64,000 bases of DNA from Acrocarpospora catenulata (GTDB taxonomy: Bacteria > Actinomycetota > Actinomycetes > Streptosporangiales > Streptosporangiaceae), in contig NZ_JAHCST010000016.1 of assembly GCF_018476525.1 (NCBI RefSeq), forward strand, positions 62,001 through 126,000, in the 5' to 3' direction. Numbering within the stretch: position 1 is the first letter of the stretch; each line of letters begins with the position of its first letter. The position numbers and the translations under genes were made by a program. The notes beneath the pieces were generated by a model that was not told the DNA's origin, did no database searches, and saw only the letters and a program-made list of their open reading frames with translations. Positions 1 through 64,000 of this stretch are shown piece after piece.

Positions 1-59
1 TCGTCAGCAGGCTCGGCGACTTCGTGGCCGGCACACCGGTGGGGGACAGCGACTGGTGA
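1..59 (+). CDS. C-terminal end of a Rieske-type oxygenase (partial)
   Basis: Only the last 18 codons are inside the window, ending in TGA at 57-59. The visible tail, SRLGDFVAGTPVGDSDW, resembles the tail of the complete Rieske oxygenase at 7009-8184 (SRVAEFVAGEPSASDVW). The electron-transfer reductase that such oxygenases need starts 43 bp downstream. The identification rests on this short similarity and on context; the catalytic part lies outside the window. Confidence 0.5.
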   Translation, partial: VSRLGDFVAGTPVGDSDW

Positions 60-102
60 GACCGGCCGGACCACCCATGCAATCTCAGAAAGCAGATCAT
101 TC

Positions 103-1116
103 ATGACTTCAGCGATCGACACGCGCGAGGCTTCTGCGACGTCCGGGGCGTCGCCGTTGGCCACGTCGCTGCGTCTGGTCGTGACCGACGTCCGACTGGC
201 CGCGGAAGGGGTCGTCACGATCACCTTCGTCGACCCCGATGGCGAGCAACTGCCCGCATGGGAGCCCGGCGCCCACCTGGAGATCCTCCTTCCCAGCGGG
301 CTGCGCCGCCAGTACTCGCTGTGCGGCTCTGCGTCGGACCGTCATCGGTACCAAGTCGCGGTCCTGAAGGAGACCAAGGGGCGTGGCGGCTCCGTGGAGA
401 TCCATGACACCGGCTTGGTCGGCAAGATCCTCCCCGTCGACGGGCCTAGGAACCACTTCGCATTGGCGCCCTCGCGGCGGTATCTGTTCATTGCGGGCGG
501 CATCGGGATCACCCCGATCTTCGCGATGATCCAAGCGCTGCCGGAGGGTGCGGACTGGGAGCTTCACTACGGCGGTCGGACCGCGCGCAGCATGGCTTTC
601 GTCGAGGAGCTCCGCAGCATCTCCAGCCACCGGGTCCACATCGTTCCCCAAGACGCCGAGGGGTTGCTGCCCATCGACGCCATCGTCGCTGCGGCCGACG
701 CCGACACGGCCATCTACTGTTGCGGACCTGGGCCGCTGCTCGATGCCGTTCAGGACGCGCGGGCACGGCTCGCACCGGCCGCGGCGTTCCACTTCGAGCG
801 GTTCGTCGCCTCAGCCACCAGGCCGGCCGCCGCCGATCTCGGAGACGACCAGACCGTGGAGGTGGTGCTCGCCCGTACCGGGGTGACCCTCGAGGTGGGG
901 CCGGAGCGATCCTTGCTCGACGCGATCCGGGACGTGGTGCCGACGGTGCCGTTCTCGTGTACGGAGGGCTACTGCGGAAGCTGCGAGGTACGGGTCCTCG
1001 AGGGGACGCCGGACCACCGCGACGAGATCCTGACCAAGGCCGAGCAAGCCTCCGGAGACACCATGTTCCCCTGTGTCAGCAGGGCACTCACACGGCGATT
1101 GGTCCTGGACATCTGA
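103..1116 (+). CDS. PDR/VanB-family oxygenase reductase (FMN/NAD/2Fe-2S)
   Basis: Reductase component of a two-component Rieske oxygenase, passing electrons from NAD(P)H through flavin to a plant-type [2Fe-2S] cluster. In 337 residues the order is a flavin-binding barrel (RQYSLCG near residue 67), a nucleotide-binding domain (GGIGITP near 133, CCGPGPLL near 205) and a C-terminal ferredoxin domain with cluster ligands C286, C291, C294 and C324. This is the domain order of VanB and phthalate dioxygenase reductase. The class II aldolase gene starts one base after its stop, so the two are probably cotranscribed. The upstream partial oxygenase is the likely partner. Family assignment is firm; the substrate is unknown. 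Confidence 0.93.
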   Translation: MTSAIDTREASATSGASPLATSLRLVVTDVRLAAEGVVTITFVDPDGEQLPAWEPGAHLEILLPSGLRRQYSLCGSASDRHRYQVAVLKETKGRGGSVEIHDTGLVGKILPVDGPRNHFALAPSRRYLFIAGGIGITPIFAMIQALPEGADWELHYGGRTARSMAFVEELRSISSHRVHIVPQDAEGLLPIDAIVAAADADTAIYCCGPGPLLDAVQDARARLAPAAAFHFERFVASATRPAAADLGDDQTVEVVLARTGVTLEVGPERSLLDAIRDVVPTVPFSCTEGYCGSCEVRVLEGTPDHRDEILTKAEQASGDTMFPCVSRALTRRLVLDI

Positions 1117-1117
1117 C

Positions 1118-1867
1118 ATGAGCGACATCGAAGACATCGGAACAGGCCTGACGGAAGCCCATGGAGCGTTGGCGGTGGCGGGGCTCGGCGACATGGTGTG
1201 GGGCCACGTCAGCTCTCGCGATCCGGACGGTCGTGGAGTCTGGATGAAGGCTGCCGGCTGGGGATTCGAGGAGGTCACGCCCGAGCGGGTGGTTCTTGTC
1301 TCGCCCGGCGGCGAGGTGCTTGCCGGCACCGGGCGCCGGCACATCGAATATCCGATCCACACGCGGACAATGGCGGCGCGGCTCGACGTCGGCGCGGTCG
1401 TTCATTCCCATGGTGAGGCCGCAGCCACCTTCGCGTCGCTGGAGGTTCCCTTGAGGGCGCTGAACCACGCCGCCGCTCCGTTCCTCGAGCAGACCGACAT
1501 CCCTCGCTACACCGACTCGGGCGACCTGATCCGAACCGACGACCTCGGCGATGGGCTGGCTCGGGCACTGGGTGACGCCGCGGGAGTGCTCATCCCCGGG
1601 CACGGGTTCGTCGTGGTCGGGCCCACGATCGCCATCGCAGTCATGCGCGCAACCCTCCTGGAGACGGCCTGCCGCGTTCAGCTGAGCGCCTTGGCCGCCG
1701 GTGGCCCCAGGCGGTGGTCGGACGAGGCGGAGCTCGAGAGCAAGCGCCACACCGTATGGAACCCCGAGCAGTACCAGGCCGGCTTCGACTATCTCGTCCG
1801 GCAAGCGCGCAACGGGGCCTCGTCCCGTACGGCGTCCTTCCCGATGCAACCACAGGAGACCCGATGA
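1118..1867 (+). CDS. class II aldolase/adducin-family protein, possible decarboxylase
   Basis: Zinc-dependent class II aldolase fold, 249 residues. Metal-binding histidines are visible in VHSHGEA and in the C-terminal GHGFVVVG segment. Members cleave sugar phosphates or decarboxylate aromatic diols; in phthalate-type pathways of actinobacteria a relative removes a carboxyl from dihydroxylated phthalates, which would fit the oxygenase context. ATG 1118 was chosen over an upstream in-frame start because it begins just after the reductase stop. It overlaps the next gene by ATGA. The family is clear; the aromatic decarboxylase role is inference. Confidence 0.82.
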   Translation: MSDIEDIGTGLTEAHGALAVAGLGDMVWGHVSSRDPDGRGVWMKAAGWGFEEVTPERVVLVSPGGEVLAGTGRRHIEYPIHTRTMAARLDVGAVVHSHGEAAATFASLEVPLRALNHAAAPFLEQTDIPRYTDSGDLIRTDDLGDGLARALGDAAGVLIPGHGFVVVGPTIAIAVMRATLLETACRVQLSALAAGGPRRWSDEAELESKRHTVWNPEQYQAGFDYLVRQARNGASSRTASFPMQPQETR

Positions 1868-2514
1868 CCTCGGCGTTGACCCTCACCCATCTCGGCCACT
1901 CGTGCGTCCTCCTGGAGTTCTCCACCGGCACTCGGGTCCTCCTCGATCCCGGTGCCTACGGTCCCTCGCTGAGCGACATCGCGGCGGTGGATGCGGTCGT
2001 GGTCACCCATGCCCATCCGGATCATCTGGATCTCGACCACCTCGCCCAGGTCACCGCGACCTCGGGTGCCATCCCGCTCTTCGGCGCTCCTGACGTCGCC
2101 GAGCTGGTCCGCGAGGCCGGGGTCGAGTTCCACGCCGTGGAGGAAGGTGGCTTCTCGATCGGGAGCGTCGACGTCACGGCGGTGCTCACCACCCATGAGC
2201 AGCTGTATCCGGGAGTGCCCCTGCCGATCAACTACGGCTTCGTGTTCGCCGGGCGCGTCTTCGCCCCGGGCGACTCGCTCAGCGCGGTGCCCGTGGACGC
2301 CGACGTGCTGCTGGCACCGCTGGGGGCGCCGTGGATGAAGCTGTCCGAGGGCATCGACTACGTACGTCGCATGGCGGCGCGCACGGTGATCCCGATCCAT
2401 GACGCCGGTCTCGCTCCGGTGCACCGGGCACTGCATCGCATGCTGCTCGCGAACTTCGCGCCTGAAGGCACCACAGTCACCACGCTCGACGTGCTCGAGC
2501 AGATCGAGCTGTGA
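1864..2514 (+). CDS. metallo-beta-lactamase-fold hydrolase
   Basis: A 216-residue MBL-fold protein of the UlaG/YtnP type. The metal motif THAHPDHLDLDH (HxHxDH) is near residue 45 and a late histidine occurs in IPIHDAG. It starts inside the stop of the aldolase gene (ATGA overlap), so it is translationally coupled and probably works in the same pathway, for example hydrolysing a lactone or thioester. The substrate cannot be read from the sequence. A convergent SDR gene ends 14 bp downstream. Confidence 0.85.
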   Translation: MTSALTLTHLGHSCVLLEFSTGTRVLLDPGAYGPSLSDIAAVDAVVVTHAHPDHLDLDHLAQVTATSGAIPLFGAPDVAELVREAGVEFHAVEEGGFSIGSVDVTAVLTTHEQLYPGVPLPINYGFVFAGRVFAPGDSLSAVPVDADVLLAPLGAPWMKLSEGIDYVRRMAARTVIPIHDAGLAPVHRALHRMLLANFAPEGTTVTTLDVLEQIEL

Positions 2515-2527
2515 GTCGACAGCCCCG

Positions 2528-3325
2528 TCACATGCTGTTCGAGGCGCTCCCATCGATGACCACGTCCGAGCCGGTCAGGTTGGGCACCAGACCGGCAGCC
2601 ATCAGCAGCGCGAGCTCGGCGATCTCGTCAGGACTCGTGATGCGCCGGGTCGGGGTCTGAGCCAGATCCGAGGCTGCGATCTCGTCTTCGCTCAGGCCGG
2701 TCTCGGCTGCCTTCCTGGCCTTGTACGTGGCGTACCGGTCTGTGTCGACCCGGCCGGGGCTGATCACATTCGATCGGATCCCGCCTGCGCCGAAGCCCTT
2801 CGATATGCCCTTCGAGACGACACGGAGCGCCGCATTGGTGGTGCCGACGACCAGCTGGTTCGCTCCCGGCTCGCGCCCGCCCGTCCCGGCGATGTTGATG
2901 ATCTGCCCGCCACCCACTGCCTGCATGTGCGGGATGGCGAGTCGGATCATGCGGATGGCACCGAGCAGCTTCAGCTCCCAGCTCGCCAGGAAGTCCTCGT
3001 CGGTGAGGTTCAGGAACTCGCTGGAGGGCGCCGAGCCGGCGTTGTTCACCACGATGTCCAAGCGTCCGCCGAAGGAGATGCACTCCTCGACCAGCCGGCG
3101 CGGACCGTCCGCCGACCTCAGGTCGACCACAACGGCGCGCGCGTCGATGCCGTCCTGGGTCAGCGTTGCCAGCGCGGCCTCGAGGTCGGCCTCTCCTCGG
3201 GCTCCGATGACGACCTTGGCCCCGGCTTGACCCAGGCGGCGGGCGATGGATCGTCCGATCCCCTTGCTGCCACCGGTGATCGCAGCGACCTTTCCGGCCA
3301 GGGAGAAGTTTGCGGTCTCGGTCAT
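2528..3325 (-). CDS. SDR-family protein lacking the usual Tyr/Lys catalytic pair
   Basis: Short-chain dehydrogenase/reductase fold of 265 residues. TGGSKGIG near the N-terminus binds the dinucleotide and NNAG is present. Where active SDRs have YxxxK (often YSASKAAL), this protein reads VGTTNAAL, so both Tyr and Lys are replaced. Some catabolic SDR-like proteins share such substitutions, so it may use other residues or have a different role. The start chosen is ATG at 3325, overlapping the stop of the CMD gene (ATGA); an upstream in-frame start would lie inside that gene. Fold certain, activity uncertain. Confidence 0.85.
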   Translation of the reverse strand: MTETANFSLAGKVAAITGGSKGIGRSIARRLGQAGAKVVIGARGEADLEAALATLTQDGIDARAVVVDLRSADGPRRLVEECISFGGRLDIVVNNAGSAPSSEFLNLTDEDFLASWELKLLGAIRMIRLAIPHMQAVGGGQIINIAGTGGREPGANQLVVGTTNAALRVVSKGISKGFGAGGIRSNVISPGRVDTDRYATYKARKAAETGLSEDEIAASDLAQTPTRRITSPDEIAELALLMAAGLVPNLTGSDVVIDGSASNSM

Positions 3326-3741
3326 GAGCTCTTCTCCTCCAGGAATTCGACGACGATCGGCTTGGCTTCTTTGGTGGCACGCAGAGCGACGGGATACCCG
3401 GCGTACGCGGCGAGCTGCGCGCACACCTCGAAGAGCTCCTCAGGCGTGAGGAACCCGTTCCGCAGAGCCCCGCCCACGTGCAGCGCGAACTCGTGCCAGT
3501 GTCCGTTGGTCGCGAGGGTCGACATGGTCACCAGGCTGCGGGATCGCTCGTCGAGGACGCCCCGGTCCCATACGCCGGCCCAGACGTTCTCGGTGATGAA
3601 GCGCTGGAAGGGGGCCGAGAACGAGTCGGATGCGCCAAGCGCCGCGTCGACGTAGGCATCGCCCAGAATGCGTCGCCGGACCGCCAGCCCTCGATCCATT
3701 CTGTCGTCTCGAGCCGGCGTGCTGTCAGCATCGCTGGACAT
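3322..3741 (-). CDS. carboxymuconolactone decarboxylase-family protein
   Basis: A 139-residue all-helical CMD-family protein resembling PcaC: GVWDRGVLDERSRSLVTMSTLA, then GHWHEFALHVGGALRNG, then EVCAQLAAYAGYPVA. The AhpD-type CxxC pair is absent, which favours the decarboxylase/isomerase branch over peroxiredoxin reductase. It sits between a meta-cleavage pathway relic upstream and the SDR downstream (4-base overlap), so it probably acts on a ring-cleavage product. Exact reaction not determinable. Confidence 0.85.
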   Translation of the reverse strand: MSSDADSTPARDDRMDRGLAVRRRILGDAYVDAALGASDSFSAPFQRFITENVWAGVWDRGVLDERSRSLVTMSTLATNGHWHEFALHVGGALRNGFLTPEELFEVCAQLAAYAGYPVALRATKEAKPIVVEFLEEKSS

Positions 3742-3742
3742 G

Positions 3743-4101
3743 TCAGGAAGTCTCCGATCCAGTCAGTTGCAGAGCGATGTCGACGATCATGTCCTCCTGC
3801 CCGCCGACCAGCTTGCGTCGTCCGCACTCCATCAAGATCTCTCGGACATCGACGCCGTACCGTGCGCCGGCCTGGACCGCGGGCGAGGTGAGCCCGATCT
3901 TGTGCCCGATTGCGCGGGGCACCGCCGGCCGGACGCCTCTCGGTGAGCTCGCGCTGGACGGCGTAGACGGCTTGCAGGTCGTGGGCACCGATGAGGTCGC
4001 GCACCGGGGGACAGGCGAGCCCGGACGCGCGAGCTGTCTCGAGTCGGCGCACGGCGGCGAGGATCTCGTCGCTCGCGACGGGCGCGGACGGGGGGCTCCA
4101 T
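3743..4101 (-). pseudogene. deletion chimera: 2-keto-4-pentenoate hydratase start joined to 4-hydroxy-2-oxovalerate aldolase end
   Basis: Read on the minus strand from about 4060, one frame gives [18 protein letters not shown] and [18 protein letters not shown], the N-terminus of an MhpD-type hydratase. After a frameshift near 3915 the next frame continues [12 protein letters not shown], still hydratase. At about 3870 it changes into [20 protein letters not shown] and [13 protein letters not shown], the C-terminus of an MhpE/DmpG aldolase. These genes normally flank an acetaldehyde dehydrogenase, so the DNA between the two remnants appears lost, including that gene. The fragment ends 2 bp before the CMD start. 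Neither enzyme can be functional. Confidence 0.85.
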
Positions 4102-4172
4102 GGCGACAACTGTCCCCCTTGCGTCGCCTGCTGAACAGACCTACGTCTCGGTGAGCGAAACGTTCGACTACG

Positions 4173-4946
4173 ATGCGAGATGTGACGGTCGGCACGGAGA
4201 CAGTTCTCGGCAAGGCGACGCTGATCTTGCGGTCCTTCGCCATCGGCGACCAGGCGCTGCCGCTGGCGGAGCTGGTACGTCGCACCGGGCTGCACAAGGC
4301 GACCGTCTACCGGTTGTGCCAGGAGCTGGTGGCGCTGCGGCTCCTCGCGAGGGAGAGCTCCGGCTATCGGCTGAGCGGTGGCTTGTTCGAGCTGGGAATG
4401 CGCGCGTCCGCCGAACGCGGCCTGCTCGAGCTGGCCATCCCGTTCCTGCTGGACCTGTATGAGCGGACTCACGAGACGGTCCACCTAGGAGTGCTGGACG
4501 GCGCCGAGGTCGTCTACGTCTCCAAGATCAACGGTCACAGACAGGTGCGCAGCCCCTCGCGCGTCGGTGGGCGGATGCCGCTGCATTGCACCGCCATCGG
4601 CAAGGTGCTGCTCGCGTTCGGCGACCCCTCGCTGCGGCAGTCGGTGTTGTCCAAGCCCTTGGAGCGGAGGACGCCGCACACCATCGTCGCCCCAGGGAGC
4701 CTGTCGAAGGCGGTGACTGCCATCCGGCGCACCGGGGTGGCCTTCGATCGAGAGGAGTCGGCTCTGGGCATCACGTGCGTCGCCGCGCCGCTCGTCGGCG
4801 CCGACGGCGCAGTGGCGGCGATCAGCCTCACCGGCCCCACGGGGCGCTTCCGGCCTGAGCGTCATGTCGCGGCACTCCAGGCGACGGCAGTGGCCTTGAG
4901 CAACGTGATGGTGCGGCGCGGGTTTCCCGGGTATCGGGGCGGATGA
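4173..4946 (+). CDS. IclR-family transcriptional regulator
   Basis: A 257-residue IclR regulator with an N-terminal winged helix ([22 protein letters not shown] near residue 32) and a C-terminal effector domain ([16 protein letters not shown] near 130, [20 protein letters not shown] near 200). It is divergent from the CMD/SDR gene set with only about 70 bp between, so it probably controls those genes and itself. The effector is likely a pathway intermediate. Start ATG 4173; no strong Shine-Dalgarno was seen, so a nearby alternative start is possible. Confidence 0.9.
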
Positions 4947-4952
4947 CAGTGC

Positions 4953-5005
4953 CGACATTCGACATTCGACAGGTTGTCAATACTCGACATGTCCTGGGAT
5001 AGGGT
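4953..5005 (+). promoter_or_regulatory. upstream region of the FadR gene: tandem CGACATT repeats and candidate promoter
   Basis: The 7-mer CGACATT is repeated two and a half times at 4953-4971, followed by TTGTCA (4974-4979) and GATAGGGT (4998-5005). Another CGACAT lies at 4985-4990. The hexamers are plausible -35/-10 elements for the gene at 5096, and the repeats could be a regulator site. Spacing is not ideal, so this is weak. Confidence 0.3.
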
Positions 5006-5095
5006 GCGTCCCCCGGTGCGGCGTCGCAGGGGCCGGTCTCGGGACGTCCCGAGATCTACTGTCCAGGGATGTCTCAGGCGCGGAATAGGACGGAT

Positions 5096-5863
5096 ATGAA
5101 GCAGGACAGGTCCGGCAAAGCGTCGAAGGTCATCGGACGCAAGGTGCTCCGCCCCCGGCAGCAGGTGGAGGAGACGATCCGCGAGGCGATCCTCTCCAAC
5201 GAGCTGCAGCCAGGCGAGATGCTCCCCCCGGAGGCAGAGCTCGCCCGACAGTTCAACGTCAGCCGGACGACCCTGCGAGAGGCTCTTCGAACCCTGACCT
5301 CGCAGCACCTCATCACGAAGGTGCCGGGCGCGAGGGGCGGGAACTTCGTCCAGTCGGTCGACTACCGCTTGCTCGGTGCGGTGATGAGTGAGTCCGTCGA
5401 GAACCTGCTCGCCCTCGGCACGGTCGAGTTCGACGAGGTCGCGGATGCCCGGCAGCTCCTGGAGGTCCCGTCCGTCCAGCTGGCGGCCGTCAACCGCGGG
5501 GAGGAGGAGCTGAAGCGTCTGCAGGAGATCGTCGAACGGCAGAAGACCGCCTCCGTGGACGATCCGGAGATTCCCGAGCTGGACCGCGCGTTCCACACCC
5601 TGATCGCACGCGCCGCCGGAAACCGGGTGCTGGCGAGCCTCGTCGAGGCGCTTCATCACGCGACCGAGCCGGTGCACTACCTCGAGCTGTCCCCCGAGGT
5701 CGGCCGGGAGACCGTCCTGCAGCATCAGCGCATCCTGCGCGCGATCGAGCAGCAGGATCCCGCCGCGGGCGAGGAGGCGATCATCGAGCACCTCACCTAC
5801 CTCCGCAAGCACATCACCACTCATCAGGCGGCGGAGCGGGACGGCGCGTCGTCGACCCCCTAG
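5096..5863 (+). CDS. FadR/GntR-family transcriptional regulator
   Basis: GntR-type winged helix near the N-terminus (QVEETIREAILSNELQPGEM, then FNVSRTTLREALRTLTSQ) followed by an all-helical FCD ligand domain. FCD metal-site residues occur in ELDRAFHTLIARAAGN and the late QHQRILRAIEQQD segment. ATG 5096 is preferred over ATG 5069 because AGGA lies five bases before it. It sits between the IclR gene and a strong terminator and likely senses a carboxylic-acid intermediate. Its operators are not evident beyond the repeats upstream. Confidence 0.9.
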   Translation: MKQDRSGKASKVIGRKVLRPRQQVEETIREAILSNELQPGEMLPPEAELARQFNVSRTTLREALRTLTSQHLITKVPGARGGNFVQSVDYRLLGAVMSESVENLLALGTVEFDEVADARQLLEVPSVQLAAVNRGEEELKRLQEIVERQKTASVDDPEIPELDRAFHTLIARAAGNRVLASLVEALHHATEPVHYLELSPEVGRETVLQHQRILRAIEQQDPAAGEEAIIEHLTYLRKHITTHQAAERDGASSTP

Positions 5864-5946
5864 GCGAGCAGGCATGACGCGGTGCCCGCCCGGCGGGCAT
5901 CTCCGGTCCTCGCCCTCCATCTCCGTCGGGACCTCGCAGCAGTAGA

Positions 5947-5989
5947 CCGTGGCTCCCCCTCCGCGCGTGGCGCGGAGGGGGAGCCACGG
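5947..5989 (+). terminator. strong hairpin terminator
   Basis: A perfect 19-bp inverted repeat (CCGTGGCTCCCCCTCCGCG at 5947-5965 and its complement at 5971-5989) around a 5-base loop. There is no T-tract, as is common in actinobacteria. It insulates the FadR gene from the cupin/Rieske operon and could stop transcription from either side. Confidence 0.85.
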
Positions 5990-6012
5990 CGCTTCTGAGC
6001 GGCCTCATCCGG

Positions 6013-6041
6013 TTGACAGAAAGTCTATTGTCGGTCAGCAT
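6013..6041 (+). promoter_or_regulatory. candidate promoter of the cupin/Rieske operon
   Basis: TTGACA at 6013-6018 is followed after 17 bp by CAGCAT at 6036-6041. The -35 is perfect and the -10 weak. Predicted transcription start is near 6048, just upstream of the palindromic operator at 6055-6088, so a bound repressor would block elongation or initiation. Confidence 0.5.
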
Positions 6042-6054
6042 GACGAAATTGTTA

Positions 6055-6088
6055 ACGAGATGACATCTCGTAATACGAGATGTCATCT
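6055..6088 (+). promoter_or_regulatory. phased operator array (ACGAGAT / ATCTCGT half-sites every 10 bp)
   Basis: Half-sites alternate at exact 10-bp steps: ACGAGAT (6055-6061), ATCTCGT (6065-6071), ACGAGAT (6075-6081) and partial ATCT (6085-6088). The central pair forms ATCTCGTAATACGAGAT; with its flanks (6058-6088) it is a perfect 14+14 bp palindrome around AAT. The same 17-mer occurs at 19204-19220 and 24864-24880. It is probably the binding site of the IclR protein encoded at 24013-24795. It overlaps an in-frame ATG at 6080, an argument for translation starting at 6110 instead. Confidence 0.8.
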
Positions 6089-6109
6089 GCCAGCAGCGAA
6101 GGACGCTCC

Positions 6110-7006
6110 TTGACCCGAGACGAAGCACTTCTGCCAGTTCCTCCGCGTCCAGCTCAGTTCTTCGAGCTGAGCGCCGACTACGTCGTCGCCGACGCCGCCG
6201 GACAGCTGTCGACGGGATGGCGGCTCGGAACGGGGGAGCACTCCTGGCTCTACCGCGCCCAGAACTTCGTGATCGGCTTGACCTGGCTGGACGCGGGCAG
6301 CGAGCTGCGCCACGTCGACACCCCCGACGAGCACGTGCTGGCCGTCCTGGACGAGGCCTCGGTCGAGGTGTCCGCGGCGGGACAGGGCCCCGTGCAGGTC
6401 GGAGGCCAGTCGCTGGTCGTCGTTCCGGCAGGTGAGTCTCGCGTCGTGGGAAGCGCTCCCGGCTTCGTGCTGAGTGTCTTCACGGCCCGTGCCACGCAGG
6501 TGCTGGCTCAGGCGCGGAACAGCCAGGCCTACGCCGTACGCGATCCTGCGGTCGAGGAGCTCCCCGCGCTGACGCCCTCGCGCGCGCCGCGCGGTCTTCA
6601 GGTCTACTCCGTGGCCGACTTCGAGGCCGTGGGGGAGGTCCCCGGACGACCGTTCCGGACCGACTCCCTGACGGTCAACTGGTTCGAGCCGGAGGTCGGA
6701 CCTGCGGACACGAGCCGGATGACGCCGCACAGCCACGCTGACTACGAGCAGGCCAGCGTGACGCTCGCCGGTGAGTACGTCCATCACGTCCGGCGGCCAT
6801 GGACGGCGCGACTGGCCGACTGGCGCGCCGACGAGCACGTGCACGTGACGAGTCCGTCGATCACCATCATCCCGGCCGGGAACATCCACACGAGTCGACC
6901 CATCGGTGCCGGGTTGAACCAGCGAATCGACGTGTTCGGAGTGCCGCGTCCCGACTTCGTCGACCGCGGCATGTTCATCAACAAGGCCTTGTACGAAAGG
7001 AGCTGA
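6110..7006 (+). CDS. bicupin-domain protein
   Basis: Two cupin barrels in about 298 residues. The second has likely metal ligands in TPHSHADYEQASVTLAGEY with later histidines near HVHV and IHTS. The first half (HVDTPDEHVLAVLDEASVEV) is more degenerate. TTG 6110 is preferred because GAAGGA lies six bases upstream; the ATG at 6080 sits inside the operator without a ribosome site. First gene of an operon with the Rieske oxygenase (2-bp gap). It may be a dioxygenase, an isomerase or a non-catalytic helper; the sequence does not decide. Confidence 0.78.
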   Translation: MTRDEALLPVPPRPAQFFELSADYVVADAAGQLSTGWRLGTGEHSWLYRAQNFVIGLTWLDAGSELRHVDTPDEHVLAVLDEASVEVSAAGQGPVQVGGQSLVVVPAGESRVVGSAPGFVLSVFTARATQVLAQARNSQAYAVRDPAVEELPALTPSRAPRGLQVYSVADFEAVGEVPGRPFRTDSLTVNWFEPEVGPADTSRMTPHSHADYEQASVTLAGEYVHHVRRPWTARLADWRADEHVHVTSPSITIIPAGNIHTSRPIGAGLNQRIDVFGVPRPDFVDRGMFINKALYERS

Positions 7007-7008
7007 TC

Positions 7009-8184
7009 GTGACCACACTACTTCCGCCGGAGCCTCTGGCCGATCGGGTCAGGACGCTCACCCCGTTCGAGACCGGACCAGGGACTCCCGCCGGCCGGTA
7101 TCTGCGCAGCTTCTGGCAGCCCATCGCTCGCTCTGTCGACCTGGAGGCCGGGCAGGCTCAGCCGGTCACGATCATGAGCGAGGAGCTCACGCTCTTCCGA
7201 GGCGAGAGCGGACGGCCGGTGGTGATGGACGCCCTGTGCCCGCACCGGCTGACCAAGCTGTCGATCGGCAACGTCGAGGGCGACGCCATCCGTTGCCAGT
7301 TCCACGGCTGGAAGTTCGGCGCGGACGGGCGCTGCGTCGAAGCCCCGCTGCAGACCCCGGCTCTCCTCGAGCGCGTCACCATCGGAACGCGTCCGGTCCG
7401 CGAGGAGTTCGGGCTGATCTTCGTGTACCTCGGAGAGGGGCCCGAGCCGGCGTTCCCCGACATCGCGGCGTACTCACGGGCTCATGGGCACGGGATGGCA
7501 TCCGCCCCCGTCCTCGAAGCCGAGGTCTACCGTCGATACTGCAATTGGTATCTCAACCATGAGAACTCGATGGACCTGGCGCACGTGCCCTACACGCACG
7601 CGCTGTCGGCCAACCCGGAGCTGACTCGCACCGGATTCTCCGGCGATGCCGCCGTCGTGCGTGACTTCACCGTTGAGCGCCTGGAGTACGGCGTCAGGGT
7701 CGAGCAGGTCGACGACGAGGGACTCCACGCACGAGTCACGGTCCTGTTCCCCAACGTGATGCACCTGATCATCCCTATGCGCATCGGAACGCTCGAGAAC
7801 CTCTACTGGCGCGTTCCCATCGACGACGAGAACCACAAGGGCTTCGGGATCATGTCGATCCACACCGACGAGGAGGGTGCTCGTGAGTGGCGACAGACTC
7901 AGAAGGAGCTCGAGGAGGTCGCCGCGAGGTACCCGCTCACCGAGGACTGCGCCCAGCAGATCATTCGCGGTGAGAAGAGGCTGATCGACTTCGTCGACCA
8001 CCCCAAGCTGCAGGGCATCGAGGACGCGCTGACGCAGCAGGCGATGCGCCACATCGCCGATGCGAACCTGCAGAACCTGGGCAGGTCGGATCGAGCCATC
8101 CTCCAGCTCCGGCGCATGTTCTTGAGTCGCGTCGCCGAGTTCGTCGCCGGTGAGCCGTCGGCCTCCGACGTCTGGCCGACGTAG
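7009..8184 (+). CDS. Rieske non-heme iron oxygenase, large subunit
   Basis: Terminal oxygenase of 391 residues. The Rieske [2Fe-2S] ligands are C77, H79, C96 and H99 (CPHR...CQFHGW). The mononuclear iron site is the NSMDLAHVPYTH segment, with H192, H197 and bridging D189. GTG 7009 is chosen: AAGGAG lies seven bases before it. It belongs to the phthalate/vanillate-type oxygenases that hydroxylate or O-demethylate aromatic acids. No reductase is adjacent, so it may use the one at 103-1116. Regulation is probably through the operator upstream of the cupin gene. Confidence 0.93.
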   Translation: MTTLLPPEPLADRVRTLTPFETGPGTPAGRYLRSFWQPIARSVDLEAGQAQPVTIMSEELTLFRGESGRPVVMDALCPHRLTKLSIGNVEGDAIRCQFHGWKFGADGRCVEAPLQTPALLERVTIGTRPVREEFGLIFVYLGEGPEPAFPDIAAYSRAHGHGMASAPVLEAEVYRRYCNWYLNHENSMDLAHVPYTHALSANPELTRTGFSGDAAVVRDFTVERLEYGVRVEQVDDEGLHARVTVLFPNVMHLIIPMRIGTLENLYWRVPIDDENHKGFGIMSIHTDEEGAREWRQTQKELEEVAARYPLTEDCAQQIIRGEKRLIDFVDHPKLQGIEDALTQQAMRHIADANLQNLGRSDRAILQLRRMFLSRVAEFVAGEPSASDVWPT

Positions 8185-8233
8185 CCGGAGCACACCATGC
8201 CAGGCATAGATGTTCGACATGAGAACGGTGACG

Positions 8234-9457
8234 ATGACTGACTCTGTGAGTGGCCCTCTGGCCGGCGTGCGCGTGGTCGACATGACCACCTCGTACGCCG
8301 GGCCGACCGCGGCGATGTACCTCGCCGACCTCGGAGCCACGGTGATCAAGGTCGAGCGGCCCGGTCACGGTGACGACGCCCGCGGGTGGGGCCCGCCGTT
8401 CGTCGAGGGGGCCTCTGCGTGGTTCGCGTCCGCGAACCGCAACAAGGGTTCGCTGGTCGTCAACCTCCGCGCGCCGGAAGGCCGGGAGGTGCTGCTGCGC
8501 CTGCTCGACACGGCGGACGTCTTCCTCCAGAACATGAACCCCGGGAAGCTGACCCGTCTCGGCATCGACGGAGACACTCTGCGGGTCCGCAACCCGCGCC
8601 TGGTCTACTGCGCGGTGTCGGGCTTCGGTCTCGACGGCCCCGACAGCGACCTACCCGGCTACGACCTGGTCGCCCAGGCACGCTCCGGGCTGATGTCGGT
8701 GACCGGCGCGAAGGGTGGCACCCCGCAGCGGGTCTCCACGGCCCTGTCCGACGTGGTCACCGGCATGGCGGCCGCGATCGCCATCAACGCCGCACTGGTC
8801 CGCCAGGCTCGGACAGGCGAGGGGGAGACCATCGACGTCTCCCTTCTCGACACCGACCTGGCGCTCATGGCGCCCCGGATCGCGGCGTACAGCGTCGACG
8901 AGCCGGAGCCGGCGCCGAGCGGCGGCACCGACTCGGTGCTCGCCATCTACCAGTCCTTCGAGGCCGCCGACCGCACCATCGTGGTCGCGATCGGAAACGA
9001 CGCGATGTGGAAGCGCTTCTGCGGCGCGGTTGGGCTCCCCGACCTCGCGGCGGATCCGGCCCTGGCCGACAACGCCGGACGCCGCGACCAGCGGACCCGG
9101 ATCACCGCCGAGGTCGGGGAGCGGCTGGCCACTCGATCGGCCTCCGACTGGCTTCGCATCCTCGGGAAGGCCGAGATCCCGGTCTCGCTGGTCCAGACGC
9201 TCGCCGAGGTGGTCAAGGATCCGCAGGTCATCGCGCGCGGCTCCCTGCTTCCCGTCCCCGGCTTCCAGCAGGAGCTCGTGAGCGTCCGCAGCCCGTTCCG
9301 GCTGGCCTCCCAGGACACGCCCCGCAATGAGCGCTTCCCCGGGCTCGGAGCAGACACGCGCACGATCCTGGTCGACCTGGGCTACAGCGACCAGCAGGTG
9401 GACGAGCTCGCCGCCGCGGGTGCCGTCGGGCTGCCCAAGGGGGTGCTCGCCTCGTGA
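8234..9457 (+). CDS. class III (CaiB/BaiF) CoA-transferase
   Basis: Formyl-CoA-transferase-type enzyme of about 407 residues, beginning [20 protein letters not shown]. The catalytic Asp is expected in [13 protein letters not shown] (D144). It transfers CoA between organic acids and probably activates the aromatic or alicyclic acid or a ring-opened product. ATG 8234 was preferred; an in-frame ATG at 8210 is possible. It overlaps the next reading frame by 4 bases and opens the acyl-CoA operon running to about 18.3 kb. Confidence 0.88.
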
Positions 9458-9861
9458 CCGGCCCTGTCCGCACCGAACGCCGCGGTGCGGTCGTGGTCGT
9501 CACGATCGACCGGCCTGAGGTCTTCAACGCGCTGAACGCCGAGGTGCTCGGGCGGCTGCGAGCCGCCGTGCTGGACGCGGAGGACGAGGCCCGCCGCACC
9601 ATGGAGGCCGGGCAGCGCGCCCTGCGCGACATCGAACGGGTCGCGGTCCCGGTCATCGCGGCGGTCAACGGCGTGGCCCTCGGCGGTGGCTTCGAGCTCG
9701 TGCTGGCCTCCACCTTCCCGGTGTTGTCCACGCGAGCGTCGCTCGGGCTGCCGGAGTCGGGACTCGGCCTCATCCCCGGGTACGGCGGCACGCAGCGGCT
9801 GCCGCGCTTGGCCCGGCGGCCCGCCGCCTTCGCCGACCTCGTCCGGCAGGAGCCGGCATGA
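9454..9861 (+). pseudogene. truncated enoyl-CoA hydratase (crotonase) with internal deletion
   Basis: The open frame gives 135 residues where crotonases have about 255. The N-terminus ([20 protein letters not shown]) and centre ([20 protein letters not shown], then [17 protein letters not shown]) are clear. Between them, after LDAEDEARR, the segment normally holding the FCAGADL oxyanion strand is missing, and everything after about residue 120 is gone. The frame stays open and overlaps both neighbours (ATGA), so it may still be translated, but it should be inactive. Confidence 0.85.
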
Positions 9862-11081
9862 GCATCGAGCCGCTCGATCTCGACGTGAGCCCCAAGGCGT
9901 ACGTGGCCCTCCACGACGCGCTCGACGAGCCTGCTGCCGATGCGGCGCTGACCGAGCGCGAGCTCGAGGTCCGGGCAGTCGCCCGCAATGTGGTCTCCCG
10001 CGAGGTCGCTCCCCGCGCCGCTGGGCTCGACGAGGCGCAGGACTTCGCGCACGACAGTGTCCAGGCGCTCGCCTCCGCGGGCCTCATGGGGCTCGTCTTC
10101 CCCGAGCGGCTCGGCGGCACCGGCGACACCAACGTCGCGTACGCCGTCGCCATGGAGGAGATCACCGCCGGGTGCGCGGCCACCTCACTGGTCTTCATGA
10201 CCCAGATGCACGCGGCGTACCCGATCCTGATCGCCGGCAGCGACCAGCTCGCCGAGCGGTACGTCCCCGGTTTGGTCCGCGGTTCGGTCTACGGCTCGCT
10301 CGGCATCACAGAGCCCCAGGCCGGCAGCGACGTCGCCAGCCTCCAGACGACGGCCCGGCCCACCGGGGACGGCTACCTGCTGAACGGTTCCAAGACCTTC
10401 ATCACCACCGGTGACCGCGCCAGGGTGATCATCTGCTTCGCGACGACCGACCGGTCGCTCGGGCGGCGCGGCATCACCGCCTTCGTCGTCGACGGCAGCT
10501 GGGAGGGCGTCACGCACGGCCGGCCATTCGCCAAGCTCGGCATGCACGGCTCGAGCACCGCAGAGCTCTTCTTCGACGGCGTGCAGATCCCTGCCGACCA
10601 CCTCCTGGGAGACGAGGGCGGGGGCTGGCAGGTTGTGATGAGTTCGGTGGTCAAGTCGCGCATCAGCGCGGCGGCCCAGGGCGTCGGCCTGGCTCGGGCG
10701 GCGTACGCGCGGACGTTGGCGTTCCTGACCCGGCAGCACGGTGCCCGGCTGCCCGACGAGCAGACCTTCGCGCTGGCCGAGCTGCGCGGCCGGATCCTCC
10801 AGGGCCGCCTCCTGCTGCACGCGGTGGCCCGTCAGGTCGACGGCTCGACCGACATCCCGACCGGCCAGATCGGCATGATGAAGCAGGCCTGCACCGACCT
10901 CGGGTTCGCCGCGGCGGTGGCCGCCACCCGGCTCCTCGGACCTTACGGCGACCTCGCCGTCCTCGGCGTCGAGCGATGCCTGCGCGATGCCAAGGTCACC
11001 CAGATCTACGACGGCACCAACGAGATCCAGCGACTGTTGATCGGCCGCGAGACCACCCGCGCGATGGGAGAGCTGTCATGA
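9858..11081 (+). CDS. acyl-CoA dehydrogenase
   Basis: FAD-dependent acyl-CoA dehydrogenase, 407 residues, with the hallmark segments [37 protein letters not shown] and a C-terminal [15 protein letters not shown]. In many family members the last motif is YEGT, whose Glu is the catalytic base; here it is Asp (D385). Some branches place the base elsewhere, so activity may persist. Starts within the crotonase stop and overlaps the SDR by 4 bases. Confidence 0.92.
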
Positions 11082-11830
11082 CCGACCTCACCGGCAAGGT
11101 CGCCATCGTCACCGGTGCCGGACGGGGCCTCGGGCGATCGATGGCCGAGGCCCTCGTCGGCGCCGGAGCATCGGTCACGGTCGCCTCCCGCACCTCCGGC
11201 GAGCTCAATTCGTTCGTCGAGGAGGCCAAGGCGGGCGGCGGCGAGGCGCTCGCCTGCCCGACCGACATCACCGACGAGGCGTCCGTCGAACGGATGGTCC
11301 AGGCGACCGTCGAGACGTTCGGGCGCCTGGACATCCTGGTCAACAACTCCGGGATCGTCGCCTCGACGCCGCTGCTCGACCAGGGCGCCGACGAGTGGGA
11401 TCAGGTCCTCGCCACCAACCTGCGCGGGACCTACCTGGCCACCCGGGCGGCCGGGCGCCACCTGACCGCCCAGGGCTCGGGCAAGGTCATCAACATCGCC
11501 TCCAACTTCGCACTCCAGGGCGTGCCCAACCACGCGGCGTACTCGGCCTCGAAGGCCGGCGTCATCGGGTTCACCCGGTCGATCGCCATGGAGTGGGCCC
11601 GCGCCGGCGTCCAGGTCAACGCCATCGCGCCCGGCTACTTCGCCACCCCGCTGAACGCCGACCTGCGCAAGGACGCCGATACCTTCGCGAAGGTCGTGCG
11701 CGCCATCCCCGCCCGCCGCATGGGGGAGCCCGACGAGCTCCAGCCATGGCTGCTGCTGCTGGCCGGCAGCGCCTCGGACTTCATGACCGGCGAAGTCATC
11801 GTCGTCGACGGCGGCCAGTCCGTCCGCTGA
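11078..11830 (+). CDS. SDR-family oxidoreductase (FabG-like)
   Basis: Classical SDR of 250 residues: TGAGRGLG cofactor loop, NNSG, catalytic Ser in NIASNF, and the catalytic YSASK. C-terminus GEVIVVDGGQSVR is typical of 3-oxoacyl reductase or hydroxy-acid dehydrogenase types. Start ATG 11078 overlaps the acyl-CoA dehydrogenase stop. Probably oxidises or reduces a hydroxyl/keto intermediate of the ring pathway. Substrate unknown. Confidence 0.92.
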   Translation: MTDLTGKVAIVTGAGRGLGRSMAEALVGAGASVTVASRTSGELNSFVEEAKAGGGEALACPTDITDEASVERMVQATVETFGRLDILVNNSGIVASTPLLDQGADEWDQVLATNLRGTYLATRAAGRHLTAQGSGKVINIASNFALQGVPNHAAYSASKAGVIGFTRSIAMEWARAGVQVNAIAPGYFATPLNADLRKDADTFAKVVRAIPARRMGEPDELQPWLLLLAGSASDFMTGEVIVVDGGQSVR

Positions 11831-11851
11831 CCGCACATCCCAGGAGTATCA

Positions 11852-12730
11852 GTGAGCAACGAGAGCAAGACCGTCGCCGTCCTCGGCGCCGGGACCATGG
11901 GGTCGGGCATCGCAACCGTGATGACCCGGGCCGGGCACCGGACCATCCTCTTCGACGTCGATGAGACCAACCTCCGTCGCGGCATCGACACCGTGCACGC
12001 GTTCTTCGACCGCAGCGTGCAGCTCGGGAAGCTCGACGGGACGGCCGGGCAGGCCGCGAAGGACGCGCTGGCCGGCAGCACCGACCTCGCCGACCTGGCG
12101 CCGTGCGACGTGGTCGTCGAGGCGGTCTTCGAGGACCTGGCTCTCAAGAAGGAAACCTTCGGACGGCTCGACGAGATCGTGTCGCCCGCGACCCTCTTCC
12201 ATACCAACACCTCGACGCTCTCGGTCACCGGCATCGCGTCCGGCTCCCGGCTTCCCGAGCGGGTCGTCGGCACCCACTACTGCAACCCGGCGCCGCTGAT
12301 GAAGCTCGTCGAGGTCGCGGACGGCCGCCACACGGCCGACTGGGCTCACAAGGCGACCGTCGAGTTCCTCGCCTCCCTGGGCAAGACCAGCGTGGTCACC
12401 AAGGACCGCCCCGGCTTCATCGTCAACCGCTTCCTCATCCCGTGGGAGAACTCGTGCATCGCCGCGCTCGAGGCCGGCATCGCGAGCAAGGAGGCGATCG
12501 ACGAGGCCGTCCTCGGCTCGCTCGGTCACCCGATGGGCCCGTTCCGGCTGCTCGACATCGTCGGCCTCGACATCCACCAGCAGGTCGCGACCCGGCTCTA
12601 CGAGCAGCTGCGCGACCCGCGCTTCTTCCCGCCGCCGATGGTCGAGCGGATGGTCGCCGCGGGCGACCTCGGCCGCAAGACCGGCCGCGGGTTCTACGAC
12701 TACGACGACACCCGTCTCTTCGGGTCCTGA
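11852..12730 (+). CDS. 3-hydroxyacyl-CoA dehydrogenase (first copy)
   Basis: NAD-dependent dehydrogenase of 292 residues with a GAGTMGSG Rossmann loop, the DVVVEAVFEDLALKKE segment, NTSTLSVTGIA, the catalytic His in VGTHYCNPAPLMKLVEV, and a C-terminal helical domain ending GRKTGRGFYDYDD. GTG start at 11852 with a GGAG about 7-9 bases upstream. Length and motifs are complete. It is followed 12 bp later by a second, diverged copy, suggesting two different hydroxyacyl-CoA substrates. Confidence 0.92.
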   Translation: MSNESKTVAVLGAGTMGSGIATVMTRAGHRTILFDVDETNLRRGIDTVHAFFDRSVQLGKLDGTAGQAAKDALAGSTDLADLAPCDVVVEAVFEDLALKKETFGRLDEIVSPATLFHTNTSTLSVTGIASGSRLPERVVGTHYCNPAPLMKLVEVADGRHTADWAHKATVEFLASLGKTSVVTKDRPGFIVNRFLIPWENSCIAALEAGIASKEAIDEAVLGSLGHPMGPFRLLDIVGLDIHQQVATRLYEQLRDPRFFPPPMVERMVAAGDLGRKTGRGFYDYDDTRLFGS

Positions 12731-12742
12731 GAGGAGAGCTCG

Positions 12743-13612
12743 ATGAACGACTTCCAGAGGGTCGGCCTGCTCGGCTTCGGGACCATGGGTGCCGGGATAG
12801 CCCAGGTCTTCGCCGCCGCCGGCCGCGACGTGGTCGTGCTGGAGGCAGACCAGTCCCGGATCGGGGCCGGCACGGTCGCGGTCGCCGAGCTCCTCGCGGG
12901 CGGGGTGGCCCGCGGCAAGCTCACTGAGGACACCAGGAAAGCGGTGCTGAGCCGGATTACGGGGACCACCGAGGTCGCGGATCTGGCCGGCGTCGACCTC
13001 GTGGTCGAGTCGGTCACCGAGGACGCCGAGCTCAAGAAGGCGCTGCTCGCGCGAGTGGCCGACGTGGTCGGAGTCGACACTCCGATCCTGACCAACACCT
13101 CGACCCTGTCGGTCACCGACCTCGCCGCGGCGCTCCCCAACCCGACCCGGGTCGCCGGTCTCCACTTCTTCAACCCCGCACCGATGATGCGCACCGTCGA
13201 GGTGGTCCGAGCGCTGCAGACCGACGAGGCGCTCATCGACCGGCTCGTCGCGTTCGTCGACATGCTGGACGGCAAGAAGCCCGTCGTCGTCGAGGACCGG
13301 CCCGGGTTCCTCGTCAACGCGCTGCTGCTGCCGTACCTCAACGACGTCATCGCCGAGTACGACGACGGGCTGGCCACCGCCGAGGACATCGACCTCGCGC
13401 TCCGCCTGGGGCTCGGCTACAAGACCGGACCGCTCGAGATGCTCGACATGATCGGCCTCGACGTCCACCTGCGCGCGACCGCGAGCGCTCACGCCGCCAC
13501 CGGCGACGACCGTTACTCCCCGCCGCCTCTGCTGCGGCGGATGGTGGCCGCCGGACGGCTGGGTGCCAAGAGCGGCCAGGGATTCCGCACCGGGAAGAAG
13601 GAAAGCCGATGA
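12743..13612 (+). CDS. 3-hydroxyacyl-CoA dehydrogenase (second copy)
   Basis: 289 residues with GFGTMGAG, DLVVESVTEDAELKKA, NTSTLSVTDLA, the His-containing GLHFFNPAPMMRTVEV, and C-terminal LGAKSGQGFRTGK. Complete in length. SD-like GAGGAGAG precedes ATG 12743. The stop overlaps the ATG of a 28-codon crotonase remnant. Likely the dehydrogenase of a beta-oxidation-like step on a CoA ester. Confidence 0.92.
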   Translation: MNDFQRVGLLGFGTMGAGIAQVFAAAGRDVVVLEADQSRIGAGTVAVAELLAGGVARGKLTEDTRKAVLSRITGTTEVADLAGVDLVVESVTEDAELKKALLARVADVVGVDTPILTNTSTLSVTDLAAALPNPTRVAGLHFFNPAPMMRTVEVVRALQTDEALIDRLVAFVDMLDGKKPVVVEDRPGFLVNALLLPYLNDVIAEYDDGLATAEDIDLALRLGLGYKTGPLEMLDMIGLDVHLRATASAHAATGDDRYSPPPLLRRMVAAGRLGAKSGQGFRTGKKESR

Positions 13613-13695
13613 ACGTGCCGTCCCGGGAGGCCCACGAGGTCAGCGCCGCGTTCGCGGAGCGCCGCGACCCCGAGCCCGAGAGCTTCTGGTCATGA
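13609..13695 (+). pseudogene. 28-codon remnant of a crotonase C-terminus
   Basis: A tiny frame, coupled by ATGA-type overlaps at both ends, encodes MNVPSREAHEVSAAFAERRD and a short tail. The core (SREAHEV-AAFAERRDP) matches the usual end of enoyl-CoA hydratases (SPEAxEGxxAFxEKRxPxF). The start codon and last helix appear fused by an in-frame deletion. Assignment by motif only; could alternatively be a small coupling ORF. Confidence 0.55.
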
Positions 13696-14743
13696 CCTGG
13701 CGGGGCCCGACGCTCGACGCCGACCAGCTCGACCTGCTGAGCATGCTGCAGAGCCTCGCCGGCGACCGGGATGTGACGCTGACCGACACCCCCGATGTCG
13801 TACGCGGCCTCGTCTCCACACTCGCCGAGCTCGGCGTCTGGACGCTGGGCGTCGAGGAGTCGTACGGCGGAGGCGGCGCAGACGCCGTCACCACCGCAGT
13901 TGCCTGGACGCAGCTGGGCCGCAGCTGGCCGGCGCTCGGCTGGGCCTCGGTCCAGGCACACGCGGCCGTGGCCGTCGTGGGCCCCGACGCCCGGTGTGCG
14001 CAGCTCGTCGGCGCCCTGCACCTCGGTGCCGCCGCCGTGGCGGTGGTGGACGCGAGTTCGCCCCACGTCCGCCTGGCCTGGGACGGCGACATCCTGCGGG
14101 GCACGGTCGACCGAGTCGACGCTGCGGCGGAGGAGCCGCACCTGCTGGTGCTGGACGGCCCGGACGCAGCCCTGCTGGTGCAGCGCTCGGCGCTGACGAT
14201 GACGGCGCTCCGGCGCAGCGGCCTCGGCGGAGCGCTCACCCGCTCGGCACGGGTCGACGCCGGAAGCGGCGACGTGGTCGAGCTGCGCGGCGTGGATGCC
14301 GACCGAGCGCGGGCGCGGCTGCACCGCGGCGCCGCCCTGGTCGCGGCCGGGATCGCGTCCGCGGCCGTGGATGCCGCGACCGCCTACTCCGCCGACCGGC
14401 ACCAGTTCGGCGACGCACTGACTGCGCTCCCGACGGTGCGCCAGTCGTTGCTCGAGCAGGCTGCCGGCGCGTCGGTGGCCCTCACCGCCGCACTCGACCC
14501 ACTCACCGACCCGATCCGCGCACTGGCTGCAGCCCGAGAAGCCTGCGACGGAGCGGTCGAGGTCGCCGCCGCGGCGCTCCAGTCGCACGGCGGCTACGGC
14601 TACCTGACCGAGTACCCACCCGAGCGCCTTCTTCGCGATGCCGTCTCTCTGCGCGCCGCGATCGACCTGCACGGCGCAGCCGTGCGTGCTGCGCGCCTGC
14701 TGGTGGGACGACCGGACACCGACACCCTGCACAGGAAGGCGTC

Positions 14744-14747
<4 letters not shown>
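13692..14747 (+). CDS. acyl-CoA dehydrogenase-like protein
   Basis: 351 residues of the FadE-like branch that pairs with a canonical acyl-CoA dehydrogenase. Features: VEESYGGGGADAVTTAVAW near the N-terminus, AYSADRHQFGDAL and ALQSHGGYGYLTEYPPERLL near the C-terminus. The middle is degenerate and the YEGT catalytic motif is absent, as in other small partner subunits. ATG 13692 overlaps the crotonase remnant; the following ligase overlaps its stop. Probably forms a heteromer with the product at 9858-11081 (inference). Confidence 0.8.
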
Positions 14748-16410
<1,663 letters not shown>

Positions 16411-16414
<4 letters not shown>

Positions 16415-17538
16415 GCGCCGACGCGCCGCCCCTGGCGGGCATCAAGGTGCTCGACCTCTCGACACTGCTCCCGGGTCCGCTCGCCACGCTGCTGCTCGCC
16501 GAGGCGGGCGCCGACGTGGTCAAGCTCGAACGGCCGGGCCGGGGCGACGAGATGCGCAGCTACCTGCCGAGGTTCGGGGAGGCGAGCGCGAACTACGCCG
16601 TCCTGAACCGCGGCAAGCGTGCCTACGGCGTCGACCTCAAGGACCCCGTGCAACGCGACCGGGTGCTCGAGCTCGCAGCCGAGGCCGACGTCGTGGTGGA
16701 GCAGTTCCGGCCCGGTGTCGCCGATCGGCTCGGGCTCGGGTACGACTCCGTGTGCGCGGTCAACCCGGACGTCGTCTACTGCTCGATCACCGGGTACGGC
16801 GCGACCGGTCCACACGCGTCCCGGGCCGGGCACGACCTCAACTATATGGCGGAGTCGGGCCTGCTCGGCGTGGTCGCGGACGCCACCGGCTCGCCGACCC
16901 TGCCGGTGACCGTGCTCGCCGACATCGCCGGCGGCACCTATCCGGCGGTGGTCAACATCCTGCTGGCGCTGCGTCGGCGCGACCTCGGCGGCGGAGGCGC
17001 ACACCTGCAGGTCTCGATGACGCACAACCTGCAGGTCCTCGCCTACGGCTACTTCGCCACCCACCAGGCCGGCGGGGGATGGCCCCGGCCGGGCGCCGAG
17101 CTGCTCACCGGCGGCAGCCCGCGCTACCAGGTCTACCCGACCGCCGACGGGCGGCACATCGCCTGCGCGGCCCTCGAGCAGAAGTTCTGGGACCGGCTCG
17201 TCGACCTGGTCGACCTCGATCGGAGGCTCTGGGACGACGAGGGCCAGGAGCAGGCGGTGATCGCGGCGCTCGGTGCGCGGTTCGCGGCGGAGCCCAGTGA
17301 CCACTGGCGGTCGGTCCTCGACGGCGAGGACGTCTGCACGGTGGTCGTCTCGACCTGGGACGAGGCGGTCGCCGCGGGTCTCGTCGACGTCGATGCTCCC
17401 GAGCGGGTCACCGCACCCGGCACCGGCCGGTCCTTCCCCACGCTGCCCAGCCCGATCGCCCAGAGCCTGCGGGGCACGCCGTCGTCGACGGCGTATCCCT
17501 CACTCGTCGACCTCGGCGACGACTCGCCGTGGGGCTGA
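16411..17538 (+). CDS. class III CoA-transferase or alpha-methylacyl-CoA racemase-like protein
   Basis: 375 residues of the CaiB/BaiF fold, starting LAGIKVLDLSTLLPGPLATL. The segment SRAGHDLNYMAESGLLG and the following LADIAGGTYPAVVNILLAL align with the His and Asp of alpha-methylacyl-CoA racemase, so racemisation of a 2-methylacyl-CoA is as likely as CoA transfer. It overlaps the ligase stop by ATGA. It differs clearly from the transferase at 8234-9457. Confidence 0.85.
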
Positions 17539-17578
17539 CCGTGCGCCAGAGCGCGCCCCTGCCTCTCCAGGAGCTCCG

Positions 17579-18297
17579 ATGCACTCCCGTCCCGCATGGG
17601 CGTGTACGGCGGCGGCCGGATGGGCGCCGGCATCGCCCATGCCTTCCTCCTGGCGGGCGCCGAGGTCACGGTCGTGGAGGTCGACGCGGACGCCGCCCGG
17701 ACCACGCGCGAGACGGTGGTGGGCAGTCTGGTGAAGGCCGTCGAGCGCATCGCCCCCGGCGCCGTCCTCGCCAGCAACACCAGCGCACTGTCGATCGACC
17801 GCATCGCCGAGAGTCTGGCGAAGCCGGACCGGTTCCTCGGGCTGCACTTCTTCAATCCTGTGCCGGCCAGGGGGCTGGTCGAGATCGTCGTCGGGGCGAG
17901 AACCGCACCGGACCTGACCACGGTCGCGCAGGACTGGGTCCGCGCGCTCGGCAAGACCCCGATCACCGTGACCGACTCACCGGGCTTCGCAAGCAGCCGG
18001 CTCGGCGTCGCGCTGGCCGTCGAGGCGATCCGCATGCTCGAGGACGGCGTGGCCACAGCGGCAGACATCGACGCCGCCATGACCTTGGGCTACAAGCATC
18101 CGGCCGGCCCGCTGAGGACGACCGACATCGTCGGCCTCGACGTCAGGCTCGCCATCGCGGAGCACCTGGCGTCCGGTGGGCGGATCCTCGGCACGCTGGC
18201 CGCGCGGCTGCAGGAGTCCGGCGACCGGTACGGCATAGCCGCGATCTGCATCGGCGTCGGCCAGGCACTCGCCGTGGTGCTGGAGAACGTGGCGTGA
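17579..18297 (+). pseudogene. chimera: 3-hydroxyacyl-CoA dehydrogenase (internal deletion) fused to thiolase C-terminus
   Basis: Starting near 17596 the frame reads MGVYGGGRMGAGIAHAF (Rossmann loop), then jumps from GSLVKA to ERIAPGAVLASNTSALS, omitting about 45-60 residues including the DLVVE segment. It then continues as a normal dehydrogenase through GLHFFNPVP up to IAEHLASG. From about 18170 it turns into GRILGTLAARLQESGDRYG and IAAICIGVGQALAVVLENV, the C-terminus of an acetyl-CoA acetyltransferase. A good ribosome site and ATG at 17579 are out of frame with the rest, so a further frameshift is likely. Most of a thiolase gene has been deleted. Confidence 0.87.
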
Positions 18298-18326
18298 CCG
18301 CCGTCGTCCGCGGCCGTGTCCTTCGC

Positions 18327-19053
18327 CTAGACCGTCCCCTCGGCGGCGATCTGAGCCAGCGAGTCGGCGACGGCCCGGGGCGCGGTGATCATCAGATCGT
18401 GCCCGCCCTCGATCACCCAGAGCCGGTCCTCGGCTCTCGCTGCGGCCAGCAACTCCTCGGGATGGACGCCGAGGTCCACGCTCCCGCTGGCGACGATGAG
18501 GTAGCGCGGGATCGCCGCGACCGTCGACCGCCTGCTCGTTCTGGAGGCTGAGCTCCTGGTCGAAGCACTTCCAGGCATGGGGGGTGAGGCGCGGCAAGGC
18601 CCACGCGACGTCCTCCGGATCGGTGACCCCGAAGAAGCCCAGTAGGTCCTCGCTCGGCAGGAGGATGAGCTCGACACCATCGACCACTTTGCTGCCGGCC
18701 CGCAGGTCGAACATCGGCAGGGCCTCGGCGGCCGTCCGCCCCTGCGGGGCATCGAGGTAGACGAGCTTCCCGACCCGGCCGCCGGCGCGGTCGGCGGCCC
18801 CCCTGGCGACCATGCCGCCGATGCTGTGACCGACGAGGATGACGTCGCTCAGATCCTCGAAGAAGAGGAGATTCGCCACCTCGGTGACGTGCGTCTCCAG
18901 GTCGACATCGGGACTCATCAGGTGGGAGCGGTCACCGGAGCCGGTCAGCGACGGCGAGTAGACGGTGTGGCCGGCCGCCTCGAGCAGGCGAGCGACTCGC
19001 TGGTAGCACCAGCCGCCGTGACCGCCGCCGTGCACCAGGACGAAGCTTGCCAT
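18327..19053 (-). pseudogene. alpha/beta-hydrolase, frameshifted
   Basis: From ATG 19053 (minus) the protein starts MASFVLVHGGGHGGWCYQRV, has the oxyanion HGGG motif and the nucleophile elbow VGHSIGGM, and runs to about ELSLQNEQAV. Between about 18510 and 18530 the frame changes and continues IPRYLIVASGSVDLGVHPEE and HDLMITAPRAVAD (catalytic His) to a stop at 18327. One frameshift is enough to restore a full-length MenH/esterase-type hydrolase, so sequencing error should be excluded. Divergent from the importer operon. Confidence 0.82.
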
Positions 19054-19198
19054 GGCGGAAACCTAGAGCACGTCAGCCCAAAGTTCAACATTCGTCTGTG
19101 AGGTTGTAGACAATCCCAGTTTTGTCCGACGTTAGACGTTCGAAGTCGGCACTTGTGCTTGCCATCGCATGTGACATAGGTTACGTTCGCATTTCGAG

Positions 19199-19227
19199 TT
19201 GACATCTCGTAATACGAGATGTAGATC
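19199..19227 (+). promoter_or_regulatory. importer-operon promoter with embedded operator
   Basis: TTGACA at 19199-19204 and TAGATC at 19222-19227 are 17 bp apart. The spacer contains the palindrome ATCTCGTAATACGAGAT (19204-19220), which even shares its first base with the -35. A weaker half-site (TCGAGTT) lies exactly 10 bp upstream at 19194. A repressor here would exclude RNA polymerase. The same 17-mer is at 6065-6081 and 24864-24880. Confidence 0.75.
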
Positions 19228-19239
19228 AAGGGAGAGCTC

Positions 19240-19296
19240 ATGTCGCAGCAGGCCGACTCCATGCCCGGTGCACCTACGTTCGTGAGCGACTGGTGA
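19240..19296 (+). CDS. 18-codon leader peptide coupled to the importer permease
   Basis: ATG 19240 has GGGAGAG four to ten bases upstream and opens an 18-residue frame, MSQQADSMPGAPTFVSDW, whose TGA (19294-19296) overlaps the ATG of the permease. The permease has no other good ribosome site, so this mini-ORF likely couples translation. It could be a true leader or the stub of a deleted gene. Translation is inferred only from signal placement. Confidence 0.5.
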   Translation: MSQQADSMPGAPTFVSDW

Positions 19297-20333
19297 TGAT
19301 GCTGACTCACTCGGACGCTCCGGCAGCGCGGACCTCCGGCGCATCCTCGACCGAGACGGCCATCGGGACGGCCCGCGTCGAGCGCCTCGTCGCCTGGGGC
19401 TGGCAGCCCGCTGCCATCGTGGTCTGGATCTTCGTGGCCACCCCGCTGTTCGGCGGCTCGAACGTCTACCCGCTCCTGGTGCTCGCCGGCATCTACGGGA
19501 TCGCGGTCGTCGGCGTGTCCCTCCTCGCCGGCCTCGGGGGGCAGATGACGCTGGGCCACGCGGTCTTCATGGCCATGGGCGCCTACGCATCCGCGCTCGC
19601 GACCACCAAGTGGGGCCTCTCGCCGCTGGCCGGCATGGCCCTCGGCATCGCGGCCGCGCTGACGCTCGCGCTGGTCACCAGCCCGATCCTCCGCCTTCGT
19701 GGCTGGTACCTGGCCATGGCGACCGCCGCGTTCTCGTTTCTCCTGCAGCAGGTCCTCGTCAACCTCAGAGACCTCACCGGCGGCAACAACGGGATCTTCG
19801 GCATCCCGCCTCTCTCAGTGGGTGGCTTCGAGGTGACGGGTGAGAAGTCGTACTTCATCTTCAGCTGGGCCGCTGTCCTCGTGCTGTTCCTGCTGGGTCG
19901 CAACATCGCGCGCTCCAGGTTCGGTCGATCGCTCACCGCCATCCACAAGGACACCGACGCGGCCGCAACGGTCGGGATCAACCCGGCACGGGCCAAGGCC
20001 GTGCTCTGGCTTGTTGCAGCAGTGCCCGCCGCATTCGCGGGATCCGTCTTCGCCCACTACAGCGCGTTCATCGCCCCGACAGACTTCGCCTTCGCGACCT
20101 CCCTGCTGCTCTTCCTTCCCGTCCTCGTCGGAGGAGAGCGAAGCATCTTCGCGGGGCTGGTCATGGTGACGGTCTTCATGACGACCTCCGCCTACGTCAC
20201 TCAGACGTTGACCACCGAGCTCATGGAGGCCATCGCCGTGATCGTCATCTGCCTGCTGTCGCCACACGGACTCGCCGGCCTGGCGAGTACAGCCCTCAGC
20301 CGTCTTCGCGCCATCGGGAGGCGCGATGCTTGA
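19296..20333 (+). CDS. ABC importer permease, LivM type
   Basis: About 345 residues with eight or more hydrophobic segments and LivM signatures: GLGGQMTLGHAVFMAMGAY near residue 84 and ALTAIHKDTDAAATVGIN-like loop (RSLTAIHKDTDAAATVGINP). One of two membrane subunits of a branched-chain-amino-acid-type transporter; in catabolic clusters such systems often import aromatic acids. First structural gene of a five-gene operon under the operator at 19204-19220. GTG 19293, ATG 19296 or ATG 19299 are all possible starts. Confidence 0.9.
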   Translation: MMLTHSDAPAARTSGASSTETAIGTARVERLVAWGWQPAAIVVWIFVATPLFGGSNVYPLLVLAGIYGIAVVGVSLLAGLGGQMTLGHAVFMAMGAYASALATTKWGLSPLAGMALGIAAALTLALVTSPILRLRGWYLAMATAAFSFLLQQVLVNLRDLTGGNNGIFGIPPLSVGGFEVTGEKSYFIFSWAAVLVLFLLGRNIARSRFGRSLTAIHKDTDAAATVGINPARAKAVLWLVAAVPAAFAGSVFAHYSAFIAPTDFAFATSLLLFLPVLVGGERSIFAGLVMVTVFMTTSAYVTQTLTTELMEAIAVIVICLLSPHGLAGLASTALSRLRAIGRRDA

Positions 20334-21093
20334 AGCCTCGAGCCTCTGCGTGGAGTTCGGCGGCGTGTCGGCGCTCTCCGAGGTGACCTTCTCGGTTGCT
20401 GAGGGCTCCGTGCTCGGCCTCATCGGGCCCAACGGCGCAGGGAAGTCGACCTTCATCGGTGCCGCGAGCGGCGTCGTCCTTGCCAGCGCGGGAACCGTCA
20501 CCTGGCGTGGTGCGCCCCTGGCTGGAAGACGCCCCGACCAGATCGCACGCCTCGGCATCGGGCGGACGTTCCAGCATGCCCGCCTCTTTCCAGGACTGAC
20601 CGCCCTGGAGAACGTCATGATCGGGAGCCACCTCGCCGGTCGGTCCGGTGTCTTCAGCGCCATGTTCCGCTCGCGGAGGTGGCGCAAGGACGAGACGCTC
20701 CTGCGGAACGCCGCCCTCGATGCCATGGAGTCCGTCCACGCCCTCGAGCTGGCTCATCGTCTGAGCGAGGACCTCACCGCCGGGCAACAGCGCCTCGTCT
20801 CAGTGGCGCGCGCACTGGCAAGCGGGCCATCGCTGTTGTTTCTCGACGAGCCGGCTGCCGGCCTGACGGACGCCGAGCGGCATCTTCTGGCCGCCGACCT
20901 CAAGCAGTACTTCGCCACGCACGAGGTGACCGTGCTCCTCGTCGAGCACAACCTCGGGTTCCTGATGTCTCTCGTGTCCGACATCGTGGTCTTCGACCGC
21001 GGAACCGTCCTGGCCGAGGGCACGCCTGCCGAGATCCGCTCGAATCGGGCCGTCATCGACGCGTACCTGGGAGCCGACCATGCTGCGCGGTAA
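20326..21093 (+). CDS. ABC importer ATPase, LivG type
   Basis: 255 residues. Walker A GPNGAGKST, signature LTAGQQRLVSVARAL, Walker B LLFLDEPAAGL and H-loop VEHN are all present. The signature is LTAGQ rather than the commoner LSYGQ. It overlaps the permease by 8 bases and LivF by 14, consistent with one transcript. Drives import together with the LivF-type ATPase. Confidence 0.92.
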   Translation: MLEASSLCVEFGGVSALSEVTFSVAEGSVLGLIGPNGAGKSTFIGAASGVVLASAGTVTWRGAPLAGRRPDQIARLGIGRTFQHARLFPGLTALENVMIGSHLAGRSGVFSAMFRSRRWRKDETLLRNAALDAMESVHALELAHRLSEDLTAGQQRLVSVARALASGPSLLFLDEPAAGLTDAERHLLAADLKQYFATHEVTVLLVEHNLGFLMSLVSDIVVFDRGTVLAEGTPAEIRSNRAVIDAYLGADHAAR

Positions 21094-21787
21094 GGGGCTC
21101 GTAGCCGGATACCTCGGAGCACCGGTGCTGCACGAGGTGAGCATCGAGGTGCGTCCCGGAGAGGTGTTCTGCCTCCTCGGAGCAAACGGCGCGGGCAAGA
21201 GCACGACCGCCAAGTGCCTGGCCGGAGTGCTTGGACTTCGTGGCGGTCAGGTCACGATCGACGACGTCGACGTGACGGAGGCGAGCGCCAACGAGCGTGT
21301 GCGTCGAGGGCTCTCGCTGGTTCCCGAGGCGCGACACCTGTTCGGTCGCTCGACGGTTCGCGACAACGTGCTCCTGGGTGGCTGGACGAGATCACGGTCG
21401 GAGCGGAGCGCCTCCTACGACCGCGTCATGGAGACATTCCCTCAGCTGGGAAGACTGCTGAAGAGGAAGGCCCGCGACCTCTCCGGTGGTGAGCAGCAGA
21501 TGGTTGCGATCGCGCGCGCCCTCATGGCCGACCCTCGCTACCTCATCCTCGACGAACCCAGCCTGGGCCTCGCGCCGATCTACGTCGACATCATCCTTCA
21601 GAAGGCCGCAGAGCTCGCCGCGCTCGGAGTCGGTGTCCTGCTGATCGAGCAGAACGTCGGGAAGGCGCTCTCCGTCGGCCACCACGGCGCGGTGGTCGAA
21701 ACCGGCCGAGTCGTCCTGTCCGGCAGCGTGGACGAGCTCGCTTCCGATCCTGCAGTCGTCGACTCCTATCTGGGTAGTGTGGTGTGA
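21080..21787 (+). CDS. ABC importer ATPase, LivF type
   Basis: 235 residues with Walker A GANGAGKST, signature LSGGEQQMVAIARAL, Walker B YLILDEPSLGLAP and H-loop-like LIEQNVG. The Gln in place of His in the H-loop is normal for LivF. Overlaps the preceding and following genes. Forms a heterodimer with the LivG-type ATPase. Confidence 0.92.
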   Translation: MLRGKGLVAGYLGAPVLHEVSIEVRPGEVFCLLGANGAGKSTTAKCLAGVLGLRGGQVTIDDVDVTEASANERVRRGLSLVPEARHLFGRSTVRDNVLLGGWTRSRSERSASYDRVMETFPQLGRLLKRKARDLSGGEQQMVAIARALMADPRYLILDEPSLGLAPIYVDIILQKAAELAALGVGVLLIEQNVGKALSVGHHGAVVETGRVVLSGSVDELASDPAVVDSYLGSVV

Positions 21788-22746
21788 GCACATTCCTGCA
21801 GCTGACCTTCGCGGGACTGAACGTCGGGTTCCTCTACATGCTGGTCGCTCTCGGCATGGTCGTGACCTATCAGGTCTCACGGGTGGAGAGCCTTGCTCAG
21901 GGCACGTACGTCGTCTACAGCGCGTTGATCTTCGGCTCGGTGCGCGACGGCCTGGGATGGCCGTTGGCCGCCCTTGCAAGTCTGCTCGCCTGTGCCGGCA
22001 TCGCGGTGTTCCTGTACCTGCTCGCCCTCAACAGGCTCGCCACACGCGGTGAGACGGGACCCGTCATCATGCTCCTGGGCGGCGCGCTCCTCTTCGCAGA
22101 GCTGGCACGCCAGTTCTGGGGCCTCAACGACCGCAGTGCCAAGCCGTGGCTCTCCAACGAGCCGCTGCGGATCTTCGGTGCGACGGTGCTTCCTCACTCG
22201 CTGTTGATGTGGGCGGGCGCTGCCTTTCTGGTGATCGCCGGCTTCGTGCTCTTCGAGCGGACCATGCTGGGCAAGGCGCTTCGCGCGGCAGCAGACGATG
22301 TCGAAGGGGCGCGCATCGTCGGCATCAACACGAAGGTGATGCAGTTCGTCAGCTTCCAGGTTGCCGGCTTCTTCGGCGCAGCGGCCGGGATTCTCCTGTC
22401 CCCCATCATGCCCTTCGGCTGGACCTGGGTGTTCGCGCTGGCGTTGACGGGTGCGATCGGTGCCATCGCCGGCCGCTGGGAGTACGTCCCCGTGGCGCTG
22501 GCCTCCCTGGCCATCGGCCTGTTCGCCAGCTACGCCGGTGGCTACATCTCGACGTCGTGGCAAGACGTCTACATCTACGGCGCATTCATCGTCGTTCTCC
22601 TTCTGCTACGGGAAGACAAGAGGGCGGGTACTCGTCGTCGACACCGTAGGGGTGGCTCTTCGGGGCCTCGTATCGAGAACGGCCGGGCAACGGCGTCTGC
22701 CGCGGCCGGTCACAACTCCGCACCCGTCCGGGTGCCCGAAGAATGA
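21784..22746 (+). CDS. ABC importer permease, LivH type
   Basis: 320 residues, GTG start overlapping the LivF stop. Multiple membrane helices; LivH-like GMVVTYQVSRVESLAQG near the start and LRAAADDVEGARIVGINTK in the cytoplasmic loop. The last 40 residues are hydrophilic and Arg/Gly/Ala-rich (RRRHRRGGSSG), an extension not usual in the family, perhaps from a shifted stop. It overlaps the start region of the binding-protein gene. Confidence 0.88.
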   Translation: MSTFLQLTFAGLNVGFLYMLVALGMVVTYQVSRVESLAQGTYVVYSALIFGSVRDGLGWPLAALASLLACAGIAVFLYLLALNRLATRGETGPVIMLLGGALLFAELARQFWGLNDRSAKPWLSNEPLRIFGATVLPHSLLMWAGAAFLVIAGFVLFERTMLGKALRAAADDVEGARIVGINTKVMQFVSFQVAGFFGAAAGILLSPIMPFGWTWVFALALTGAIGAIAGRWEYVPVALASLAIGLFASYAGGYISTSWQDVYIYGAFIVVLLLLREDKRAGTRRRHRRGGSSGPRIENGRATASAAAGHNSAPVRVPEE

Positions 22747-22754
22747 GGCATGCA

Positions 22755-23930
22755 ATGAAGCAACCAATGAGGGTGGTCGCCACGGCGATCGCGGCAGGCG
22801 CTGTCGCCCTCACCGCCGCCTGCGGGTCCTCGGGTGGCACCGCCGACGACAGCTCAGGTGAGTCGATCTCCATCGGCGTCGTCATCGACAAGACCGGCGC
22901 CCAGGCCGCGTACGGAGTTCCCGGACTGAACGGCATCCAGTTGGCGGTCGACCAGGTCAACGCCGACGGGGGCATCGACGGCAAGCAGATCGACCTGATC
23001 GTCGAGGACGGCACCTCGGATCCGACAGTCGCGGCCGCGGCAGCCAGAACACTCAGCTCGAAGACCAGCGTGGTGATCGGGACCTCGTCAAGTGCAGGAT
23101 GCCGGGCCATGCAGCCGATCTTGGATCAGGCCAAGGTGCTTCACTTCTGCCTCTCACCCACCAACATCGAGCCGACGCCGTACTTCTTCCTCAGCATGGC
23201 ACCGGTCACCGACTACGTGCCCGCGACGCTGCCCTGGCTCAAGGACCTGGGAGTCCACAAGATCGGCTTCATCGGCCAGGACGACGCCTCCGGTGATGGG
23301 TACCTCTCGATCTTCAGCTACATCGCCAAGAACGACCCCGGTCAGTATGAGGTCGTCGCCGAGCAGCGGTTCACGTCCGGCTCCACGAACCTGGAGACCC
23401 AGATGACGAAGCTGCGCGACGCCAAGCCGGACCTGATCGTCGCCGGCGTCTCGGGCGGCAACATCGTCCCGATAGCCCAGGCCACCAAGGCCCTCGGCAT
23501 GACCCAGCCGATCTGGGTGGGCACGGGCTCGGCATCCTTGGACGCCTTGCAGCCGTTGGCCAACGACCTGCCGCAGGGCGGTCTGTTCGCCAATGCCTTC
23601 TGGGTCGACATCTCCGACGACGTGGAGGACGGCGTTCCCTACGCCGACAAGGTCAAGTCCTTCGCCAAGGCCTACACGGACAAGTACCGGGACCAGCCGC
23701 CCGCGGCCGCCGGGGCCGCCTACGACAACACTGAGATGATCATCAACGCGCTCAAGGGGGGAGCCACGAGCGGCCCCGAGATCGCCAAGGCGATCGAAGA
23801 AGGCTCCTACACCGGAGTCCTCGGACCCTACGAGTTCTCAGCGGACAAGCACCAGGGTGTCACTCTGCCGCCGGTCATGATGCAGTACACCGGTGCCGGC
23901 GGATTCGAGCTGGGCTTCTCCGGCTCCTGA
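22755..23930 (+). CDS. ABC importer substrate-binding lipoprotein, LivJ type
   Basis: A type 1 periplasmic-binding-fold lipoprotein. MKQPMRVVATAIAAGAVAL precedes the lipobox LTAAC with acylated C23. ATG 22755 is preferred (GAGG six bases upstream); ATG 22743 would overlap the previous stop. The ligand domain shows SIGVVIDKTGAQAAYGVPG and TSSSAGCRAMQP. Similar proteins bind aromatic acids or amino acids; the ligand here is probably the pathway substrate. Last gene of the operon, followed by a terminator. Confidence 0.9.
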   Translation: MKQPMRVVATAIAAGAVALTAACGSSGGTADDSSGESISIGVVIDKTGAQAAYGVPGLNGIQLAVDQVNADGGIDGKQIDLIVEDGTSDPTVAAAAARTLSSKTSVVIGTSSSAGCRAMQPILDQAKVLHFCLSPTNIEPTPYFFLSMAPVTDYVPATLPWLKDLGVHKIGFIGQDDASGDGYLSIFSYIAKNDPGQYEVVAEQRFTSGSTNLETQMTKLRDAKPDLIVAGVSGGNIVPIAQATKALGMTQPIWVGTGSASLDALQPLANDLPQGGLFANAFWVDISDDVEDGVPYADKVKSFAKAYTDKYRDQPPAAAGAAYDNTEMIINALKGGATSGPEIAKAIEEGSYTGVLGPYEFSADKHQGVTLPPVMMQYTGAGGFELGFSGS

Positions 23931-23950
23931 ACGACGCGACCCACCTACGC

Positions 23951-23997
23951 TGGTTCGGTTCTGGTCCGGGGACTCTCTTCGGGCCAGAACCGAACCA
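23951..23997 (+). terminator. terminator after the importer operon
   Basis: A 14-bp perfect stem (TGGTTCGGTTCTGG at 23951-23964, complement at 23984-23997), extended inside by TCCG/CGGG. It lies between convergent genes and can serve both. No T-tract. Confidence 0.85.
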
Positions 23998-24012
23998 CTG
24001 TGACGTCATCGG

Positions 24013-24795
24013 TCAGTCGAGCTTCTCCCTGATCTCCTTGGCCGCGGCGAGGACGGCGGCAGCCGTGCGCTCCAGCCGGGGCTCGGTGTAGTGGTGCTCG
24101 AGTCCCGCAACGGAGATCGCGCACACCGGGACGCCGCTGCGGTTGTAGACGACGGCGCCGAGGGACGCGACGCCCTGAGCGATTCCCTCCTGGTTCAGGG
24201 CCCAGCCGCGCTGCCGGATCAAAGCGATCCCCTTCCGGATGTCGTCGGCGGTTCGATCTCCCTGGAGGGTGTGCCAGTCGGTGTTCTCAGCGAGGTAGTG
24301 GTCGATCTCCGCGTCGCTCATAGCGCTCATGAGCGCCTGGGGAGCCGCCCCGAGGTGCATGGGAAGCCATTCGCCGGTGGTCCAGGAGACCACGTCCACC
24401 TCGAGCCCGGGCAGACGAGACAGGCATCGCGCCCCCCAGCCCTCGCGTACGGCGAGGAGAACACTCTGTCGCGTTTCGTCCCGGAGGTTCGCGAGCGTCG
24501 ACTCCGCGACCCTGATGATGGGCATCCTGCTACGCACCGCCGAGCCGTACTGGAGCAACTTCATGCTGAGGTGATACCGGCCGGTGGAGGGGTCTCGGTC
24601 GAGTAGCCCGCCGTGTTCAAGCGAAGCGAGGAGCCGGAAGGCGGTGCTCCGGTTGGTGCCGATCACCTCCGCCACCTGAGTGGGGGTCAGGCCGTCAGTC
24701 ACGGGCAAGAGGGCGTCCAGTGTCTTCACAGCCTTCTCGATGACCGCAATCCGGGAGCCTGCTGATCGTCCCGCCTGCTCGTCTGCGCCCGGCAT
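24013..24795 (-). CDS. IclR-family regulator, probable master of the ATCTCGT regulon
   Basis: 260 residues with winged helix (TPTQVAEVIGTNRSTAFRLLASL near residue 40) and effector domain (WLPMHLGAAPQALMSAM near 145, GVASLGAVVYNRSGVPVCAIS near 210). A strong AGGAGG precedes ATG 24795. The palindrome ATCTCGTAATACGAGAT lies about 70-85 bp upstream, in its own promoter, and identical copies precede the cupin/Rieske and importer operons. Autoregulated repressor (or activator) of these units is the simplest reading; binding is inferred, not shown. Confidence 0.9.
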   Translation of the reverse strand: MPGADEQAGRSAGSRIAVIEKAVKTLDALLPVTDGLTPTQVAEVIGTNRSTAFRLLASLEHGGLLDRDPSTGRYHLSMKLLQYGSAVRSRMPIIRVAESTLANLRDETRQSVLLAVREGWGARCLSRLPGLEVDVVSWTTGEWLPMHLGAAPQALMSAMSDAEIDHYLAENTDWHTLQGDRTADDIRKGIALIRQRGWALNQEGIAQGVASLGAVVYNRSGVPVCAISVAGLEHHYTEPRLERTAAAVLAAAKEIREKLD

Positions 24796-24863
24796 TTTGA
24801 AAGCTTCCTCCTGTTTCGTGGGCGACGGGGTATCGGCTTGTGACGCGTGTATAGCGCGACTAT

Positions 24864-24880
24864 ATCTCGTAATACGAGAT
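24864..24880 (-). promoter_or_regulatory. operator ATCTCGTAATACGAGAT upstream of the IclR gene
   Basis: Third perfect copy of the palindrome. On the minus strand a TATACA (24853-24848) could be the -10 of the IclR gene, which would place the operator over the -35 region. The other side carries only a truncated GNAT pseudogene, so the site most likely serves the IclR gene. Confidence 0.75.
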
Positions 24881-24892
24881 CTGAGGGAAACC

Positions 24893-25340
24893 CGGGGCGC
24901 ATCACGGCCTGGGACCGCAGGTTGGACGTGGCCGTGAACGACACGATCTCCGTCAGCCCGACCCGGGTGAACCCGTCCGCCAGGGCGGCCTGGGCCGCCT
25001 CGGTGGCGTACCCGTGCCCCCAGGCGGGGCCGCGCGAGTCGCCAGCCGATCTCTACGCAGGGGGGTGAAGGGGGAGGTGAAGCGGGCGACCGACAGTCCG
25101 GTGAACCCGATGAACCGCCCGTCCGCCTCCACCGCCCACAGGCCGAAGCCGTGTTCCTCGAACCCCGCCTCGATGTGGTCGGCCATCGTGTCGCTCTGCT
25201 CGCGGGTGAGCGGGGCGGAAAAGGGCTCCATCACGACGGGGTCGGCGTTGAGCGCGGCGAACGGGCTCCTCCGGCGCCGGTCCAGCGCCGCAGCAGCAGC
25301 CGCTGTGTCCGGATCGCCGCCGTTCCCACCGGCCCATGCT
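24893..25340 (-). pseudogene. GNAT acetyltransferase, multiply frameshifted and 3'-truncated
   Basis: Minus-strand fragments in changing frames rebuild a RimJ/RimL-type acetyltransferase: IRTQRLLLRRWT (start), SPFAALNADPVVMEPFS, GFGLWAVEADGRFIGFTGLS, then EIGWRL, WGHGYATEAAQAALADGF and FTATSNLRSQAVM. At least three frameshifts are needed. Homology stops at about 24895, where the operator region of the IclR gene begins, so the gene was cut there. Confidence 0.8.
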
Positions 25341-25363
25341 ACTCCCGCCGGCCCTGGCGAGGG

Positions 25364-25542
25364 TCAGCCTTTGTTCGCCGGCTTGAGCAGGCCCCTCTCG
25401 TACGCCGACGCGACCGCGGCCGCGCGGTCGTTGACCTCCAGCTTGGCGAAGATGTGGAGCAGGTGCGTCTTCACCGTGGCCTCGGTGATGAAGAGTTCGG
25501 CGGCGACCTCGCGGTTCGTGGCGCCGCGGGCGATGCGGAACG
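25364..25542 (-). pseudogene. LuxR/NarL-type response regulator, C-terminal fragment
   Basis: The minus strand encodes IARGATNREVAAELFITEAT and VKTHLLHIFAKLEVNDRAAA followed by a stop at 25364, the C-terminal DNA-binding helix-turn-helix of a NarL-type regulator. The receiver domain is missing: homology ends at about 25542, where the RepSA fragment begins on the other strand. Confidence 0.8.
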
Positions 25543-26088
25543 CCGGACGCCGATCAGTGCATCCGGTACCTGTCGAAGTCCCTGACGAAATCGATCAGCG
25601 ACACGATCGACTCGACGAACCCGGCGCAACGGGAGCATGCCGCGCGGATGGCTGAGGCGCAGCGGTATGAGCCGTGCTCCCCGACGTGCGCGAACTGGCT
25701 GCGGTACGGCGTTCAGCCTAAGAACGCCAAGCCGGGCAAGGCTCCGGGCCGATGCCGGGGCAAGGCGCACAAGCCCGAACACCTCGGCTACGCCGGACGT
25801 CGCGTCCTGGTCTCACGCAAGTGGTCCAACAAGACCCTCGCCGAGCACAAGCAGGACCGGCGCACCTGGGTCCTGGAAGCGCTCGGCCAGACCGACGAAC
25901 CCACCGACCCGCACCGGTACATCTGGCGGCCGGTCCCGGCCGGAGGTCCGAGCGTGTCACCGCTGGCCGTACGCCTGCTGCGGTCGGTCCATGAACGCCA
26001 GCGATGGCGCGACCACATGGCTGTACTCCAGGCCAGAGCAGAAGGGCGAGATCTTTCGGCAACTTCGGCGTCTGAGGCGGCAGCATGA
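25543..26088 (+). pseudogene. RepSA-type replication initiator, C-terminal fragment
   Basis: From 25543 an open frame without a proper start reads PDADQCIRYLSKSLTKSISD, later CSPTCANWLRYGVQPKNAKP and GYAGRRVLVSRKWSNKTLAE. This matches the C-terminal part of replication initiators of actinomycete integrative and conjugative elements (pSAM2/SLP1 type). The catalytic N-terminal half is lost. The stop overlaps the next small ORF, as in intact elements. Confidence 0.85.
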
Positions 26089-26222
26089 AGGGTGACACTG
26101 AACTCGTGGTCCACCTTCCGGACACAGATCCTCGTCTGACTCCGCGTGCTGCGGCGGAGCTGCTCACCATCCTGTTGGAAGCCTCTCAAGAGGCGCACAG
26201 TCCCATTGCGGACGCTGCTTGA
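26085..26222 (+). CDS. small hypothetical protein of an integrative element
   Basis: A 45-residue frame, starting MKGDTELVVHLPDTDPRLTP and continuing RAAAELLTILLEA. Its ATG overlaps the RepSA stop. The acidic helical segment and position between rep and integrase resemble the small accessory proteins found there in AICEs. Function unknown. It may be a remaining intact piece of the relic. Confidence 0.5.
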   Translation: MKGDTELVVHLPDTDPRLTPRAAAELLTILLEASQEAHSPIADAA

Positions 26223-26236
26223 GGGAGGGACAACGT

Positions 26237-26799
26237 ATGGAGACGACCCGCTTCGCCTTCTACGGCCGAGTGTCGACTGAGGACAACCAGGACCCGGCCT
26301 CGTCTCGGGCTTGGCAGATCACGCGCTCGCGCGCGCTCATCGAACCTAGAGGTGGGATGATCGTCGCGGAGTTCTTCGACGTGGACAAGTCTCGCTCGAT
26401 TCCTTGGCAGCGACGGCCGCAAGCATCGGCGCTGCTGGCGGAGTTGCGTCGTCCTGACCGTGGTTTCGGGGCTGTCGTCATCGGAGAGCCGCACAGAGCC
26501 TTCTACGGGAACCAGCACGGCCTGACCTTCCCCCTGTTTGAGCACTTCGGGGTCCCGCTGTGGGTGCCTGAGGTGGGTGGCCCATCGATCCGTCCAACGA
26601 AGCACACGATCTTGTGATGAGCGTGTTCGGTGGGATGAGCAAGGGGGAGCGGAACCGCGTCAAGATTCGTGTGCGGACCGCGATGTCCGCTCAGGCTCAG
26701 GTGGAGGGGCGGTTTCTCGGTGGGCGTCCGCCGTACGGCTATGTTCTGGTTGATGCCGGACCGCATCCCAACCCGGCGAAAGCTGCGGACGGCAAGCGT
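26237..26799 (+). pseudogene. large serine recombinase, frameshifted and truncated
   Basis: ATG 26237 with GAGGGAGGGA upstream starts METTRFAFYGRVSTEDNQDP; the Ser of GRVSTEDNQ is the catalytic serine. The frame shifts near 26585 and resumes as SNEAHDLVMSVFGGMSKGER and GRFLGGRPPYGYVLVDAG, the conserved recombinase segments, then homology ends at about 26799. Part of the same AICE relic as RepSA. It cannot integrate or excise. Confidence 0.85.
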
Positions 26800-26920
26800 T
26801 CTTCTTCTGGGGTCAATGGCACACAAGTCAATCAAAGTGACCCCACGGAAGGCGGGGCACATCAGTGCTGGTGTCTTCGTCGCCAGCGTGAGCGGCGCAG
26901 CTGAGCACAGGACGCCTCCT

Positions 26921-27880
26921 TCAGCTTCCGTTCGCGGCCGAGCGCGGTGGCTGCCGTGCCTGGTTCCGGAACTGTGCGGGCGATGAGCCGACCACGCGGC
27001 GGAACGCGGTGCTGAACGCGCTCTCGGACAGGTAGCCCGTGGCCCGTGCGAGCTCGGAGATCGACAGAGTGTCGCGGGCGAGGGCGTCGCGCGCGAGGCT
27101 CATGCGCCATTGGATCAGGTACTCCAACGGCGGGACCCCGACGTGGCTCTTGAAGGCCTGGGCGAACGCGGAACGGGACATGTGGCTGATCTCGGCGAGC
27201 TCCTTGAGGCTCCAGGAGTGGGCCACGTCCGCGTGCACGGCACGCAGGGCGGCACCGATGCCGTCCTCGTTCAGGGCGCCCAGCCAGCCGGTGGGCCGGT
27301 CCGTCTGACCGGCGTGAGCACGCAGCATGTGCACGAGCAGGATCTGTGCGAGGTGGTTCTGCACCAGCGGGCCGCCGGCGGCGGCGACCCCGACCTCGGT
27401 GGCCAGGAGATCGATCAGCTGCGCGAGCCGCCTGCCATGAGGATCGGCCACGCGGACGATCACGAGCGGCGGCAGAAGATCGGTCAGGAGGGCCGCGTTC
27501 CTGTCGTCGAACGCGATGTGCCCGACGCAGAGGTAGAGGTCCTCCTCGGACTCCGGGCCGATCCGCACGAACCCGTCTTCGGCACCCGCCCACACCGGCT
27601 CCGCAGGGCGCGGGCTTGCGTCGAGCGTGCTGGCCAGCACGTAAGGCGGCGGGTTGCCCAGCATGAAGGTGTCACCCGCCTGCAGGAGCACCGGCTCGTG
27701 CCCTTCGAGGATCAACCAGCACGTGCCGCGCACGAGGCCCCCGACCCGCACGTGCAAGAACGTGTCGAAGCGCAAAGCCCACTCTCCCGCGGCCCGGAGG
27801 CTGGGCCCGACCACCGTGCGGGGCCGGAGCAGGCCGATCGCGTCAGCCACTGGATCCCGAAATCCGAGCACCGACGACAC
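26921..27880 (-). CDS. AraC-family transcriptional regulator
   Basis: 319 residues: N-terminal cupin-like ligand domain (LRFDTFLHVRVGGLVRGTC, LQAGDTFMLGN) and C-terminal double helix-turn-helix (SLKELAEISHMSRSAFAQAF and SISELARATGYLSESAFSTA). GTG start at 27880. It is divergent from the SDR gene at 27994 with 113 bp between, the standard arrangement for a regulator of that SDR. The inducer is unknown. Confidence 0.92.
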   Translation of the reverse strand: MSSVLGFRDPVADAIGLLRPRTVVGPSLRAAGEWALRFDTFLHVRVGGLVRGTCWLILEGHEPVLLQAGDTFMLGNPPPYVLASTLDASPRPAEPVWAGAEDGFVRIGPESEEDLYLCVGHIAFDDRNAALLTDLLPPLVIVRVADPHGRRLAQLIDLLATEVGVAAAGGPLVQNHLAQILLVHMLRAHAGQTDRPTGWLGALNEDGIGAALRAVHADVAHSWSLKELAEISHMSRSAFAQAFKSHVGVPPLEYLIQWRMSLARDALARDTLSISELARATGYLSESAFSTAFRRVVGSSPAQFRNQARQPPRSAANGS

Positions 27881-27993
27881 CTCCTGGACGATACGTAAAG
27901 AACGCCGGACTCTGCATCATGGATAGTATCCCCGATCTCCCGCAGTATCGATGTCGAACAGATCGGCATCGAGACAGTGACGGAGACACCCAC

Positions 27994-28746
27994 ATGGGAC
28001 AGCTGGAAGGCAAGACGTCGGTGGTCACCGGGGGCAGCACCGGTATCGGTCTGGCCACCGCCGTACGGCTGGCGGACGAGGGCGCGTACGTGTTCGTCAC
28101 CGGCCGACGCGAGTCCGAACTGGAGGCCGCCGTCAAGACCATCGGAGCAGACCGGGCCACCGCGGTCGTCGGCGACATCTCCAAGCCGGAGGACCTGGAC
28201 CGGCTCTACGAGGCGGTCCGGGCGCGAGGCAAGGGTTTGGACGTGCTCGTGGCGAACGCGGCGGTCGGTGCGTTCGTGACGCTGGAACAGACCACCGAGG
28301 AGCACTTCGACCAGACCTTCGCGGTCAACGTCCGAGGCACGCTGTTCACCGTGCAGAAGGCGTTGCCGCTGCTCAACGACGGAGCCTCGATCGTCCTGGT
28401 CGGTTCGACGGCCGGCGACCGTGGAGTAGCGGCGTTCGGCGCGTACGCGGCGTCGAAGGCGGCCGTCCGGTCCTTCGCGCGGACGTGGTCCAACGAGCTC
28501 AAGGACCGTGGCATCCGGGTCAACGTGGTCTCGCCGGCATGGATCGAGACTCCCGGGGGCACCGCCGCTTTCGGCGACGAGGAGACCGCCCGGGCCGTCA
28601 AGGAGAATGTCGCCGCGACCGTGGCCAAGGGCCGTATGGGTCAGCCTGAGGAGGCCGCCGCAGTCGTGGCCTTCCTGGCCTCGGAACAGAGCAGCTACGT
28701 CGTCGGCGCGAACATCTACGTCGACGGTGGCACGAACCAGATCTGA
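27994..28746 (+). CDS. SDR-family oxidoreductase
   Basis: 250 residues; GGSTGIG cofactor loop, NAAVG in place of NNAG, Ser in VLVGSTAG and catalytic YAASK. C-terminus ANIYVDGGTNQI. ATG 27994 has GGAGA upstream; the longer frame reaches into the promoter. Paired with the divergent AraC regulator. Substrate unknown; such AraC/SDR pairs are widespread in actinomycetes. Confidence 0.92.
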   Translation: MGQLEGKTSVVTGGSTGIGLATAVRLADEGAYVFVTGRRESELEAAVKTIGADRATAVVGDISKPEDLDRLYEAVRARGKGLDVLVANAAVGAFVTLEQTTEEHFDQTFAVNVRGTLFTVQKALPLLNDGASIVLVGSTAGDRGVAAFGAYAASKAAVRSFARTWSNELKDRGIRVNVVSPAWIETPGGTAAFGDEETARAVKENVAATVAKGRMGQPEEAAAVVAFLASEQSSYVVGANIYVDGGTNQI

Positions 28747-28802
28747 GCAGGCACCACACGGTGGGTGGCATCTGAAGCGTTCCAGGTTCTATGCCGCTAC
28801 TA

Positions 28803-29234
28803 CTAGGAGCGTGCGGTGAACCGCCCGTCGCCTCGCTTGCGCAGCCAGCCGCGGTCGGCGAGCTTGGTCATCTTCGCGCGCAGCGGTTTCAGCTTGCCAC
28901 GCACCGTCACCTGAAGGCCCAGTTCCTCGCCCACCGCCCCTACCTGGACGGGGCCGTCGGCGGCCCGCACGATCGCTCAGGGCCGTGGACAGCACCTCGG
29001 GCATCCAGATTTCTTCGGCCACGCTCGGCGCGCCGCATGTCTGGCCTGGTCGCGCGCCGGAGGGTCGCTGGCAACCCCGAATCCGCGACGAGTACACCTC
29101 CAGCAGGGTCTCCGGCAGATCGACGCGGGACAGCATCGCCTCCACCGCTTCCCGCGCAGGGCACGCAGGGAGACCGGCTCCGCGTGGTCGCGGGCGACCG
29201 TTGCAGACGATCCAAGCGGTACCTCATCTGACAT
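28803..29234 (-). pseudogene. degenerate gene, possibly transposase-derived
   Basis: Minus-strand pieces in several frames: an AMLSRVDLPETLLEVYSS stretch that recalls the catalytic region of Tn3-family transposases (EAMLPRVDLPxLLLEV), and a C-terminal GEELGLQVTVRGKLKPLRAK / LADRGWLRKRGDGRFTARS that looks like a winged-helix end. No continuous frame spans the region. The Tn3 link is tentative. Confidence 0.35.
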
Positions 29235-29315
29235 ACCGCCATTCCATCGGCCGGAGGGTGGGCCGCGTCATGGGTGATGAGCGGGTAGTGTCTCGGATCT
29301 CAGACAGGGGGTGGG

Positions 29316-30107
29316 ATGGCGGAAGGCAACGTTCCCGCGTTGCGCCGCGGGCTCGCGCTGCTGGGCGCGCTTGCTCGGCAGGCGGGTCCGGTGTCGGCGG
29401 CGGCGCTGGCCCGCGACCTCGGGCTGCCGCGCTCCACCACCTACCACCTGCTCGCGGAGCTGGAGGCCGCTGGTTTCGTGGTGCACCTGCCTGGCGAGCG
29501 GCGCTATGGCCTCGGCATCGCGGCGTTCGAGCTCGGCTCGGCCTATCTGCGGCACGACCCGCTCGAACGGCTGGCCGGGCCGATCCTGCGCGGGCTGGTC
29601 GACCTCGTCGGCCACAACGCCCACCTGGGCGTGCTGCACGGCAACGAACTGCTGTATCTGATCAAGGAACGGCCCACGCGGCCGGAGACCCTGGTCACCG
29701 ACGTCGGTGTCCGGCTCCCGGCGCACCTCACCGCGTCGGGGCGGGCCATGCTGGCCTGCCTGCCCGCCGCCCAGGTCCGGGCGCTGTTTCCCGCCGCGTC
29801 GGCGTTCGTGCGCCGGACCGAGCGCGGGCCGGGTGGCCTGGCCGAGCTGCGGGACACGCTGGGCGCGCACCGCAGGCTCGGCTGGGCCATCGAGGACGGC
29901 CATGTCACCGAGGGTTTCGCCTCGGTGGCCGCCCCGGTGTTCGACTACGGCGGCCGGCCGCTGGCGGCCATCAGCGTGACCTTCCGCCATCCCTGCGCGG
30001 GCGCCGGATGTGTTCAGACCTGGCCCGAGATCGCCGAATCGGTCCGGTCGGCGGCCGGTGAGCTGACCAGCCGGATCGGGGGCCGGATCGGGGGCCGGCC
30101 ATCCTGA
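29316..30107 (+). CDS. IclR-family transcriptional regulator
   Basis: 263 residues with winged helix (SAAALARDLGLPRSTTYHLLAEL near residue 27) and effector domain (VRLPAHLTASGRAMLACL near 140, GFASVAAPVFDYGGRPLAAI near 205). The C-terminus ends with a short duplicated GGRIGGR. It is convergent with the IclR gene at 30115-30807, 7 bp away. Targets are not evident. Confidence 0.9.
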   Translation: MAEGNVPALRRGLALLGALARQAGPVSAAALARDLGLPRSTTYHLLAELEAAGFVVHLPGERRYGLGIAAFELGSAYLRHDPLERLAGPILRGLVDLVGHNAHLGVLHGNELLYLIKERPTRPETLVTDVGVRLPAHLTASGRAMLACLPAAQVRALFPAASAFVRRTERGPGGLAELRDTLGAHRRLGWAIEDGHVTEGFASVAAPVFDYGGRPLAAISVTFRHPCAGAGCVQTWPEIAESVRSAAGELTSRIGGRIGGRPS

Positions 30108-30114
30108 CGGGGGG

Positions 30115-30807
30115 TCACGCGGGCCCGACGAGGTGCTGCGGTGCGCCCAGCGCGACCGACAGTTCGCGCGCGTGCCGCACGAGCGCGGCGCCGTACCGTT
30201 CGACGTCCGCGTCGGTAGTGCGGTACGCGGGCGCGTTGATGCTGATGGCGCCGAGGATCTCTCCGTTGTGCCCGAGGACCGGCGCGGCGACCGCGGTGAC
30301 GTCGGAGTCGGGCCGCTGGGAGGTGACGAAGCCCCGGGGCGTGGTCGCCCCGTCGAGCGCGGCCCCCAGGGCGGTCCCGTCGCGGGGGATGGTCCTGCCC
30401 GTCCAGACCGCGGTCTGCACCTGTCGCGGGGAGGGGACCTGCCGCAGGTAGAGGACTTCGCCGGGCGGTCCGGGCACGCCGAGGCTGGCGGTCTCCGACG
30501 TCTCCTCGACGAGCTGGATGAGGTGGGGGCCGACCAGTTCGTAGAGCGCGTTGTCGCGCAGGGCGGCGGCGGCGAGTTGCCGCATGCGGGTCCCGCTGCG
30601 GTACTTGCCGTCCTCGCCGCGCACCACCAGGTCGTGCTGGGCGAGGGTCGCCAGCAGCCGGGACGCGGTGGCCGCCGACAGCTCCGTCGCGCGGGCGAGG
30701 TCGGACAGCGTGCCCTGCGTCGTCGACTCAAGGACGGCGGCCAGCAATCTGAGCGCCCGGTCGACCGACCGCGTCGAGCCCTCCTGGCTCGGTGCGACGG
30801 AAGTCAT
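30115..30807 (-). CDS. IclR-family regulator of the downstream peptide/opine-type operon
   Basis: 230 residues from ATG 30807: winged helix (TLSDLARATELSAATASRLL near residue 35) and effector domain (GLGAALDGA, VTAVAAPVLGHNGEILGAIS). It is divergent from the operon at 31134-37251 and therefore its likely regulator. An inverted repeat TTTTCAT (30821-30827) / ATGAAAA (30851-30857) sits in the gap, close to its own start. The longer frame starting at 30861 lacks a ribosome site. Confidence 0.9.
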   Translation of the reverse strand: MTSVAPSQEGSTRSVDRALRLLAAVLESTTQGTLSDLARATELSAATASRLLATLAQHDLVVRGEDGKYRSGTRMRQLAAAALRDNALYELVGPHLIQLVEETSETASLGVPGPPGEVLYLRQVPSPRQVQTAVWTGRTIPRDGTALGAALDGATTPRGFVTSQRPDSDVTAVAAPVLGHNGEILGAISINAPAYRTTDADVERYGAALVRHARELSVALGAPQHLVGPA

Positions 30808-30982
30808 AGTCCACCTTCTCTTTTCATCTGCCGAAAATCGATCTTGTTGTATGAAAAGCATCTGTTACCCGGTAGTCATCTTGGCGTGATGGTGAAAATC
30901 CAGTGTTACCTCGTTGTTTCCAACCTGGCGGCACGCCGATGGCAGGACATGTTTTTCACCTAGTGAATGTACCAATCTCCTG

Positions 30983-31012
30983 TTGACTATCAAGTTTGTA
31001 TCGCCGTACGGT
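30983..31012 (+). promoter_or_regulatory. promoter of the helical-bundle/importer operon
   Basis: TTGACT (30983-30988) and TACGGT (31007-31012) are 18 bp apart, a good match to housekeeping actinobacterial promoters. Upstream, GGTGAAAA (30891-30898) and TTTTTCACC (30952-30960) form a widely spaced inverted repeat that may bind the divergent IclR protein. The leader to GTG 31134 is about 115 bases. Confidence 0.6.
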
Positions 31013-31133
31013 GCCTGCATCTCGATCGGGCCATTCGCGCGGCGCCACACATCGACCGCGAAGCCCTCGCGAGGCCACCCTGCAGCCCCGCGTTCCGTCC
31101 CCCCGTTCCTCATGACCGCACCCGGAGGTGCCA

Positions 31134-31679
31134 GTGGTCGCCAAGGCAGAGATCCGTACCGACGTCGGCTCCGTAGAGGAGGTGATCAAGGCCATCGACG
31201 CCGCCCGCGAGCGGATCTGGGACACCCCTCCCCAGGAGGTGCTCAACCTCGGCAAGGGCATCGTCCCCATGGGCACCGGAGCCAAGAACAACTACCTGTC
31301 GACGCTGATCTTCGCCGAGAACGAGCTGCGTACGCTGACCGACGAGATCCTCTGGTTCGCCTGGATCACCGCCACCCGCAACCCGGACGCCGAACTGCGC
31401 ACCCTCGTCCTCTACATGGACGAGATGTGCCAGTACAAGGCCAACATGAACGACTACGTCGGCCTGCCGGACGGCTGCGCGATTCTCAAGCTGTACGTCG
31501 GCGGGATCCGCGCCGCCACCACCCTCGAGGAGTTCGCCCGGCTCACCGAGTCGGCGATGACCTACTTCAACCGCCTGCACGGCTGGGTCGACATCGTCTT
31601 CCCCTGGGGCCTGGTCAACGGCTTCCACCGGGTCAACCCCCTCCAGAAGATCGCCGACGCCGCCGCCGGCCGCGCCTGA
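31134..31679 (+). CDS. helical protein, possible relative of the cucumopine-synthase C-terminal domain
   Basis: 181 residues, GTG 31134 with GGAGG five bases upstream. Mostly helical by eye, with distinctive stretches LNLGKGIVPMGTGAKNNYLS, LVLYMDEMCQYKANMNDYVG and NRLHGWVDIVFPWGLVNGFH. No signal peptide. I recall a helical-bundle family named after cucumopine synthase that has this character and pairs with a cyclophilin-like domain, which is what the next gene encodes; the match is from memory and unverified. Function would be condensation of an amino acid with a keto acid, or its reversal. Otherwise treat as a conserved unknown. Confidence 0.5.
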   Translation: MVAKAEIRTDVGSVEEVIKAIDAARERIWDTPPQEVLNLGKGIVPMGTGAKNNYLSTLIFAENELRTLTDEILWFAWITATRNPDAELRTLVLYMDEMCQYKANMNDYVGLPDGCAILKLYVGGIRAATTLEEFARLTESAMTYFNRLHGWVDIVFPWGLVNGFHRVNPLQKIADAAAGRA

Positions 31680-31696
31680 CCAGAACAGGAACCACC

Positions 31697-32146
31697 ATGC
31701 TCGTCAACCTCAACCTCGACGGCGCGGACATCGCGGTAATCGAGATCTGGGAAGACAAGGTCCCCGAGATCGCCGCCAAGCTCCGGGAGGCGCTGCCGTT
31801 CCCCACCTACCTCCAGCACGGCAAGCTCACCGGCGACCTGCTGCTCATGCAGACCAAGATCCTCGCCGACTGGGAGAACATGTTCTACCCGGAAGACCTC
31901 GCCGAACAGGTCGCCGCCGAGGGCACCGAGATCCGCGGGGCCGTCTCCTACTACGGCCCGCGCCAGCAGATCTCGATCATGTACGGCAACGACATCCCCC
32001 CGGAGCCCCTGCCCGTCTCCGGCATCGGAAAGGTCGTCAAGGGCGCCGACAAACTCGAACTCATCGGACTCAAGACCTGGCTGGAGCCGGGAATGCGCGT
32101 CGTCCTGTCCCTCATCGATTCCCCCGTCGACGAAGAGCCGACATGA
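31697..32146 (+). CDS. cyclophilin-like-fold protein (DUF3830-like)
   Basis: 149 residues; ATG 31697 with AGGA six bases before it. The sequence pattern (LPFPTYLQHGKLTGDLLLMQ, EGTEIRGAVSYYGPRQQISI, IGKVVKGADKLELIGLKTW) is that of the small cyclophilin-like barrel of DUF3830-type proteins. No catalytic residues are recognised. It directly follows the helical protein and precedes the importer, so the two probably form one enzyme from separate subunits (inference). Confidence 0.55.
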   Translation: MLVNLNLDGADIAVIEIWEDKVPEIAAKLREALPFPTYLQHGKLTGDLLLMQTKILADWENMFYPEDLAEQVAAEGTEIRGAVSYYGPRQQISIMYGNDIPPEPLPVSGIGKVVKGADKLELIGLKTWLEPGMRVVLSLIDSPVDEEPT

Positions 32147-32181
32147 CCCGGACCCCCCAAGCTCCCCGAAGGAAAAAGACC

Positions 32182-33759
32182 ATGCCCGGTTCTTGGACCG
32201 ACAACGCCCGCCGCCTCCTCATCCCCCTGATGGTCCCCCTCATGGTCGCCGCCCTCGCCTCCTGCGGCGGTTCGCCCACGGAGAGCCCCACGGCGCAGCA
32301 GACCCCGTCAAGCCCGGCGAACCCCCACCAGGGCGGCACGCTCCGCGTCGGCATCACCTCCCTCTCGACGGCCGACGCCCTCGACCCGGCAAAGGTCTCC
32401 ACCGCCGGCGGCTACGCGATCGCCGGCCAGCTCTACGACACGCTCACCGAGTACGGCACCGACGGCAAGGTGACCATGCGCCTGGCCGAATCAGTGGAAC
32501 CCGGCGACACCGCCGACAAGTGGACGGTCACCCTCCGTGACGGCGCGGTGTTCTCCGACGGCTCGCCGGTCAACGCCAAAGCCGTCCGCCACACCTTCCA
32601 GCGCATCTTCGACGAGAAGCTGCCCCCCTCGACCTCGATGCCCTACGTCGACCCCGCCGCCATCACCGTCGTGGACGACAGGACGCTCACCTTCACCCTC
32701 AAAGAGCCGACCGTCCTGTTCCCCGAGGCCCTCACCTCGCCGACCGTGAGCATCGTCCCGGAAGGCTTCACCCCGGCCAAACCGGTCGGCTCGGGCCCGT
32801 TCGTGCTGGAGACCAACAAGCCGGGAACCTCCATCACCTTCACCGCCAACACCAGGTACTGGGGCGGGAAACCCTACGCCGAGCGGCTGGAACTCATCAG
32901 CTTCGAAGACGCCTCCGCGCAGGTCAACGCCCTGATCGGCGGCCAGATCGAAATGGCCTCCAGCATCGACCCCAGCCTCGTCCCCGTCGTCAAGGCGGCG
33001 GGTGACAAGTACGTCGTCGACTCCTACGCCACGTCCGGGACGCTGACCTGGCAGATGAACGTCAAGCAGAAGCCGTTCAACGACCCGGTCGTCCGCCAGG
33101 CCCTCCGCCTGGCCGTCAACCGCAAGGAACTCATCGACCAGGCCATGGCCGGCTACGGCAGCGTCGGAAACGACGTCTTCTCACCGTTCGACGCCATGTA
33201 CAACAAGTCGCTTCCGCAGCGCCAAGCCGACCCCGCGCAGGCGAAGAAGCTGCTGCAGGACGCCGGATACACGCTCCCGATCAAGGTCGAGCTGACGGCC
33301 GCGCCCCTGACGTCCTACGCCGACCGGCTCAACGAGGTCTTCGTCCGGCAGGCCGCCGTAGCCGGCTTCGACATCACCTTCCGCTCGGTCGACTCGGCGA
33401 CCTACTACGGCGACGGCTACGGCACCTACCCCCTGTCCATGTCCTACTGGGGTTTCCTGGGGATCTTCGACCAGGCGGCCTTCACCATCGTCAAGGACGC
33501 GCCGTACAACGCCACCAAGTGGCAGGACGACGAGTACGACACCCTCTACGACCAGGCCGTGCAGACCGTCGACGACGCCAAGCGCGCCGATCTGGTCCAC
33601 CAGATGCAGCAGATCGAGTACGACCGCGGCGCCTACGTCGTGGCCGTCTTCCTGAACGCGATCAACGCCTACTCCACGTCCCTGACCGGCTACTCCACCT
33701 ACCCCAACACCGACGGCGGCAACGGATACCACTTCAACACCATCGGTTTCGTCTCCTGA
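32182..33759 (+). CDS. oligopeptide/nickel/opine-type ABC binding lipoprotein (DppA-like)
   Basis: SBP family 5, about 525 residues. MPGSWTDNARRLLIPLMVPL leads to the lipobox LASC (C28). Family features: GGTLRVGITS, YDTLTEYGTDGKVTMRLAES, VRQALRLAVNRKELIDQAMA. ATG 32182 has AAGGA eight bases upstream; ATG 32143, overlapping the previous stop, is an alternative. Binds the solute for the permeases that follow; ligands of this family include peptides, opines, nickel chelates and sugars. Confidence 0.9.
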   Translation: MPGSWTDNARRLLIPLMVPLMVAALASCGGSPTESPTAQQTPSSPANPHQGGTLRVGITSLSTADALDPAKVSTAGGYAIAGQLYDTLTEYGTDGKVTMRLAESVEPGDTADKWTVTLRDGAVFSDGSPVNAKAVRHTFQRIFDEKLPPSTSMPYVDPAAITVVDDRTLTFTLKEPTVLFPEALTSPTVSIVPEGFTPAKPVGSGPFVLETNKPGTSITFTANTRYWGGKPYAERLELISFEDASAQVNALIGGQIEMASSIDPSLVPVVKAAGDKYVVDSYATSGTLTWQMNVKQKPFNDPVVRQALRLAVNRKELIDQAMAGYGSVGNDVFSPFDAMYNKSLPQRQADPAQAKKLLQDAGYTLPIKVELTAAPLTSYADRLNEVFVRQAAVAGFDITFRSVDSATYYGDGYGTYPLSMSYWGFLGIFDQAAFTIVKDAPYNATKWQDDEYDTLYDQAVQTVDDAKRADLVHQMQQIEYDRGAYVVAVFLNAINAYSTSLTGYSTYPNTDGGNGYHFNTIGFVS

Positions 33760-33791
33760 TATTCCAGGACACGCGACGGGAGTCCAGGATC

Positions 33792-34808
33792 ATGCTCAAA
33801 GAGAAGACGACGCGAGGGCGGGCGCGCACGCGGCGCGAGGCGTCCACGGGATGGCCGGCGCGGCTGGTCCTGCGGCGGCTGATCACCGCGGCCGCCATCC
33901 TGCTCGTCGTCTCGCTCGTCGTCTTCTTCCTCACCCAGGCCCTGCCCGGCGACGTCGTCCACCAGATCCTCGGGCAGACGGCCACCGACGAGCAGATCGC
34001 GCGGCTGCGCGCCGAACTCGGCCTGGACCGGCCGCTGGTCGCGCAGTATCTGGACTGGTTCTCCGGAATCCTGCGCCTGGACTTCGGAACCTCCCTGACC
34101 TCCGGCACGCCGGTCGCCGACCTGGTCGGCGACCGGATGGCGGCCACCCTCGTCCTGGTCGCCGTCACCGCCGCGATCCTGCTGCCCGTGGCCTTCACGC
34201 TTGGCACGCTGGCGGCCCGGCGGCCCGGCGGCGTACTCGACCACCTGGTGTCGGGGGCCGCGACCGTGCTGTTGTCGCTGCCCGAGTTCGTGGTCGGGAT
34301 CCTGCTCGTACTGCTCCTGGCGACCAACATTTGGCCGGTGCTGCCGCCCACGTCGGTCGTCAGCGGAAACCAGCGCGTCTGGGACGACCCCCGCCTCATG
34401 GTCCTGCCGGTCCTCACCCTCGTGCTCACGGCGATGCCGTACCTCACGGAGTCGGTGAAGACCGCCGTACGCGACGAGCTGGCCTCCGACCACATCCGGT
34501 GGGCGCGGCTGTCCGGGATCGGCGAGCGGCGCATCCTGCTCCGCCACGCGCTGCCCAACGCCGTGGGCCCGAGCCTCCAGGTCAGCGCGATGACCCTGAC
34601 CTACCTCCTCGGCGGGACAGTGACGATCGAGGTGGTCTTCGCCTATCCCGGACTGGGCTCCGCGCTCGTCAGCGCGGTCGCCGACCGGGACGTCACCGTC
34701 GTCCAGGGCATCGTGATGGTCGTCGCGGCCCTCTCGCTGCTCCTCTATCTCCTTGTCGACCTCCTGGGCGCCCTGGCGGCCCCTCGATCCAAAGGGAGGG
34801 CGGGATGA
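33792..34808 (+). CDS. ABC importer permease, DppB type
   Basis: 338 residues with an N-terminal membrane helix (RLITAAAILLVVSLVVFFLT), the family motif ALPGD, and five further helices. The cytoplasmic EAA-like loop is RWARLSGIGERRILLRHALP. It follows the binding protein by 32 bp and overlaps the second permease by ATGA. Forms the channel with the DppC-type subunit. Confidence 0.92.
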   Translation: MLKEKTTRGRARTRREASTGWPARLVLRRLITAAAILLVVSLVVFFLTQALPGDVVHQILGQTATDEQIARLRAELGLDRPLVAQYLDWFSGILRLDFGTSLTSGTPVADLVGDRMAATLVLVAVTAAILLPVAFTLGTLAARRPGGVLDHLVSGAATVLLSLPEFVVGILLVLLLATNIWPVLPPTSVVSGNQRVWDDPRLMVLPVLTLVLTAMPYLTESVKTAVRDELASDHIRWARLSGIGERRILLRHALPNAVGPSLQVSAMTLTYLLGGTVTIEVVFAYPGLGSALVSAVADRDVTVVQGIVMVVAALSLLLYLLVDLLGALAAPRSKGRAG

Positions 34809-35665
34809 ACGCCGCCAACTCCACACCCGTCCACGATGACCGCAGGACGACCGTCGTGGCGCGGATGCTACGCGATCCGCGCAGCGTGCTGGGCACCGTC
34901 GCGGTGGTGCTGGTGGTCGTCCCGGCCGTCGTTGGGCCGCATCTGGCCACGCGGGATCCCGAGGAGTTCGCCGGAGCGCCCCTCCTGGGCCCCGCCGCAG
35001 GCCATCTGCTCGGCACCGACATCCTCGGCAGGGACGTGCTGACCCGGCTGCTCGCCGGCGGGCAAACCTTCATCATCCAAGGGGCGCTCGCGACACTGAT
35101 CGGGGTCACCCTGGGCGCCGGAGTCGGGATCGCCATGGCAATGCTCTCCCGCAGGGCCTCCGAGCTGCTGCTGTCGGTCAACGACACGTTCATCGTGATC
35201 CCGCAGATCCTCGTCTCCCTGCTCGTGATCACCCGTTTCGGGGCCACCCCGCCGGTTCTGGTGGCCGTCGTCGCCCTGTCCCACGTGGCACACACCGCGA
35301 GGGTCGCGCGTGCCGCGACGTCGCACGTCGCCAGCTCGGACTACGTGCTCGCCGCCGCAGGGATCGGGCTGTCCCGGCGGCGCATCGCGGCACACGAGCT
35401 CCTGCCCAACGTGCTTCCCGTCCTCCTGGTCGAACTCGGGGTGCGGCTGGCGGCCTCATTCGTGCTCCTGGCCTCGCTGAACTTCCTCGGGTTCGGCTCC
35501 TCGGGGCTGGAGTGGGGCCGAATGATCGAGGAGAACAAGGGGGGTCTCGCGGTCCAGCCGCTGGCGGTGATGGCGCCCGTCCTCGTCATGGCGGTCTTCC
35601 TGATCGGGATGAACCTGGTACGCGACGGCGCGAGCCGCGCCCTGGCCGCGAGGTCGGCACGATGA
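34805..35665 (+). CDS. ABC importer permease, DppC type
   Basis: 286 residues. Family features LGTDILGRDVLTRLLAGGQT and the EAA-like loop YVLAAAGIGLSRRRIAAHEL. Six predicted helices. Start ATG 34805 overlaps the DppB stop, its own stop overlaps the ATPase ATG. Partner of the preceding permease. Confidence 0.92.
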   Translation: MNAANSTPVHDDRRTTVVARMLRDPRSVLGTVAVVLVVVPAVVGPHLATRDPEEFAGAPLLGPAAGHLLGTDILGRDVLTRLLAGGQTFIIQGALATLIGVTLGAGVGIAMAMLSRRASELLLSVNDTFIVIPQILVSLLVITRFGATPPVLVAVVALSHVAHTARVARAATSHVASSDYVLAAAGIGLSRRRIAAHELLPNVLPVLLVELGVRLAASFVLLASLNFLGFGSSGLEWGRMIEENKGGLAVQPLAVMAPVLVMAVFLIGMNLVRDGASRALAARSAR

Positions 35666-37251
35666 CGCCCACGGCAGACGCGCCCCGGGCCGAGATCCGC
35701 GACCTGCGGATCGTCGTACGGGCCTCCGGCGAGGCGGTCGTGCCGGGCATCGATCTCACCGTCGAGGCGGGCCGGATCGTCGGGCTGGCGGGCGAGACCG
35801 GGTCCGGCAAATCGACGCTCGGCCTGTCCCTGCTCGGCTACGTCGCCCCCGGCCTTGATGTGCGGGCGGGCACCGTCCGGGTGAACGGGCAGCCGGTGGT
35901 CGGGGAAGGTGTCCAGAACCTGCGGTCGGTGCGCGGCCGCACGGTGTCGTACGTCCCGCAGGACCCCTCCTCGGCGCTCAATCCCTCGCTGCGAGTCGGG
36001 GACATAGTCCGCGAAGTCATGGCCGCGCACGGAGTGCTCGACCGCGGCGCGCAGCGGCGGCGCGCACAGGAGTTGTTCTCCGCCGTCGGCCTGCCCGCCG
36101 ACGCGTCCTTCCACCGGCGCTACCCCCACGAACTCTCCGGGGGACAGAAGCAGCGCGTCGCCATCGCGGTCGCGTTCGCGCTCGACCCGGCCGTGGTCGT
36201 GATGGACGAACCGACCACCGGGCTGGACGTCTCGACCACGCGGAAGGTCGTCTCCCTGGTCCGCGAAATGAGCGCCAGGACGGGCTCCTCGGTGGTGTTC
36301 GTCTCCCACGACCTGCGGCTGCTCATGAGCTTCGCCGATCGCATCCTGGTGATGCGCGGCGGGGAAATCGTCGAGGACGTCCCCGCATCCCGGTTCGCCG
36401 AGGCCGCCACCCACCCGTACTCGCGGAAGCTGCTGGCCTCCTTGCCGGACACGACCACACTCGCACCCCGCCGCTACCGCCGGGCCGGGACGTACGCGCT
36501 GGAGCTCGCCGCCGTGAGCGCCAGGTACGGGAAGACAACCGCGACCCACGCCGTGAGCCTGCGGGTGCCGACCGGCGAATGCCTGGCCCTGGTCGGGGAG
36601 TCTGGCAGCGGCAAAACGACGCTCGCGCGCTGCGTCGCGGGCTTCCACTCCGACTATGACGGCGACGTGCTCGTGGCCGATGCCGTGCTGCCGCGAGCGG
36701 TCGAGCGGCGGGCGCTCGCCCAACGGCGGGCGGTGCAGTACGTCTTCCAGAACCCGCACGCGTCCCTCAACCCCCGGCGCAGCGTCGGCGACTCCGTCGC
36801 TCTGGCCGCCGCCACCCTGGGCGGGCTGCCACGCCGACAGGCCTGGTCACGCGCCCGGGAAATGGTCGAGCGCGTGGGCCTGCGCGCCGACCACATGGTC
36901 GCCCTGCCGCACGAACTGAGCGGAGGTCAGTGTCAGCGCATGGCACTCGCCCGTGCCCTCGCCGCCCAGCCCGACGTCCTGGTCTGCGACGAGGTGACCT
37001 CCTCTCTGGACGTCTCGGTGCAGGCGGGGATCGTCGACCTGTTGCAGGACCTGCAGAAGGAGCGGCGGCTGTCGATGCTCTTCATCACCCACGACCTGAC
37101 GCTCGCCCGCGTCGTCGCGGAGAACACAGCCGTGCTTCTCGACGGAACGGTAGTGGAGTACGGAGACAGCCAGAGCGTGCTGCAGGCACCACGGCACGAC
37201 TACACGCGGCGCCTGGTCGAGGCCGCACAAGCGACACACGACCAGATGTGA
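35662..37251 (+). CDS. fused two-domain ABC ATPase (DppD-DppF)
   Basis: 529 residues carrying two complete ATPase domains. First: Walker A GETGSGKST, signature LSGGQKQRVAIAVAFA, Walker B VVVMDEPTTGLD, H-loop VSHD. Second: Walker A GESGSGKTT, signature LSGGQCQRMALARALA, Walker B VLVCDEVTSSLD, H-loop ITHD. The usual separate DppD and DppF genes are one reading frame here. The typical C-terminal iron-sulfur/Cys segment of oligopeptide ATPases is not obvious in either half. Last gene of the operon. Confidence 0.92.
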   Translation: MTPTADAPRAEIRDLRIVVRASGEAVVPGIDLTVEAGRIVGLAGETGSGKSTLGLSLLGYVAPGLDVRAGTVRVNGQPVVGEGVQNLRSVRGRTVSYVPQDPSSALNPSLRVGDIVREVMAAHGVLDRGAQRRRAQELFSAVGLPADASFHRRYPHELSGGQKQRVAIAVAFALDPAVVVMDEPTTGLDVSTTRKVVSLVREMSARTGSSVVFVSHDLRLLMSFADRILVMRGGEIVEDVPASRFAEAATHPYSRKLLASLPDTTTLAPRRYRRAGTYALELAAVSARYGKTTATHAVSLRVPTGECLALVGESGSGKTTLARCVAGFHSDYDGDVLVADAVLPRAVERRALAQRRAVQYVFQNPHASLNPRRSVGDSVALAAATLGGLPRRQAWSRAREMVERVGLRADHMVALPHELSGGQCQRMALARALAAQPDVLVCDEVTSSLDVSVQAGIVDLLQDLQKERRLSMLFITHDLTLARVVAENTAVLLDGTVVEYGDSQSVLQAPRHDYTRRLVEAAQATHDQM

Positions 37252-37417
37252 TCTATGAGCCATTTTCATCCTGAGTACCGGCCGTCTTCGACGGTCTGCA
37301 GGACGAGCATGGCCTGGATGATCGCGGTACGGTCCGCATGCCAGACGCCACTCGTTGAACTCATGTCGGGCGCTGCGATGTGGCCCGCCTCTATGACGAA
37401 CTTTCGCTGCCCCGCCG

Positions 37418-37653
37418 TCACGCGTCCGCTCCCGCCTGCCCGTCGACCACGAACACCAGGGTGCCGAGGCGGGCGGTGGGCTCCTCGACGGTGGTCAGGC
37501 GGCCGCGGCGTCCGGTGCTGGACGCCAGCGGTACGCCCTGCGGCAGGCCTGTGACCCGTACTCGGAGCAGGTTGCGGCACCCGTCCAAGCGGATCGCCGC
37601 GTACGCGTACGGGAGGTCGGGGTGGATCCGGGGTGGGCAGAACTGCAGGTCGC
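37418..37653 (-). pseudogene. C-terminal fragment of an unrecognised protein
   Basis: The minus strand has a well-biased frame ending at 37418: DLQFCPPRIHPDLPYAYAAI, then RLDGCRNLLRVRVTGLPQG and GTLVFVVDGQAGADA. There is no start codon with a ribosome site, and it lies between the importer operon and an intron scrap. I do not recognise the family. It may be a leftover of a deleted gene. Confidence 0.3.
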
Positions 37654-37686
37654 ACGCGGTGCATGCGCTGGAATGCGGTGACGCGG

Positions 37687-37785
37687 CGCCACGTCGAAGA
37701 GGACGTTGGAGTGACGGCGTTCCTTGAGGAACTGCGTTCCTCGCTCAAGGACGGCACCTTCACCGCGATGCCGGTCCGGGTCGTC
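37687..37785 (+). pseudogene. fragment of a group II intron reverse transcriptase/maturase
   Basis: A short frame reads VTAFLEELRSSLKDGTFTAM followed by PVRV. This matches the N-terminal region of LtrA-type maturases (GVEAFLxELRxxLKxGTFRPxPVRR). Only about 33 codons are recognisable. No intron domain V was found nearby. Confidence 0.5.
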
Positions 37786-37792
37786 CAGCTGG

Positions 37793-38353
37793 TCAGCGGG
37801 CGGCCAGGCCGGTGAGCAGGAGGGTGAGCCAGCGGGCGCGGACGGCCGATGGCTGGTCGGTGGGGGCGGTGGAGAACAGCAGGTAAAGGTCGTCGACGGT
37901 GAAGTCGGCGCGCAGATCCCCCGCTGTCTGCGCGGCGTGGATGAGTTCGCCGAGGGCGCGGGTGGCGCGAGCCTCATCCTCCCGGGTGGCCGGGTCGGCG
38001 GCGTTCAAGGTGCGGGCGGCGGCTTTGACGGCATGGTCGTGGGCGGCGGTGTCGACCAGGCGGGTGAGGAACCCGGTGATCTCTTCCAGCGCGCGGGAGC
38101 CGTTGGCCGCGCGTCGCCGGGCGGCTTCGGCGTCGTCGGCGACCGCGGTGATCGAGGCGGCGACCACGGCGGCGACCAGCTCGGTCTTGGTCAGGAAGTG
38201 CTTGTACAGGGTGCCGACCGCGACCCCGGCAGCGGCGGCGATCTGCTCCATCGACACGCCGGGACCGTGCGCGGTGATCTGCTCATGGGCCGCGCCCATG
38301 ATCTTGGCGCGGTTGCGGACGGCGTCGGCGCGCGGCGGTCGTGCGGAGGTCAT
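37793..38353 (-). CDS. TetR-family transcriptional regulator
   Basis: 186 residues from ATG 38353. DNA-binding domain: AVRNRAKIMGAAHEQI, then VSMEQIAAAAGVAVGTLYKH. C-terminal helical ligand domain of the SCO-type TetRs. It is divergent from the SDR gene at 38444, with palindromes between, so it likely represses that gene and itself. An upstream in-frame ATG at 38383 lies inside the operator region. Confidence 0.92.
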   Translation of the reverse strand: MTSARPPRADAVRNRAKIMGAAHEQITAHGPGVSMEQIAAAAGVAVGTLYKHFLTKTELVAAVVAASITAVADDAEAARRRAANGSRALEEITGFLTRLVDTAAHDHAVKAAARTLNAADPATREDEARATRALGELIHAAQTAGDLRADFTVDDLYLLFSTAPTDQPSAVRARWLTLLLTGLAAR

Positions 38354-38374
38354 GAGGTACTCCCTGAGAGCGGC

Positions 38375-38424
38375 TTCACGCAACGTGAACTATGCTTCAT
38401 GATATATGGTGAAGCACCATTCAC
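38375..38424 (+). promoter_or_regulatory. TetR operator region with TTCAC/GTGAA half-sites
   Basis: The 90-bp divergent gap carries TTCACGCAACGTGAA (38375-38389), a perfect palindrome, and GCTTCA/TGAAGC (38394-38399 and 38410-38415). GTGAA (38409) and TTCAC (38420) form another pair. The repeated half-site and position suggest TetR binding. AGGGGAG before ATG 38444 is the SDR ribosome site. Confidence 0.6.
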
Positions 38425-38443
38425 TTTATTAGGGGAGTGAGAC

Positions 38444-39283
38444 ATGACCGCGACAGGCAAGACCGCGCTGGTGACCGGGGCGTCCTCGGGGATCGGCGAG
38501 GCCACCGCACTGAAACTGCACGACCTCGGCTACACCGTCTACGGCGCCGCCCGCCGCACCGACCGGCTCAAGACCCTCGCCGACCTCGGGGTGCGGCCGC
38601 TGGCCATGGACGTGACCGACGCCGAGTCCGCCACCGCCGGCATCGAGCAGATCATCGCCGAGACCGGCCGCATCGACGTGCTGGTCAACAACGCCGGGTA
38701 CGGCTCCTACGGCGCGATCGAGGACGTCCCGATGCGCGAGGCACGCGCTCAGTTCGACGTCAACGTGTTCGGCGCCGCCGAACTGATCCGCCTGGTCCTG
38801 CCCCACATGCGTGCCCAGCGGTCCGGGACGATCGTGAACGTCACCTCCATGGGCGGCAAGATCTACACCCCACTGGGCGGCTGGTACCACGGCACCAAGT
38901 TCGCCCTGGAGGCCCTCAGCGACTGCCTGCGCCTGGAGGTCAAGCCGTTCGGCATCCACGTCGTCGTCATCGAACCCGGCGGCATCGCCACCGAATGGGG
39001 CGGCATCGCCGCCGACAACCTCAAGGCGGCCTCCGGCTCCGGCCCCTACGCGGCGCAGGCCACCGCCGTCGCGACCTCGCTGTCCGTGCCGGCCAACGCC
39101 CGCCGCAACTCCCCGCCCCGCGTCATCGCCGACGCCATCGCCAAGGCCGTCACCGCCCGCCGTCCCAAGACCCGCTACACCGCCGGATTCGGCGCCAAAC
39201 CCCTCATCTTCACACGGTGGCTCCTGTCGGATCGCGCCTTCGACGCCCTTATCGGCCGCGCCGTCGGCCTGCCCCGACGCTGA
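38444..39283 (+). CDS. SDR-family oxidoreductase
   Basis: 279 residues, a longer classical SDR. TGASSGIG, NNAGYG, Ser in VTSMGG and catalytic YHGTK are present, then a C-terminal region (TRYTAGFGAKPLIFTRWLLS) typical of the 17-beta-hydroxysteroid-dehydrogenase-like branch. It is controlled presumably by the divergent TetR. Substrate unknown. Confidence 0.92.
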   Translation: MTATGKTALVTGASSGIGEATALKLHDLGYTVYGAARRTDRLKTLADLGVRPLAMDVTDAESATAGIEQIIAETGRIDVLVNNAGYGSYGAIEDVPMREARAQFDVNVFGAAELIRLVLPHMRAQRSGTIVNVTSMGGKIYTPLGGWYHGTKFALEALSDCLRLEVKPFGIHVVVIEPGGIATEWGGIAADNLKAASGSGPYAAQATAVATSLSVPANARRNSPPRVIADAIAKAVTARRPKTRYTAGFGAKPLIFTRWLLSDRAFDALIGRAVGLPRR

Positions 39284-39294
39284 ACGGGTCCCAA

Positions 39295-39729
39295 TCACCC
39301 CACGCACGCGGTGGCCGTGCTGTCGCCGACCTCGGCCACCACATCGAGGTCGTGCATGATCAGCGAGACGTCGCGCCCGAGGACGGTCCCTTGCGCCTGT
39401 TCAACTTCACGCTCTTTCATGTTCTGGAAGTACGCGAGCGCGGCTCGGAGAACCCGAGCAGCAGCGTCGTGATGTGGGTGCCACCGAGGCGTTCGGCCGG
39501 TCAGCTCGGACTCGAAGCCGAAGCCGCCGCCAGGGAGGGCCGCGCTCGCTGGGGACCTGCCCCCGAACGTACCGGCGGCCGAAGCGGTGGCGGCGATAGC
39601 AGCAGCCTGCACGATGCCGACTGACAGCTGTGGACGACACAGCGCCTCCTTGTAGTAGGCAACTTCCCGGCCGTGCTCCACCGGCTGGCGCTGGCCGTCT
39701 ACCTCCCGAAGAGGGCGAAATGGGTGCAT
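39295..39729 (-). CDS. hypothetical protein (weak)
   Basis: A 144-codon frame from ATG 39729, MHPFRPLREVDGQRQPVEHG to AEVGDSTATACVG. It contains an Ala-rich stretch (VQAAAIAATASAAG) that is not a convincing membrane segment. No ribosome site was seen and I recognise no family. An alternative minus frame overlaps it. It could be chance coding in GC-rich DNA or a decayed gene. Confidence 0.25.
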   Translation of the reverse strand: MHPFRPLREVDGQRQPVEHGREVAYYKEALCRPQLSVGIVQAAAIAATASAAGTFGGRSPASAALPGGGFGFESELTGRTPRWHPHHDAAARVLRAALAYFQNMKEREVEQAQGTVLGRDVSLIMHDLDVVAEVGDSTATACVG

Positions 39730-39783
39730 TGCGGAGCGGCCTGGGCGAGCACGGCCGCTTGAGTGAGTAGGTGGGTCGGGGGT

Positions 39784-39797
39784 TGTTAGCGATAACA
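39784..39797 (+). promoter_or_regulatory. LacI-type operator (one mismatch), TGTTAGCGATAACA
   Basis: Near-perfect copy of the palindrome found at 40029 and 50859, differing at the ninth base only. It lies 230 bp upstream of the second copy, which could allow looping by a tetrameric LacI-family repressor. Confidence 0.55.
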
Positions 39798-39962
39798 TTG
39801 CGGGCTGTTAGGAACATACGAAAGAGAATCGGCCAAAGTCAATGGCGGCGGCCACTCAGGTAGACATGGCCGCCGGGTGACTCCCGGCAACCCACCGCCG
39901 CTTCGCGGGAAGGAACTGCCATCGAATCGTAAGTTGCTTGCGCTGGAGCGCTCCGCACAGTC

Positions 39963-39991
39963 TTGACAGTGCAAGCTACGCCGCCTAATGT
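39963..39991 (+). promoter_or_regulatory. promoter of the GH43 gene
   Basis: TTGACA (39963-39968) and TAATGT (39986-39991) with 17-bp spacing, the best promoter match in the window. Transcription would start near 39998, with the LacI-type operator 31 bp further on. Confidence 0.65.
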
Positions 39992-40028
39992 CGCAAAACA
40001 TCGCGGTTGTTAACTTCTGGTTTCAAAG

Positions 40029-40042
40029 TGTTAGCGCTAACA
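40029..40042 (+). promoter_or_regulatory. LacI-type operator TGTTAGCGCTAACA
   Basis: Perfect 14-bp palindrome with the central CG typical of LacI-family sites, just downstream of the promoter for the GH43 gene. An identical copy precedes the divergent GH54 gene at 50859-50872. No LacI-family gene is in the window. Confidence 0.75.
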
Positions 40043-40503
40043 GCATGAGGAGCCCCCAACTCATGAGAGCGATCCACCTTGTCACGGCCGACCCGCAGTC
40101 TCTCGGCGGGAGTGCTCCACTCCGGCCCGCCTGCACGAACCTGATCATCCTCACGAACGCCCGGCTCGCCGCTGTCGTGCCGCTCCCTAGGTGACCGCCT
40201 GACCCGGTACACCCAGCGCACGACATCACCGAAATCGTCAACCGCGAGCCCTCACGCTCGGCCGCTCCTCCAGCGAGCCCCGCACCTCGGCCGGACCAGC
40301 CACGAGTCCACCCGGCGCTGACGGTCGACTCTTCACATCGATCCCTCAGATTCCGCCACACCCTGTCATCAGGCGTGCCTGACATCACCCATCTCCACCT
40401 GTTGCATGCCCGAACTGTCCTGGTCTGCGGTGGTCGCCGCGCTCTTTCGGTGACTGGCGCGAACATCAGCACCACCCACGTTCTGTCGCGTCTGGAGTTC
40501 GTC

Positions 40504-43500
40504 ATGTCCGCATCTCCCCGATCTCTTCTCCCTGGGTCGGCCGGCATCGTCGCCGGGTTACGTTTTCTCGCCCTAGCCCGGAAACTTGTCTGCTCCGCGG
40601 TGGCTGCGCGGCCGAGGAGCATTTCGCTCCTGACCGTCGGCATGCTCCTGTGCGCAGGTCTGGTGTCCACGGGCGGTGTGGCGAACGCCGCCGGTGAGTG
40701 GTCGCCCAAGCCGTCGTACACGTCGACGGACAAGGGCGATGGCACCTACTCCGTGCCGCTCCTTCGCGCCGACGTGCCCGACATCAGCGTCGAGCGAGTC
40801 CCGGCCGCCGAGAACAAGGAGCACCGGGACATCTACTACATGATCAGCACGACGATGCACCTGAGCCCGGGTGCGCCGATCATGAAGTCCTACGACCTCG
40901 TCAACTGGCAGATCGTCAACTACGTCTTCAACCGGGCGGACATCGGAGACGCCTTCTCCCTGCGCAACGGACAGACCTCCTACGGTCAGGGCCAGTGGGC
41001 GTCGTCCCTCCGTTATCACGACGGCAAGTTCTATGTCGTCTTCAACACCAACAACCTCGGCGGCGCGTACATCTACCGCACCGGCGACGTCGAGAACGGC
41101 AAGTGGGAGCGCACGCCCCTCGGCCGCGGCCTGCACGACCCGTCGCTGTTCTTCGACGTCGACGGCACGGCGTACATCTTCTACGGCTCCGGCGGGACAA
41201 GCGCCGTGCGCCTCAACTCCGACCTGACGGCCATCGCGCAGGACTATCCGAACATCTTCACGGCGAGCAACTACGCCGGCAGGCCGTTCATCGGCGGCCT
41301 GTTCGAGGGTGCCCAGTTCTACTACATCGACGGCTACTACTACGCCGTGATCATCACCTGGCCCTCCGGGCAGGGCCGTCAGGTCGTCATGTTCCGTTCG
41401 AAGGAACTGCTCGGGCGCTACACCTCCGCGGGCGGCGTGAACACCTACGAGGCGCGCGGGGTGCTCAACTCCAACGGCTTCGCCCAAGGCAGCCTCGTGC
41501 CGATCTCGCGCGCGGACGGCGGCACCGACTGGCACGGCATGTTCTTCCGCGACACCTTCCCCATCGGGCGCATCCCGGCGCTCATCCCCGCCACGTGGCA
41601 GGACGGGTGGCCGACGTTCGGCAACAACGGGGTCGTGCCGGTGGACGGCGTGTTCGGCAAGCCGATCAAGCTCAGCCCGCAGGAGGAGGCGCTTGAGCGC
41701 CAGAAGGGCGTGGTCGCCTCGGACGACTTCGCCAACGATGCGCCGCACAAGGCGTACATGGACGAAGAGTGGACGATCCCGGCTCCGCCCACGTACGACG
41801 AGTCGCTCATCGGGGTCGAACTCCTGCAGAACCAGGGGTTCGAATCCGGCACGGTCTCGCCGTGGGCCGCACAGTTCGGCGCCACGGTCAGCCGGGACAC
41901 GACCGATCCGGCCTCGGGATTGGCGGCGCTGAAGGTGAGCAACCGCACGCTCAACGGGTCAGGCCCGAACCAGTACCTGAACGGGAAGATTCAGCGCGGC
42001 GTGACCTACGCCGTGTCGGCGAAGATCAAGTACAGCTCCGGCCCGAGCAGCATCCGGTTCAACCTCGTGGCGGACTGGGGTGCGGGCGTCCAGACGATGG
42101 CCTCCGGGAACGTGTCGGCCGGGCAGTGGGCGACGGTGTCCGGCCAGTACACCGTTCCGGCGACGGCGAACCCGGACAACTTCAAGTTCGCGGTGGAGAC
42201 GCCGTGGGCCAACCCGCAGCCGCCGTCCTCCAGCGTGGAGTATCTGATCGACGACGTGTCGATCATCGGGCAGCCGGTGACGACCGAGTACCCGGCCCAG
42301 GAGGAGATCGCCCCCAACGGGTCGCGGCTGGATCCGGTGTGGGAGTGGAACCACGCCCCCGACAACCGGTACTGGTCGCTCACCGACCGTGACGGATGGC
42401 TGCGGCTGACGACCGGAAAGGTGGTCACCGGCCAGTACATCTACACAAAGCTCTCCAACCGGGCCGAGCTGGCCTGGTTCGAGGAGGCGCGGAACACGCT
42501 CTCGCAGCGGACGTTCGGGCCGCGCCAGTCGGTCGAGACCAAGATGGATATCTCCGGCATGAAGAACGGCGACGTGGCCGGCCTGGCCGCCTACAACCGC
42601 GGATTCTCGTACGTGGCGGTCAAGCGCGCCGGCGGCCAGAACACGCTGGGCGTCGTCAACCGGGTGCAGCCGTTCGCGGTCGACCTCAACCAGACGACGC
42701 TGGAGAACTTCGTGCCGGGCACGACGGTGTCACTGGGGGACGCGACCCAGGTGTACGTGAAGGCGGACCTCGACTTCACCTCGCCGGTCGGACAGCTGTG
42801 GACGACGTTCTACTACAGCCTCGACGGGCTGGAATGGACCCAACTCGGCAACCGCGTCGGTCCGCAGACGCTGGACGGCAGCCTCGCGCACTTCATGGGA
42901 CACCGGGTCGGCCTGTTCGACTACGCGACGCAGGAGAAGGGCGGGCACGTCGACTTCGACTACTACCTGCTCAGCGACACGCTGACCGCGCAGAACAAGC
43001 CCCTGGACACCAGCGCCCTCGACGCGGCCATCGCCTACGCGGGCACGCTCGACAAGCACTACTACCCCAAGGACGCCTGGGCCGCGATGCAGGCCGCGCT
43101 CGCCGGCGCGACGGCGGCGCGGGCCGGTGACTTCGGCACCCAGAACCAGATCGACGCGCCGGAACGGGCGCTCAGCTACCAGCTGGCCCGGCTCGGCACG
43201 CTCAAGACCGACGCGCCGTCGCTGGAGGTGTCCGTCGTGGCGGACACCCGGTGCGTCGGCGAGAAGGTGATGGTGACCGTCGAGGTGACCAACAACGAGG
43301 CGGTCCACGTGAAGGCGTCGGCGGAGTCGGCGTACGGTGCGCGGCCGTTCGGGTCGGTGCCGCCGGGCAAGCAGAAGCCCCGCTCGTTCCCGACCAACGA
43401 GGCGAGTGTGGCGGCCGGGACCGTGACGGTGGCGGTGTCCGCGACGCTGAACGGTGAGCCGGTGTCCGCGTCGCTGACGGCGGACTACGCCGCCCGCTCC

Positions 43501-43509
43501 TGCGGCTGA
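40504..43509 (+). CDS. secreted multidomain GH43 glycosidase (beta-xylosidase/arabinosidase type)
   Basis: 1001 residues; ATG 40504 with GGAG six bases upstream. A long n-region and hydrophobic core end at GVANA (about 62), a likely signal-peptidase site. GH43 five-bladed propeller follows: base Asp in RADVPDISV (D93), modulating Asp in GLHDPSLFF, acid Glu in GLFEGAQFYY. Then a CBM4/9-like module (LLQNQGFESGTVSPWAAQFG), the GH43 C-terminal concanavalin-like domain (NRYWSLTDRDGWLRL...FYYSLDGLEWTQLG), a FIVAR-like helical segment, and a Cys-containing domain shared with the pseudogene at 46424. Probably trims xylan or arabinoxylan side chains outside the cell. Confidence 0.88.
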   Translation: MSASPRSLLPGSAGIVAGLRFLALARKLVCSAVAARPRSISLLTVGMLLCAGLVSTGGVANAAGEWSPKPSYTSTDKGDGTYSVPLLRADVPDISVERVPAAENKEHRDIYYMISTTMHLSPGAPIMKSYDLVNWQIVNYVFNRADIGDAFSLRNGQTSYGQGQWASSLRYHDGKFYVVFNTNNLGGAYIYRTGDVENGKWERTPLGRGLHDPSLFFDVDGTAYIFYGSGGTSAVRLNSDLTAIAQDYPNIFTASNYAGRPFIGGLFEGAQFYYIDGYYYAVIITWPSGQGRQVVMFRSKELLGRYTSAGGVNTYEARGVLNSNGFAQGSLVPISRADGGTDWHGMFFRDTFPIGRIPALIPATWQDGWPTFGNNGVVPVDGVFGKPIKLSPQEEALERQKGVVASDDFANDAPHKAYMDEEWTIPAPPTYDESLIGVELLQNQGFESGTVSPWAAQFGATVSRDTTDPASGLAALKVSNRTLNGSGPNQYLNGKIQRGVTYAVSAKIKYSSGPSSIRFNLVADWGAGVQTMASGNVSAGQWATVSGQYTVPATANPDNFKFAVETPWANPQPPSSSVEYLIDDVSIIGQPVTTEYPAQEEIAPNGSRLDPVWEWNHAPDNRYWSLTDRDGWLRLTTGKVVTGQYIYTKLSNRAELAWFEEARNTLSQRTFGPRQSVETKMDISGMKNGDVAGLAAYNRGFSYVAVKRAGGQNTLGVVNRVQPFAVDLNQTTLENFVPGTTVSLGDATQVYVKADLDFTSPVGQLWTTFYYSLDGLEWTQLGNRVGPQTLDGSLAHFMGHRVGLFDYATQEKGGHVDFDYYLLSDTLTAQNKPLDTSALDAAIAYAGTLDKHYYPKDAWAAMQAALAGATAARAGDFGTQNQIDAPERALSYQLARLGTLKTDAPSLEVSVVADTRCVGEKVMVTVEVTNNEAVHVKASAESAYGARPFGSVPPGKQKPRSFPTNEASVAAGTVTVAVSATLNGEPVSASLTADYAARSCG
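43241..43504 (+). repeat. 264-bp repeat, copy 1 (C-terminal Cys domain of GH43 protein)
   Basis: This 264-bp stretch encodes ADTRCVGEKVMVTVEVTNNE through YAARSC and is matched at nearly every position by 47334-47597, same length and frame. The protein module is about 88 residues with one Cys at each end and beta-rich spacing. High nucleotide identity points to recent duplication or gene conversion. Confidence 0.85.
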
Positions 43510-43528
43510 TCACCCGCGCTTGATCTTT

Positions 43529-43557
43529 GGGGCGGCCCGGTGCCGCCGGGCCGCCCC
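43529..43557 (+). terminator. terminator after the first GH43 gene
   Basis: 12-bp perfect stem GGGGCGGCCCGG (43529-43540) and complement (43546-43557) around TGCCG, followed by TTC-rich sequence. It separates the two GH43 genes. Confidence 0.85.
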
Positions 43558-43636
43558 TTCTCCTATGCGTGCCCGGCCTGGGGATCCCCAGGCCGCCAGT
43601 GAACCCCCATGCAATTCAGCGATCAAGGAGTACCTC

Positions 43637-46264
43637 GTGTTGAAGCGTGTTCGCAGGGCAACTCGGCGACGGGTCGCCGCTGTGGCGATGGCCGGGGCCA
43701 TGCTGGCCGCAGCGGCCGCCGCCACGGCGGGGCCGGTCCAGGCCGCCGGCCCCAACCTCATCCTGAACGGCGGGTTCGAAAGCGGCCTCACCAGCTGGTT
43801 CGTCAACAACGGGAACGCGACCGACGGCGCCACGTTGTCGCCCACGACGGATGCGTACGCCGGATCGGGCGCCGTACTCGTCACCAACCGGAAGACGACC
43901 GGATCCGGTCCGATGCAGGACCTGTCCGGCAAGGTACAGGCCGGCAAGACCTACGCGATCACAGCGCGGGTGAAGTACGAGAACCCCAACAGCCCGGCGA
44001 CCAAACAGTTCTTCGCCACCATGCACTACGGCGGCTCGACCTACACCAACGTCGGCACGGTGACCGTGGCGCGCGGACAGTGGGGGCTCATCCAGAGCAC
44101 GTTCACGATTCCCGCGGGACAGAACGTCACGACCGCGAGGCTGTTCATCGAGACGCCGTGGACGGCGAACCCGGCGTCCGCTCCGGACACGCACCTCATG
44201 GACTTCAAGGTCGATGAGGTGTCCGTCTCGGAGTTCGTCCCGTCGACGACCATCGAGGTGCTCGGCAAGAACCCCGGCGAGGGCAACCCGCTCATCTCGC
44301 ACAAGTTCGGGGCGGACGGCAACGCCTTCGTCCACAACGGCCGCGTGTACCTCTACCTGACGAACGACACGCAGATGTACAACCCCGGTCCCAACGGCAT
44401 CTCCCCGACGAACACTTACGGCGGTATCAACACGATCACCGTCATCTCATCGGACGACCTCGTGAACTGGGTCGACCATGGCGAGATCCCCGTCGCCGGC
44501 CCGAACGGCCTCGCCCGCTACGCCAACCAGTCGTGGGCCCCCGCGGTCGAGAGCAAGGTGGTCGACGGCAAGGAGAAGTTCTTCCTGTACTACGCCAACA
44601 ACGGCGGCTCCACCGGCGTCCTGGTCGGTGACACGCCGCTCGGCCCGTGGCGCGACGAGCGCGGCAGCCTGCTCATCACCAGCGCGACGCCGGGCGCGTC
44701 CAACGGCAGGAACTGGCTCTTCGACCCGGGCGTGTTCGTCGACGACGACGGGCAGGGCTACCTCTACTTCGGCGGTGGCGGCGACGACGGGTCGCGCACC
44801 TACGAGAACACGAACCACCCGAAGTCCACGCGCGTGATCAAGCTCGGCGACGACATGATCAGCACGAAGGGCTCGGCGGAGGTCATCGACGCGCCGCTCG
44901 TCTTCGAGGCGGGCCACGTGTTCAAGCGAAACGACAGGTACTACTACTCCTACTCGTCCAACTTCGGGTTCTCGGGCCCGGTGGATCCGAACGGTCCGCC
45001 GACCGGGGCGATCGCGTACCTCATGGCCGACAACCCGATGGGCCCCTGGACGGCCGACAAGTACGCGGGGATCATCTTCCGCAACCCCGGCACCTACTTC
45101 GGCGCCGGCGGCAACAACCACCAGTCGGTGTTCAAGCTCGACGGCCAGTACTACTTCACCTACCACGCCCAGACCCTCAACAGCCGCATCACGGGCGGTG
45201 CCACGCAGGGATTCCGCAGCCCGCATCTGGCCAAGCTCGATTTCAACGCGGACGGCACGATCAAGGAAGTGAGGGGCGACTACAAGGGCGTCGAGCAGAT
45301 CCGCAACCTCAACCCGTACCGTGTGATCGAGGCTGAGACGATCGCATGGCAGCAGGGCATCGCGACGAAGAAGATCGACGGCGCTTCTGCGGAGTTCGGC
45401 GCGCAGGCCCCGAACCTCGTGGTGCACGACATCGACAACGGCGACTGGACGTCGCTGGCGAAGGTCGACTTCGGCGAGGACGGCGCGGTCGGCGTCACCG
45501 CGAAGGTGCGCCCGCTCGTGGCAGGCGGAAAGATCCAGCTTCGTCTCGGCGACCGCGCCGCGCCGGTGGCCGCGACCATCCCCGTCGACGCGCCGCTCGG
45601 CGAGTGGACGACACTGACCGCCAAGCTCGACGGCATCACCGGCGTGCACGAGGTGTACTTCACCTACGCCGGGCCCGACGGCGTGGACCTCTTCGAAATC
45701 GACTCCTGGGCCTTCGACGCCAAGAAGGACACGACACCTCCGACCATCTCGGTCTCCGGTGTCACCGACGGCCAGGAGTACGGCGACAGCCAGGACCTGA
45801 CCATCGGCTGGACGGCCGACGACGCCGACTCCGGGATGAAGTCGGTGACCGGCACGCTGGATGGCGAGCCGTTCGAGCCCGGGACGATCAAGCCGCTGTA
45901 CGAGCTGGCCCTGGGCGAGCACACCCTGGCCGTCACCGCCGTCGACAACGCCGGCAACAAGGCCGAACAGACGGTGAAGTTCTCCGTCGTCACCTCGACG
46001 GATCACATCGCCGCTCTGATCGACCGCTTCGAAGCCGCCGGGAAGCTCACCGCCAAGAGCGCCCACCGGCTCCGGATCAACCTCGCGACCGTCCGCGACG
46101 CGCAGGAGAAGGACAAGAAGAACGACAAGGTCGTGAAGGAACTGCAGAAGTTCCAGGACCTCGTCAACGACGGCGAGGTCGTCACCGACCCCCAGGTCCG
46201 CGACACGCTCCTGCGGGACGCCGACGCGCTGATCGCCCAGTACGGGGACGCGCCGGAGAACTGA
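43637..46264 (+). CDS. secreted GH43 arabinoxylan-active enzyme with CBM4/9, CBM6-like, Ig and FIMAH domains
   Basis: 875 residues from GTG 43637 (AAGGAG six bases upstream). Signal peptide to about VQAAG. An N-terminal CBM4/9-like module (LILNGGFESGLTSWFVNNGN) precedes the GH43 propeller (NPLISHKFGADGNAFVHNGR, NWLFDPGVFVDDDGQGYLYF, VFEAGHVFKRNDRYYYSYSS: acid Glu in VFEAG). Next come a CBM6-like module (RVIEAETIAWQQGIATKK), an Ig-like domain (TTPPTISVSG) and a C-terminal helical FIMAH-type domain (LIDRFEAAGKLTAKSAHRLR). Likely debranches arabinoxylan. Confidence 0.88.
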   Translation: MLKRVRRATRRRVAAVAMAGAMLAAAAAATAGPVQAAGPNLILNGGFESGLTSWFVNNGNATDGATLSPTTDAYAGSGAVLVTNRKTTGSGPMQDLSGKVQAGKTYAITARVKYENPNSPATKQFFATMHYGGSTYTNVGTVTVARGQWGLIQSTFTIPAGQNVTTARLFIETPWTANPASAPDTHLMDFKVDEVSVSEFVPSTTIEVLGKNPGEGNPLISHKFGADGNAFVHNGRVYLYLTNDTQMYNPGPNGISPTNTYGGINTITVISSDDLVNWVDHGEIPVAGPNGLARYANQSWAPAVESKVVDGKEKFFLYYANNGGSTGVLVGDTPLGPWRDERGSLLITSATPGASNGRNWLFDPGVFVDDDGQGYLYFGGGGDDGSRTYENTNHPKSTRVIKLGDDMISTKGSAEVIDAPLVFEAGHVFKRNDRYYYSYSSNFGFSGPVDPNGPPTGAIAYLMADNPMGPWTADKYAGIIFRNPGTYFGAGGNNHQSVFKLDGQYYFTYHAQTLNSRITGGATQGFRSPHLAKLDFNADGTIKEVRGDYKGVEQIRNLNPYRVIEAETIAWQQGIATKKIDGASAEFGAQAPNLVVHDIDNGDWTSLAKVDFGEDGAVGVTAKVRPLVAGGKIQLRLGDRAAPVAATIPVDAPLGEWTTLTAKLDGITGVHEVYFTYAGPDGVDLFEIDSWAFDAKKDTTPPTISVSGVTDGQEYGDSQDLTIGWTADDADSGMKSVTGTLDGEPFEPGTIKPLYELALGEHTLAVTAVDNAGNKAEQTVKFSVVTSTDHIAALIDRFEAAGKLTAKSAHRLRINLATVRDAQEKDKKNDKVVKELQKFQDLVNDGEVVTDPQVRDTLLRDADALIAQYGDAPEN

Positions 46265-46351
46265 CCATGAGCAGGGCCGCGGCGCTGGCGATCAGTTGGA
46301 CCAAGGCCCCAAGGCAGCTCGCTGAACCTTCCCCGCTGAACCAAGAGGGGC

Positions 46352-46375
46352 GCCCCGCGACACCTGTCGCGGGGC
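46352..46375 (+). terminator. terminator after the second GH43 gene
   Basis: 11-bp inverted repeat GCCCCGCGACA (46352-46362) / TGTCGCGGGGC (46365-46375), compact loop. Located in the gap before the GH43 pseudogene. Confidence 0.75.
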
Positions 46376-46423
46376 ACCTGACCTGCGAACACGCACTACG
46401 GCGCATCTTCCTCGGAGAGAAGA

Positions 46424-47602
46424 ATGGCGATGACAACTCGACGGCGACGGCATCTGGCGGCGTCGTCAACGGCAGCGGCGATGGTGACCGTGAGCCTTTT
46501 GACGGGAGGTCGAACAGCCAGGCGGGCCAGCAGATCTACATGTCCACGAGCGTCGGCAACGACCCGACCCGCTGGGTGGCGGCCAACCACGGGCAGATGT
46601 TCATCGAGTCCACCAAGGGCATGCACGCCGTGCGCGACCCGTCCATCGTCCGATCGCCCGAGGGAGACAGGTTCTACCTCATCGCCACCGACCTGAACGT
46701 CGACGGCAGAGCGTACGGGTGGCGGGGCGCCTCCGGAGGACTGGACGCTCGTCAAAGGCTGCATCACCCACGACACGATGAACACGACCTACGCCGAGGC
46801 GCCGATGGTGGTCAAGGCCAACCCCGGCGACGTGCGGGGTAAGGGGTACTACCTCTGGGCGGACCAGAAGTGGGCCGGCGCACCCGCGGGCAACTACATG
46901 GAGGAGCAGCTCAGCCCGTACTGGAGTAAGGACCTCGCGTCGGGCGAATGGACGCCCATCACCTGGCAGACGCCGGACTACAACCTGGCGCTCGGCGTCA
47001 TCCGCCACGGGAACGTTTTCGCGTTGACCCAGGCGGAGCACGCCGCCCTGCGCGGCGCGGACCTGTCGTCGGTCTCGGTGAAGACGCCCCCGGCCAAGAC
47101 CACCTACACCGTCGGTGAATCCCTCGACCTGTCGAGTCTGGTGGTCACCGCCGACTACACGGACGGGATGAAGGACGAGGTCCTCGCCGAGGGGTATGGC
47201 GGATACTCCGTGTCGGGGTACGACCCGGCCACCTCGGGGAGGCAGACCGTGACTGTGTCGTACACGGTGGCCGGCGGGACGATGACCGCCTCGTTTCAGG
47301 TCGACGTCGAGGGGCCGTCGCTTGAAGTGTCCGCGGACACCCGGTGCGTGGGCGAGAAGGTGATGGTGACCGTCAGGGTGACCAACAACGAGGCGGTCCA
47401 CGTGAAGGTGTCGGCGGAGTCGGCGTACGGGACCACGCCGTTCGGGTCGGTGCCGCCGGGCAATCGGAAGTCCCGCTCGTTCCCGACCAGTGCGGAGAGT
47501 GTGCCGGCCGGGAAAGTGACGGTGAAGGCGTCCACCACGCTGGACGGCAAACCGGTGACGGCGTCGCTGGACGCGCAGTACGCCGCCCGCTCCTGCGCGT
47601 GA
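46424..47602 (+). pseudogene. GH43-type glycosidase with large internal deletion and two frameshifts
   Basis: ATG 46424 starts a signal peptide (MAMTTRRRRHLAASSTAAAM). The frame then shifts and gives QQIYMSTSVGNDPTRWVAAN and HAVRDPSIVRSPEGDRFYLI, the first blades of a GH43 propeller. After VDGRAYGWR it jumps to DWTLVKGCITHD and, in the original frame, AEAPMVVKANPGDVRGKGYY, the last blade. The middle (roughly 140 residues in relatives) is missing. It continues with an Ig-like domain (TYTVGESLDLSSLVVTADYT) and the Cys domain shared with the first GH43 protein. The C-terminal part might still be translated from ATG 46778. Confidence 0.85.
47334..47597 (+). repeat. 264-bp repeat, copy 2
   Basis: Nearly identical to 43241-43504; encodes ADTRCVGEKVMVTVRVTNNE to YAARSC. 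It persists intact at the end of an otherwise broken gene. Confidence 0.85.
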
Positions 47603-47642
47603 GGATGGCATTGATGGCCGAGGCTGTAAGAGGCCCACCAGG

Positions 47643-49103
47643 TCAGTTCGCCGCGACGACCGTCCACTGTTGGTTCGTCGCGCCGGTATCGCTGTACTGG
47701 GCCAGGTTGGCGCCGCTGGAGGTGCGGCCCATACCGTCGAGGTAGAGGCCGGTGGCACGGTTCCTGATCCGCACGTTGTTGGCGGCGGTCAGGATCGACC
47801 ACTGCTGGTTCGTGCTGTTGGTGCTCTGGTATTGGCCTACGGCGGCACCGTTGGACGTGCGGCCCATGCCGTCGAGGTAGAGGCCGGTGGCGCGGTTCTT
47901 GATCCGCACGTAGTTGCCGGCGTTCTCGATAACCCATTGCGGGTTCGCGCCACTGGCGCCACTCGACTGCGCGGCGTTGCCACCGTTGGTCGTAACCCCC
48001 ATACCGTCGATGTTCAGCCCGCTGTTTGCGTTGCGGATGCGAACGTAGGTGCCTCCTCCGTTCCCCATTCCCCAGGCGTACTGCAGCCGGATCAGCCCAG
48101 AGGGGTTCACCAACGCCAGCCTGATGTTCGAGCCGCTTCCGCTCCTGCTGGTCAGGCTGTACCAGTCGCCGTCTCGCAGCCCGGGCCAGTACACGCTGCC
48201 CATGCCGAGGCTGCGGAGTTGGCTGCTGACCCCGCGGAGGTAGTCGGCGAAGTACGACCCGCTCGGGATGCTGTAGTCGATGGTGTTCCACTGGATGTCG
48301 TACTTGCTGCCGGGGCCCATCGGAGCGCCCCATTCGGTGGCGATGGTGCGGCTGGCGTAGGGTCCGATTGAGCTGGCGATGTGGTTCGCCCACGCGGTTT
48401 CGTCGTCGTAGGGCGGGGTGACGTTCATCGTGTAGTCGTGGACCGCGAGCAGCGTGCCGTTCAGGCGGCTGTCACTGCCGACCACGGTGACGTTCGTGGC
48501 GAAGCCGGTGCCGTCGAGGATCACTCTGCCGCGCGGCACGTTGGGATACCTGGTCAACCAGGTGTTGTACATATTGTTCAGATCTGTGGCGCTGTAGCCG
48601 AATGGTTCGTTGATGACCTCGAAGTAGGCGTTGGGATTACCGCCGTACTGGGCGATGATCCTGTCCCACATCTGGTGGAACGTGGTCATGTTGGCCGACC
48701 TGCCGCCGCTGTGGGCCCAGTACGCCAGGATGACTTTGCCTCTGCTGAGCGCGGTGTCGATCGCACCTGTATAGGTTCCCCAGTAGTTGGACACGGTCGG
48801 CTCGTTGATCGGCATCCGTACCGTGTTGGCCCCGGTGATCGAATACAGCTGGCCGACCACCTGATTCGCCACGGTGGCCGCGGAGGAGTAGGTGTCGGAC
48901 GCGCTGAGCCCGGACACGTAGAGCACGCCGTTCACGAAGTTGTCTCTCGCGTCGGGCCAGTTGACGCCCCTGAACTGGCTGGTGGACGCATGGGCTGACG
49001 TCGAGTTGGCGGTCACGACGCCCGCGGCGAGCGCGAACATCGTTACCAGCCTGAACAGAATGAATAAGACTTTACGACCAGCTGCGTGAACGGACGGTCC
49101 CAT
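47643..49103 (-). CDS. secreted GH5 endo-beta-glycanase with C-terminal ricin-type lectin
   Basis: 486 residues. Signal peptide (LFRLVTMFALAAGVVTANST) ending near SAHAS. GH5 barrel: acid/base Glu in FEVINEPFG and nucleophile Glu in TIATEWGAP, with HDYTMNV between. After about residue 340 follow three ricin-type repeats (YVRIKNRATGLYLDGMGRTS and similar), a CBM13-like sugar-binding module. Substrate could be mannan, xylan or glucan. Convergent with the GH43 pseudogene. Confidence 0.88.
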   Translation of the reverse strand: MGPSVHAAGRKVLFILFRLVTMFALAAGVVTANSTSAHASTSQFRGVNWPDARDNFVNGVLYVSGLSASDTYSSAATVANQVVGQLYSITGANTVRMPINEPTVSNYWGTYTGAIDTALSRGKVILAYWAHSGGRSANMTTFHQMWDRIIAQYGGNPNAYFEVINEPFGYSATDLNNMYNTWLTRYPNVPRGRVILDGTGFATNVTVVGSDSRLNGTLLAVHDYTMNVTPPYDDETAWANHIASSIGPYASRTIATEWGAPMGPGSKYDIQWNTIDYSIPSGSYFADYLRGVSSQLRSLGMGSVYWPGLRDGDWYSLTSRSGSGSNIRLALVNPSGLIRLQYAWGMGNGGGTYVRIRNANSGLNIDGMGVTTNGGNAAQSSGASGANPQWVIENAGNYVRIKNRATGLYLDGMGRTSNGAAVGQYQSTNSTNQQWSILTAANNVRIRNRATGLYLDGMGRTSSGANLAQYSDTGATNQQWTVVAAN

Positions 49104-49314
49104 GGATGAATCCCTTTCTGTCCTGTGTTACCGGAACTGGACGGTTGCGTTGACCTCCTCGGCATCCGGACAGGAGGTGCCACACGAAGGTCCCTGGGCC
49201 TGTTCAGTCACTTGGCAGTTCCGCTGACCCGGGGCCCGCCCCTGGCGACGAGCCGCTCTGGGTGCGGTCCCGGGGCGGCTCGCTCATCTCGATCCTCGGT
49301 CTGCCTGTGGCCGG

Positions 49315-50757
49315 TTATCTGTAGCCGGCGGCGACGATGTTGGCCTGGACCGCGTTCTCGGTGGCGTCTGACGGGTAGCCGGAGGTCATCACGCCTTCGT
49401 AGAAGGTGCCGCGTGCGCCGTTGCTGTTGTCGCCGCCGATGCCGAGGAGGATGGCGCCTTCCTTCTTCATCGGGTTGTAGCCGGGGACGTTGGGGCGTAC
49501 GCCGTTGTAGAAGGTGGACAGGCTGCCGGACTGGGCGTTGCCGCCCCTGATCGCCCAGTGGTTCGGCTCGCCCTTCACGATGGCGGTCAGGAAGCGGTGG
49601 CTGATGGTGGGGTTGCCCGCGTTGTACTTCTGGTTCACGCCGGAGAACAGGCCGTTCTCCAGGTCGGCCATGATCCAGGGGCCGTTGCCGGCGCCGTAGC
49701 CCCAGACCTTGTTGTTGCCGAAGTAGATGGCCTCCATGGTGCCGTTGCCGTTGTCGCGGCTGTTGGTCTCGGCGTTGCCGTAGTCGAAGCAGCAGCCGCC
49801 GTTGTAGTGGGTGCCGTCGAAGATGGCGTACATGCCCTCCGGCTGGTCGCCCCTGGCGACGCCGTTGGTGGTGTTGTTGCGGTATCCGGTGCCGGGGGCG
49901 ACGTAGACGCCGTACGCCTTCTGGCCGCCGACGGTGATCGGTGCCGCGGTGGCGTTGGCGAGGTTGTCGTATCCGCCGGGGGCCGGGCCGTTGAACCCGC
50001 CGGGGGGTGCCTGGGTGAGGCGGTTGTTGCGGCCGGACTGGTCGTAAATGATGGTGATGAGGCAGGTTGTGCCGGCGCAGAACGAGTCCTGGGTGGCGGC
50101 GTTGGCGACTCCGCCCGCGCTCAGGACGCCGATGTCGCGGGTGGTGTTGTCCGAGGCGCGGCGTACCTGGTAGAGGGCGCCGTTGTAGGCGGCGTACAGG
50201 GCGCGGGTCGTGCTGTGCGCCGCCACGCACGGCGTGCCGCCCGCCGCGTAGATGTCACACGGCTGTCTGGACGACGGTGGTGGCGGTGAGGGGGACGTGG
50301 AGGGCGAGGCGCTGGGGGATGGGGACGTGATCCCGCCGGTGCAGGTCACGCCGTTCAGGGCGAAGCTCGACGGCGCCGGGTTGGAGCCGTTCCAGGTCCC
50401 GTTGAAGCCCAAGCCGGTGCTGCCGCCGGTGGGGATGCTGCCGTTGTAGGCGACGTTGGTCACCGTGACCTGGGCTCCGGACTGCGTGTAGGTGCCGTTC
50501 CACAGCTGCGTGATGGTCTGCCCGGCGGGAAACGACCAGGTCAGCCGCCAACTGGTGATCGGGTCGCCGAGATTGCTGACGTTGATGTTGGCGCCGAAGC
50601 CGCCGGGCCACTGGTTGGTAACCGTGTAGGTGACCTGACATCCGGCGGCGGCCGCCGCCGCGACGTGTGTCCCGGCCATGCCGGTGCCGGTCGTCAACAG
50701 CGCGGCGACGGCGGCCGACAGCCGCAACCGTCGGCGAAATAAGCTGATATTTCGCAC
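49315..50757 (-). CDS. secreted GH54 alpha-L-arabinofuranosidase with N-terminal CBM2
   Basis: About 480 residues from GTG 50757 (VRNISLFRRRLRLSAAVAAL signal peptide); an ATG at 50817 gives 20 more residues. A CBM2-like module (CQVTYTVTNQWPGGFGANIN, GLGFNGTWNGSNPAP) is joined by a Pro/Ser linker to a full GH54 domain: PCDIYAAGGTPCVAAHSTTR, IIYDQSGRNNRLTQAPPGG, the vicinal cysteines of GGCCFDYGN, nucleophile Glu in TMEAIYFGN and acid Asp in GIGGDNSNGA. GH54 enzymes usually carry CBM42; here CBM2 replaces it. Releases arabinose from arabinoxylan. Operator at 50859 upstream. Confidence 0.92.
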   Translation of the reverse strand: MRNISLFRRRLRLSAAVAALLTTGTGMAGTHVAAAAAAGCQVTYTVTNQWPGGFGANINVSNLGDPITSWRLTWSFPAGQTITQLWNGTYTQSGAQVTVTNVAYNGSIPTGGSTGLGFNGTWNGSNPAPSSFALNGVTCTGGITSPSPSASPSTSPSPPPPSSRQPCDIYAAGGTPCVAAHSTTRALYAAYNGALYQVRRASDNTTRDIGVLSAGGVANAATQDSFCAGTTCLITIIYDQSGRNNRLTQAPPGGFNGPAPGGYDNLANATAAPITVGGQKAYGVYVAPGTGYRNNTTNGVARGDQPEGMYAIFDGTHYNGGCCFDYGNAETNSRDNGNGTMEAIYFGNNKVWGYGAGNGPWIMADLENGLFSGVNQKYNAGNPTISHRFLTAIVKGEPNHWAIRGGNAQSGSLSTFYNGVRPNVPGYNPMKKEGAILLGIGGDNSNGARGTFYEGVMTSGYPSDATENAVQANIVAAGYR

Positions 50758-50858
50758 TGTAGTGTTCCGTTTCTCCGAGATGTGACGTTTCTCCGCGGCA
50801 CCGAAGCGCGCGGACATCGAGCCAGCAGTTCAGGAGTCGGTACAAGCTCAAGGTGCAT

Positions 50859-50872
50859 TGTTAGCGCTAACA
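50859..50872 (-). promoter_or_regulatory. LacI-type operator TGTTAGCGCTAACA upstream of GH54
   Basis: Identical to the site at 40029-40042. It lies about 100 bp upstream of the preferred GH54 start, or 42 bp upstream of the alternative ATG. Places the GH54 (and possibly GH5) genes under the same sugar-responsive repressor as the first GH43 gene. Confidence 0.75.
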
Positions 50873-51161
50873 TTTCCGGCCGATCGCCAGACGCGGCTCC
50901 GTTCACGGATGGCACTTCCTTGCTGCGCGCGAGCCAACTCCGCCACCGGGGATCAGTCAACGATCCGGGTTCCCGCCGCGCCCGCACAGCGCCACCGGAT
51001 GCGCCCTGAACTGGCACTGAGAAACACGAGGAAGGCCGGCGCTCCCCGAACGGCGGTGAAATTTTCACTCTGCACCGCTGAACGTTAACGTCATTGCACA
51101 GGCTGTGTGACTCGGATCGCTTCTGCTGGGTGTTACCGATGACAACCACCGGGACGACGGG
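50873..51161. other. intergenic region between GH54 and GH29 genes
   Basis: No gene supported. Contains AACGTTAACG near 51079 of unknown meaning. Presumably holds the GH54 promoter on the minus strand; no clear -35/-10 pair was found. Confidence 0.4.
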
Positions 51162-53147
51162 TCAGACCTGCGAAATGCTCCAGTGGAGGTTGGTGCTGGA
51201 GCCGGGCGTCCACAACTTCACGGTCGAGCCCGCCGTCGTGCTCCCGCCACCGTCCAGCACAGTGCCGGTGCCCCGGTTGACGATCTGGTAACGGCCGTTG
51301 CCGACGCTCTCCAGGCGCCACTGCTGGTTGTTGCCGCCGTTCCACGGCGCCTGCATCGCGCTGGCGCCGACGGTGGTGTTGCCCCAGCTGTCGGCGACCA
51401 TGCCGTTGGTACGGTTGACGATGCGATACCAGCCGTCACCCAGAGCGACGAACTGCCAGTGCAGGTTGGTGCTGCCGTTGTTGTTCCACTGCTTGAGCAC
51501 CGATCCGGAGGCGACGTTGCCGCCGCTGTCCAGGACGAGGCCAGAGGTGGCGTTGGTGACGGTCACCCAGCCGGTCGGGAGCGTGCTTCCCCCGCCCAGG
51601 CTGGGGATCTGGCCGTTGAAGGTCAGCTTGACCACGTACGCGGGGGCGCTGAACGGGGCGCCGGAGGACGGCATGGTGATGTGCAGGCCGCCGCCGTCCT
51701 GGGTGCGGTTGGGCAGGTTGACGTACGACCCGGCGGTGGAGCCCAGCAGTTGCACCGAGGCCAGGTTGCCGAGGTTGATCCGGTTGGAGCCCAGCGTCGT
51801 GATGTGCAGCGTGCTGCCCGGCCAGCCCAGCACGGTGGCGTACAGGACGGTGTTGGCCTTGTTGCAGGTGAACCGGATGTCGGTGCTGGTGCCCGCCCGC
51901 GGGGTGACGAAGGATCCGCCGCCCATCTGCGTCGGGCCCTCCCCGAAGGCCGACCAGGCCCTGGTCGCGTAGATGGACTCGCCGAAGCGGCGCAGGTAGT
52001 CGCCGATGCCCAGCAGGATCGTCCGCTGCCCGGAGGGGATGGCCCCGTCGGCCATGGGGGCGATGTTGAGCAGCATGTTGCCGTTCTTGCTGACCCGGTC
52101 GATCAGTGAGTGCAGCATGGCGTTGAGCGAGTAGTAGCCGATGCCGACCGTGTAGCACCAGCTGGAGCTGGAGATGCTGTCGTCGGTCAGCCAGTAGGGG
52201 GTCTGGATGCCCGCGGGGCCGCCGCGCTCGTAGTCGACGACCTCGCCCCGGGTGTTGAACCCGTCCTTGTAGGTGGCGACGACGTCCTTGTTCCAGGCCA
52301 CGGCCCGGTTGTAGTAGTAGGAGAGGAAGTTCAGCCGCTGCGCCTCGGGGAGCTGGCTGAGGTTGAAGTCCTGCCAGATGATGTCGGGCTGGTAGCCGTC
52401 GATGACCTCCCTGAGCTTGTCGTACCAGAGCTGGTTCTCCGCCGTCCGGTCGAGTTGGCCGTACAGTTTGCGCAGCGAGGCGGTGGGCTGGGTGGGGGCC
52501 CACTGGTAGAAGCCGGTGAAGTTGAACGCGTGGTGCAGGGCCACCAGGAGCTTCAAGCCCTTGGCCCGGATGGCGTCGGCGTGCAGCCGCAGCAGGTCCA
52601 GCCGGGGGCCGGTGGCGACGGAGTTCCACTCGTTGACGCTGCTGTTCCACATCGAGTAGCCGTCGTGGTGCTCGGCCACCGGCCCGGCGAACCTGGCGCC
52701 GGCGTCGGCGAACAGTTGCGCCCACTCGTCGGGGTCGAAGTTGCCTCCGGCGGAGCGTAACCGCGGCGCGAACTGCACCCAGTTGCCGGCCCGGTCCCGG
52801 GCGCCGTTGATGAAGTTGTGGTACGGCCACGCGGACGGATCCCCGTAGACGCTGCGGTGGTGGTTGTTCTCGTTCGACCCGCTGTTGTACATGTTGCGCG
52901 GGTACCACTCGTTGGCGAAGGCGGGGACGCTGAAGACGCCCCAGTGGTAGTAGATGCCGAACTTGGCGTCCTGGAACCACTCGGCGGCCGGCGGGTGCTG
53001 GTCGACCGAGGCCCAGGTCGGGGTGTAGTTCTGCGGACCTTCGGTGGCCCAGGCCGGGCCGGCCTTCAGCAGGCCGGCGGCCGTGACGGCTCCCGCCGCG
53101 ACGAGCAGTCCGCGGCGGCTGATCTGGAACGAGGATGACGACGACAT
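51162..53147 (-). CDS. secreted GH29 alpha-L-fucosidase with ricin-type lectin domain
   Basis: 661 residues. A Tat-type signal (SRRGLLVAAGAVTAAGLL) ends near AWATE. GH29 barrel: WFQDAKFGIYYHWGVFSVPA, EHHDGYSMWNS, and the likely nucleophile Asp in PDIIWQDFNLS. A beta-sandwich domain and a C-terminal ricin-type lectin (LVLDSGGNVASGSVLKQWNN, NNQQWRLESV) follow. It should release terminal L-fucose from plant or animal glycans. Neighbouring sugar importer and L-fuconate dehydratase support a fucose pathway. Confidence 0.9.
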   Translation of the reverse strand: MSSSSSFQISRRGLLVAAGAVTAAGLLKAGPAWATEGPQNYTPTWASVDQHPPAAEWFQDAKFGIYYHWGVFSVPAFANEWYPRNMYNSGSNENNHHRSVYGDPSAWPYHNFINGARDRAGNWVQFAPRLRSAGGNFDPDEWAQLFADAGARFAGPVAEHHDGYSMWNSSVNEWNSVATGPRLDLLRLHADAIRAKGLKLLVALHHAFNFTGFYQWAPTQPTASLRKLYGQLDRTAENQLWYDKLREVIDGYQPDIIWQDFNLSQLPEAQRLNFLSYYYNRAVAWNKDVVATYKDGFNTRGEVVDYERGGPAGIQTPYWLTDDSISSSSWCYTVGIGYYSLNAMLHSLIDRVSKNGNMLLNIAPMADGAIPSGQRTILLGIGDYLRRFGESIYATRAWSAFGEGPTQMGGGSFVTPRAGTSTDIRFTCNKANTVLYATVLGWPGSTLHITTLGSNRINLGNLASVQLLGSTAGSYVNLPNRTQDGGGLHITMPSSGAPFSAPAYVVKLTFNGQIPSLGGGSTLPTGWVTVTNATSGLVLDSGGNVASGSVLKQWNNNGSTNLHWQFVALGDGWYRIVNRTNGMVADSWGNTTVGASAMQAPWNGGNNQQWRLESVGNGRYQIVNRGTGTVLDGGGSTTAGSTVKLWTPGSSTNLHWSISQV

Positions 53148-53521
53148 GGGTGGGGACCTCTCAGAGCGGGGTTCTCCTGTGTCACACGGCGGGAACCGTG
53201 ATCGTTTGCTTCCAGGAGGTCGGCGACATGGACCTGAACCTCACTGGATGTTTCACGAAGATGACTAGAGTGTCACGCCTAGACATTGGATGTATTTGTA
53301 AAGCCACCCAGCGTGTCTGTCTAGACCCCGATCGCACGATCCGGCGTCGAAGGGCTCGCCAGAGCCGTGCCGTCAAGGGAGTGGCCAGGGGAAACAACCA
53401 CGGAATACCGGTGCCAGCACTTGCGCGCGCCTAGCGTGGCTACCCTGCCATCCCAGGCAGCGGCCAATGTCTCCGGACGGATACGGCTGAACCTGGTCGA
53501 GAAATGGGATGTCTGAAAGTT
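53148..53521. other. intergenic region upstream of the GH29 gene
   Basis: No gene supported in 374 bp. CTAGACA (53278-53284) and TGTCTAG (53317-53323) form an inverted repeat 32 bp apart, with TCTAGA at the second arm; it may bind one of the FadR proteins nearby. Otherwise I see nothing. Confidence 0.35.
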
Positions 53522-54235
53522 TCAGGCGTTGATCTCGTGCTCTGAGCCGGACGACGGGCGACCGAGGTTCTCCCGGAGCCAGGTCTCGGTGGTGCTCACG
53601 TGCATGAGCGCGGCCGCCTCGGCGAGGGCCACGTCACGGTCGGCGAGCGCTCGATAGATGGCGACATGTTCGGAGATCGTACGGCCGGCGACGTTGCCCT
53701 CCAGGAGCCCGCGCCACACCCGGGCCCGGAGCGTCCGGCTGGCGATGCCACTGAGCAGGGCGCACAGTGCCTTGTTCCCGGTCGCCTCGAACACGGCACG
53801 GTGGAAGGCGTCGTCGTGATGGGTGAGCGTCTCAACGTCGTCCTGGGCGGCGATCATGGTGTTGAGATGTTGTTCGACCTCCGCCAACTGGACCGCGGTG
53901 ATACGGCTGGCCGCCAGGCCGGTGGCCACCGGTTCGAACAGACGCCGCACCTCGGTGATCTCCAGGAGGTCGTTGCCCTGCATCATCTCGACGGCGATGC
54001 CGACTCCCTCCAGCAGCAGCGCGGGCTCCAGACTCGTGACGTAGGTGCCGTCCCCTCTGCGCACCTCCAGCACGCGTGTCGTGACCAGGGAGCGAACGGC
54101 CTCGCGAAGGAGGTTGCGGGACAGGCCCAGCAGCGCCGCCAGGTCCTGCTCGGGAGGCAGTCGAGCCCCCGGTGGGAGCGTTCCGTCCTTGATGAGCTGT
54201 CTGATGCGCACGATGGCCTGCTCGGTCAGAGACAT
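53522..54235 (-). CDS. FadR/GntR-family regulator of the sugar importer
   Basis: 237 residues from ATG 54235. Winged helix (EQAIVRIRQLIKDGTLPPGA, LLGLSRNLLREAVRSLV) and FCD ligand domain (HHDDAFHRAVFEATGNKALC, SEHVAIYRALADRDVALAEA). It is divergent from the importer operon at 54540. It is clearly paralogous to the regulator at 59064-59774: both share GDGTYVTSLxPALLLxG. Probably a repressor relieved by a sugar acid. Confidence 0.9.
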   Translation of the reverse strand: MSLTEQAIVRIRQLIKDGTLPPGARLPPEQDLAALLGLSRNLLREAVRSLVTTRVLEVRRGDGTYVTSLEPALLLEGVGIAVEMMQGNDLLEITEVRRLFEPVATGLAASRITAVQLAEVEQHLNTMIAAQDDVETLTHHDDAFHRAVFEATGNKALCALLSGIASRTLRARVWRGLLEGNVAGRTISEHVAIYRALADRDVALAEAAALMHVSTTETWLRENLGRPSSGSEHEINA

Positions 54236-54415
54236 GGCCGAATCATGCACCGGAGAGCGCCTGCCCGCGAACCGTGGGTGCCGACGGCTGGAAAATTGGT
54301 CATATTCATGTGATGTATGCGCTATCACCCAATGTTTCGTACTCTTGTGAAATCCTCTGACTCGCCAACGTTACCCCACCTCTCTCGACGTATTTCACGT
54401 TCGTCGCCATGATGA

Positions 54416-54434
54416 TGTCCAAGAGGTCTGGACA
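54416..54434 (+). promoter_or_regulatory. candidate FadR operator, TGTCCA-N7-TGGACA
   Basis: Inverted repeat TGTCCA (54416-54421) / TGGACA (54429-54434) in the gap between the FadR gene and the importer operon. Spacing and location suit a GntR-family dimer. Promoter elements next to it are weak. Confidence 0.45.
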
Positions 54435-54539
54435 GTTGCCAGGGTTAGGTCATAGAAAGACATCCCATGTCCGGTGCACCGACGCGCCTCGCCGGAGCCG
54501 GCCGCCCGAACCGCCGTCGGGGGTGTCTAAGGAGTGATC

Positions 54540-55607
54540 ATGAAAAGCAGATGGTCCGCAGCCGTCGTGGCCTTATCCGTGTCGGGCTGCCTGGTGGCGG
54601 CGTGCGGAGGGAACGGCGGCTCCCCGGAGACGGGGAGCGCGCCCGCGAAGCCGGTCATCGGCGTCGACTACCCCCGCTCGGACACCGACTTCTGGAACTC
54701 CTACATCAGCTACGTGCCGAAGTTCGCGGGCGAGCTCGGGGCCGATCTGAAGACCACCAACTCCCAGAACGACATCGCGAAGCTCACGGCCAATGTGCAG
54801 AGCCTCGTCGGACAGGGGGTTCGCGGGCTGGTCATGGCTCCGCAGGACACCGCCGCGGTGGCTCCCACACTCCAGCAACTGGAGAGCAAGAAGATCCCCG
54901 TCGTCCTGGTGGACACCCGGCCCGACCAGGGCAACGCCTTCATGGTCGTCCGCGCCGACAACCGCGCCTACGGGGAGAAGGCCTGCCGCTACCTGGGGGA
55001 GAAGCTGAAGGGCCAGGGCAAGGTGGTCATGCTCCAGGGCGACCTGGCCTCCATCAACGGCCGGGACCGCACCGAGGCCTTCAACGACTGCATGAAGCAG
55101 AACTACCCCGGTGTCAAGGTCTTCGGTGAGGCCACGAACTGGGACGGAGCGGTCGCCTCGCAGAAGCTGTCGACGGTGCTGACCGCCAACCCGGACGTCA
55201 AGGGCGTCTACATGCAGTCCAGCTTCGCCCTGGCCGGCACCCTGCAGGTGCTCAAGCAGCGTGACCTGCTGGTCCCGCCGGACGACCCGAAGCACGTCTT
55301 CGTGGTCTCCAACGACGGCATCCCCCAGGAGCTCAAGGACATCGCCGCCGGGAACATCGACGCGACCGTGTCCCAGCCCGCCGACCTGTACGCCAAGTGG
55401 GCGTTGTCGTACGCGAAGGCCGCGATCGACGGCAAGACCTTCGCGCCGGGGAAGACCGACCACGACAGCACCATCGTGCAGGTGCGCCCAGGGCTGCTGG
55501 AGGACCAGCTCGCCGCGCCGCTGGTCACGTTGGACGGCGGCACGTACGCCGGCATCCCCAGCGTCAAGTACGACGACAAGTCGCTCTGGGGCAACAACCT
55601 GAGCTGA
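54540..55607 (+). CDS. sugar ABC importer binding lipoprotein (RbsB-like)
   Basis: 355 residues from ATG 54540, with AAGGAG five bases upstream. Lipobox LVAAC with C22. Type 1 periplasmic fold: PVIGVDYPRSDTDFWNSYIS, LVMAPQDTAAVAPTLQQLES, KVVMLQGDLASINGRDRTEA. This branch binds monosaccharides. Context (GH29 fucosidase upstream, L-fuconate dehydratase downstream) suggests L-fucose or a related sugar. Confidence 0.9.
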   Translation: MKSRWSAAVVALSVSGCLVAACGGNGGSPETGSAPAKPVIGVDYPRSDTDFWNSYISYVPKFAGELGADLKTTNSQNDIAKLTANVQSLVGQGVRGLVMAPQDTAAVAPTLQQLESKKIPVVLVDTRPDQGNAFMVVRADNRAYGEKACRYLGEKLKGQGKVVMLQGDLASINGRDRTEAFNDCMKQNYPGVKVFGEATNWDGAVASQKLSTVLTANPDVKGVYMQSSFALAGTLQVLKQRDLLVPPDDPKHVFVVSNDGIPQELKDIAAGNIDATVSQPADLYAKWALSYAKAAIDGKTFAPGKTDHDSTIVQVRPGLLEDQLAAPLVTLDGGTYAGIPSVKYDDKSLWGNNLS

Positions 55608-55619
55608 GAGGGCGTGACG

Positions 55620-57143
55620 ATGGGCGAGTCCGCGAGCCCTCCCCCCGAGCCCGTCGCCGAGGCGGAGCGCATCACCAAGAGATACGGCGAGACCGTGGCG
55701 CTGGACCGCGCCCACATAAGGATCAGGCCAGGGGAGACCCACGCGCTCGTCGGGCGCAACGGGGCGGGCAAGTCCACCCTGGTCTCCATCCTGACCGGAC
55801 TGCAGGCGCCGGACGACGGTGAGATCCGCTTCTCCGGACGGCCCGCGCCCCGGTTGCCCGACCGGAACGCCTGGCGTGCGCGGGTCGCCTGCGTCTACCA
55901 GAAGACCACGATCATCCCCGAGCTGACCGTGGCCGAGAACCTGTACCTGAACCGGCACGACCACAACGGCCTCGGCCTGGTCAGCTGGAAGAGCGTCTGG
56001 CGGAAGGCGGCCGAGCTTCTGGAGACCTGGTCGGTGGACGTGGACGTCCGCATGCCGGCCCGGGAGCTCGGGGTGGAACAACGGCAGTTCGTGGAGATCG
56101 CGAGGGCCCTGTCGTTCGGTGCGAGGTTCATCATCCTGGACGAGCCCACCGCGCAGCTCGACGGGGCGGCGATCGCCCGGCTGTTCGACCGGATGCGGGT
56201 GATGCGCGAGCAGGGGGTCACCTTCCTGTTCATCAGTCACCACCTTCAGGAGATCTACGAGATCTGTGACACCGTCACGGTCTTCCGCGACGCCCGTCAC
56301 ATCCTCACCGCCCCGGTCGCGCAGCTGCCACAGGGCGACCTGGTGGCGGCGATGACCGGTGAGGCGGCCGGGCTGCGGGACAGGCGCGTCCGCCCCGCCG
56401 TCCCGGCGGAGGCTCCCGTCGTCCTGGACGTCCGCGAGCTGAACGACGGCGAGGTCTACCGCGACGTGAACCTGCGGGTGCGCGCCGGAGAGATCGTCGG
56501 GCTGGCCGGCCTCGGCGGAAGCGGGAAGACGGAGCTGGCCGAGACCATCGTGGGGCTGCGGGCCCCCCGTGCGGGCACGGTCGAGGTCGCCGGGCATCGC
56601 CCGCGAGCCGGCAGCGTGCCCGACTCGCTGGCGGCGGGTGTGGGATTCGTCCCCCGGGACCGTCACCACCAGGGGCTCGTCCCGCTGATGTCGATCGCCG
56701 ACAACGTCACGATGACCGTTCCCGAGCGCCTCGGCTCGGCCGGTTTCGTCAGCAACCGCCGCAGGGACGGGCTCGCCCACGAGATGATCACCAATCTGGC
56801 GATCAAGACCCCCGGCCCGGACCTGCCGGTCACGGGCCTGTCCGGAGGCAACCAGCAGAAGGTCGTGATGGCCAGAGCCCTGGCCGGCGATCCCCGGCTC
56901 CTGGTCCTGATCACCCCGAGCGCCGGGGTCGACGTCCGGTCCAAGGAGTTTCTGCTCGGCAAGGTCGAGGAGATCGCCGAGAACGGGACCGGTGTCGTGA
57001 TCGCCTCCGACGAACTGGACGATCTGCGGCTGTGCGACCGGGTGCTGGTGATGTTCCGTGGCCGCGTGACCGCGGAACTGGCCGCCGGATGGCACGACCA
57101 CGAGATGGTGGCCGCCATGGAAGGAGTCGACCTCGATGCCTGA
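55620..57143 (+). CDS. sugar ABC importer ATPase, two domains (RbsA/MglA-like)
   Basis: 507 residues from ATG 55620 (GAGAGGG seven bases upstream). First ATPase: Walker A GRNGAGKST, signature-like LGVEQRQFVEIARAL, Walker B FIILDEPTAQLD. Second: Walker A GLGGSGKTE, signature LSGGNQQKVVMARAL, but the Walker B region reads LLVLITPSAGVDV, so the usual Asp-Glu are replaced by Ile-Thr. The second site is probably hydrolysis-poor, with the first doing the work. Overlaps the permease gene by 8 bases. Confidence 0.92.
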   Translation: MGESASPPPEPVAEAERITKRYGETVALDRAHIRIRPGETHALVGRNGAGKSTLVSILTGLQAPDDGEIRFSGRPAPRLPDRNAWRARVACVYQKTTIIPELTVAENLYLNRHDHNGLGLVSWKSVWRKAAELLETWSVDVDVRMPARELGVEQRQFVEIARALSFGARFIILDEPTAQLDGAAIARLFDRMRVMREQGVTFLFISHHLQEIYEICDTVTVFRDARHILTAPVAQLPQGDLVAAMTGEAAGLRDRRVRPAVPAEAPVVLDVRELNDGEVYRDVNLRVRAGEIVGLAGLGGSGKTELAETIVGLRAPRAGTVEVAGHRPRAGSVPDSLAAGVGFVPRDRHHQGLVPLMSIADNVTMTVPERLGSAGFVSNRRRDGLAHEMITNLAIKTPGPDLPVTGLSGGNQQKVVMARALAGDPRLLVLITPSAGVDVRSKEFLLGKVEEIAENGTGVVIASDELDDLRLCDRVLVMFRGRVTAELAAGWHDHEMVAAMEGVDLDA

Positions 57144-58197
57144 GACCACCTCCGCTCCCACCGGCTCCCCGCCCACCGGTGCGGGGCGCCCGCCCGGCAC
57201 CCCGGCGTCGAAGGGCCCGGAGCGACAGCGGACCGGGCTCCGCCTGGCACGGTTGCGGGACTTCGCGCTCGTCCCGGCGATCATCGTGATCGCGATCGTC
57301 GGGCAGATCGTCCACCCGATCTTCCTGCAGGCCGACAACGTGATCAACATCCTGCAGACCATGTCCGAGATCTCGTTGCTCGTCCTCGCCCAGGCGCTCG
57401 TGCTGATCGCCGGCAAGATGGACCTGTCGCTGGAGTCCACCTTCGGCCTCGCGCCCGGAGTGGCCGCCTGGCTGACCGTCGCGGTCGGGACAGGGGCCGG
57501 GCTCGGGCTGCTGCCCGGCGTGTGGGCCATCCCGATCACCCTGGCCGTCGGGGTGCTGATCGGCGTGGTGAACGCGCTGTTCATCGTCCGCTTCGGGCTC
57601 AACGGCTTCATCGTCACCCTGGGCATGCTCATCGTGCTGCGCGGCCTGCTCACCGGCATCTCCGGCGGGCAGACCTTCTTCAACCTCCCCTCGTCCATGA
57701 CCTACCTGGGCTCGGCGATGTGGTTCGGGGTTCCCGCGTCGATCTGGATCTGCCTGCTGCTGTTCGCGGCGGGTGTCGTGATCATGGGCTATACCCGGTT
57801 CGGCCGCGCGCTCTACGCGATCGGCGGCAATGTCGACGCGGCCAAGGCCGCGGGCATCCGCACCGACCGGGTGCTGTGGATCACGTTGATCGCCGCGAGC
57901 ACGCTCGCGGCGATCGGCGGCCTGCTGCTGACCGGCCGTCTCGCGTCCGTCGCGGCCGCGCAGGGCGACGGGGCGATTTTCACGGTGTTCGCCGCCGCCG
58001 TCATCGGCGGGGTCAGCCTCAACGGCGGCAAGGGTACGGTGTTCGGCGCGTTCACCGGCATCCTGCTGCTCTACATGATCCAGAACGTCCTCACCCTCGC
58101 CGGCGTGCCGGCCCAGTGGATCCAGGCGCTCAACGGGGCGATCATCCTCACCGCCCTCGCCCTCTCCCGGCTCACCGGCGGCAGGACGCAGGAATGA
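57136..58197 (+). CDS. sugar ABC importer permease (RbsC-like)
   Basis: 353 residues. A Pro/Gly-rich cytoplasmic N-terminus (about 35 residues) then eight or more helices. RbsC features: GKMDLSLESTFGLAPGVAAW and the loop GRALYAIGGNVDAAKAAGIR, then VIGGVSLNGGKGTVFGAFTG. ATG 57136. Ends convergent with larE. Completes a three-gene importer. Confidence 0.92.
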   Translation: MPETTSAPTGSPPTGAGRPPGTPASKGPERQRTGLRLARLRDFALVPAIIVIAIVGQIVHPIFLQADNVINILQTMSEISLLVLAQALVLIAGKMDLSLESTFGLAPGVAAWLTVAVGTGAGLGLLPGVWAIPITLAVGVLIGVVNALFIVRFGLNGFIVTLGMLIVLRGLLTGISGGQTFFNLPSSMTYLGSAMWFGVPASIWICLLLFAAGVVIMGYTRFGRALYAIGGNVDAAKAAGIRTDRVLWITLIAASTLAAIGGLLLTGRLASVAAAQGDGAIFTVFAAAVIGGVSLNGGKGTVFGAFTGILLLYMIQNVLTLAGVPAQWIQALNGAIILTALALSRLTGGRTQE

Positions 58198-58231
58198 CGA
58201 TGACGCCCCCGGGAGGTTCGCGCCTGGGCGC

Positions 58232-59071
58232 CTAAGAGGGCAGTAGCGGCAGCAGCGCGTTGAGGCGCCCGGACGCGAACCCGGAAAGATCCACGGAGCA
58301 GAAGGTGAAGCCGGCGTCGCGGACGGCGGCCTCGACCCGCTCGCGCAGCTCCGTGACGCGGGAGATCTCGGCCTTCGGGACCTCGATCCGGGCGAGCGTG
58401 CCGTCGGCGTGCGCACGCACCCGGCAAACCGGGAAGCCGAGGTCACGCAGCGCGGCCTCGGCGGCCTCGACCTTGCCCAGCACCTCCGGTGTGACCGGAT
58501 CGCCGTAGCTCACCCGCGAGGCGAGGCAGGGCGCGGCGGGCTTGTCGGCGGTGATCAGGCCGAGCTCCCTGCTGATCGCTCGCACGTCGGCCTTGGTCAG
58601 CCCGGCGTCCACCAGCGGCGCGATGGCCCCGCGCTCGGCCGCGGCCCGCTGCCCGGGCCGGTGGTCGCCGAGGTCGTCGAGGTTGGTGCCCAGGGCGATT
58701 CTCGCGCCCAGGGCGGTCGCCAGCGGGGTCAGCGCGTCGAACAGCGCCGACTTGCAGTGATAGCAACGATCCGACCCGTTGGCGGTGTATTCGGGCCGCT
58801 CCGCCTCGTCGGTGCACACCTCGATGTGGGCCAGGCCGTGGGCGCGGGCGAAGGCGCGGGCGGCGGATCGTTCGGCCGCGGCCAGGCTCGGGGAGACCGC
58901 GGTGACCGACAACGCCCGGGCGCCGAGAGCCTGGCCGGCGGCGAAGGCGAGCAGGGCCGAGTCGGCGCCGCCGGAGTAGGCGACGACGACGGCGCCCTCT
59001 CCGCGCAGCCGGGCCGTCAGCCGGTCCATGGCCTGGCCCGCGGCGTGCACGCGGCGGAGGGGATCACTCAC
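58232..59071 (-). CDS. larE: pyridinium-3,5-bisthiocarboxylic acid mononucleotide synthesis: sacrificial sulfur transferase LarE
   Basis: 279 residues, PP-loop ATP pyrophosphatase with SGGADS at 33-38. C182 in PAAPCLASRV corresponds to the sacrificial Cys of LarE enzymes; C103 and C106 (RCYHCK) are further cysteines of the family. It supplies sulfur in nickel-pincer cofactor assembly with LarB and LarC, which are encoded at 62.6-64.0 kb. It overlaps the FadR gene by 8 bases and is last in the minus-strand operon fucD-fadR-larE. Confidence 0.93.
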   Translation of the reverse strand: MSDPLRRVHAAGQAMDRLTARLRGEGAVVVAYSGGADSALLAFAAGQALGARALSVTAVSPSLAAAERSAARAFARAHGLAHIEVCTDEAERPEYTANGSDRCYHCKSALFDALTPLATALGARIALGTNLDDLGDHRPGQRAAAERGAIAPLVDAGLTKADVRAISRELGLITADKPAAPCLASRVSYGDPVTPEVLGKVEAAEAALRDLGFPVCRVRAHADGTLARIEVPKAEISRVTELRERVEAAVRDAGFTFCSVDLSGFASGRLNALLPLLPS

Positions 59072-59774
59072 GGTCGGCGTCTCCGAAGGAGCGTGAGCCG
59101 GTCAGGCTCTCCTCGACGCCGAGGACGTGCATGGCGGCGTGGATGCGGGCCCGATCGGCGTCCCGCGCCAGCAGGGCGCGGTAGACGGCGCGGTGCTCGG
59201 CGAGGGTGCGTTGCACCGCCTCGGGGTCGGTCATGCCTCGCCAGATCCTGGCCCGGACCGTGCGGCCGGACATGTTCTGGATGACGGCGGCCAGCACGGC
59301 GTTGCCGCAATGGGAGGTGATCAACGAGTGGAAGTCCTGGTCGAGGGCGACGAGCTGGCCGTGGTCGATTTCGGACTGCGCGGCGAGTCCTTCGGCCTCG
59401 TCGAGCAGTTTTCCCAGGACGACGAGATCGTCATCGGGGATGCGGGCGGCGGCCAGCGCCGTCGCCTCGGCCTCCAGAATCCTGCGCACGTGCAGGAACT
59501 CACCCGTTCCCGCGTGCAGGTGGATGTCGGCGACGAAGCTCATGCCGTCGAGCAGCAGAGCGGGGGAGAGGCTGGTGACATAGGTTCCGTCGCCCTGACG
59601 GGTCTGCAGGACCCGCATGGCGATCAGCGCGCGGACGGCCTCACGCAGGGTGCTGCGGGCGATGCCGAGCTGTTCGGCCAGGCCCTTCTCGACAGGAAGC
59701 TTCTGGCCCGGGCGGAACTCGCCATCGATGATCATCTGCTTGATCGTGTCGATGGCGTTCTCAATGACGCCCAC
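59064..59774 (-). CDS. FadR/GntR-family regulator (second paralogue)
   Basis: 236 residues from GTG 59774, with GGGGAGG about six bases upstream and immediately after the dehydratase stop. Winged helix (NAIDTIKQMIIDGEFRPGQK, QLGIARSTLREAVRALIAM) and FCD domain (ALDQDFHSLITSHCGNAVLA, RTLAEHRAVYRALLARDADR). A longer frame upstream overlaps the dehydratase gene. Paralogue of the regulator at 53522-54235, so the two may respond to the same or successive fuconate-like acids. Confidence 0.88.
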   Translation of the reverse strand: MGVIENAIDTIKQMIIDGEFRPGQKLPVEKGLAEQLGIARSTLREAVRALIAMRVLQTRQGDGTYVTSLSPALLLDGMSFVADIHLHAGTGEFLHVRRILEAEATALAAARIPDDDLVVLGKLLDEAEGLAAQSEIDHGQLVALDQDFHSLITSHCGNAVLAAVIQNMSGRTVRARIWRGMTDPEAVQRTLAEHRAVYRALLARDADRARIHAAMHVLGVEESLTGSRSFGDADRE

Positions 59775-59775
59775 C

Positions 59776-61068
59776 TCAACCTCCCCACCGCAGACCATCA
59801 GGGTAGCGGTAGTCGGCGACGGAGCCGGCGTGCATGCGGGCGCTGTAGCCCGGCGCGTCGGGAAGGCGGTAGCGCCCGCGCTCCACCCGGACCGGGTCGG
59901 TGAAGTGATCGTGCAGGTGGTCGACGTACTCCAGGACCCGTCCTTCAAGGCTGCCGCTCACGCAGACGTAGTCGATCACCGACAGGTGCTGGACGATCTC
60001 GCACAGGCCCACGCCTCCGGCGTGCGGGCACACCGGCACGCCGAACTTCGCCGCCATGAGCAGGACGGGGATGATCTCATTGACCGAGGCCAGCCGGCAG
60101 GAGTCGATCTGGCAGAAGTCGATCGCCCCCGCCTGCAGAAGCTGCTTGAACATCACCCTGTTGTGGCAGTGCTCTCCGGTGGCCACCCCGACGGGGGCCA
60201 CCACCTTGCGGATGGCGGCGTGGCCCAGCACGTCGTCCGGGCTCGTCGGTTCCTCGATCCACAGCGGCTCGTACACCGCCAGCCGGTTCACCCAGGCGAT
60301 GGCCTCCGGCACGTCCCACACCTGGTTGGCGTCGATCATGAGGTTCCGGTGGCCGAGTTCCTCCCGCGCGATCGCCAGCCGCCGCAGATCGTCTTCGATG
60401 TTCGCACCGACCTTGAGTTTGACGTGCGTCCAGTCGTCGGCGACCGCCTCCCGGAGCAGACGCCGCAGCTTGTCGTCGTCGTAGCCCAGCCAGCCTGGCG
60501 AGGTGGTGTACGCGGGATAGCCGTACTCGGCCAGCTCGGCGACGCGTTGCTCGCGTGTCGGGTGGAGTCGCGCGAGCATCTCCACGGCCTCGGCGGGGGT
60601 GAGCACGTCGGACAGATAGCGGAAGTCGCAGGCCGCGACGATGTCCTCCGGCGACATGTCCGCCACCAGGCGCCACAGCGGCTTGCCCGCGCGGCGGGCG
60701 GCCAGGTCCCAGGCGGCGTTCAGCACCGCGGCCGCCGCCAGGTGCACCACCCCCTTCTCCGGCCCCAGCCAGCGCATCTGGCTGTCCGCCATGATCTCCT
60801 TGTAGAGGCCGCCCAGGTCGGCGGCCAGCTCGTCCACGTCCCGGCCCGCCAGGCGCGCCCCGATCTGCCGGGCGGCCGTCACACACAGGTCGTTGCCGCG
60901 TCCGATCGTGAACGTCAGGCCGTACCCCGCCAGGTCGTCGTCATCGGTCGCGAGGATCACGTAGGCGGCGGAGTAGTCGCCGTCCGGGTTCATCGCGTCG
61001 GAGCCGTCGAGAGTGGCGGAGGTCGGGAACCTGACGTCGATCACGTCCACGGAGGTGATCGACGACAA
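59776..61068 (-). CDS. L-fuconate dehydratase (enolase superfamily)
   Basis: 430 residues from TTG 61068, with GGAG five bases upstream; an ATG at 61131 gives 21 more but is poorly supported. Hallmarks of fuconate dehydratase: [20 protein letters not shown] near the start, catalytic Lys in HVKLKVG, metal ligands in [19 protein letters not shown] and ATGEHCHN, and the His in [11 protein letters not shown]. It converts L-fuconate to 2-keto-3-deoxy-L-fuconate. Divergent from larA. Earlier fucose-pathway enzymes are not in the window. Confidence 0.88.
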
Positions 61069-61295
61069 TGTAACTCCAATTGATCCGATGAATATGGTAC
61101 GAACGGTAGGGCCAGGTCCAGCTGACGTCAAGAAATTCAGCAGCCAGTACTAGCTCCCCCTTTACCTTAACCCGATGAATCTGGCAGGCTCGGTGCAGAA
61201 CAAGGCGGGTATGCCGGAAGAGGGGACGGACGTGAAGCTCTCTGACCGGGGACGTCGACGGCGTGCTCCGCGCCGGCCGAGACGGGAACGGCGCC
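61069..61295. promoter_or_regulatory. divergent control region between fuconate dehydratase and larA
   Basis: CCGATGAATATGG (61085-61097) is repeated as CCGATGAATCTGG (61172-61184), 12 of 13 bases identical. The repeat lies one copy near each divergent gene and may bind the FadR paralogue. No clear promoter hexamers were found. Confidence 0.4.
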
Positions 61296-62552
61296 ATGCT
61301 GGTTGACCTCGCCTACGGCGCCGACGGGCTTGCCGTGGACCTCCCAGGCGACCGCACCACCGTGATCGCCCCGGTAGACCGGCCCGCCGTACCCGACGAG
61401 GCGGCCGAGCTACGGCGTGCCCTCCGCGAGCCGATCGCGGGCGTGCCGCTGCGCGAAAGGGTGCGGCCCGGCCAGACGGTCGCCATCTCCGCCTGCGACG
61501 GAACCCGCCCACAGCCCAGGCACCTCATGATCCCGGCGATTTTGGAAGAGCTGGACGGGGTGGTGCGCCTGGACGACACCGTCATCCTGGTCGCCACCGG
61601 CACGCACCGCGGCAACACCGAGGCCGAACTGCGCGCCATGTTCGGCGACCAGGTCGTGGACGCCGTGCGGATCGTCAACCACGACGCGCGCGACCCGTCA
61701 TCCCTGCGCTGGATGGGACGCCACGGCAGAGACGTCCCCGTCTGGCTCAATCGCGAGTGGACCGACGCCGACGTGCGCATCACCACCGGTTTCGTGGAGC
61801 CCCACTTCTTCGCCGGATTCTCGGGCGGGCCGAAGCTGGTCGCGCCCGGGCTCGCCGCCCTGGAGACCACGCTCACCCTCCACGACGCGGCCCGGATCGG
61901 GGACCCCAGAGCCACCTGGGGAGTCATCGACGGCAATCCGGTCCACGACGACGTCCGGGCCATCGCCGCCGCGACCGGCGTCACCTTCTCCCTCGACGTG
62001 GTGCTCAACCGCGAGCAGCGGATCGTCCGGGCCTTCGGCGGTGACCTGTTCCCGATGCACGCCGCGGCCACGGACGCGGCGCGCGCCACGGCGATGCGGC
62101 AGGTCGCCGAGCCGTTCGACGTGGTGGTCACCACCAACGCGGGCTTCCCGCTCGACCAGAATCTCTATCAGTCGGTGAAGGGCATGAGCGCGGCCGCCCA
62201 GATCGTGCGGCCCGGCGGGACGATCTTCTGCGCCGCCGAGTGCCGGGACGGCTTTCCCGACCACGGTTGCTACCGGGACGTGCTCACCTCCGCCGCCTCG
62301 CCCGACGCGTTGTTCGAGGAGATCTCCCGGCGTTCGGTGACCGTGCCCGACCAGTGGCAGGTGCAGATCCAGGCCCGCATCCAGCGGACCGCCCGGGTGA
62401 TCATGCACACCTCGTACCTGGACGACGCCGAGCTCGCCGCGGCGCACCTGGAGCAGACCGGCGACATCGCGGCCGCCGTTCGCGCCCTGCCCGGCCGGGT
62501 GTGCGTCCTGCCGGAGGGCCCCATGACCATCCCCTACCTCGCCCGGGAGTGA
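61296..62552 (+). CDS. larA: LarA-family nickel-pincer racemase/epimerase
   Basis: 418 residues from ATG 61296. Family-defining residues are all present at constant offset from the Lactobacillus enzyme: D68 and R71 (ACDGTR), H104 (GTHRGNTE), H170 and K180 (VEPHFFAGFSGGPK, K binds the cofactor), H196 (LHDA). The family interconverts stereoisomers of 2-hydroxy acids by hydride transfer. Beside fuconate dehydratase it could racemise L-lactate produced from fucose, or epimerise a sugar acid. The specific substrate is not decided by sequence. Confidence 0.9.
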   Translation: MLVDLAYGADGLAVDLPGDRTTVIAPVDRPAVPDEAAELRRALREPIAGVPLRERVRPGQTVAISACDGTRPQPRHLMIPAILEELDGVVRLDDTVILVATGTHRGNTEAELRAMFGDQVVDAVRIVNHDARDPSSLRWMGRHGRDVPVWLNREWTDADVRITTGFVEPHFFAGFSGGPKLVAPGLAALETTLTLHDAARIGDPRATWGVIDGNPVHDDVRAIAAATGVTFSLDVVLNREQRIVRAFGGDLFPMHAAATDAARATAMRQVAEPFDVVVTTNAGFPLDQNLYQSVKGMSAAAQIVRPGGTIFCAAECRDGFPDHGCYRDVLTSAASPDALFEEISRRSVTVPDQWQVQIQARIQRTARVIMHTSYLDDAELAAAHLEQTGDIAAAVRALPGRVCVLPEGPMTIPYLARE

Positions 62553-62598
62553 CCATGCTCCGCCGTCCCCGCAACCTGTCGCCGACCGTCATTTCCCG

Positions 62599-63264
62599 AT
62601 GAGCGGTTCGCTGGATCTCGGGTACGCCCGGGTCGACCTCGACCGGGAGACACGTCAGGGCCTGCCGGAGATCGTGTACGGCCCCGGCAAACAGGTAACC
62701 GAGATCGCCGGAATCGTCACCGCCCTGACCGACCGGAACACCGGCCCTGTCCTGGTGACCAGGATCGAGCCGCGCCCCGCCGTGACGCTGATGGAGCTCG
62801 TACCCGGCGCGGGCTACGACCAGGACGCCCGGCTCCTGGTCTGGCGGCCCGCGCAGCCGATCGGGCACACCGTGGCCGTGGTCACGGCCGGCACCGCGGA
62901 CGGCCCGGTGGCGGCCGAGGCCACCGCCGTGGCTTCCGCACTCGGCCTGCGGACGGTGTCGATCAGGGACGTGGGAGTGGCCGGTCTGCACCGCCTGCTC
63001 GCCTGCGTCACGGACCTGCGCGCCGCCGACAGCGTGATCGTCATCGCCGGCATGGAGGGTGCGCTGGCCAGCGTCGTCGGCGGCCTGGTCGAGACGCCGG
63101 TGATCGCAGTGCCCACCTCCACCGGCTACGGCGCCGCGCTGGAAGGCGTCACGGCCCTGCTGGCGATGCTCGCCTCCTGCGCGGCGGGAATCACCGTGGT
63201 CAACATCGACTCCGGATTCGGCGCCGCGCTCGCCGCCTACCGCCTCACCAGGAGGACCCGGTGA
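62599..63264 (+). CDS. larB: nickel-pincer cofactor synthesis protein LarB
   Basis: 221 residues, PurE-like domain in the C-terminal half (VVTAGTADGPVAAEATAVAS, VIAGMEGALASVVGGLV, AVPTSTGYGAALEGVTALLA). LarB carboxylates and hydrolyses nicotinic acid adenine dinucleotide to the dicarboxylated mononucleotide. ATG 62599 lies 46 bp after larA; it overlaps larC by 4 bases. N-terminal LDLGYARVDLDRETRQGLPE is typical of the family. Confidence 0.92.
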   Translation: MSGSLDLGYARVDLDRETRQGLPEIVYGPGKQVTEIAGIVTALTDRNTGPVLVTRIEPRPAVTLMELVPGAGYDQDARLLVWRPAQPIGHTVAVVTAGTADGPVAAEATAVASALGLRTVSIRDVGVAGLHRLLACVTDLRAADSVIVIAGMEGALASVVGGLVETPVIAVPTSTGYGAALEGVTALLAMLASCAAGITVVNIDSGFGAALAAYRLTRRTR

Positions 63265-64000
63265 TCCTCTACCTGAATCCGTTCACCGGCCTGGCCGGCG
63301 ACATGCTGCTCGGAGCGCTTCTGGACGCCGGCGCCTCCATCGACGTGGTGCGCCGGGCCGTCACCGCGACCGGCCTGACCGGATGGCGGCTGGACGCCAA
63401 ACGGGTGAGGACCGGTCCGCTGACCGCGACCCGGATCCAGATCGAGGTCGACGACGACGCCACCCGCCGCCCCGCCGCGGTGCTGATCGAGATGGCGGCC
63501 CGGAGCGGCCTCCCCGTCGCCGAGGCGGCACTGACCGCGATCGCCGAGGTCGAGGGCGCGCTGCACGGCGTACCGGCCGGCGAGGTGTGCCTGCACGAAC
63601 TCGGCGGGCACGACACGCTGATCGACATCGTCGGCTGCGCCGCCGCGCTCCGCGATCTCGGCGTGACCCGGGTCCACTCGGCGGCGCTGCCGCTGGGCCG
63701 CGGCACCGTGCGGACCCGCCATGGCGTGCTCCCCGTACCGGCTCCCGCCACGCTCGCGCTGCTGTCCGGAGCGTCGGTACGTGGCGGCGCGGACGGGGAG
63801 GCGGTCACCCCGACCGGCGCGGCCCTGCTCCGCGCCGCCGGCGCGCGGTACGGCCCACCTCCAGAGATGGCCCTCCAGGCCACCGGATACGGTGCCGGCA
63901 CCCGCGAGCTGGCGGACCGGCCCAACGTGACGGTGGCGATGCTCGGTACCCCGGCCGGAGAACAGAGCCACCAACTCGTCCTCTCCACCAACCTGGACGA
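63261..64000 (+). CDS. larC: nickel insertion protein LarC (cut by window end)
   Basis: Starts GTG 63261 within the larB stop. 246 codons are visible: MILYLNPFTGLAGDMLLGAL, CLHELGGHDTLIDIVGCAAA, and RPNVTVAMLGTP late. LarC inserts nickel into the pincer nucleotide in a CTP-dependent step. The C-terminal part lies beyond the window. Completes larA-larB-larC beside the divergent larE-containing operon. Confidence 0.92.
   Translation, partial: MILYLNPFTGLAGDMLLGALLDAGASIDVVRRAVTATGLTGWRLDAKRVRTGPLTATRIQIEVDDDATRRPAAVLIEMAARSGLPVAEAALTAIAEVEGALHGVPAGEVCLHELGGHDTLIDIVGCAAALRDLGVTRVHSAALPLGRGTVRTRHGVLPVPAPATLALLSGASVRGGADGEAVTPTGAALLRAAGARYGPPPEMALQATGYGAGTRELADRPNVTVAMLGTPAGEQSHQLVLSTNLD

What the first reader, a model, noticed from the sequence alone, without database searches (positions are those of the whole stretch)
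6055..24880. One 17-bp palindrome marks three promoters: a local IclR regulon
ATCTCGTAATACGAGAT occurs exactly at 6065-6081, 19204-19220 and 24864-24880. Each copy sits in the control region of a different unit: cupin/Rieske operon, Liv-type importer operon, and the IclR gene itself. At 19.2 kb it fills the -35/-10 spacer. Autoregulation plus shared sites make the IclR protein at 24013-24795 the natural binder and link ring oxidation with substrate uptake. Seen: the repeats and their placement. Inferred: the binder.
Basis: partly seen in the sequence, partly recalled or inferred. Interest (0 to 1): 0.75.

Follow-up and report, generated by a model that had tools for sequence, protein, structure and literature searches.

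The report
IclR regulon with tandem palindromic operators
A soil actinomycete appears to use one regulator and one short mirror-image DNA sequence to switch several neighbouring gene groups for breaking down and importing a probably aromatic compound; this is a well-supported but ordinary case of a known kind of control.

Summary
The 17-mer lies exactly at 6065, 19204 and 24864. The 10.3-Mb genome holds four exact copies, all on one contig within 30 kb. The fourth lies 5.1 kb left of the window; a one-sided copy lies 10.5 kb left. In Acrocarpospora pleiomorpha all five sites persist.

The IclR reading is supported. A 62%-identical IclR on two Streptomyces chartreusis plasmids has one-mismatch copies of the palindrome in its own promoter and before a hydrolase gene, and no other place there matches at up to 3 mismatches. 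The main rival, the GntR-FCD regulator at 5069-5863, fails the reverse test: its 68% orthologs sit on plasmids with no copy at up to 3 mismatches.

Several sites have degenerate partners exactly 20 bp away, as published for IclR-family tandem sites, read there as tetramer binding (PMC8222616).

New member of a known kind. Binding, effector and sign of control are untested.

The parts
6065..6081 (.). Primary operator, site 1 (exact palindrome), before the Rieske/CoA operon
   Evidence: 16 of 17 bases conserved in A. pleiomorpha, the one change swapping the central A/T
6055..6061 (+). Extra half-site ACGAGAT, 20 bp before the same half-site at 6075-6081. Together with the palindrome it gives three alternating boxes; a partial fourth, ATCTG, begins at 6085
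   Evidence: the half-site is conserved in A. pleiomorpha; as a full 17-mer this position scores only -10.0
19204..19220 (.). Primary operator, site 3, before the Liv-type importer operon
   Evidence: 17 of 17 conserved
19184..19200 (.). Degenerate secondary operator CGTTCGCATTTCGAGTT, centre 20 bp upstream of the primary
   Evidence: 7th highest weight-matrix score in 84 kb; a partner at the same position in A. pleiomorpha
24864..24880 (.). Primary operator, site 4, centre 77 bp before the iclR start (autoregulation)
   Evidence: kept in A. pleiomorpha, where the long DNA match ends at window 24823 and the DNA to the right of the site does not align
24844..24860 (.). Weak secondary operator position, centre 20 bp from the site 4 primary
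   Evidence: score -3.0 here, 3.4 in A. pleiomorpha; marginal
24013..24795 (-). iclR-A: IclR-family regulator, proposed binder
   Evidence: PF09339 and PF01614; PcaR/PcaU/PobR and BhcR models match below cut-off
6110..7006 (+).
   Evidence: no Pfam family at cut-off, Cupin_6 E=0.015; 45.8% to the S. chartreusis homolog
6799..8184 (+). Rieske-type oxygenase 1 (ORF bounds)
   Evidence: PF00355; 52.5% to the S. chartreusis Rieske protein
8210..17538 (+). CoA-type degradation genes: CoA-transferase III, enoyl-CoA hydratase, acyl-CoA dehydrogenases, SDR, two 3-hydroxyacyl-CoA dehydrogenases, AMP-binding ligase, second CoA-transferase
   Evidence: nine genes in the same order in the GntR-headed cluster of Streptomyces plasmid NZ_CP109164
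19293..23930 (+). Liv-type ABC importer operon: two permeases, two ATPases, binding protein
   Evidence: PF02653, PF00005, PF13458
5069..5863 (+). GntR-FCD regulator: rival binder, more likely regulator of the CoA module
   Evidence: PF00392 and PF07729; orthologs stand before the CoA genes on plasmids lacking the palindrome
1..2514 (+). Distal part of the operon that begins at the site 5.1 kb left of the window: end of Rieske 2 (to 59), Fer2 reductase, class II aldolase, MBL hydrolase
   Evidence: Rieske 2 by 75.5% identity to a S. chartreusis protein with PF00355; same gene order on that plasmid

Best explanation
The palindrome is the operator of the IclR-family protein encoded at 24013-24795 (iclR-A). 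The protein most likely binds as a dimer of dimers: one dimer on the near-perfect 17-bp palindrome, the second on a degenerate copy (or, at site 1, a half-site) exactly 20 bp, two helical turns, away on the same face of the DNA. It controls its own gene, the Liv-type importer, two paralogous Rieske oxygenase units (one at 6.1 kb, one starting 5.1 kb left of the window) and probably an alpha/beta hydrolase gene further left. By the family's usual logic it represses until a substrate or intermediate, probably an aromatic acid, binds its C-terminal domain. Shown: the sites, their restriction to the cluster, their conservation, their co-occurrence with the IclR ortholog and the 20-bp spacing. Inferred: binding, tetramer, repression, the effector and the substrate class.
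For: All 4 exact genomic copies lie in one 30-kb cluster. The same 4 plus the one-sided copy are in A. pleiomorpha; 84 of 85 site positions are the same there (83 of 85 in the raw alignment, which put a gap in the intact site 4) against 899 of 1187 flanking alignment columns. The 62% IclR ortholog on S. chartreusis plasmids has ATCTCGCATTACGAGAT and GTCTCGTAATGCGAGTA 20 bp apart in its divergent promoter, and ATCTCGTAATGCGAGAT before a hydrolase gene; the first and third are the only places on either whole plasmid at up to 3 mismatches. The stretch TNRSTAFRLL of the HTH domain is invariant in 3 of 3 orthologs. Offset 20 is the best of 51 offsets tested (mean score 1.7 against -20.0, sd 3.1, for the others); 0 of 5000 flank shuffles reach it. 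The paper reports tandem IclR sites 18-22 nt apart in 94 orthologous groups and a group 1 consensus whose core YCRYW3RYGR the site matches.
Against: No binding data. Of the 17 positions, 4 differ from the published group 1 consensus. In the window's species only 2 of 5 sites have a strongly scoring 20-bp partner. Among the three best-aligned sites alone, the conservation excess is not significant (p=0.077). The two Streptomyces plasmids show the same promoter sequence and count as one observation. Near-copies at up to 2 mismatches occur in 30 of 147 other genomes, against 1 match of the backward control, and one lies before an ArsR-type gene, so the sequence alone does not name a family.
Confidence: 0.88

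Rival explanations
1. The GntR-FCD (FadR-type) protein at 5069-5863 binds the palindrome. Its gene lies directly before site 1, and the core TCGTAATACGA fits the FadR-subfamily pattern TNGTNNNACNA (pattern recalled, from no call).
For: Adjacent gene with GntR and FCD domains; fits the recalled consensus; conserved in A. pleiomorpha at 97%.
Against: No copy in its own promoter. The best plasmid orthologs, 68% identical, stand before the CoA genes on plasmids with 0 copies at up to 3 mismatches in 700,580 and 387,208 bases. No homolog at E<=1e-3 in the 40.7 kb around the S. chartreusis sites; the rest of that genome was not searched for it.
Confidence: 0.06
2. Another regulator of the region binds it: the IclR at 4173-4946 or the intact IclR 5.7 kb left of the window (L015:13511-14320).
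For: Both are IclR-family, and the second lies close to the -5.1 kb site.
Against: On the S. chartreusis plasmid the only IclR gene annotated in 40.7 kb is the iclR-A ortholog (the gene table is incomplete). tblastn of the 4173-4946 protein finds only that same gene, at 25%, and the other IclR finds nothing at E<=1e-8. No scoring copy lies in either gene's own promoter.
Confidence: 0.05
3. The repeats are remnants of a mobile element or of duplicated promoter DNA rather than operators.
For: The two Rieske modules and the two iclR copies are paralogous, so some promoters may share ancestry.
Against: By eye, the 79-bp stretches around the sites share little beyond the palindrome, a few adjoining bases and the 20-bp partner. 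In A. pleiomorpha the DNA to the right of site 4 does not align, yet the site is whole. The site recurs in Streptomyces before homologous genes.
Confidence: 0.01

Closest known systems
IclR-family group 1 operators with tandem sites (Suvorova and Gelfand 2021, PMC8222616; abstract, passages and part of the results read)
   Same: Odd palindrome with core YCRYW3RYGR, tandem centres 20 bp apart, site centres mostly -20 to -80 from starts, aromatic catabolism and Liv-type transporter genes among the regulated genes
   Different: Outer bases ATC/GAT; 13 of 17 positions fit GKTYCRYW3RYGRAMC and 15 of 17 fit subgroup WTTYCRYW3RYGRAAW (counted by hand)
PcaU/PobR/HmgR three-box operators (as described in PMC8222616)
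   Same: Site 1 has a palindrome plus an external half-site giving three alternating boxes
   Different: The protein matches the PcaR/PcaU/PobR model at 100.7 bits, far below its 284.75 cut-off
PheR of Sphingobium SHPJ-2 (PMC13273656; passages read)
   Same: An IclR-type repressor reported to couple ring oxidation with uptake
   Different: Different host, motif (GCAACG) and uptake system (TonB-dependent)

Membership tests
IclR-family transcription factor | N-terminal HTH_IclR and C-terminal IclR_C domains | tested here: met
   PF09339 41.3 bits (cut-off 22), PF01614 91.7 bits (cut-off 24)
IclR-family transcription factor | Binds a palindrome of its own promoter and target promoters | not testable with these tools
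   Only co-conservation tested
IclR group 1 operator (PMC8222616) | Core YCRYW3RYGR | tested here: met
   TCGTAATACGA fits 11 of 11 positions; hand comparison
IclR group 1 operator (PMC8222616) | Full consensus GKTYCRYW3-4RYGRAMC | tested here: not met
   13 of 17 positions fit (hand count); 15 of 17 to subgroup WTT-11-AAW
IclR tandem sites | Second site with centre 18-22 nt away | tested here: met
   Offset 20 best of 51; 0 of 5000 shuffles; but a strong partner at only 2 of 5 sites in the window's species
PcaR/PcaU/PobR subfamily (TIGR02431) | Score above curated cut-off | tested here: not met
   100.7 against 284.75 bits
BhcR (NF045644) | Score above curated cut-off | tested here: not met
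   108.4 against 350 bits
GntR/FadR-type operator | Site found with orthologs of the GntR gene | tested here: not met
   0 of 2 plasmids with the 68% orthologs hold a copy at up to 3 mismatches

The most novel reading that the evidence does not exclude
The promoter at 6.0-6.1 kb is a junction of two regulons. An IclR-controlled oxygenase module, with its three- or four-box operator, was inserted between a GntR regulator and its CoA-degradation genes, in the place that an MFS transporter gene holds in the Streptomyces relatives. One transcript then answers to both IclR-A and GntR, and uptake passed to an IclR-controlled Liv importer. In parallel, the iclR copy at the divergent position decayed in two species by different losses, while its operators were kept because the surviving IclR-A acts in trans.
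Probability: 0.5. Interest if true: 0.45.

Novelty: new member of a known kind. Interest (0 to 1): 0.35.

Why it matters
It assigns a regulator, an operator and a regulon to an oxygenase-plus-importer cluster for which the paper searches made here found no description, and which includes DUF3500 and a protein with no family at cut-off. It gives specialists a ready test case for tetramer binding on tandem IclR sites, and for how catabolic modules with different regulators are joined.

Tried and rejected
GntR-FCD as binder: seriously considered because of its position and its recalled consensus; rejected after the reverse plasmid test.

Search for a separate GntR box by shared words and local alignment between the promoter stretches at 6000-6046 and 4950-5015 and four Streptomyces regions: only short matches (10, 12 and 13 bases with shuffle p of 0, 0.04 and 0.01, the best of 16 comparisons, not corrected), so unresolved.

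Footprinting on more IclR orthologs: P0001 at E<=1e-30 hit 2 of 297 family genomes, both Acrocarpospora, and at E<=1e-25 hit 7 of 394 class genomes. Apart from the window's own genome these gave seven matches of 29-35% identity in six genomes, and their loci show other palindromes. P0004 at E<=1e-50 hit 0 of 343 genomes of the genus of G110, which I took for Streptomyces from genome size only. Alignment A1 at E<=1e-45 hit only the own genome among 396 of the phylum. The genome-contig scan gave only A. pleiomorpha. So the ortholog is rare in what was searched, and the wider test rests on two plasmids with the same promoter.

Near-matches in relatives: 32 of 149 genomes have a place at up to 2 mismatches, but exact copies occur only in G000 and G001; loci were held for 30 of these places. 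Of the loci held, only those of G000 and G001 matched P0001, P0002 or P0003 at E<=1e-3. The other near-matches were not studied further, except G016, where the gene is ArsR-type. Regions of G062, G073 and G090 were fetched but used only in that search.

Embleya, Rhodococcus and Thioclava DUF3500 regions: no IclR-A homolog at E<=1e-8 in L067, L068 or L070 and no similar palindrome.

Repressor versus activator: not decidable from positions.
Full report
What was checked. In the whole genome the pattern has 4 exact copies, all on contig C67 within 30 kb, and none with 1 or 2 mismatches elsewhere. Ten further places have 3 mismatches, against 1 match of the backward control; one of the ten, CGTTCGTAATACGAGAT at C67:51532, lies in the same cluster.

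Where the sites lie. Relative to window position 1, the five sites have centres at -10460, -5085, 6073, 19212 and 24872. The -10460 site lies before an alpha/beta hydrolase gene. The -5085 site lies between a decayed iclR paralog and an operon that runs into the window. That operon encodes a tautomerase-like protein (start read from the sequence, not scanned), an FAA-hydrolase-like protein, an HpcH/HpaI-like piece, a SnoaL-like protein, an unassigned protein, DUF3500, Rieske 2, an Fer2 reductase, a class II aldolase and an MBL hydrolase. The 19212 site precedes the Liv-type importer. The 24872 site lies 77 bp before the iclR-A start. That each set of genes is one transcript is inferred from spacing and strand.

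A second species. It carries the region with its main DNA blocks 94.6-96.8% identical, and with all five sites. Inside the sites 84 of 85 positions are the same, and the single change swaps the central A/T. The raw alignment gives 83 of 85, because it placed a gap in site 4, where the exact 17-mer is present in both. In the flanks 899 of 1187 aligned columns are the same, gaps (end gaps too) counted as differences. Most of this contrast comes from the -10460 and 24872 loci, where the flanks differ strongly; the other three alone give p=0.077. At site 4 the long DNA match between the species ends at window 24823, the DNA right of the palindrome does not align, and yet the palindrome is whole.

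The decayed iclR. Beside the -5085 site both species have only parts of a second iclR, about 70-79% identical to iclR-A, but different parts. The window's genome keeps stretches matching residues 9-37, 28-50 and 155-259; A. pleiomorpha keeps 7-136. The palindrome beside it is intact in both. That the surviving IclR-A acts there in trans is an inference.

The test between binders. The best plasmid hit of IclR-A is a 62% ortholog on two S. chartreusis plasmids. There it stands divergent from the same operon: aldolase, NTF2-like, unassigned, DUF3500, Rieske, epoxide hydrolase, reductase, aldolase, MBL. Seven of these match the Acrocarpospora genes at 47-76% identity. The gap between them holds ATCTCGCATTACGAGAT and, 20 bp on, GTCTCGTAATGCGAGTA; the sister plasmid is the same there. 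A third site, ATCTCGTAATGCGAGAT, precedes an alpha/beta hydrolase gene 40% identical to the one at -10460. In the whole records the first and third are the only places at up to 3 mismatches; the tandem partner has 4. No GntR-FCD homolog was found in the 40.7 kb at E<=1e-3. Conversely, the best plasmid orthologs of the GntR protein (68%) stand before CoA-degradation genes. On NZ_CP109164 nine of these follow the order of window 8210-17538 at 49-74% identity, with an MFS transporter gene where the Rieske module stands here. Those two plasmids have 0 copies at up to 3 mismatches. Palindrome and IclR go together; palindrome and GntR do not.

Tandem architecture. A matrix built from 15 sites and scanned over the regions put its next-best hits 20 bp from primary sites: 19192 by 19212 and -5105 by -5085 here, 11412 by 11432 and 40321 by 40341 in A. 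pleiomorpha, and 19897 by 19877 in S. chartreusis (the -5105, 11412 and 19897 copies were in that matrix, 19192 and 40321 were not). With a matrix from primary sites only, offset 20 is best of offsets 10-60 in each of the three sequences, averaging 1.7 against -20.0 (sd 3.1) for the rest. No shuffle of 5000 at offset 20, and none of 500 over offsets 17-43, reached the observed value for the 7 loci of the window's genome and the S. chartreusis plasmid. The shuffle permutes two-base blocks and is an approximate null. Not every site has a good partner: the best 20-bp partners of -10460 (-12.4), 6073 (-7.6) and 24872 (-3.0) score poorly here. At 6073 there is instead an exact half-site 20 bp away, giving three alternating boxes.

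Known work. I read the abstract, passages and part 1 of 2 of the results section of PMC8222616. It reports IclR group 1 sites GKTYCRYW3-4RYGRAMC, tandem sites with centres 18-22 nt apart in 94 orthologous groups, three-box sites in 32 groups, and site centres mostly -20 to -80 from starts. In passages of PMC13273656 an IclR repressor links uptake and ring oxidation in Sphingobium. The 15-base core of the motif is in no paper of the library searched, and no paper there holds two of the terms DUF3500, IclR and Acrocarpospora. The regulon thus seems undescribed in that library, but its kind is well known.

Verdict. Observation confirmed; interpretation supported with corrections. The probable start of the first site-1 gene is TTG 6110, not ATG 6080. 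Binding, oligomer, sign and effector remain untested.

Noticed in passing
L015:14347-14800 (5.2-5.7 kb left of the window) and L046:10944-11315: A second iclR is decayed in two Acrocarpospora species by different losses, while the adjacent palindrome stays intact.
   Followed up: partly
window 8210-17538; L075:19317-29745: The CoA-degradation genes keep the order of a GntR-headed cluster on a Streptomyces plasmid, so the window operon looks like a fusion of two modules.
   Followed up: partly
window 6000-6046: TTGACA...AGTCTATTGTCGGTCA before site 1 is largely conserved in A. pleiomorpha and shares short words with the Streptomyces gntR promoters; a possible GntR box.
   Followed up: partly
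window 19240-19296: An 18-codon open frame ends on the importer start (TGATG overlap); possible leader or translational coupling.
   Followed up: no
window 24823 onwards: The DNA match with A. pleiomorpha ends here, just before site 4; no block further right was found in the 60 kb compared.
   Followed up: no
L049:8070-8110: An ArsR-type gene in another genome of the family has two adjacent palindromes very like this one.
   Followed up: partly
L065:26150-26693: Broken pieces of a Liv-type binding protein lie beyond a transposase-like stretch (read by eye) near the third S. chartreusis site.
   Followed up: no
L065:17746-18600, window:6080-7006, L015:16785-17642: A protein family next to Rieske oxygenases with no Pfam family at cut-off in 3 of 3 members scanned and no NCBIfam family in 2 of 2.
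   Followed up: no
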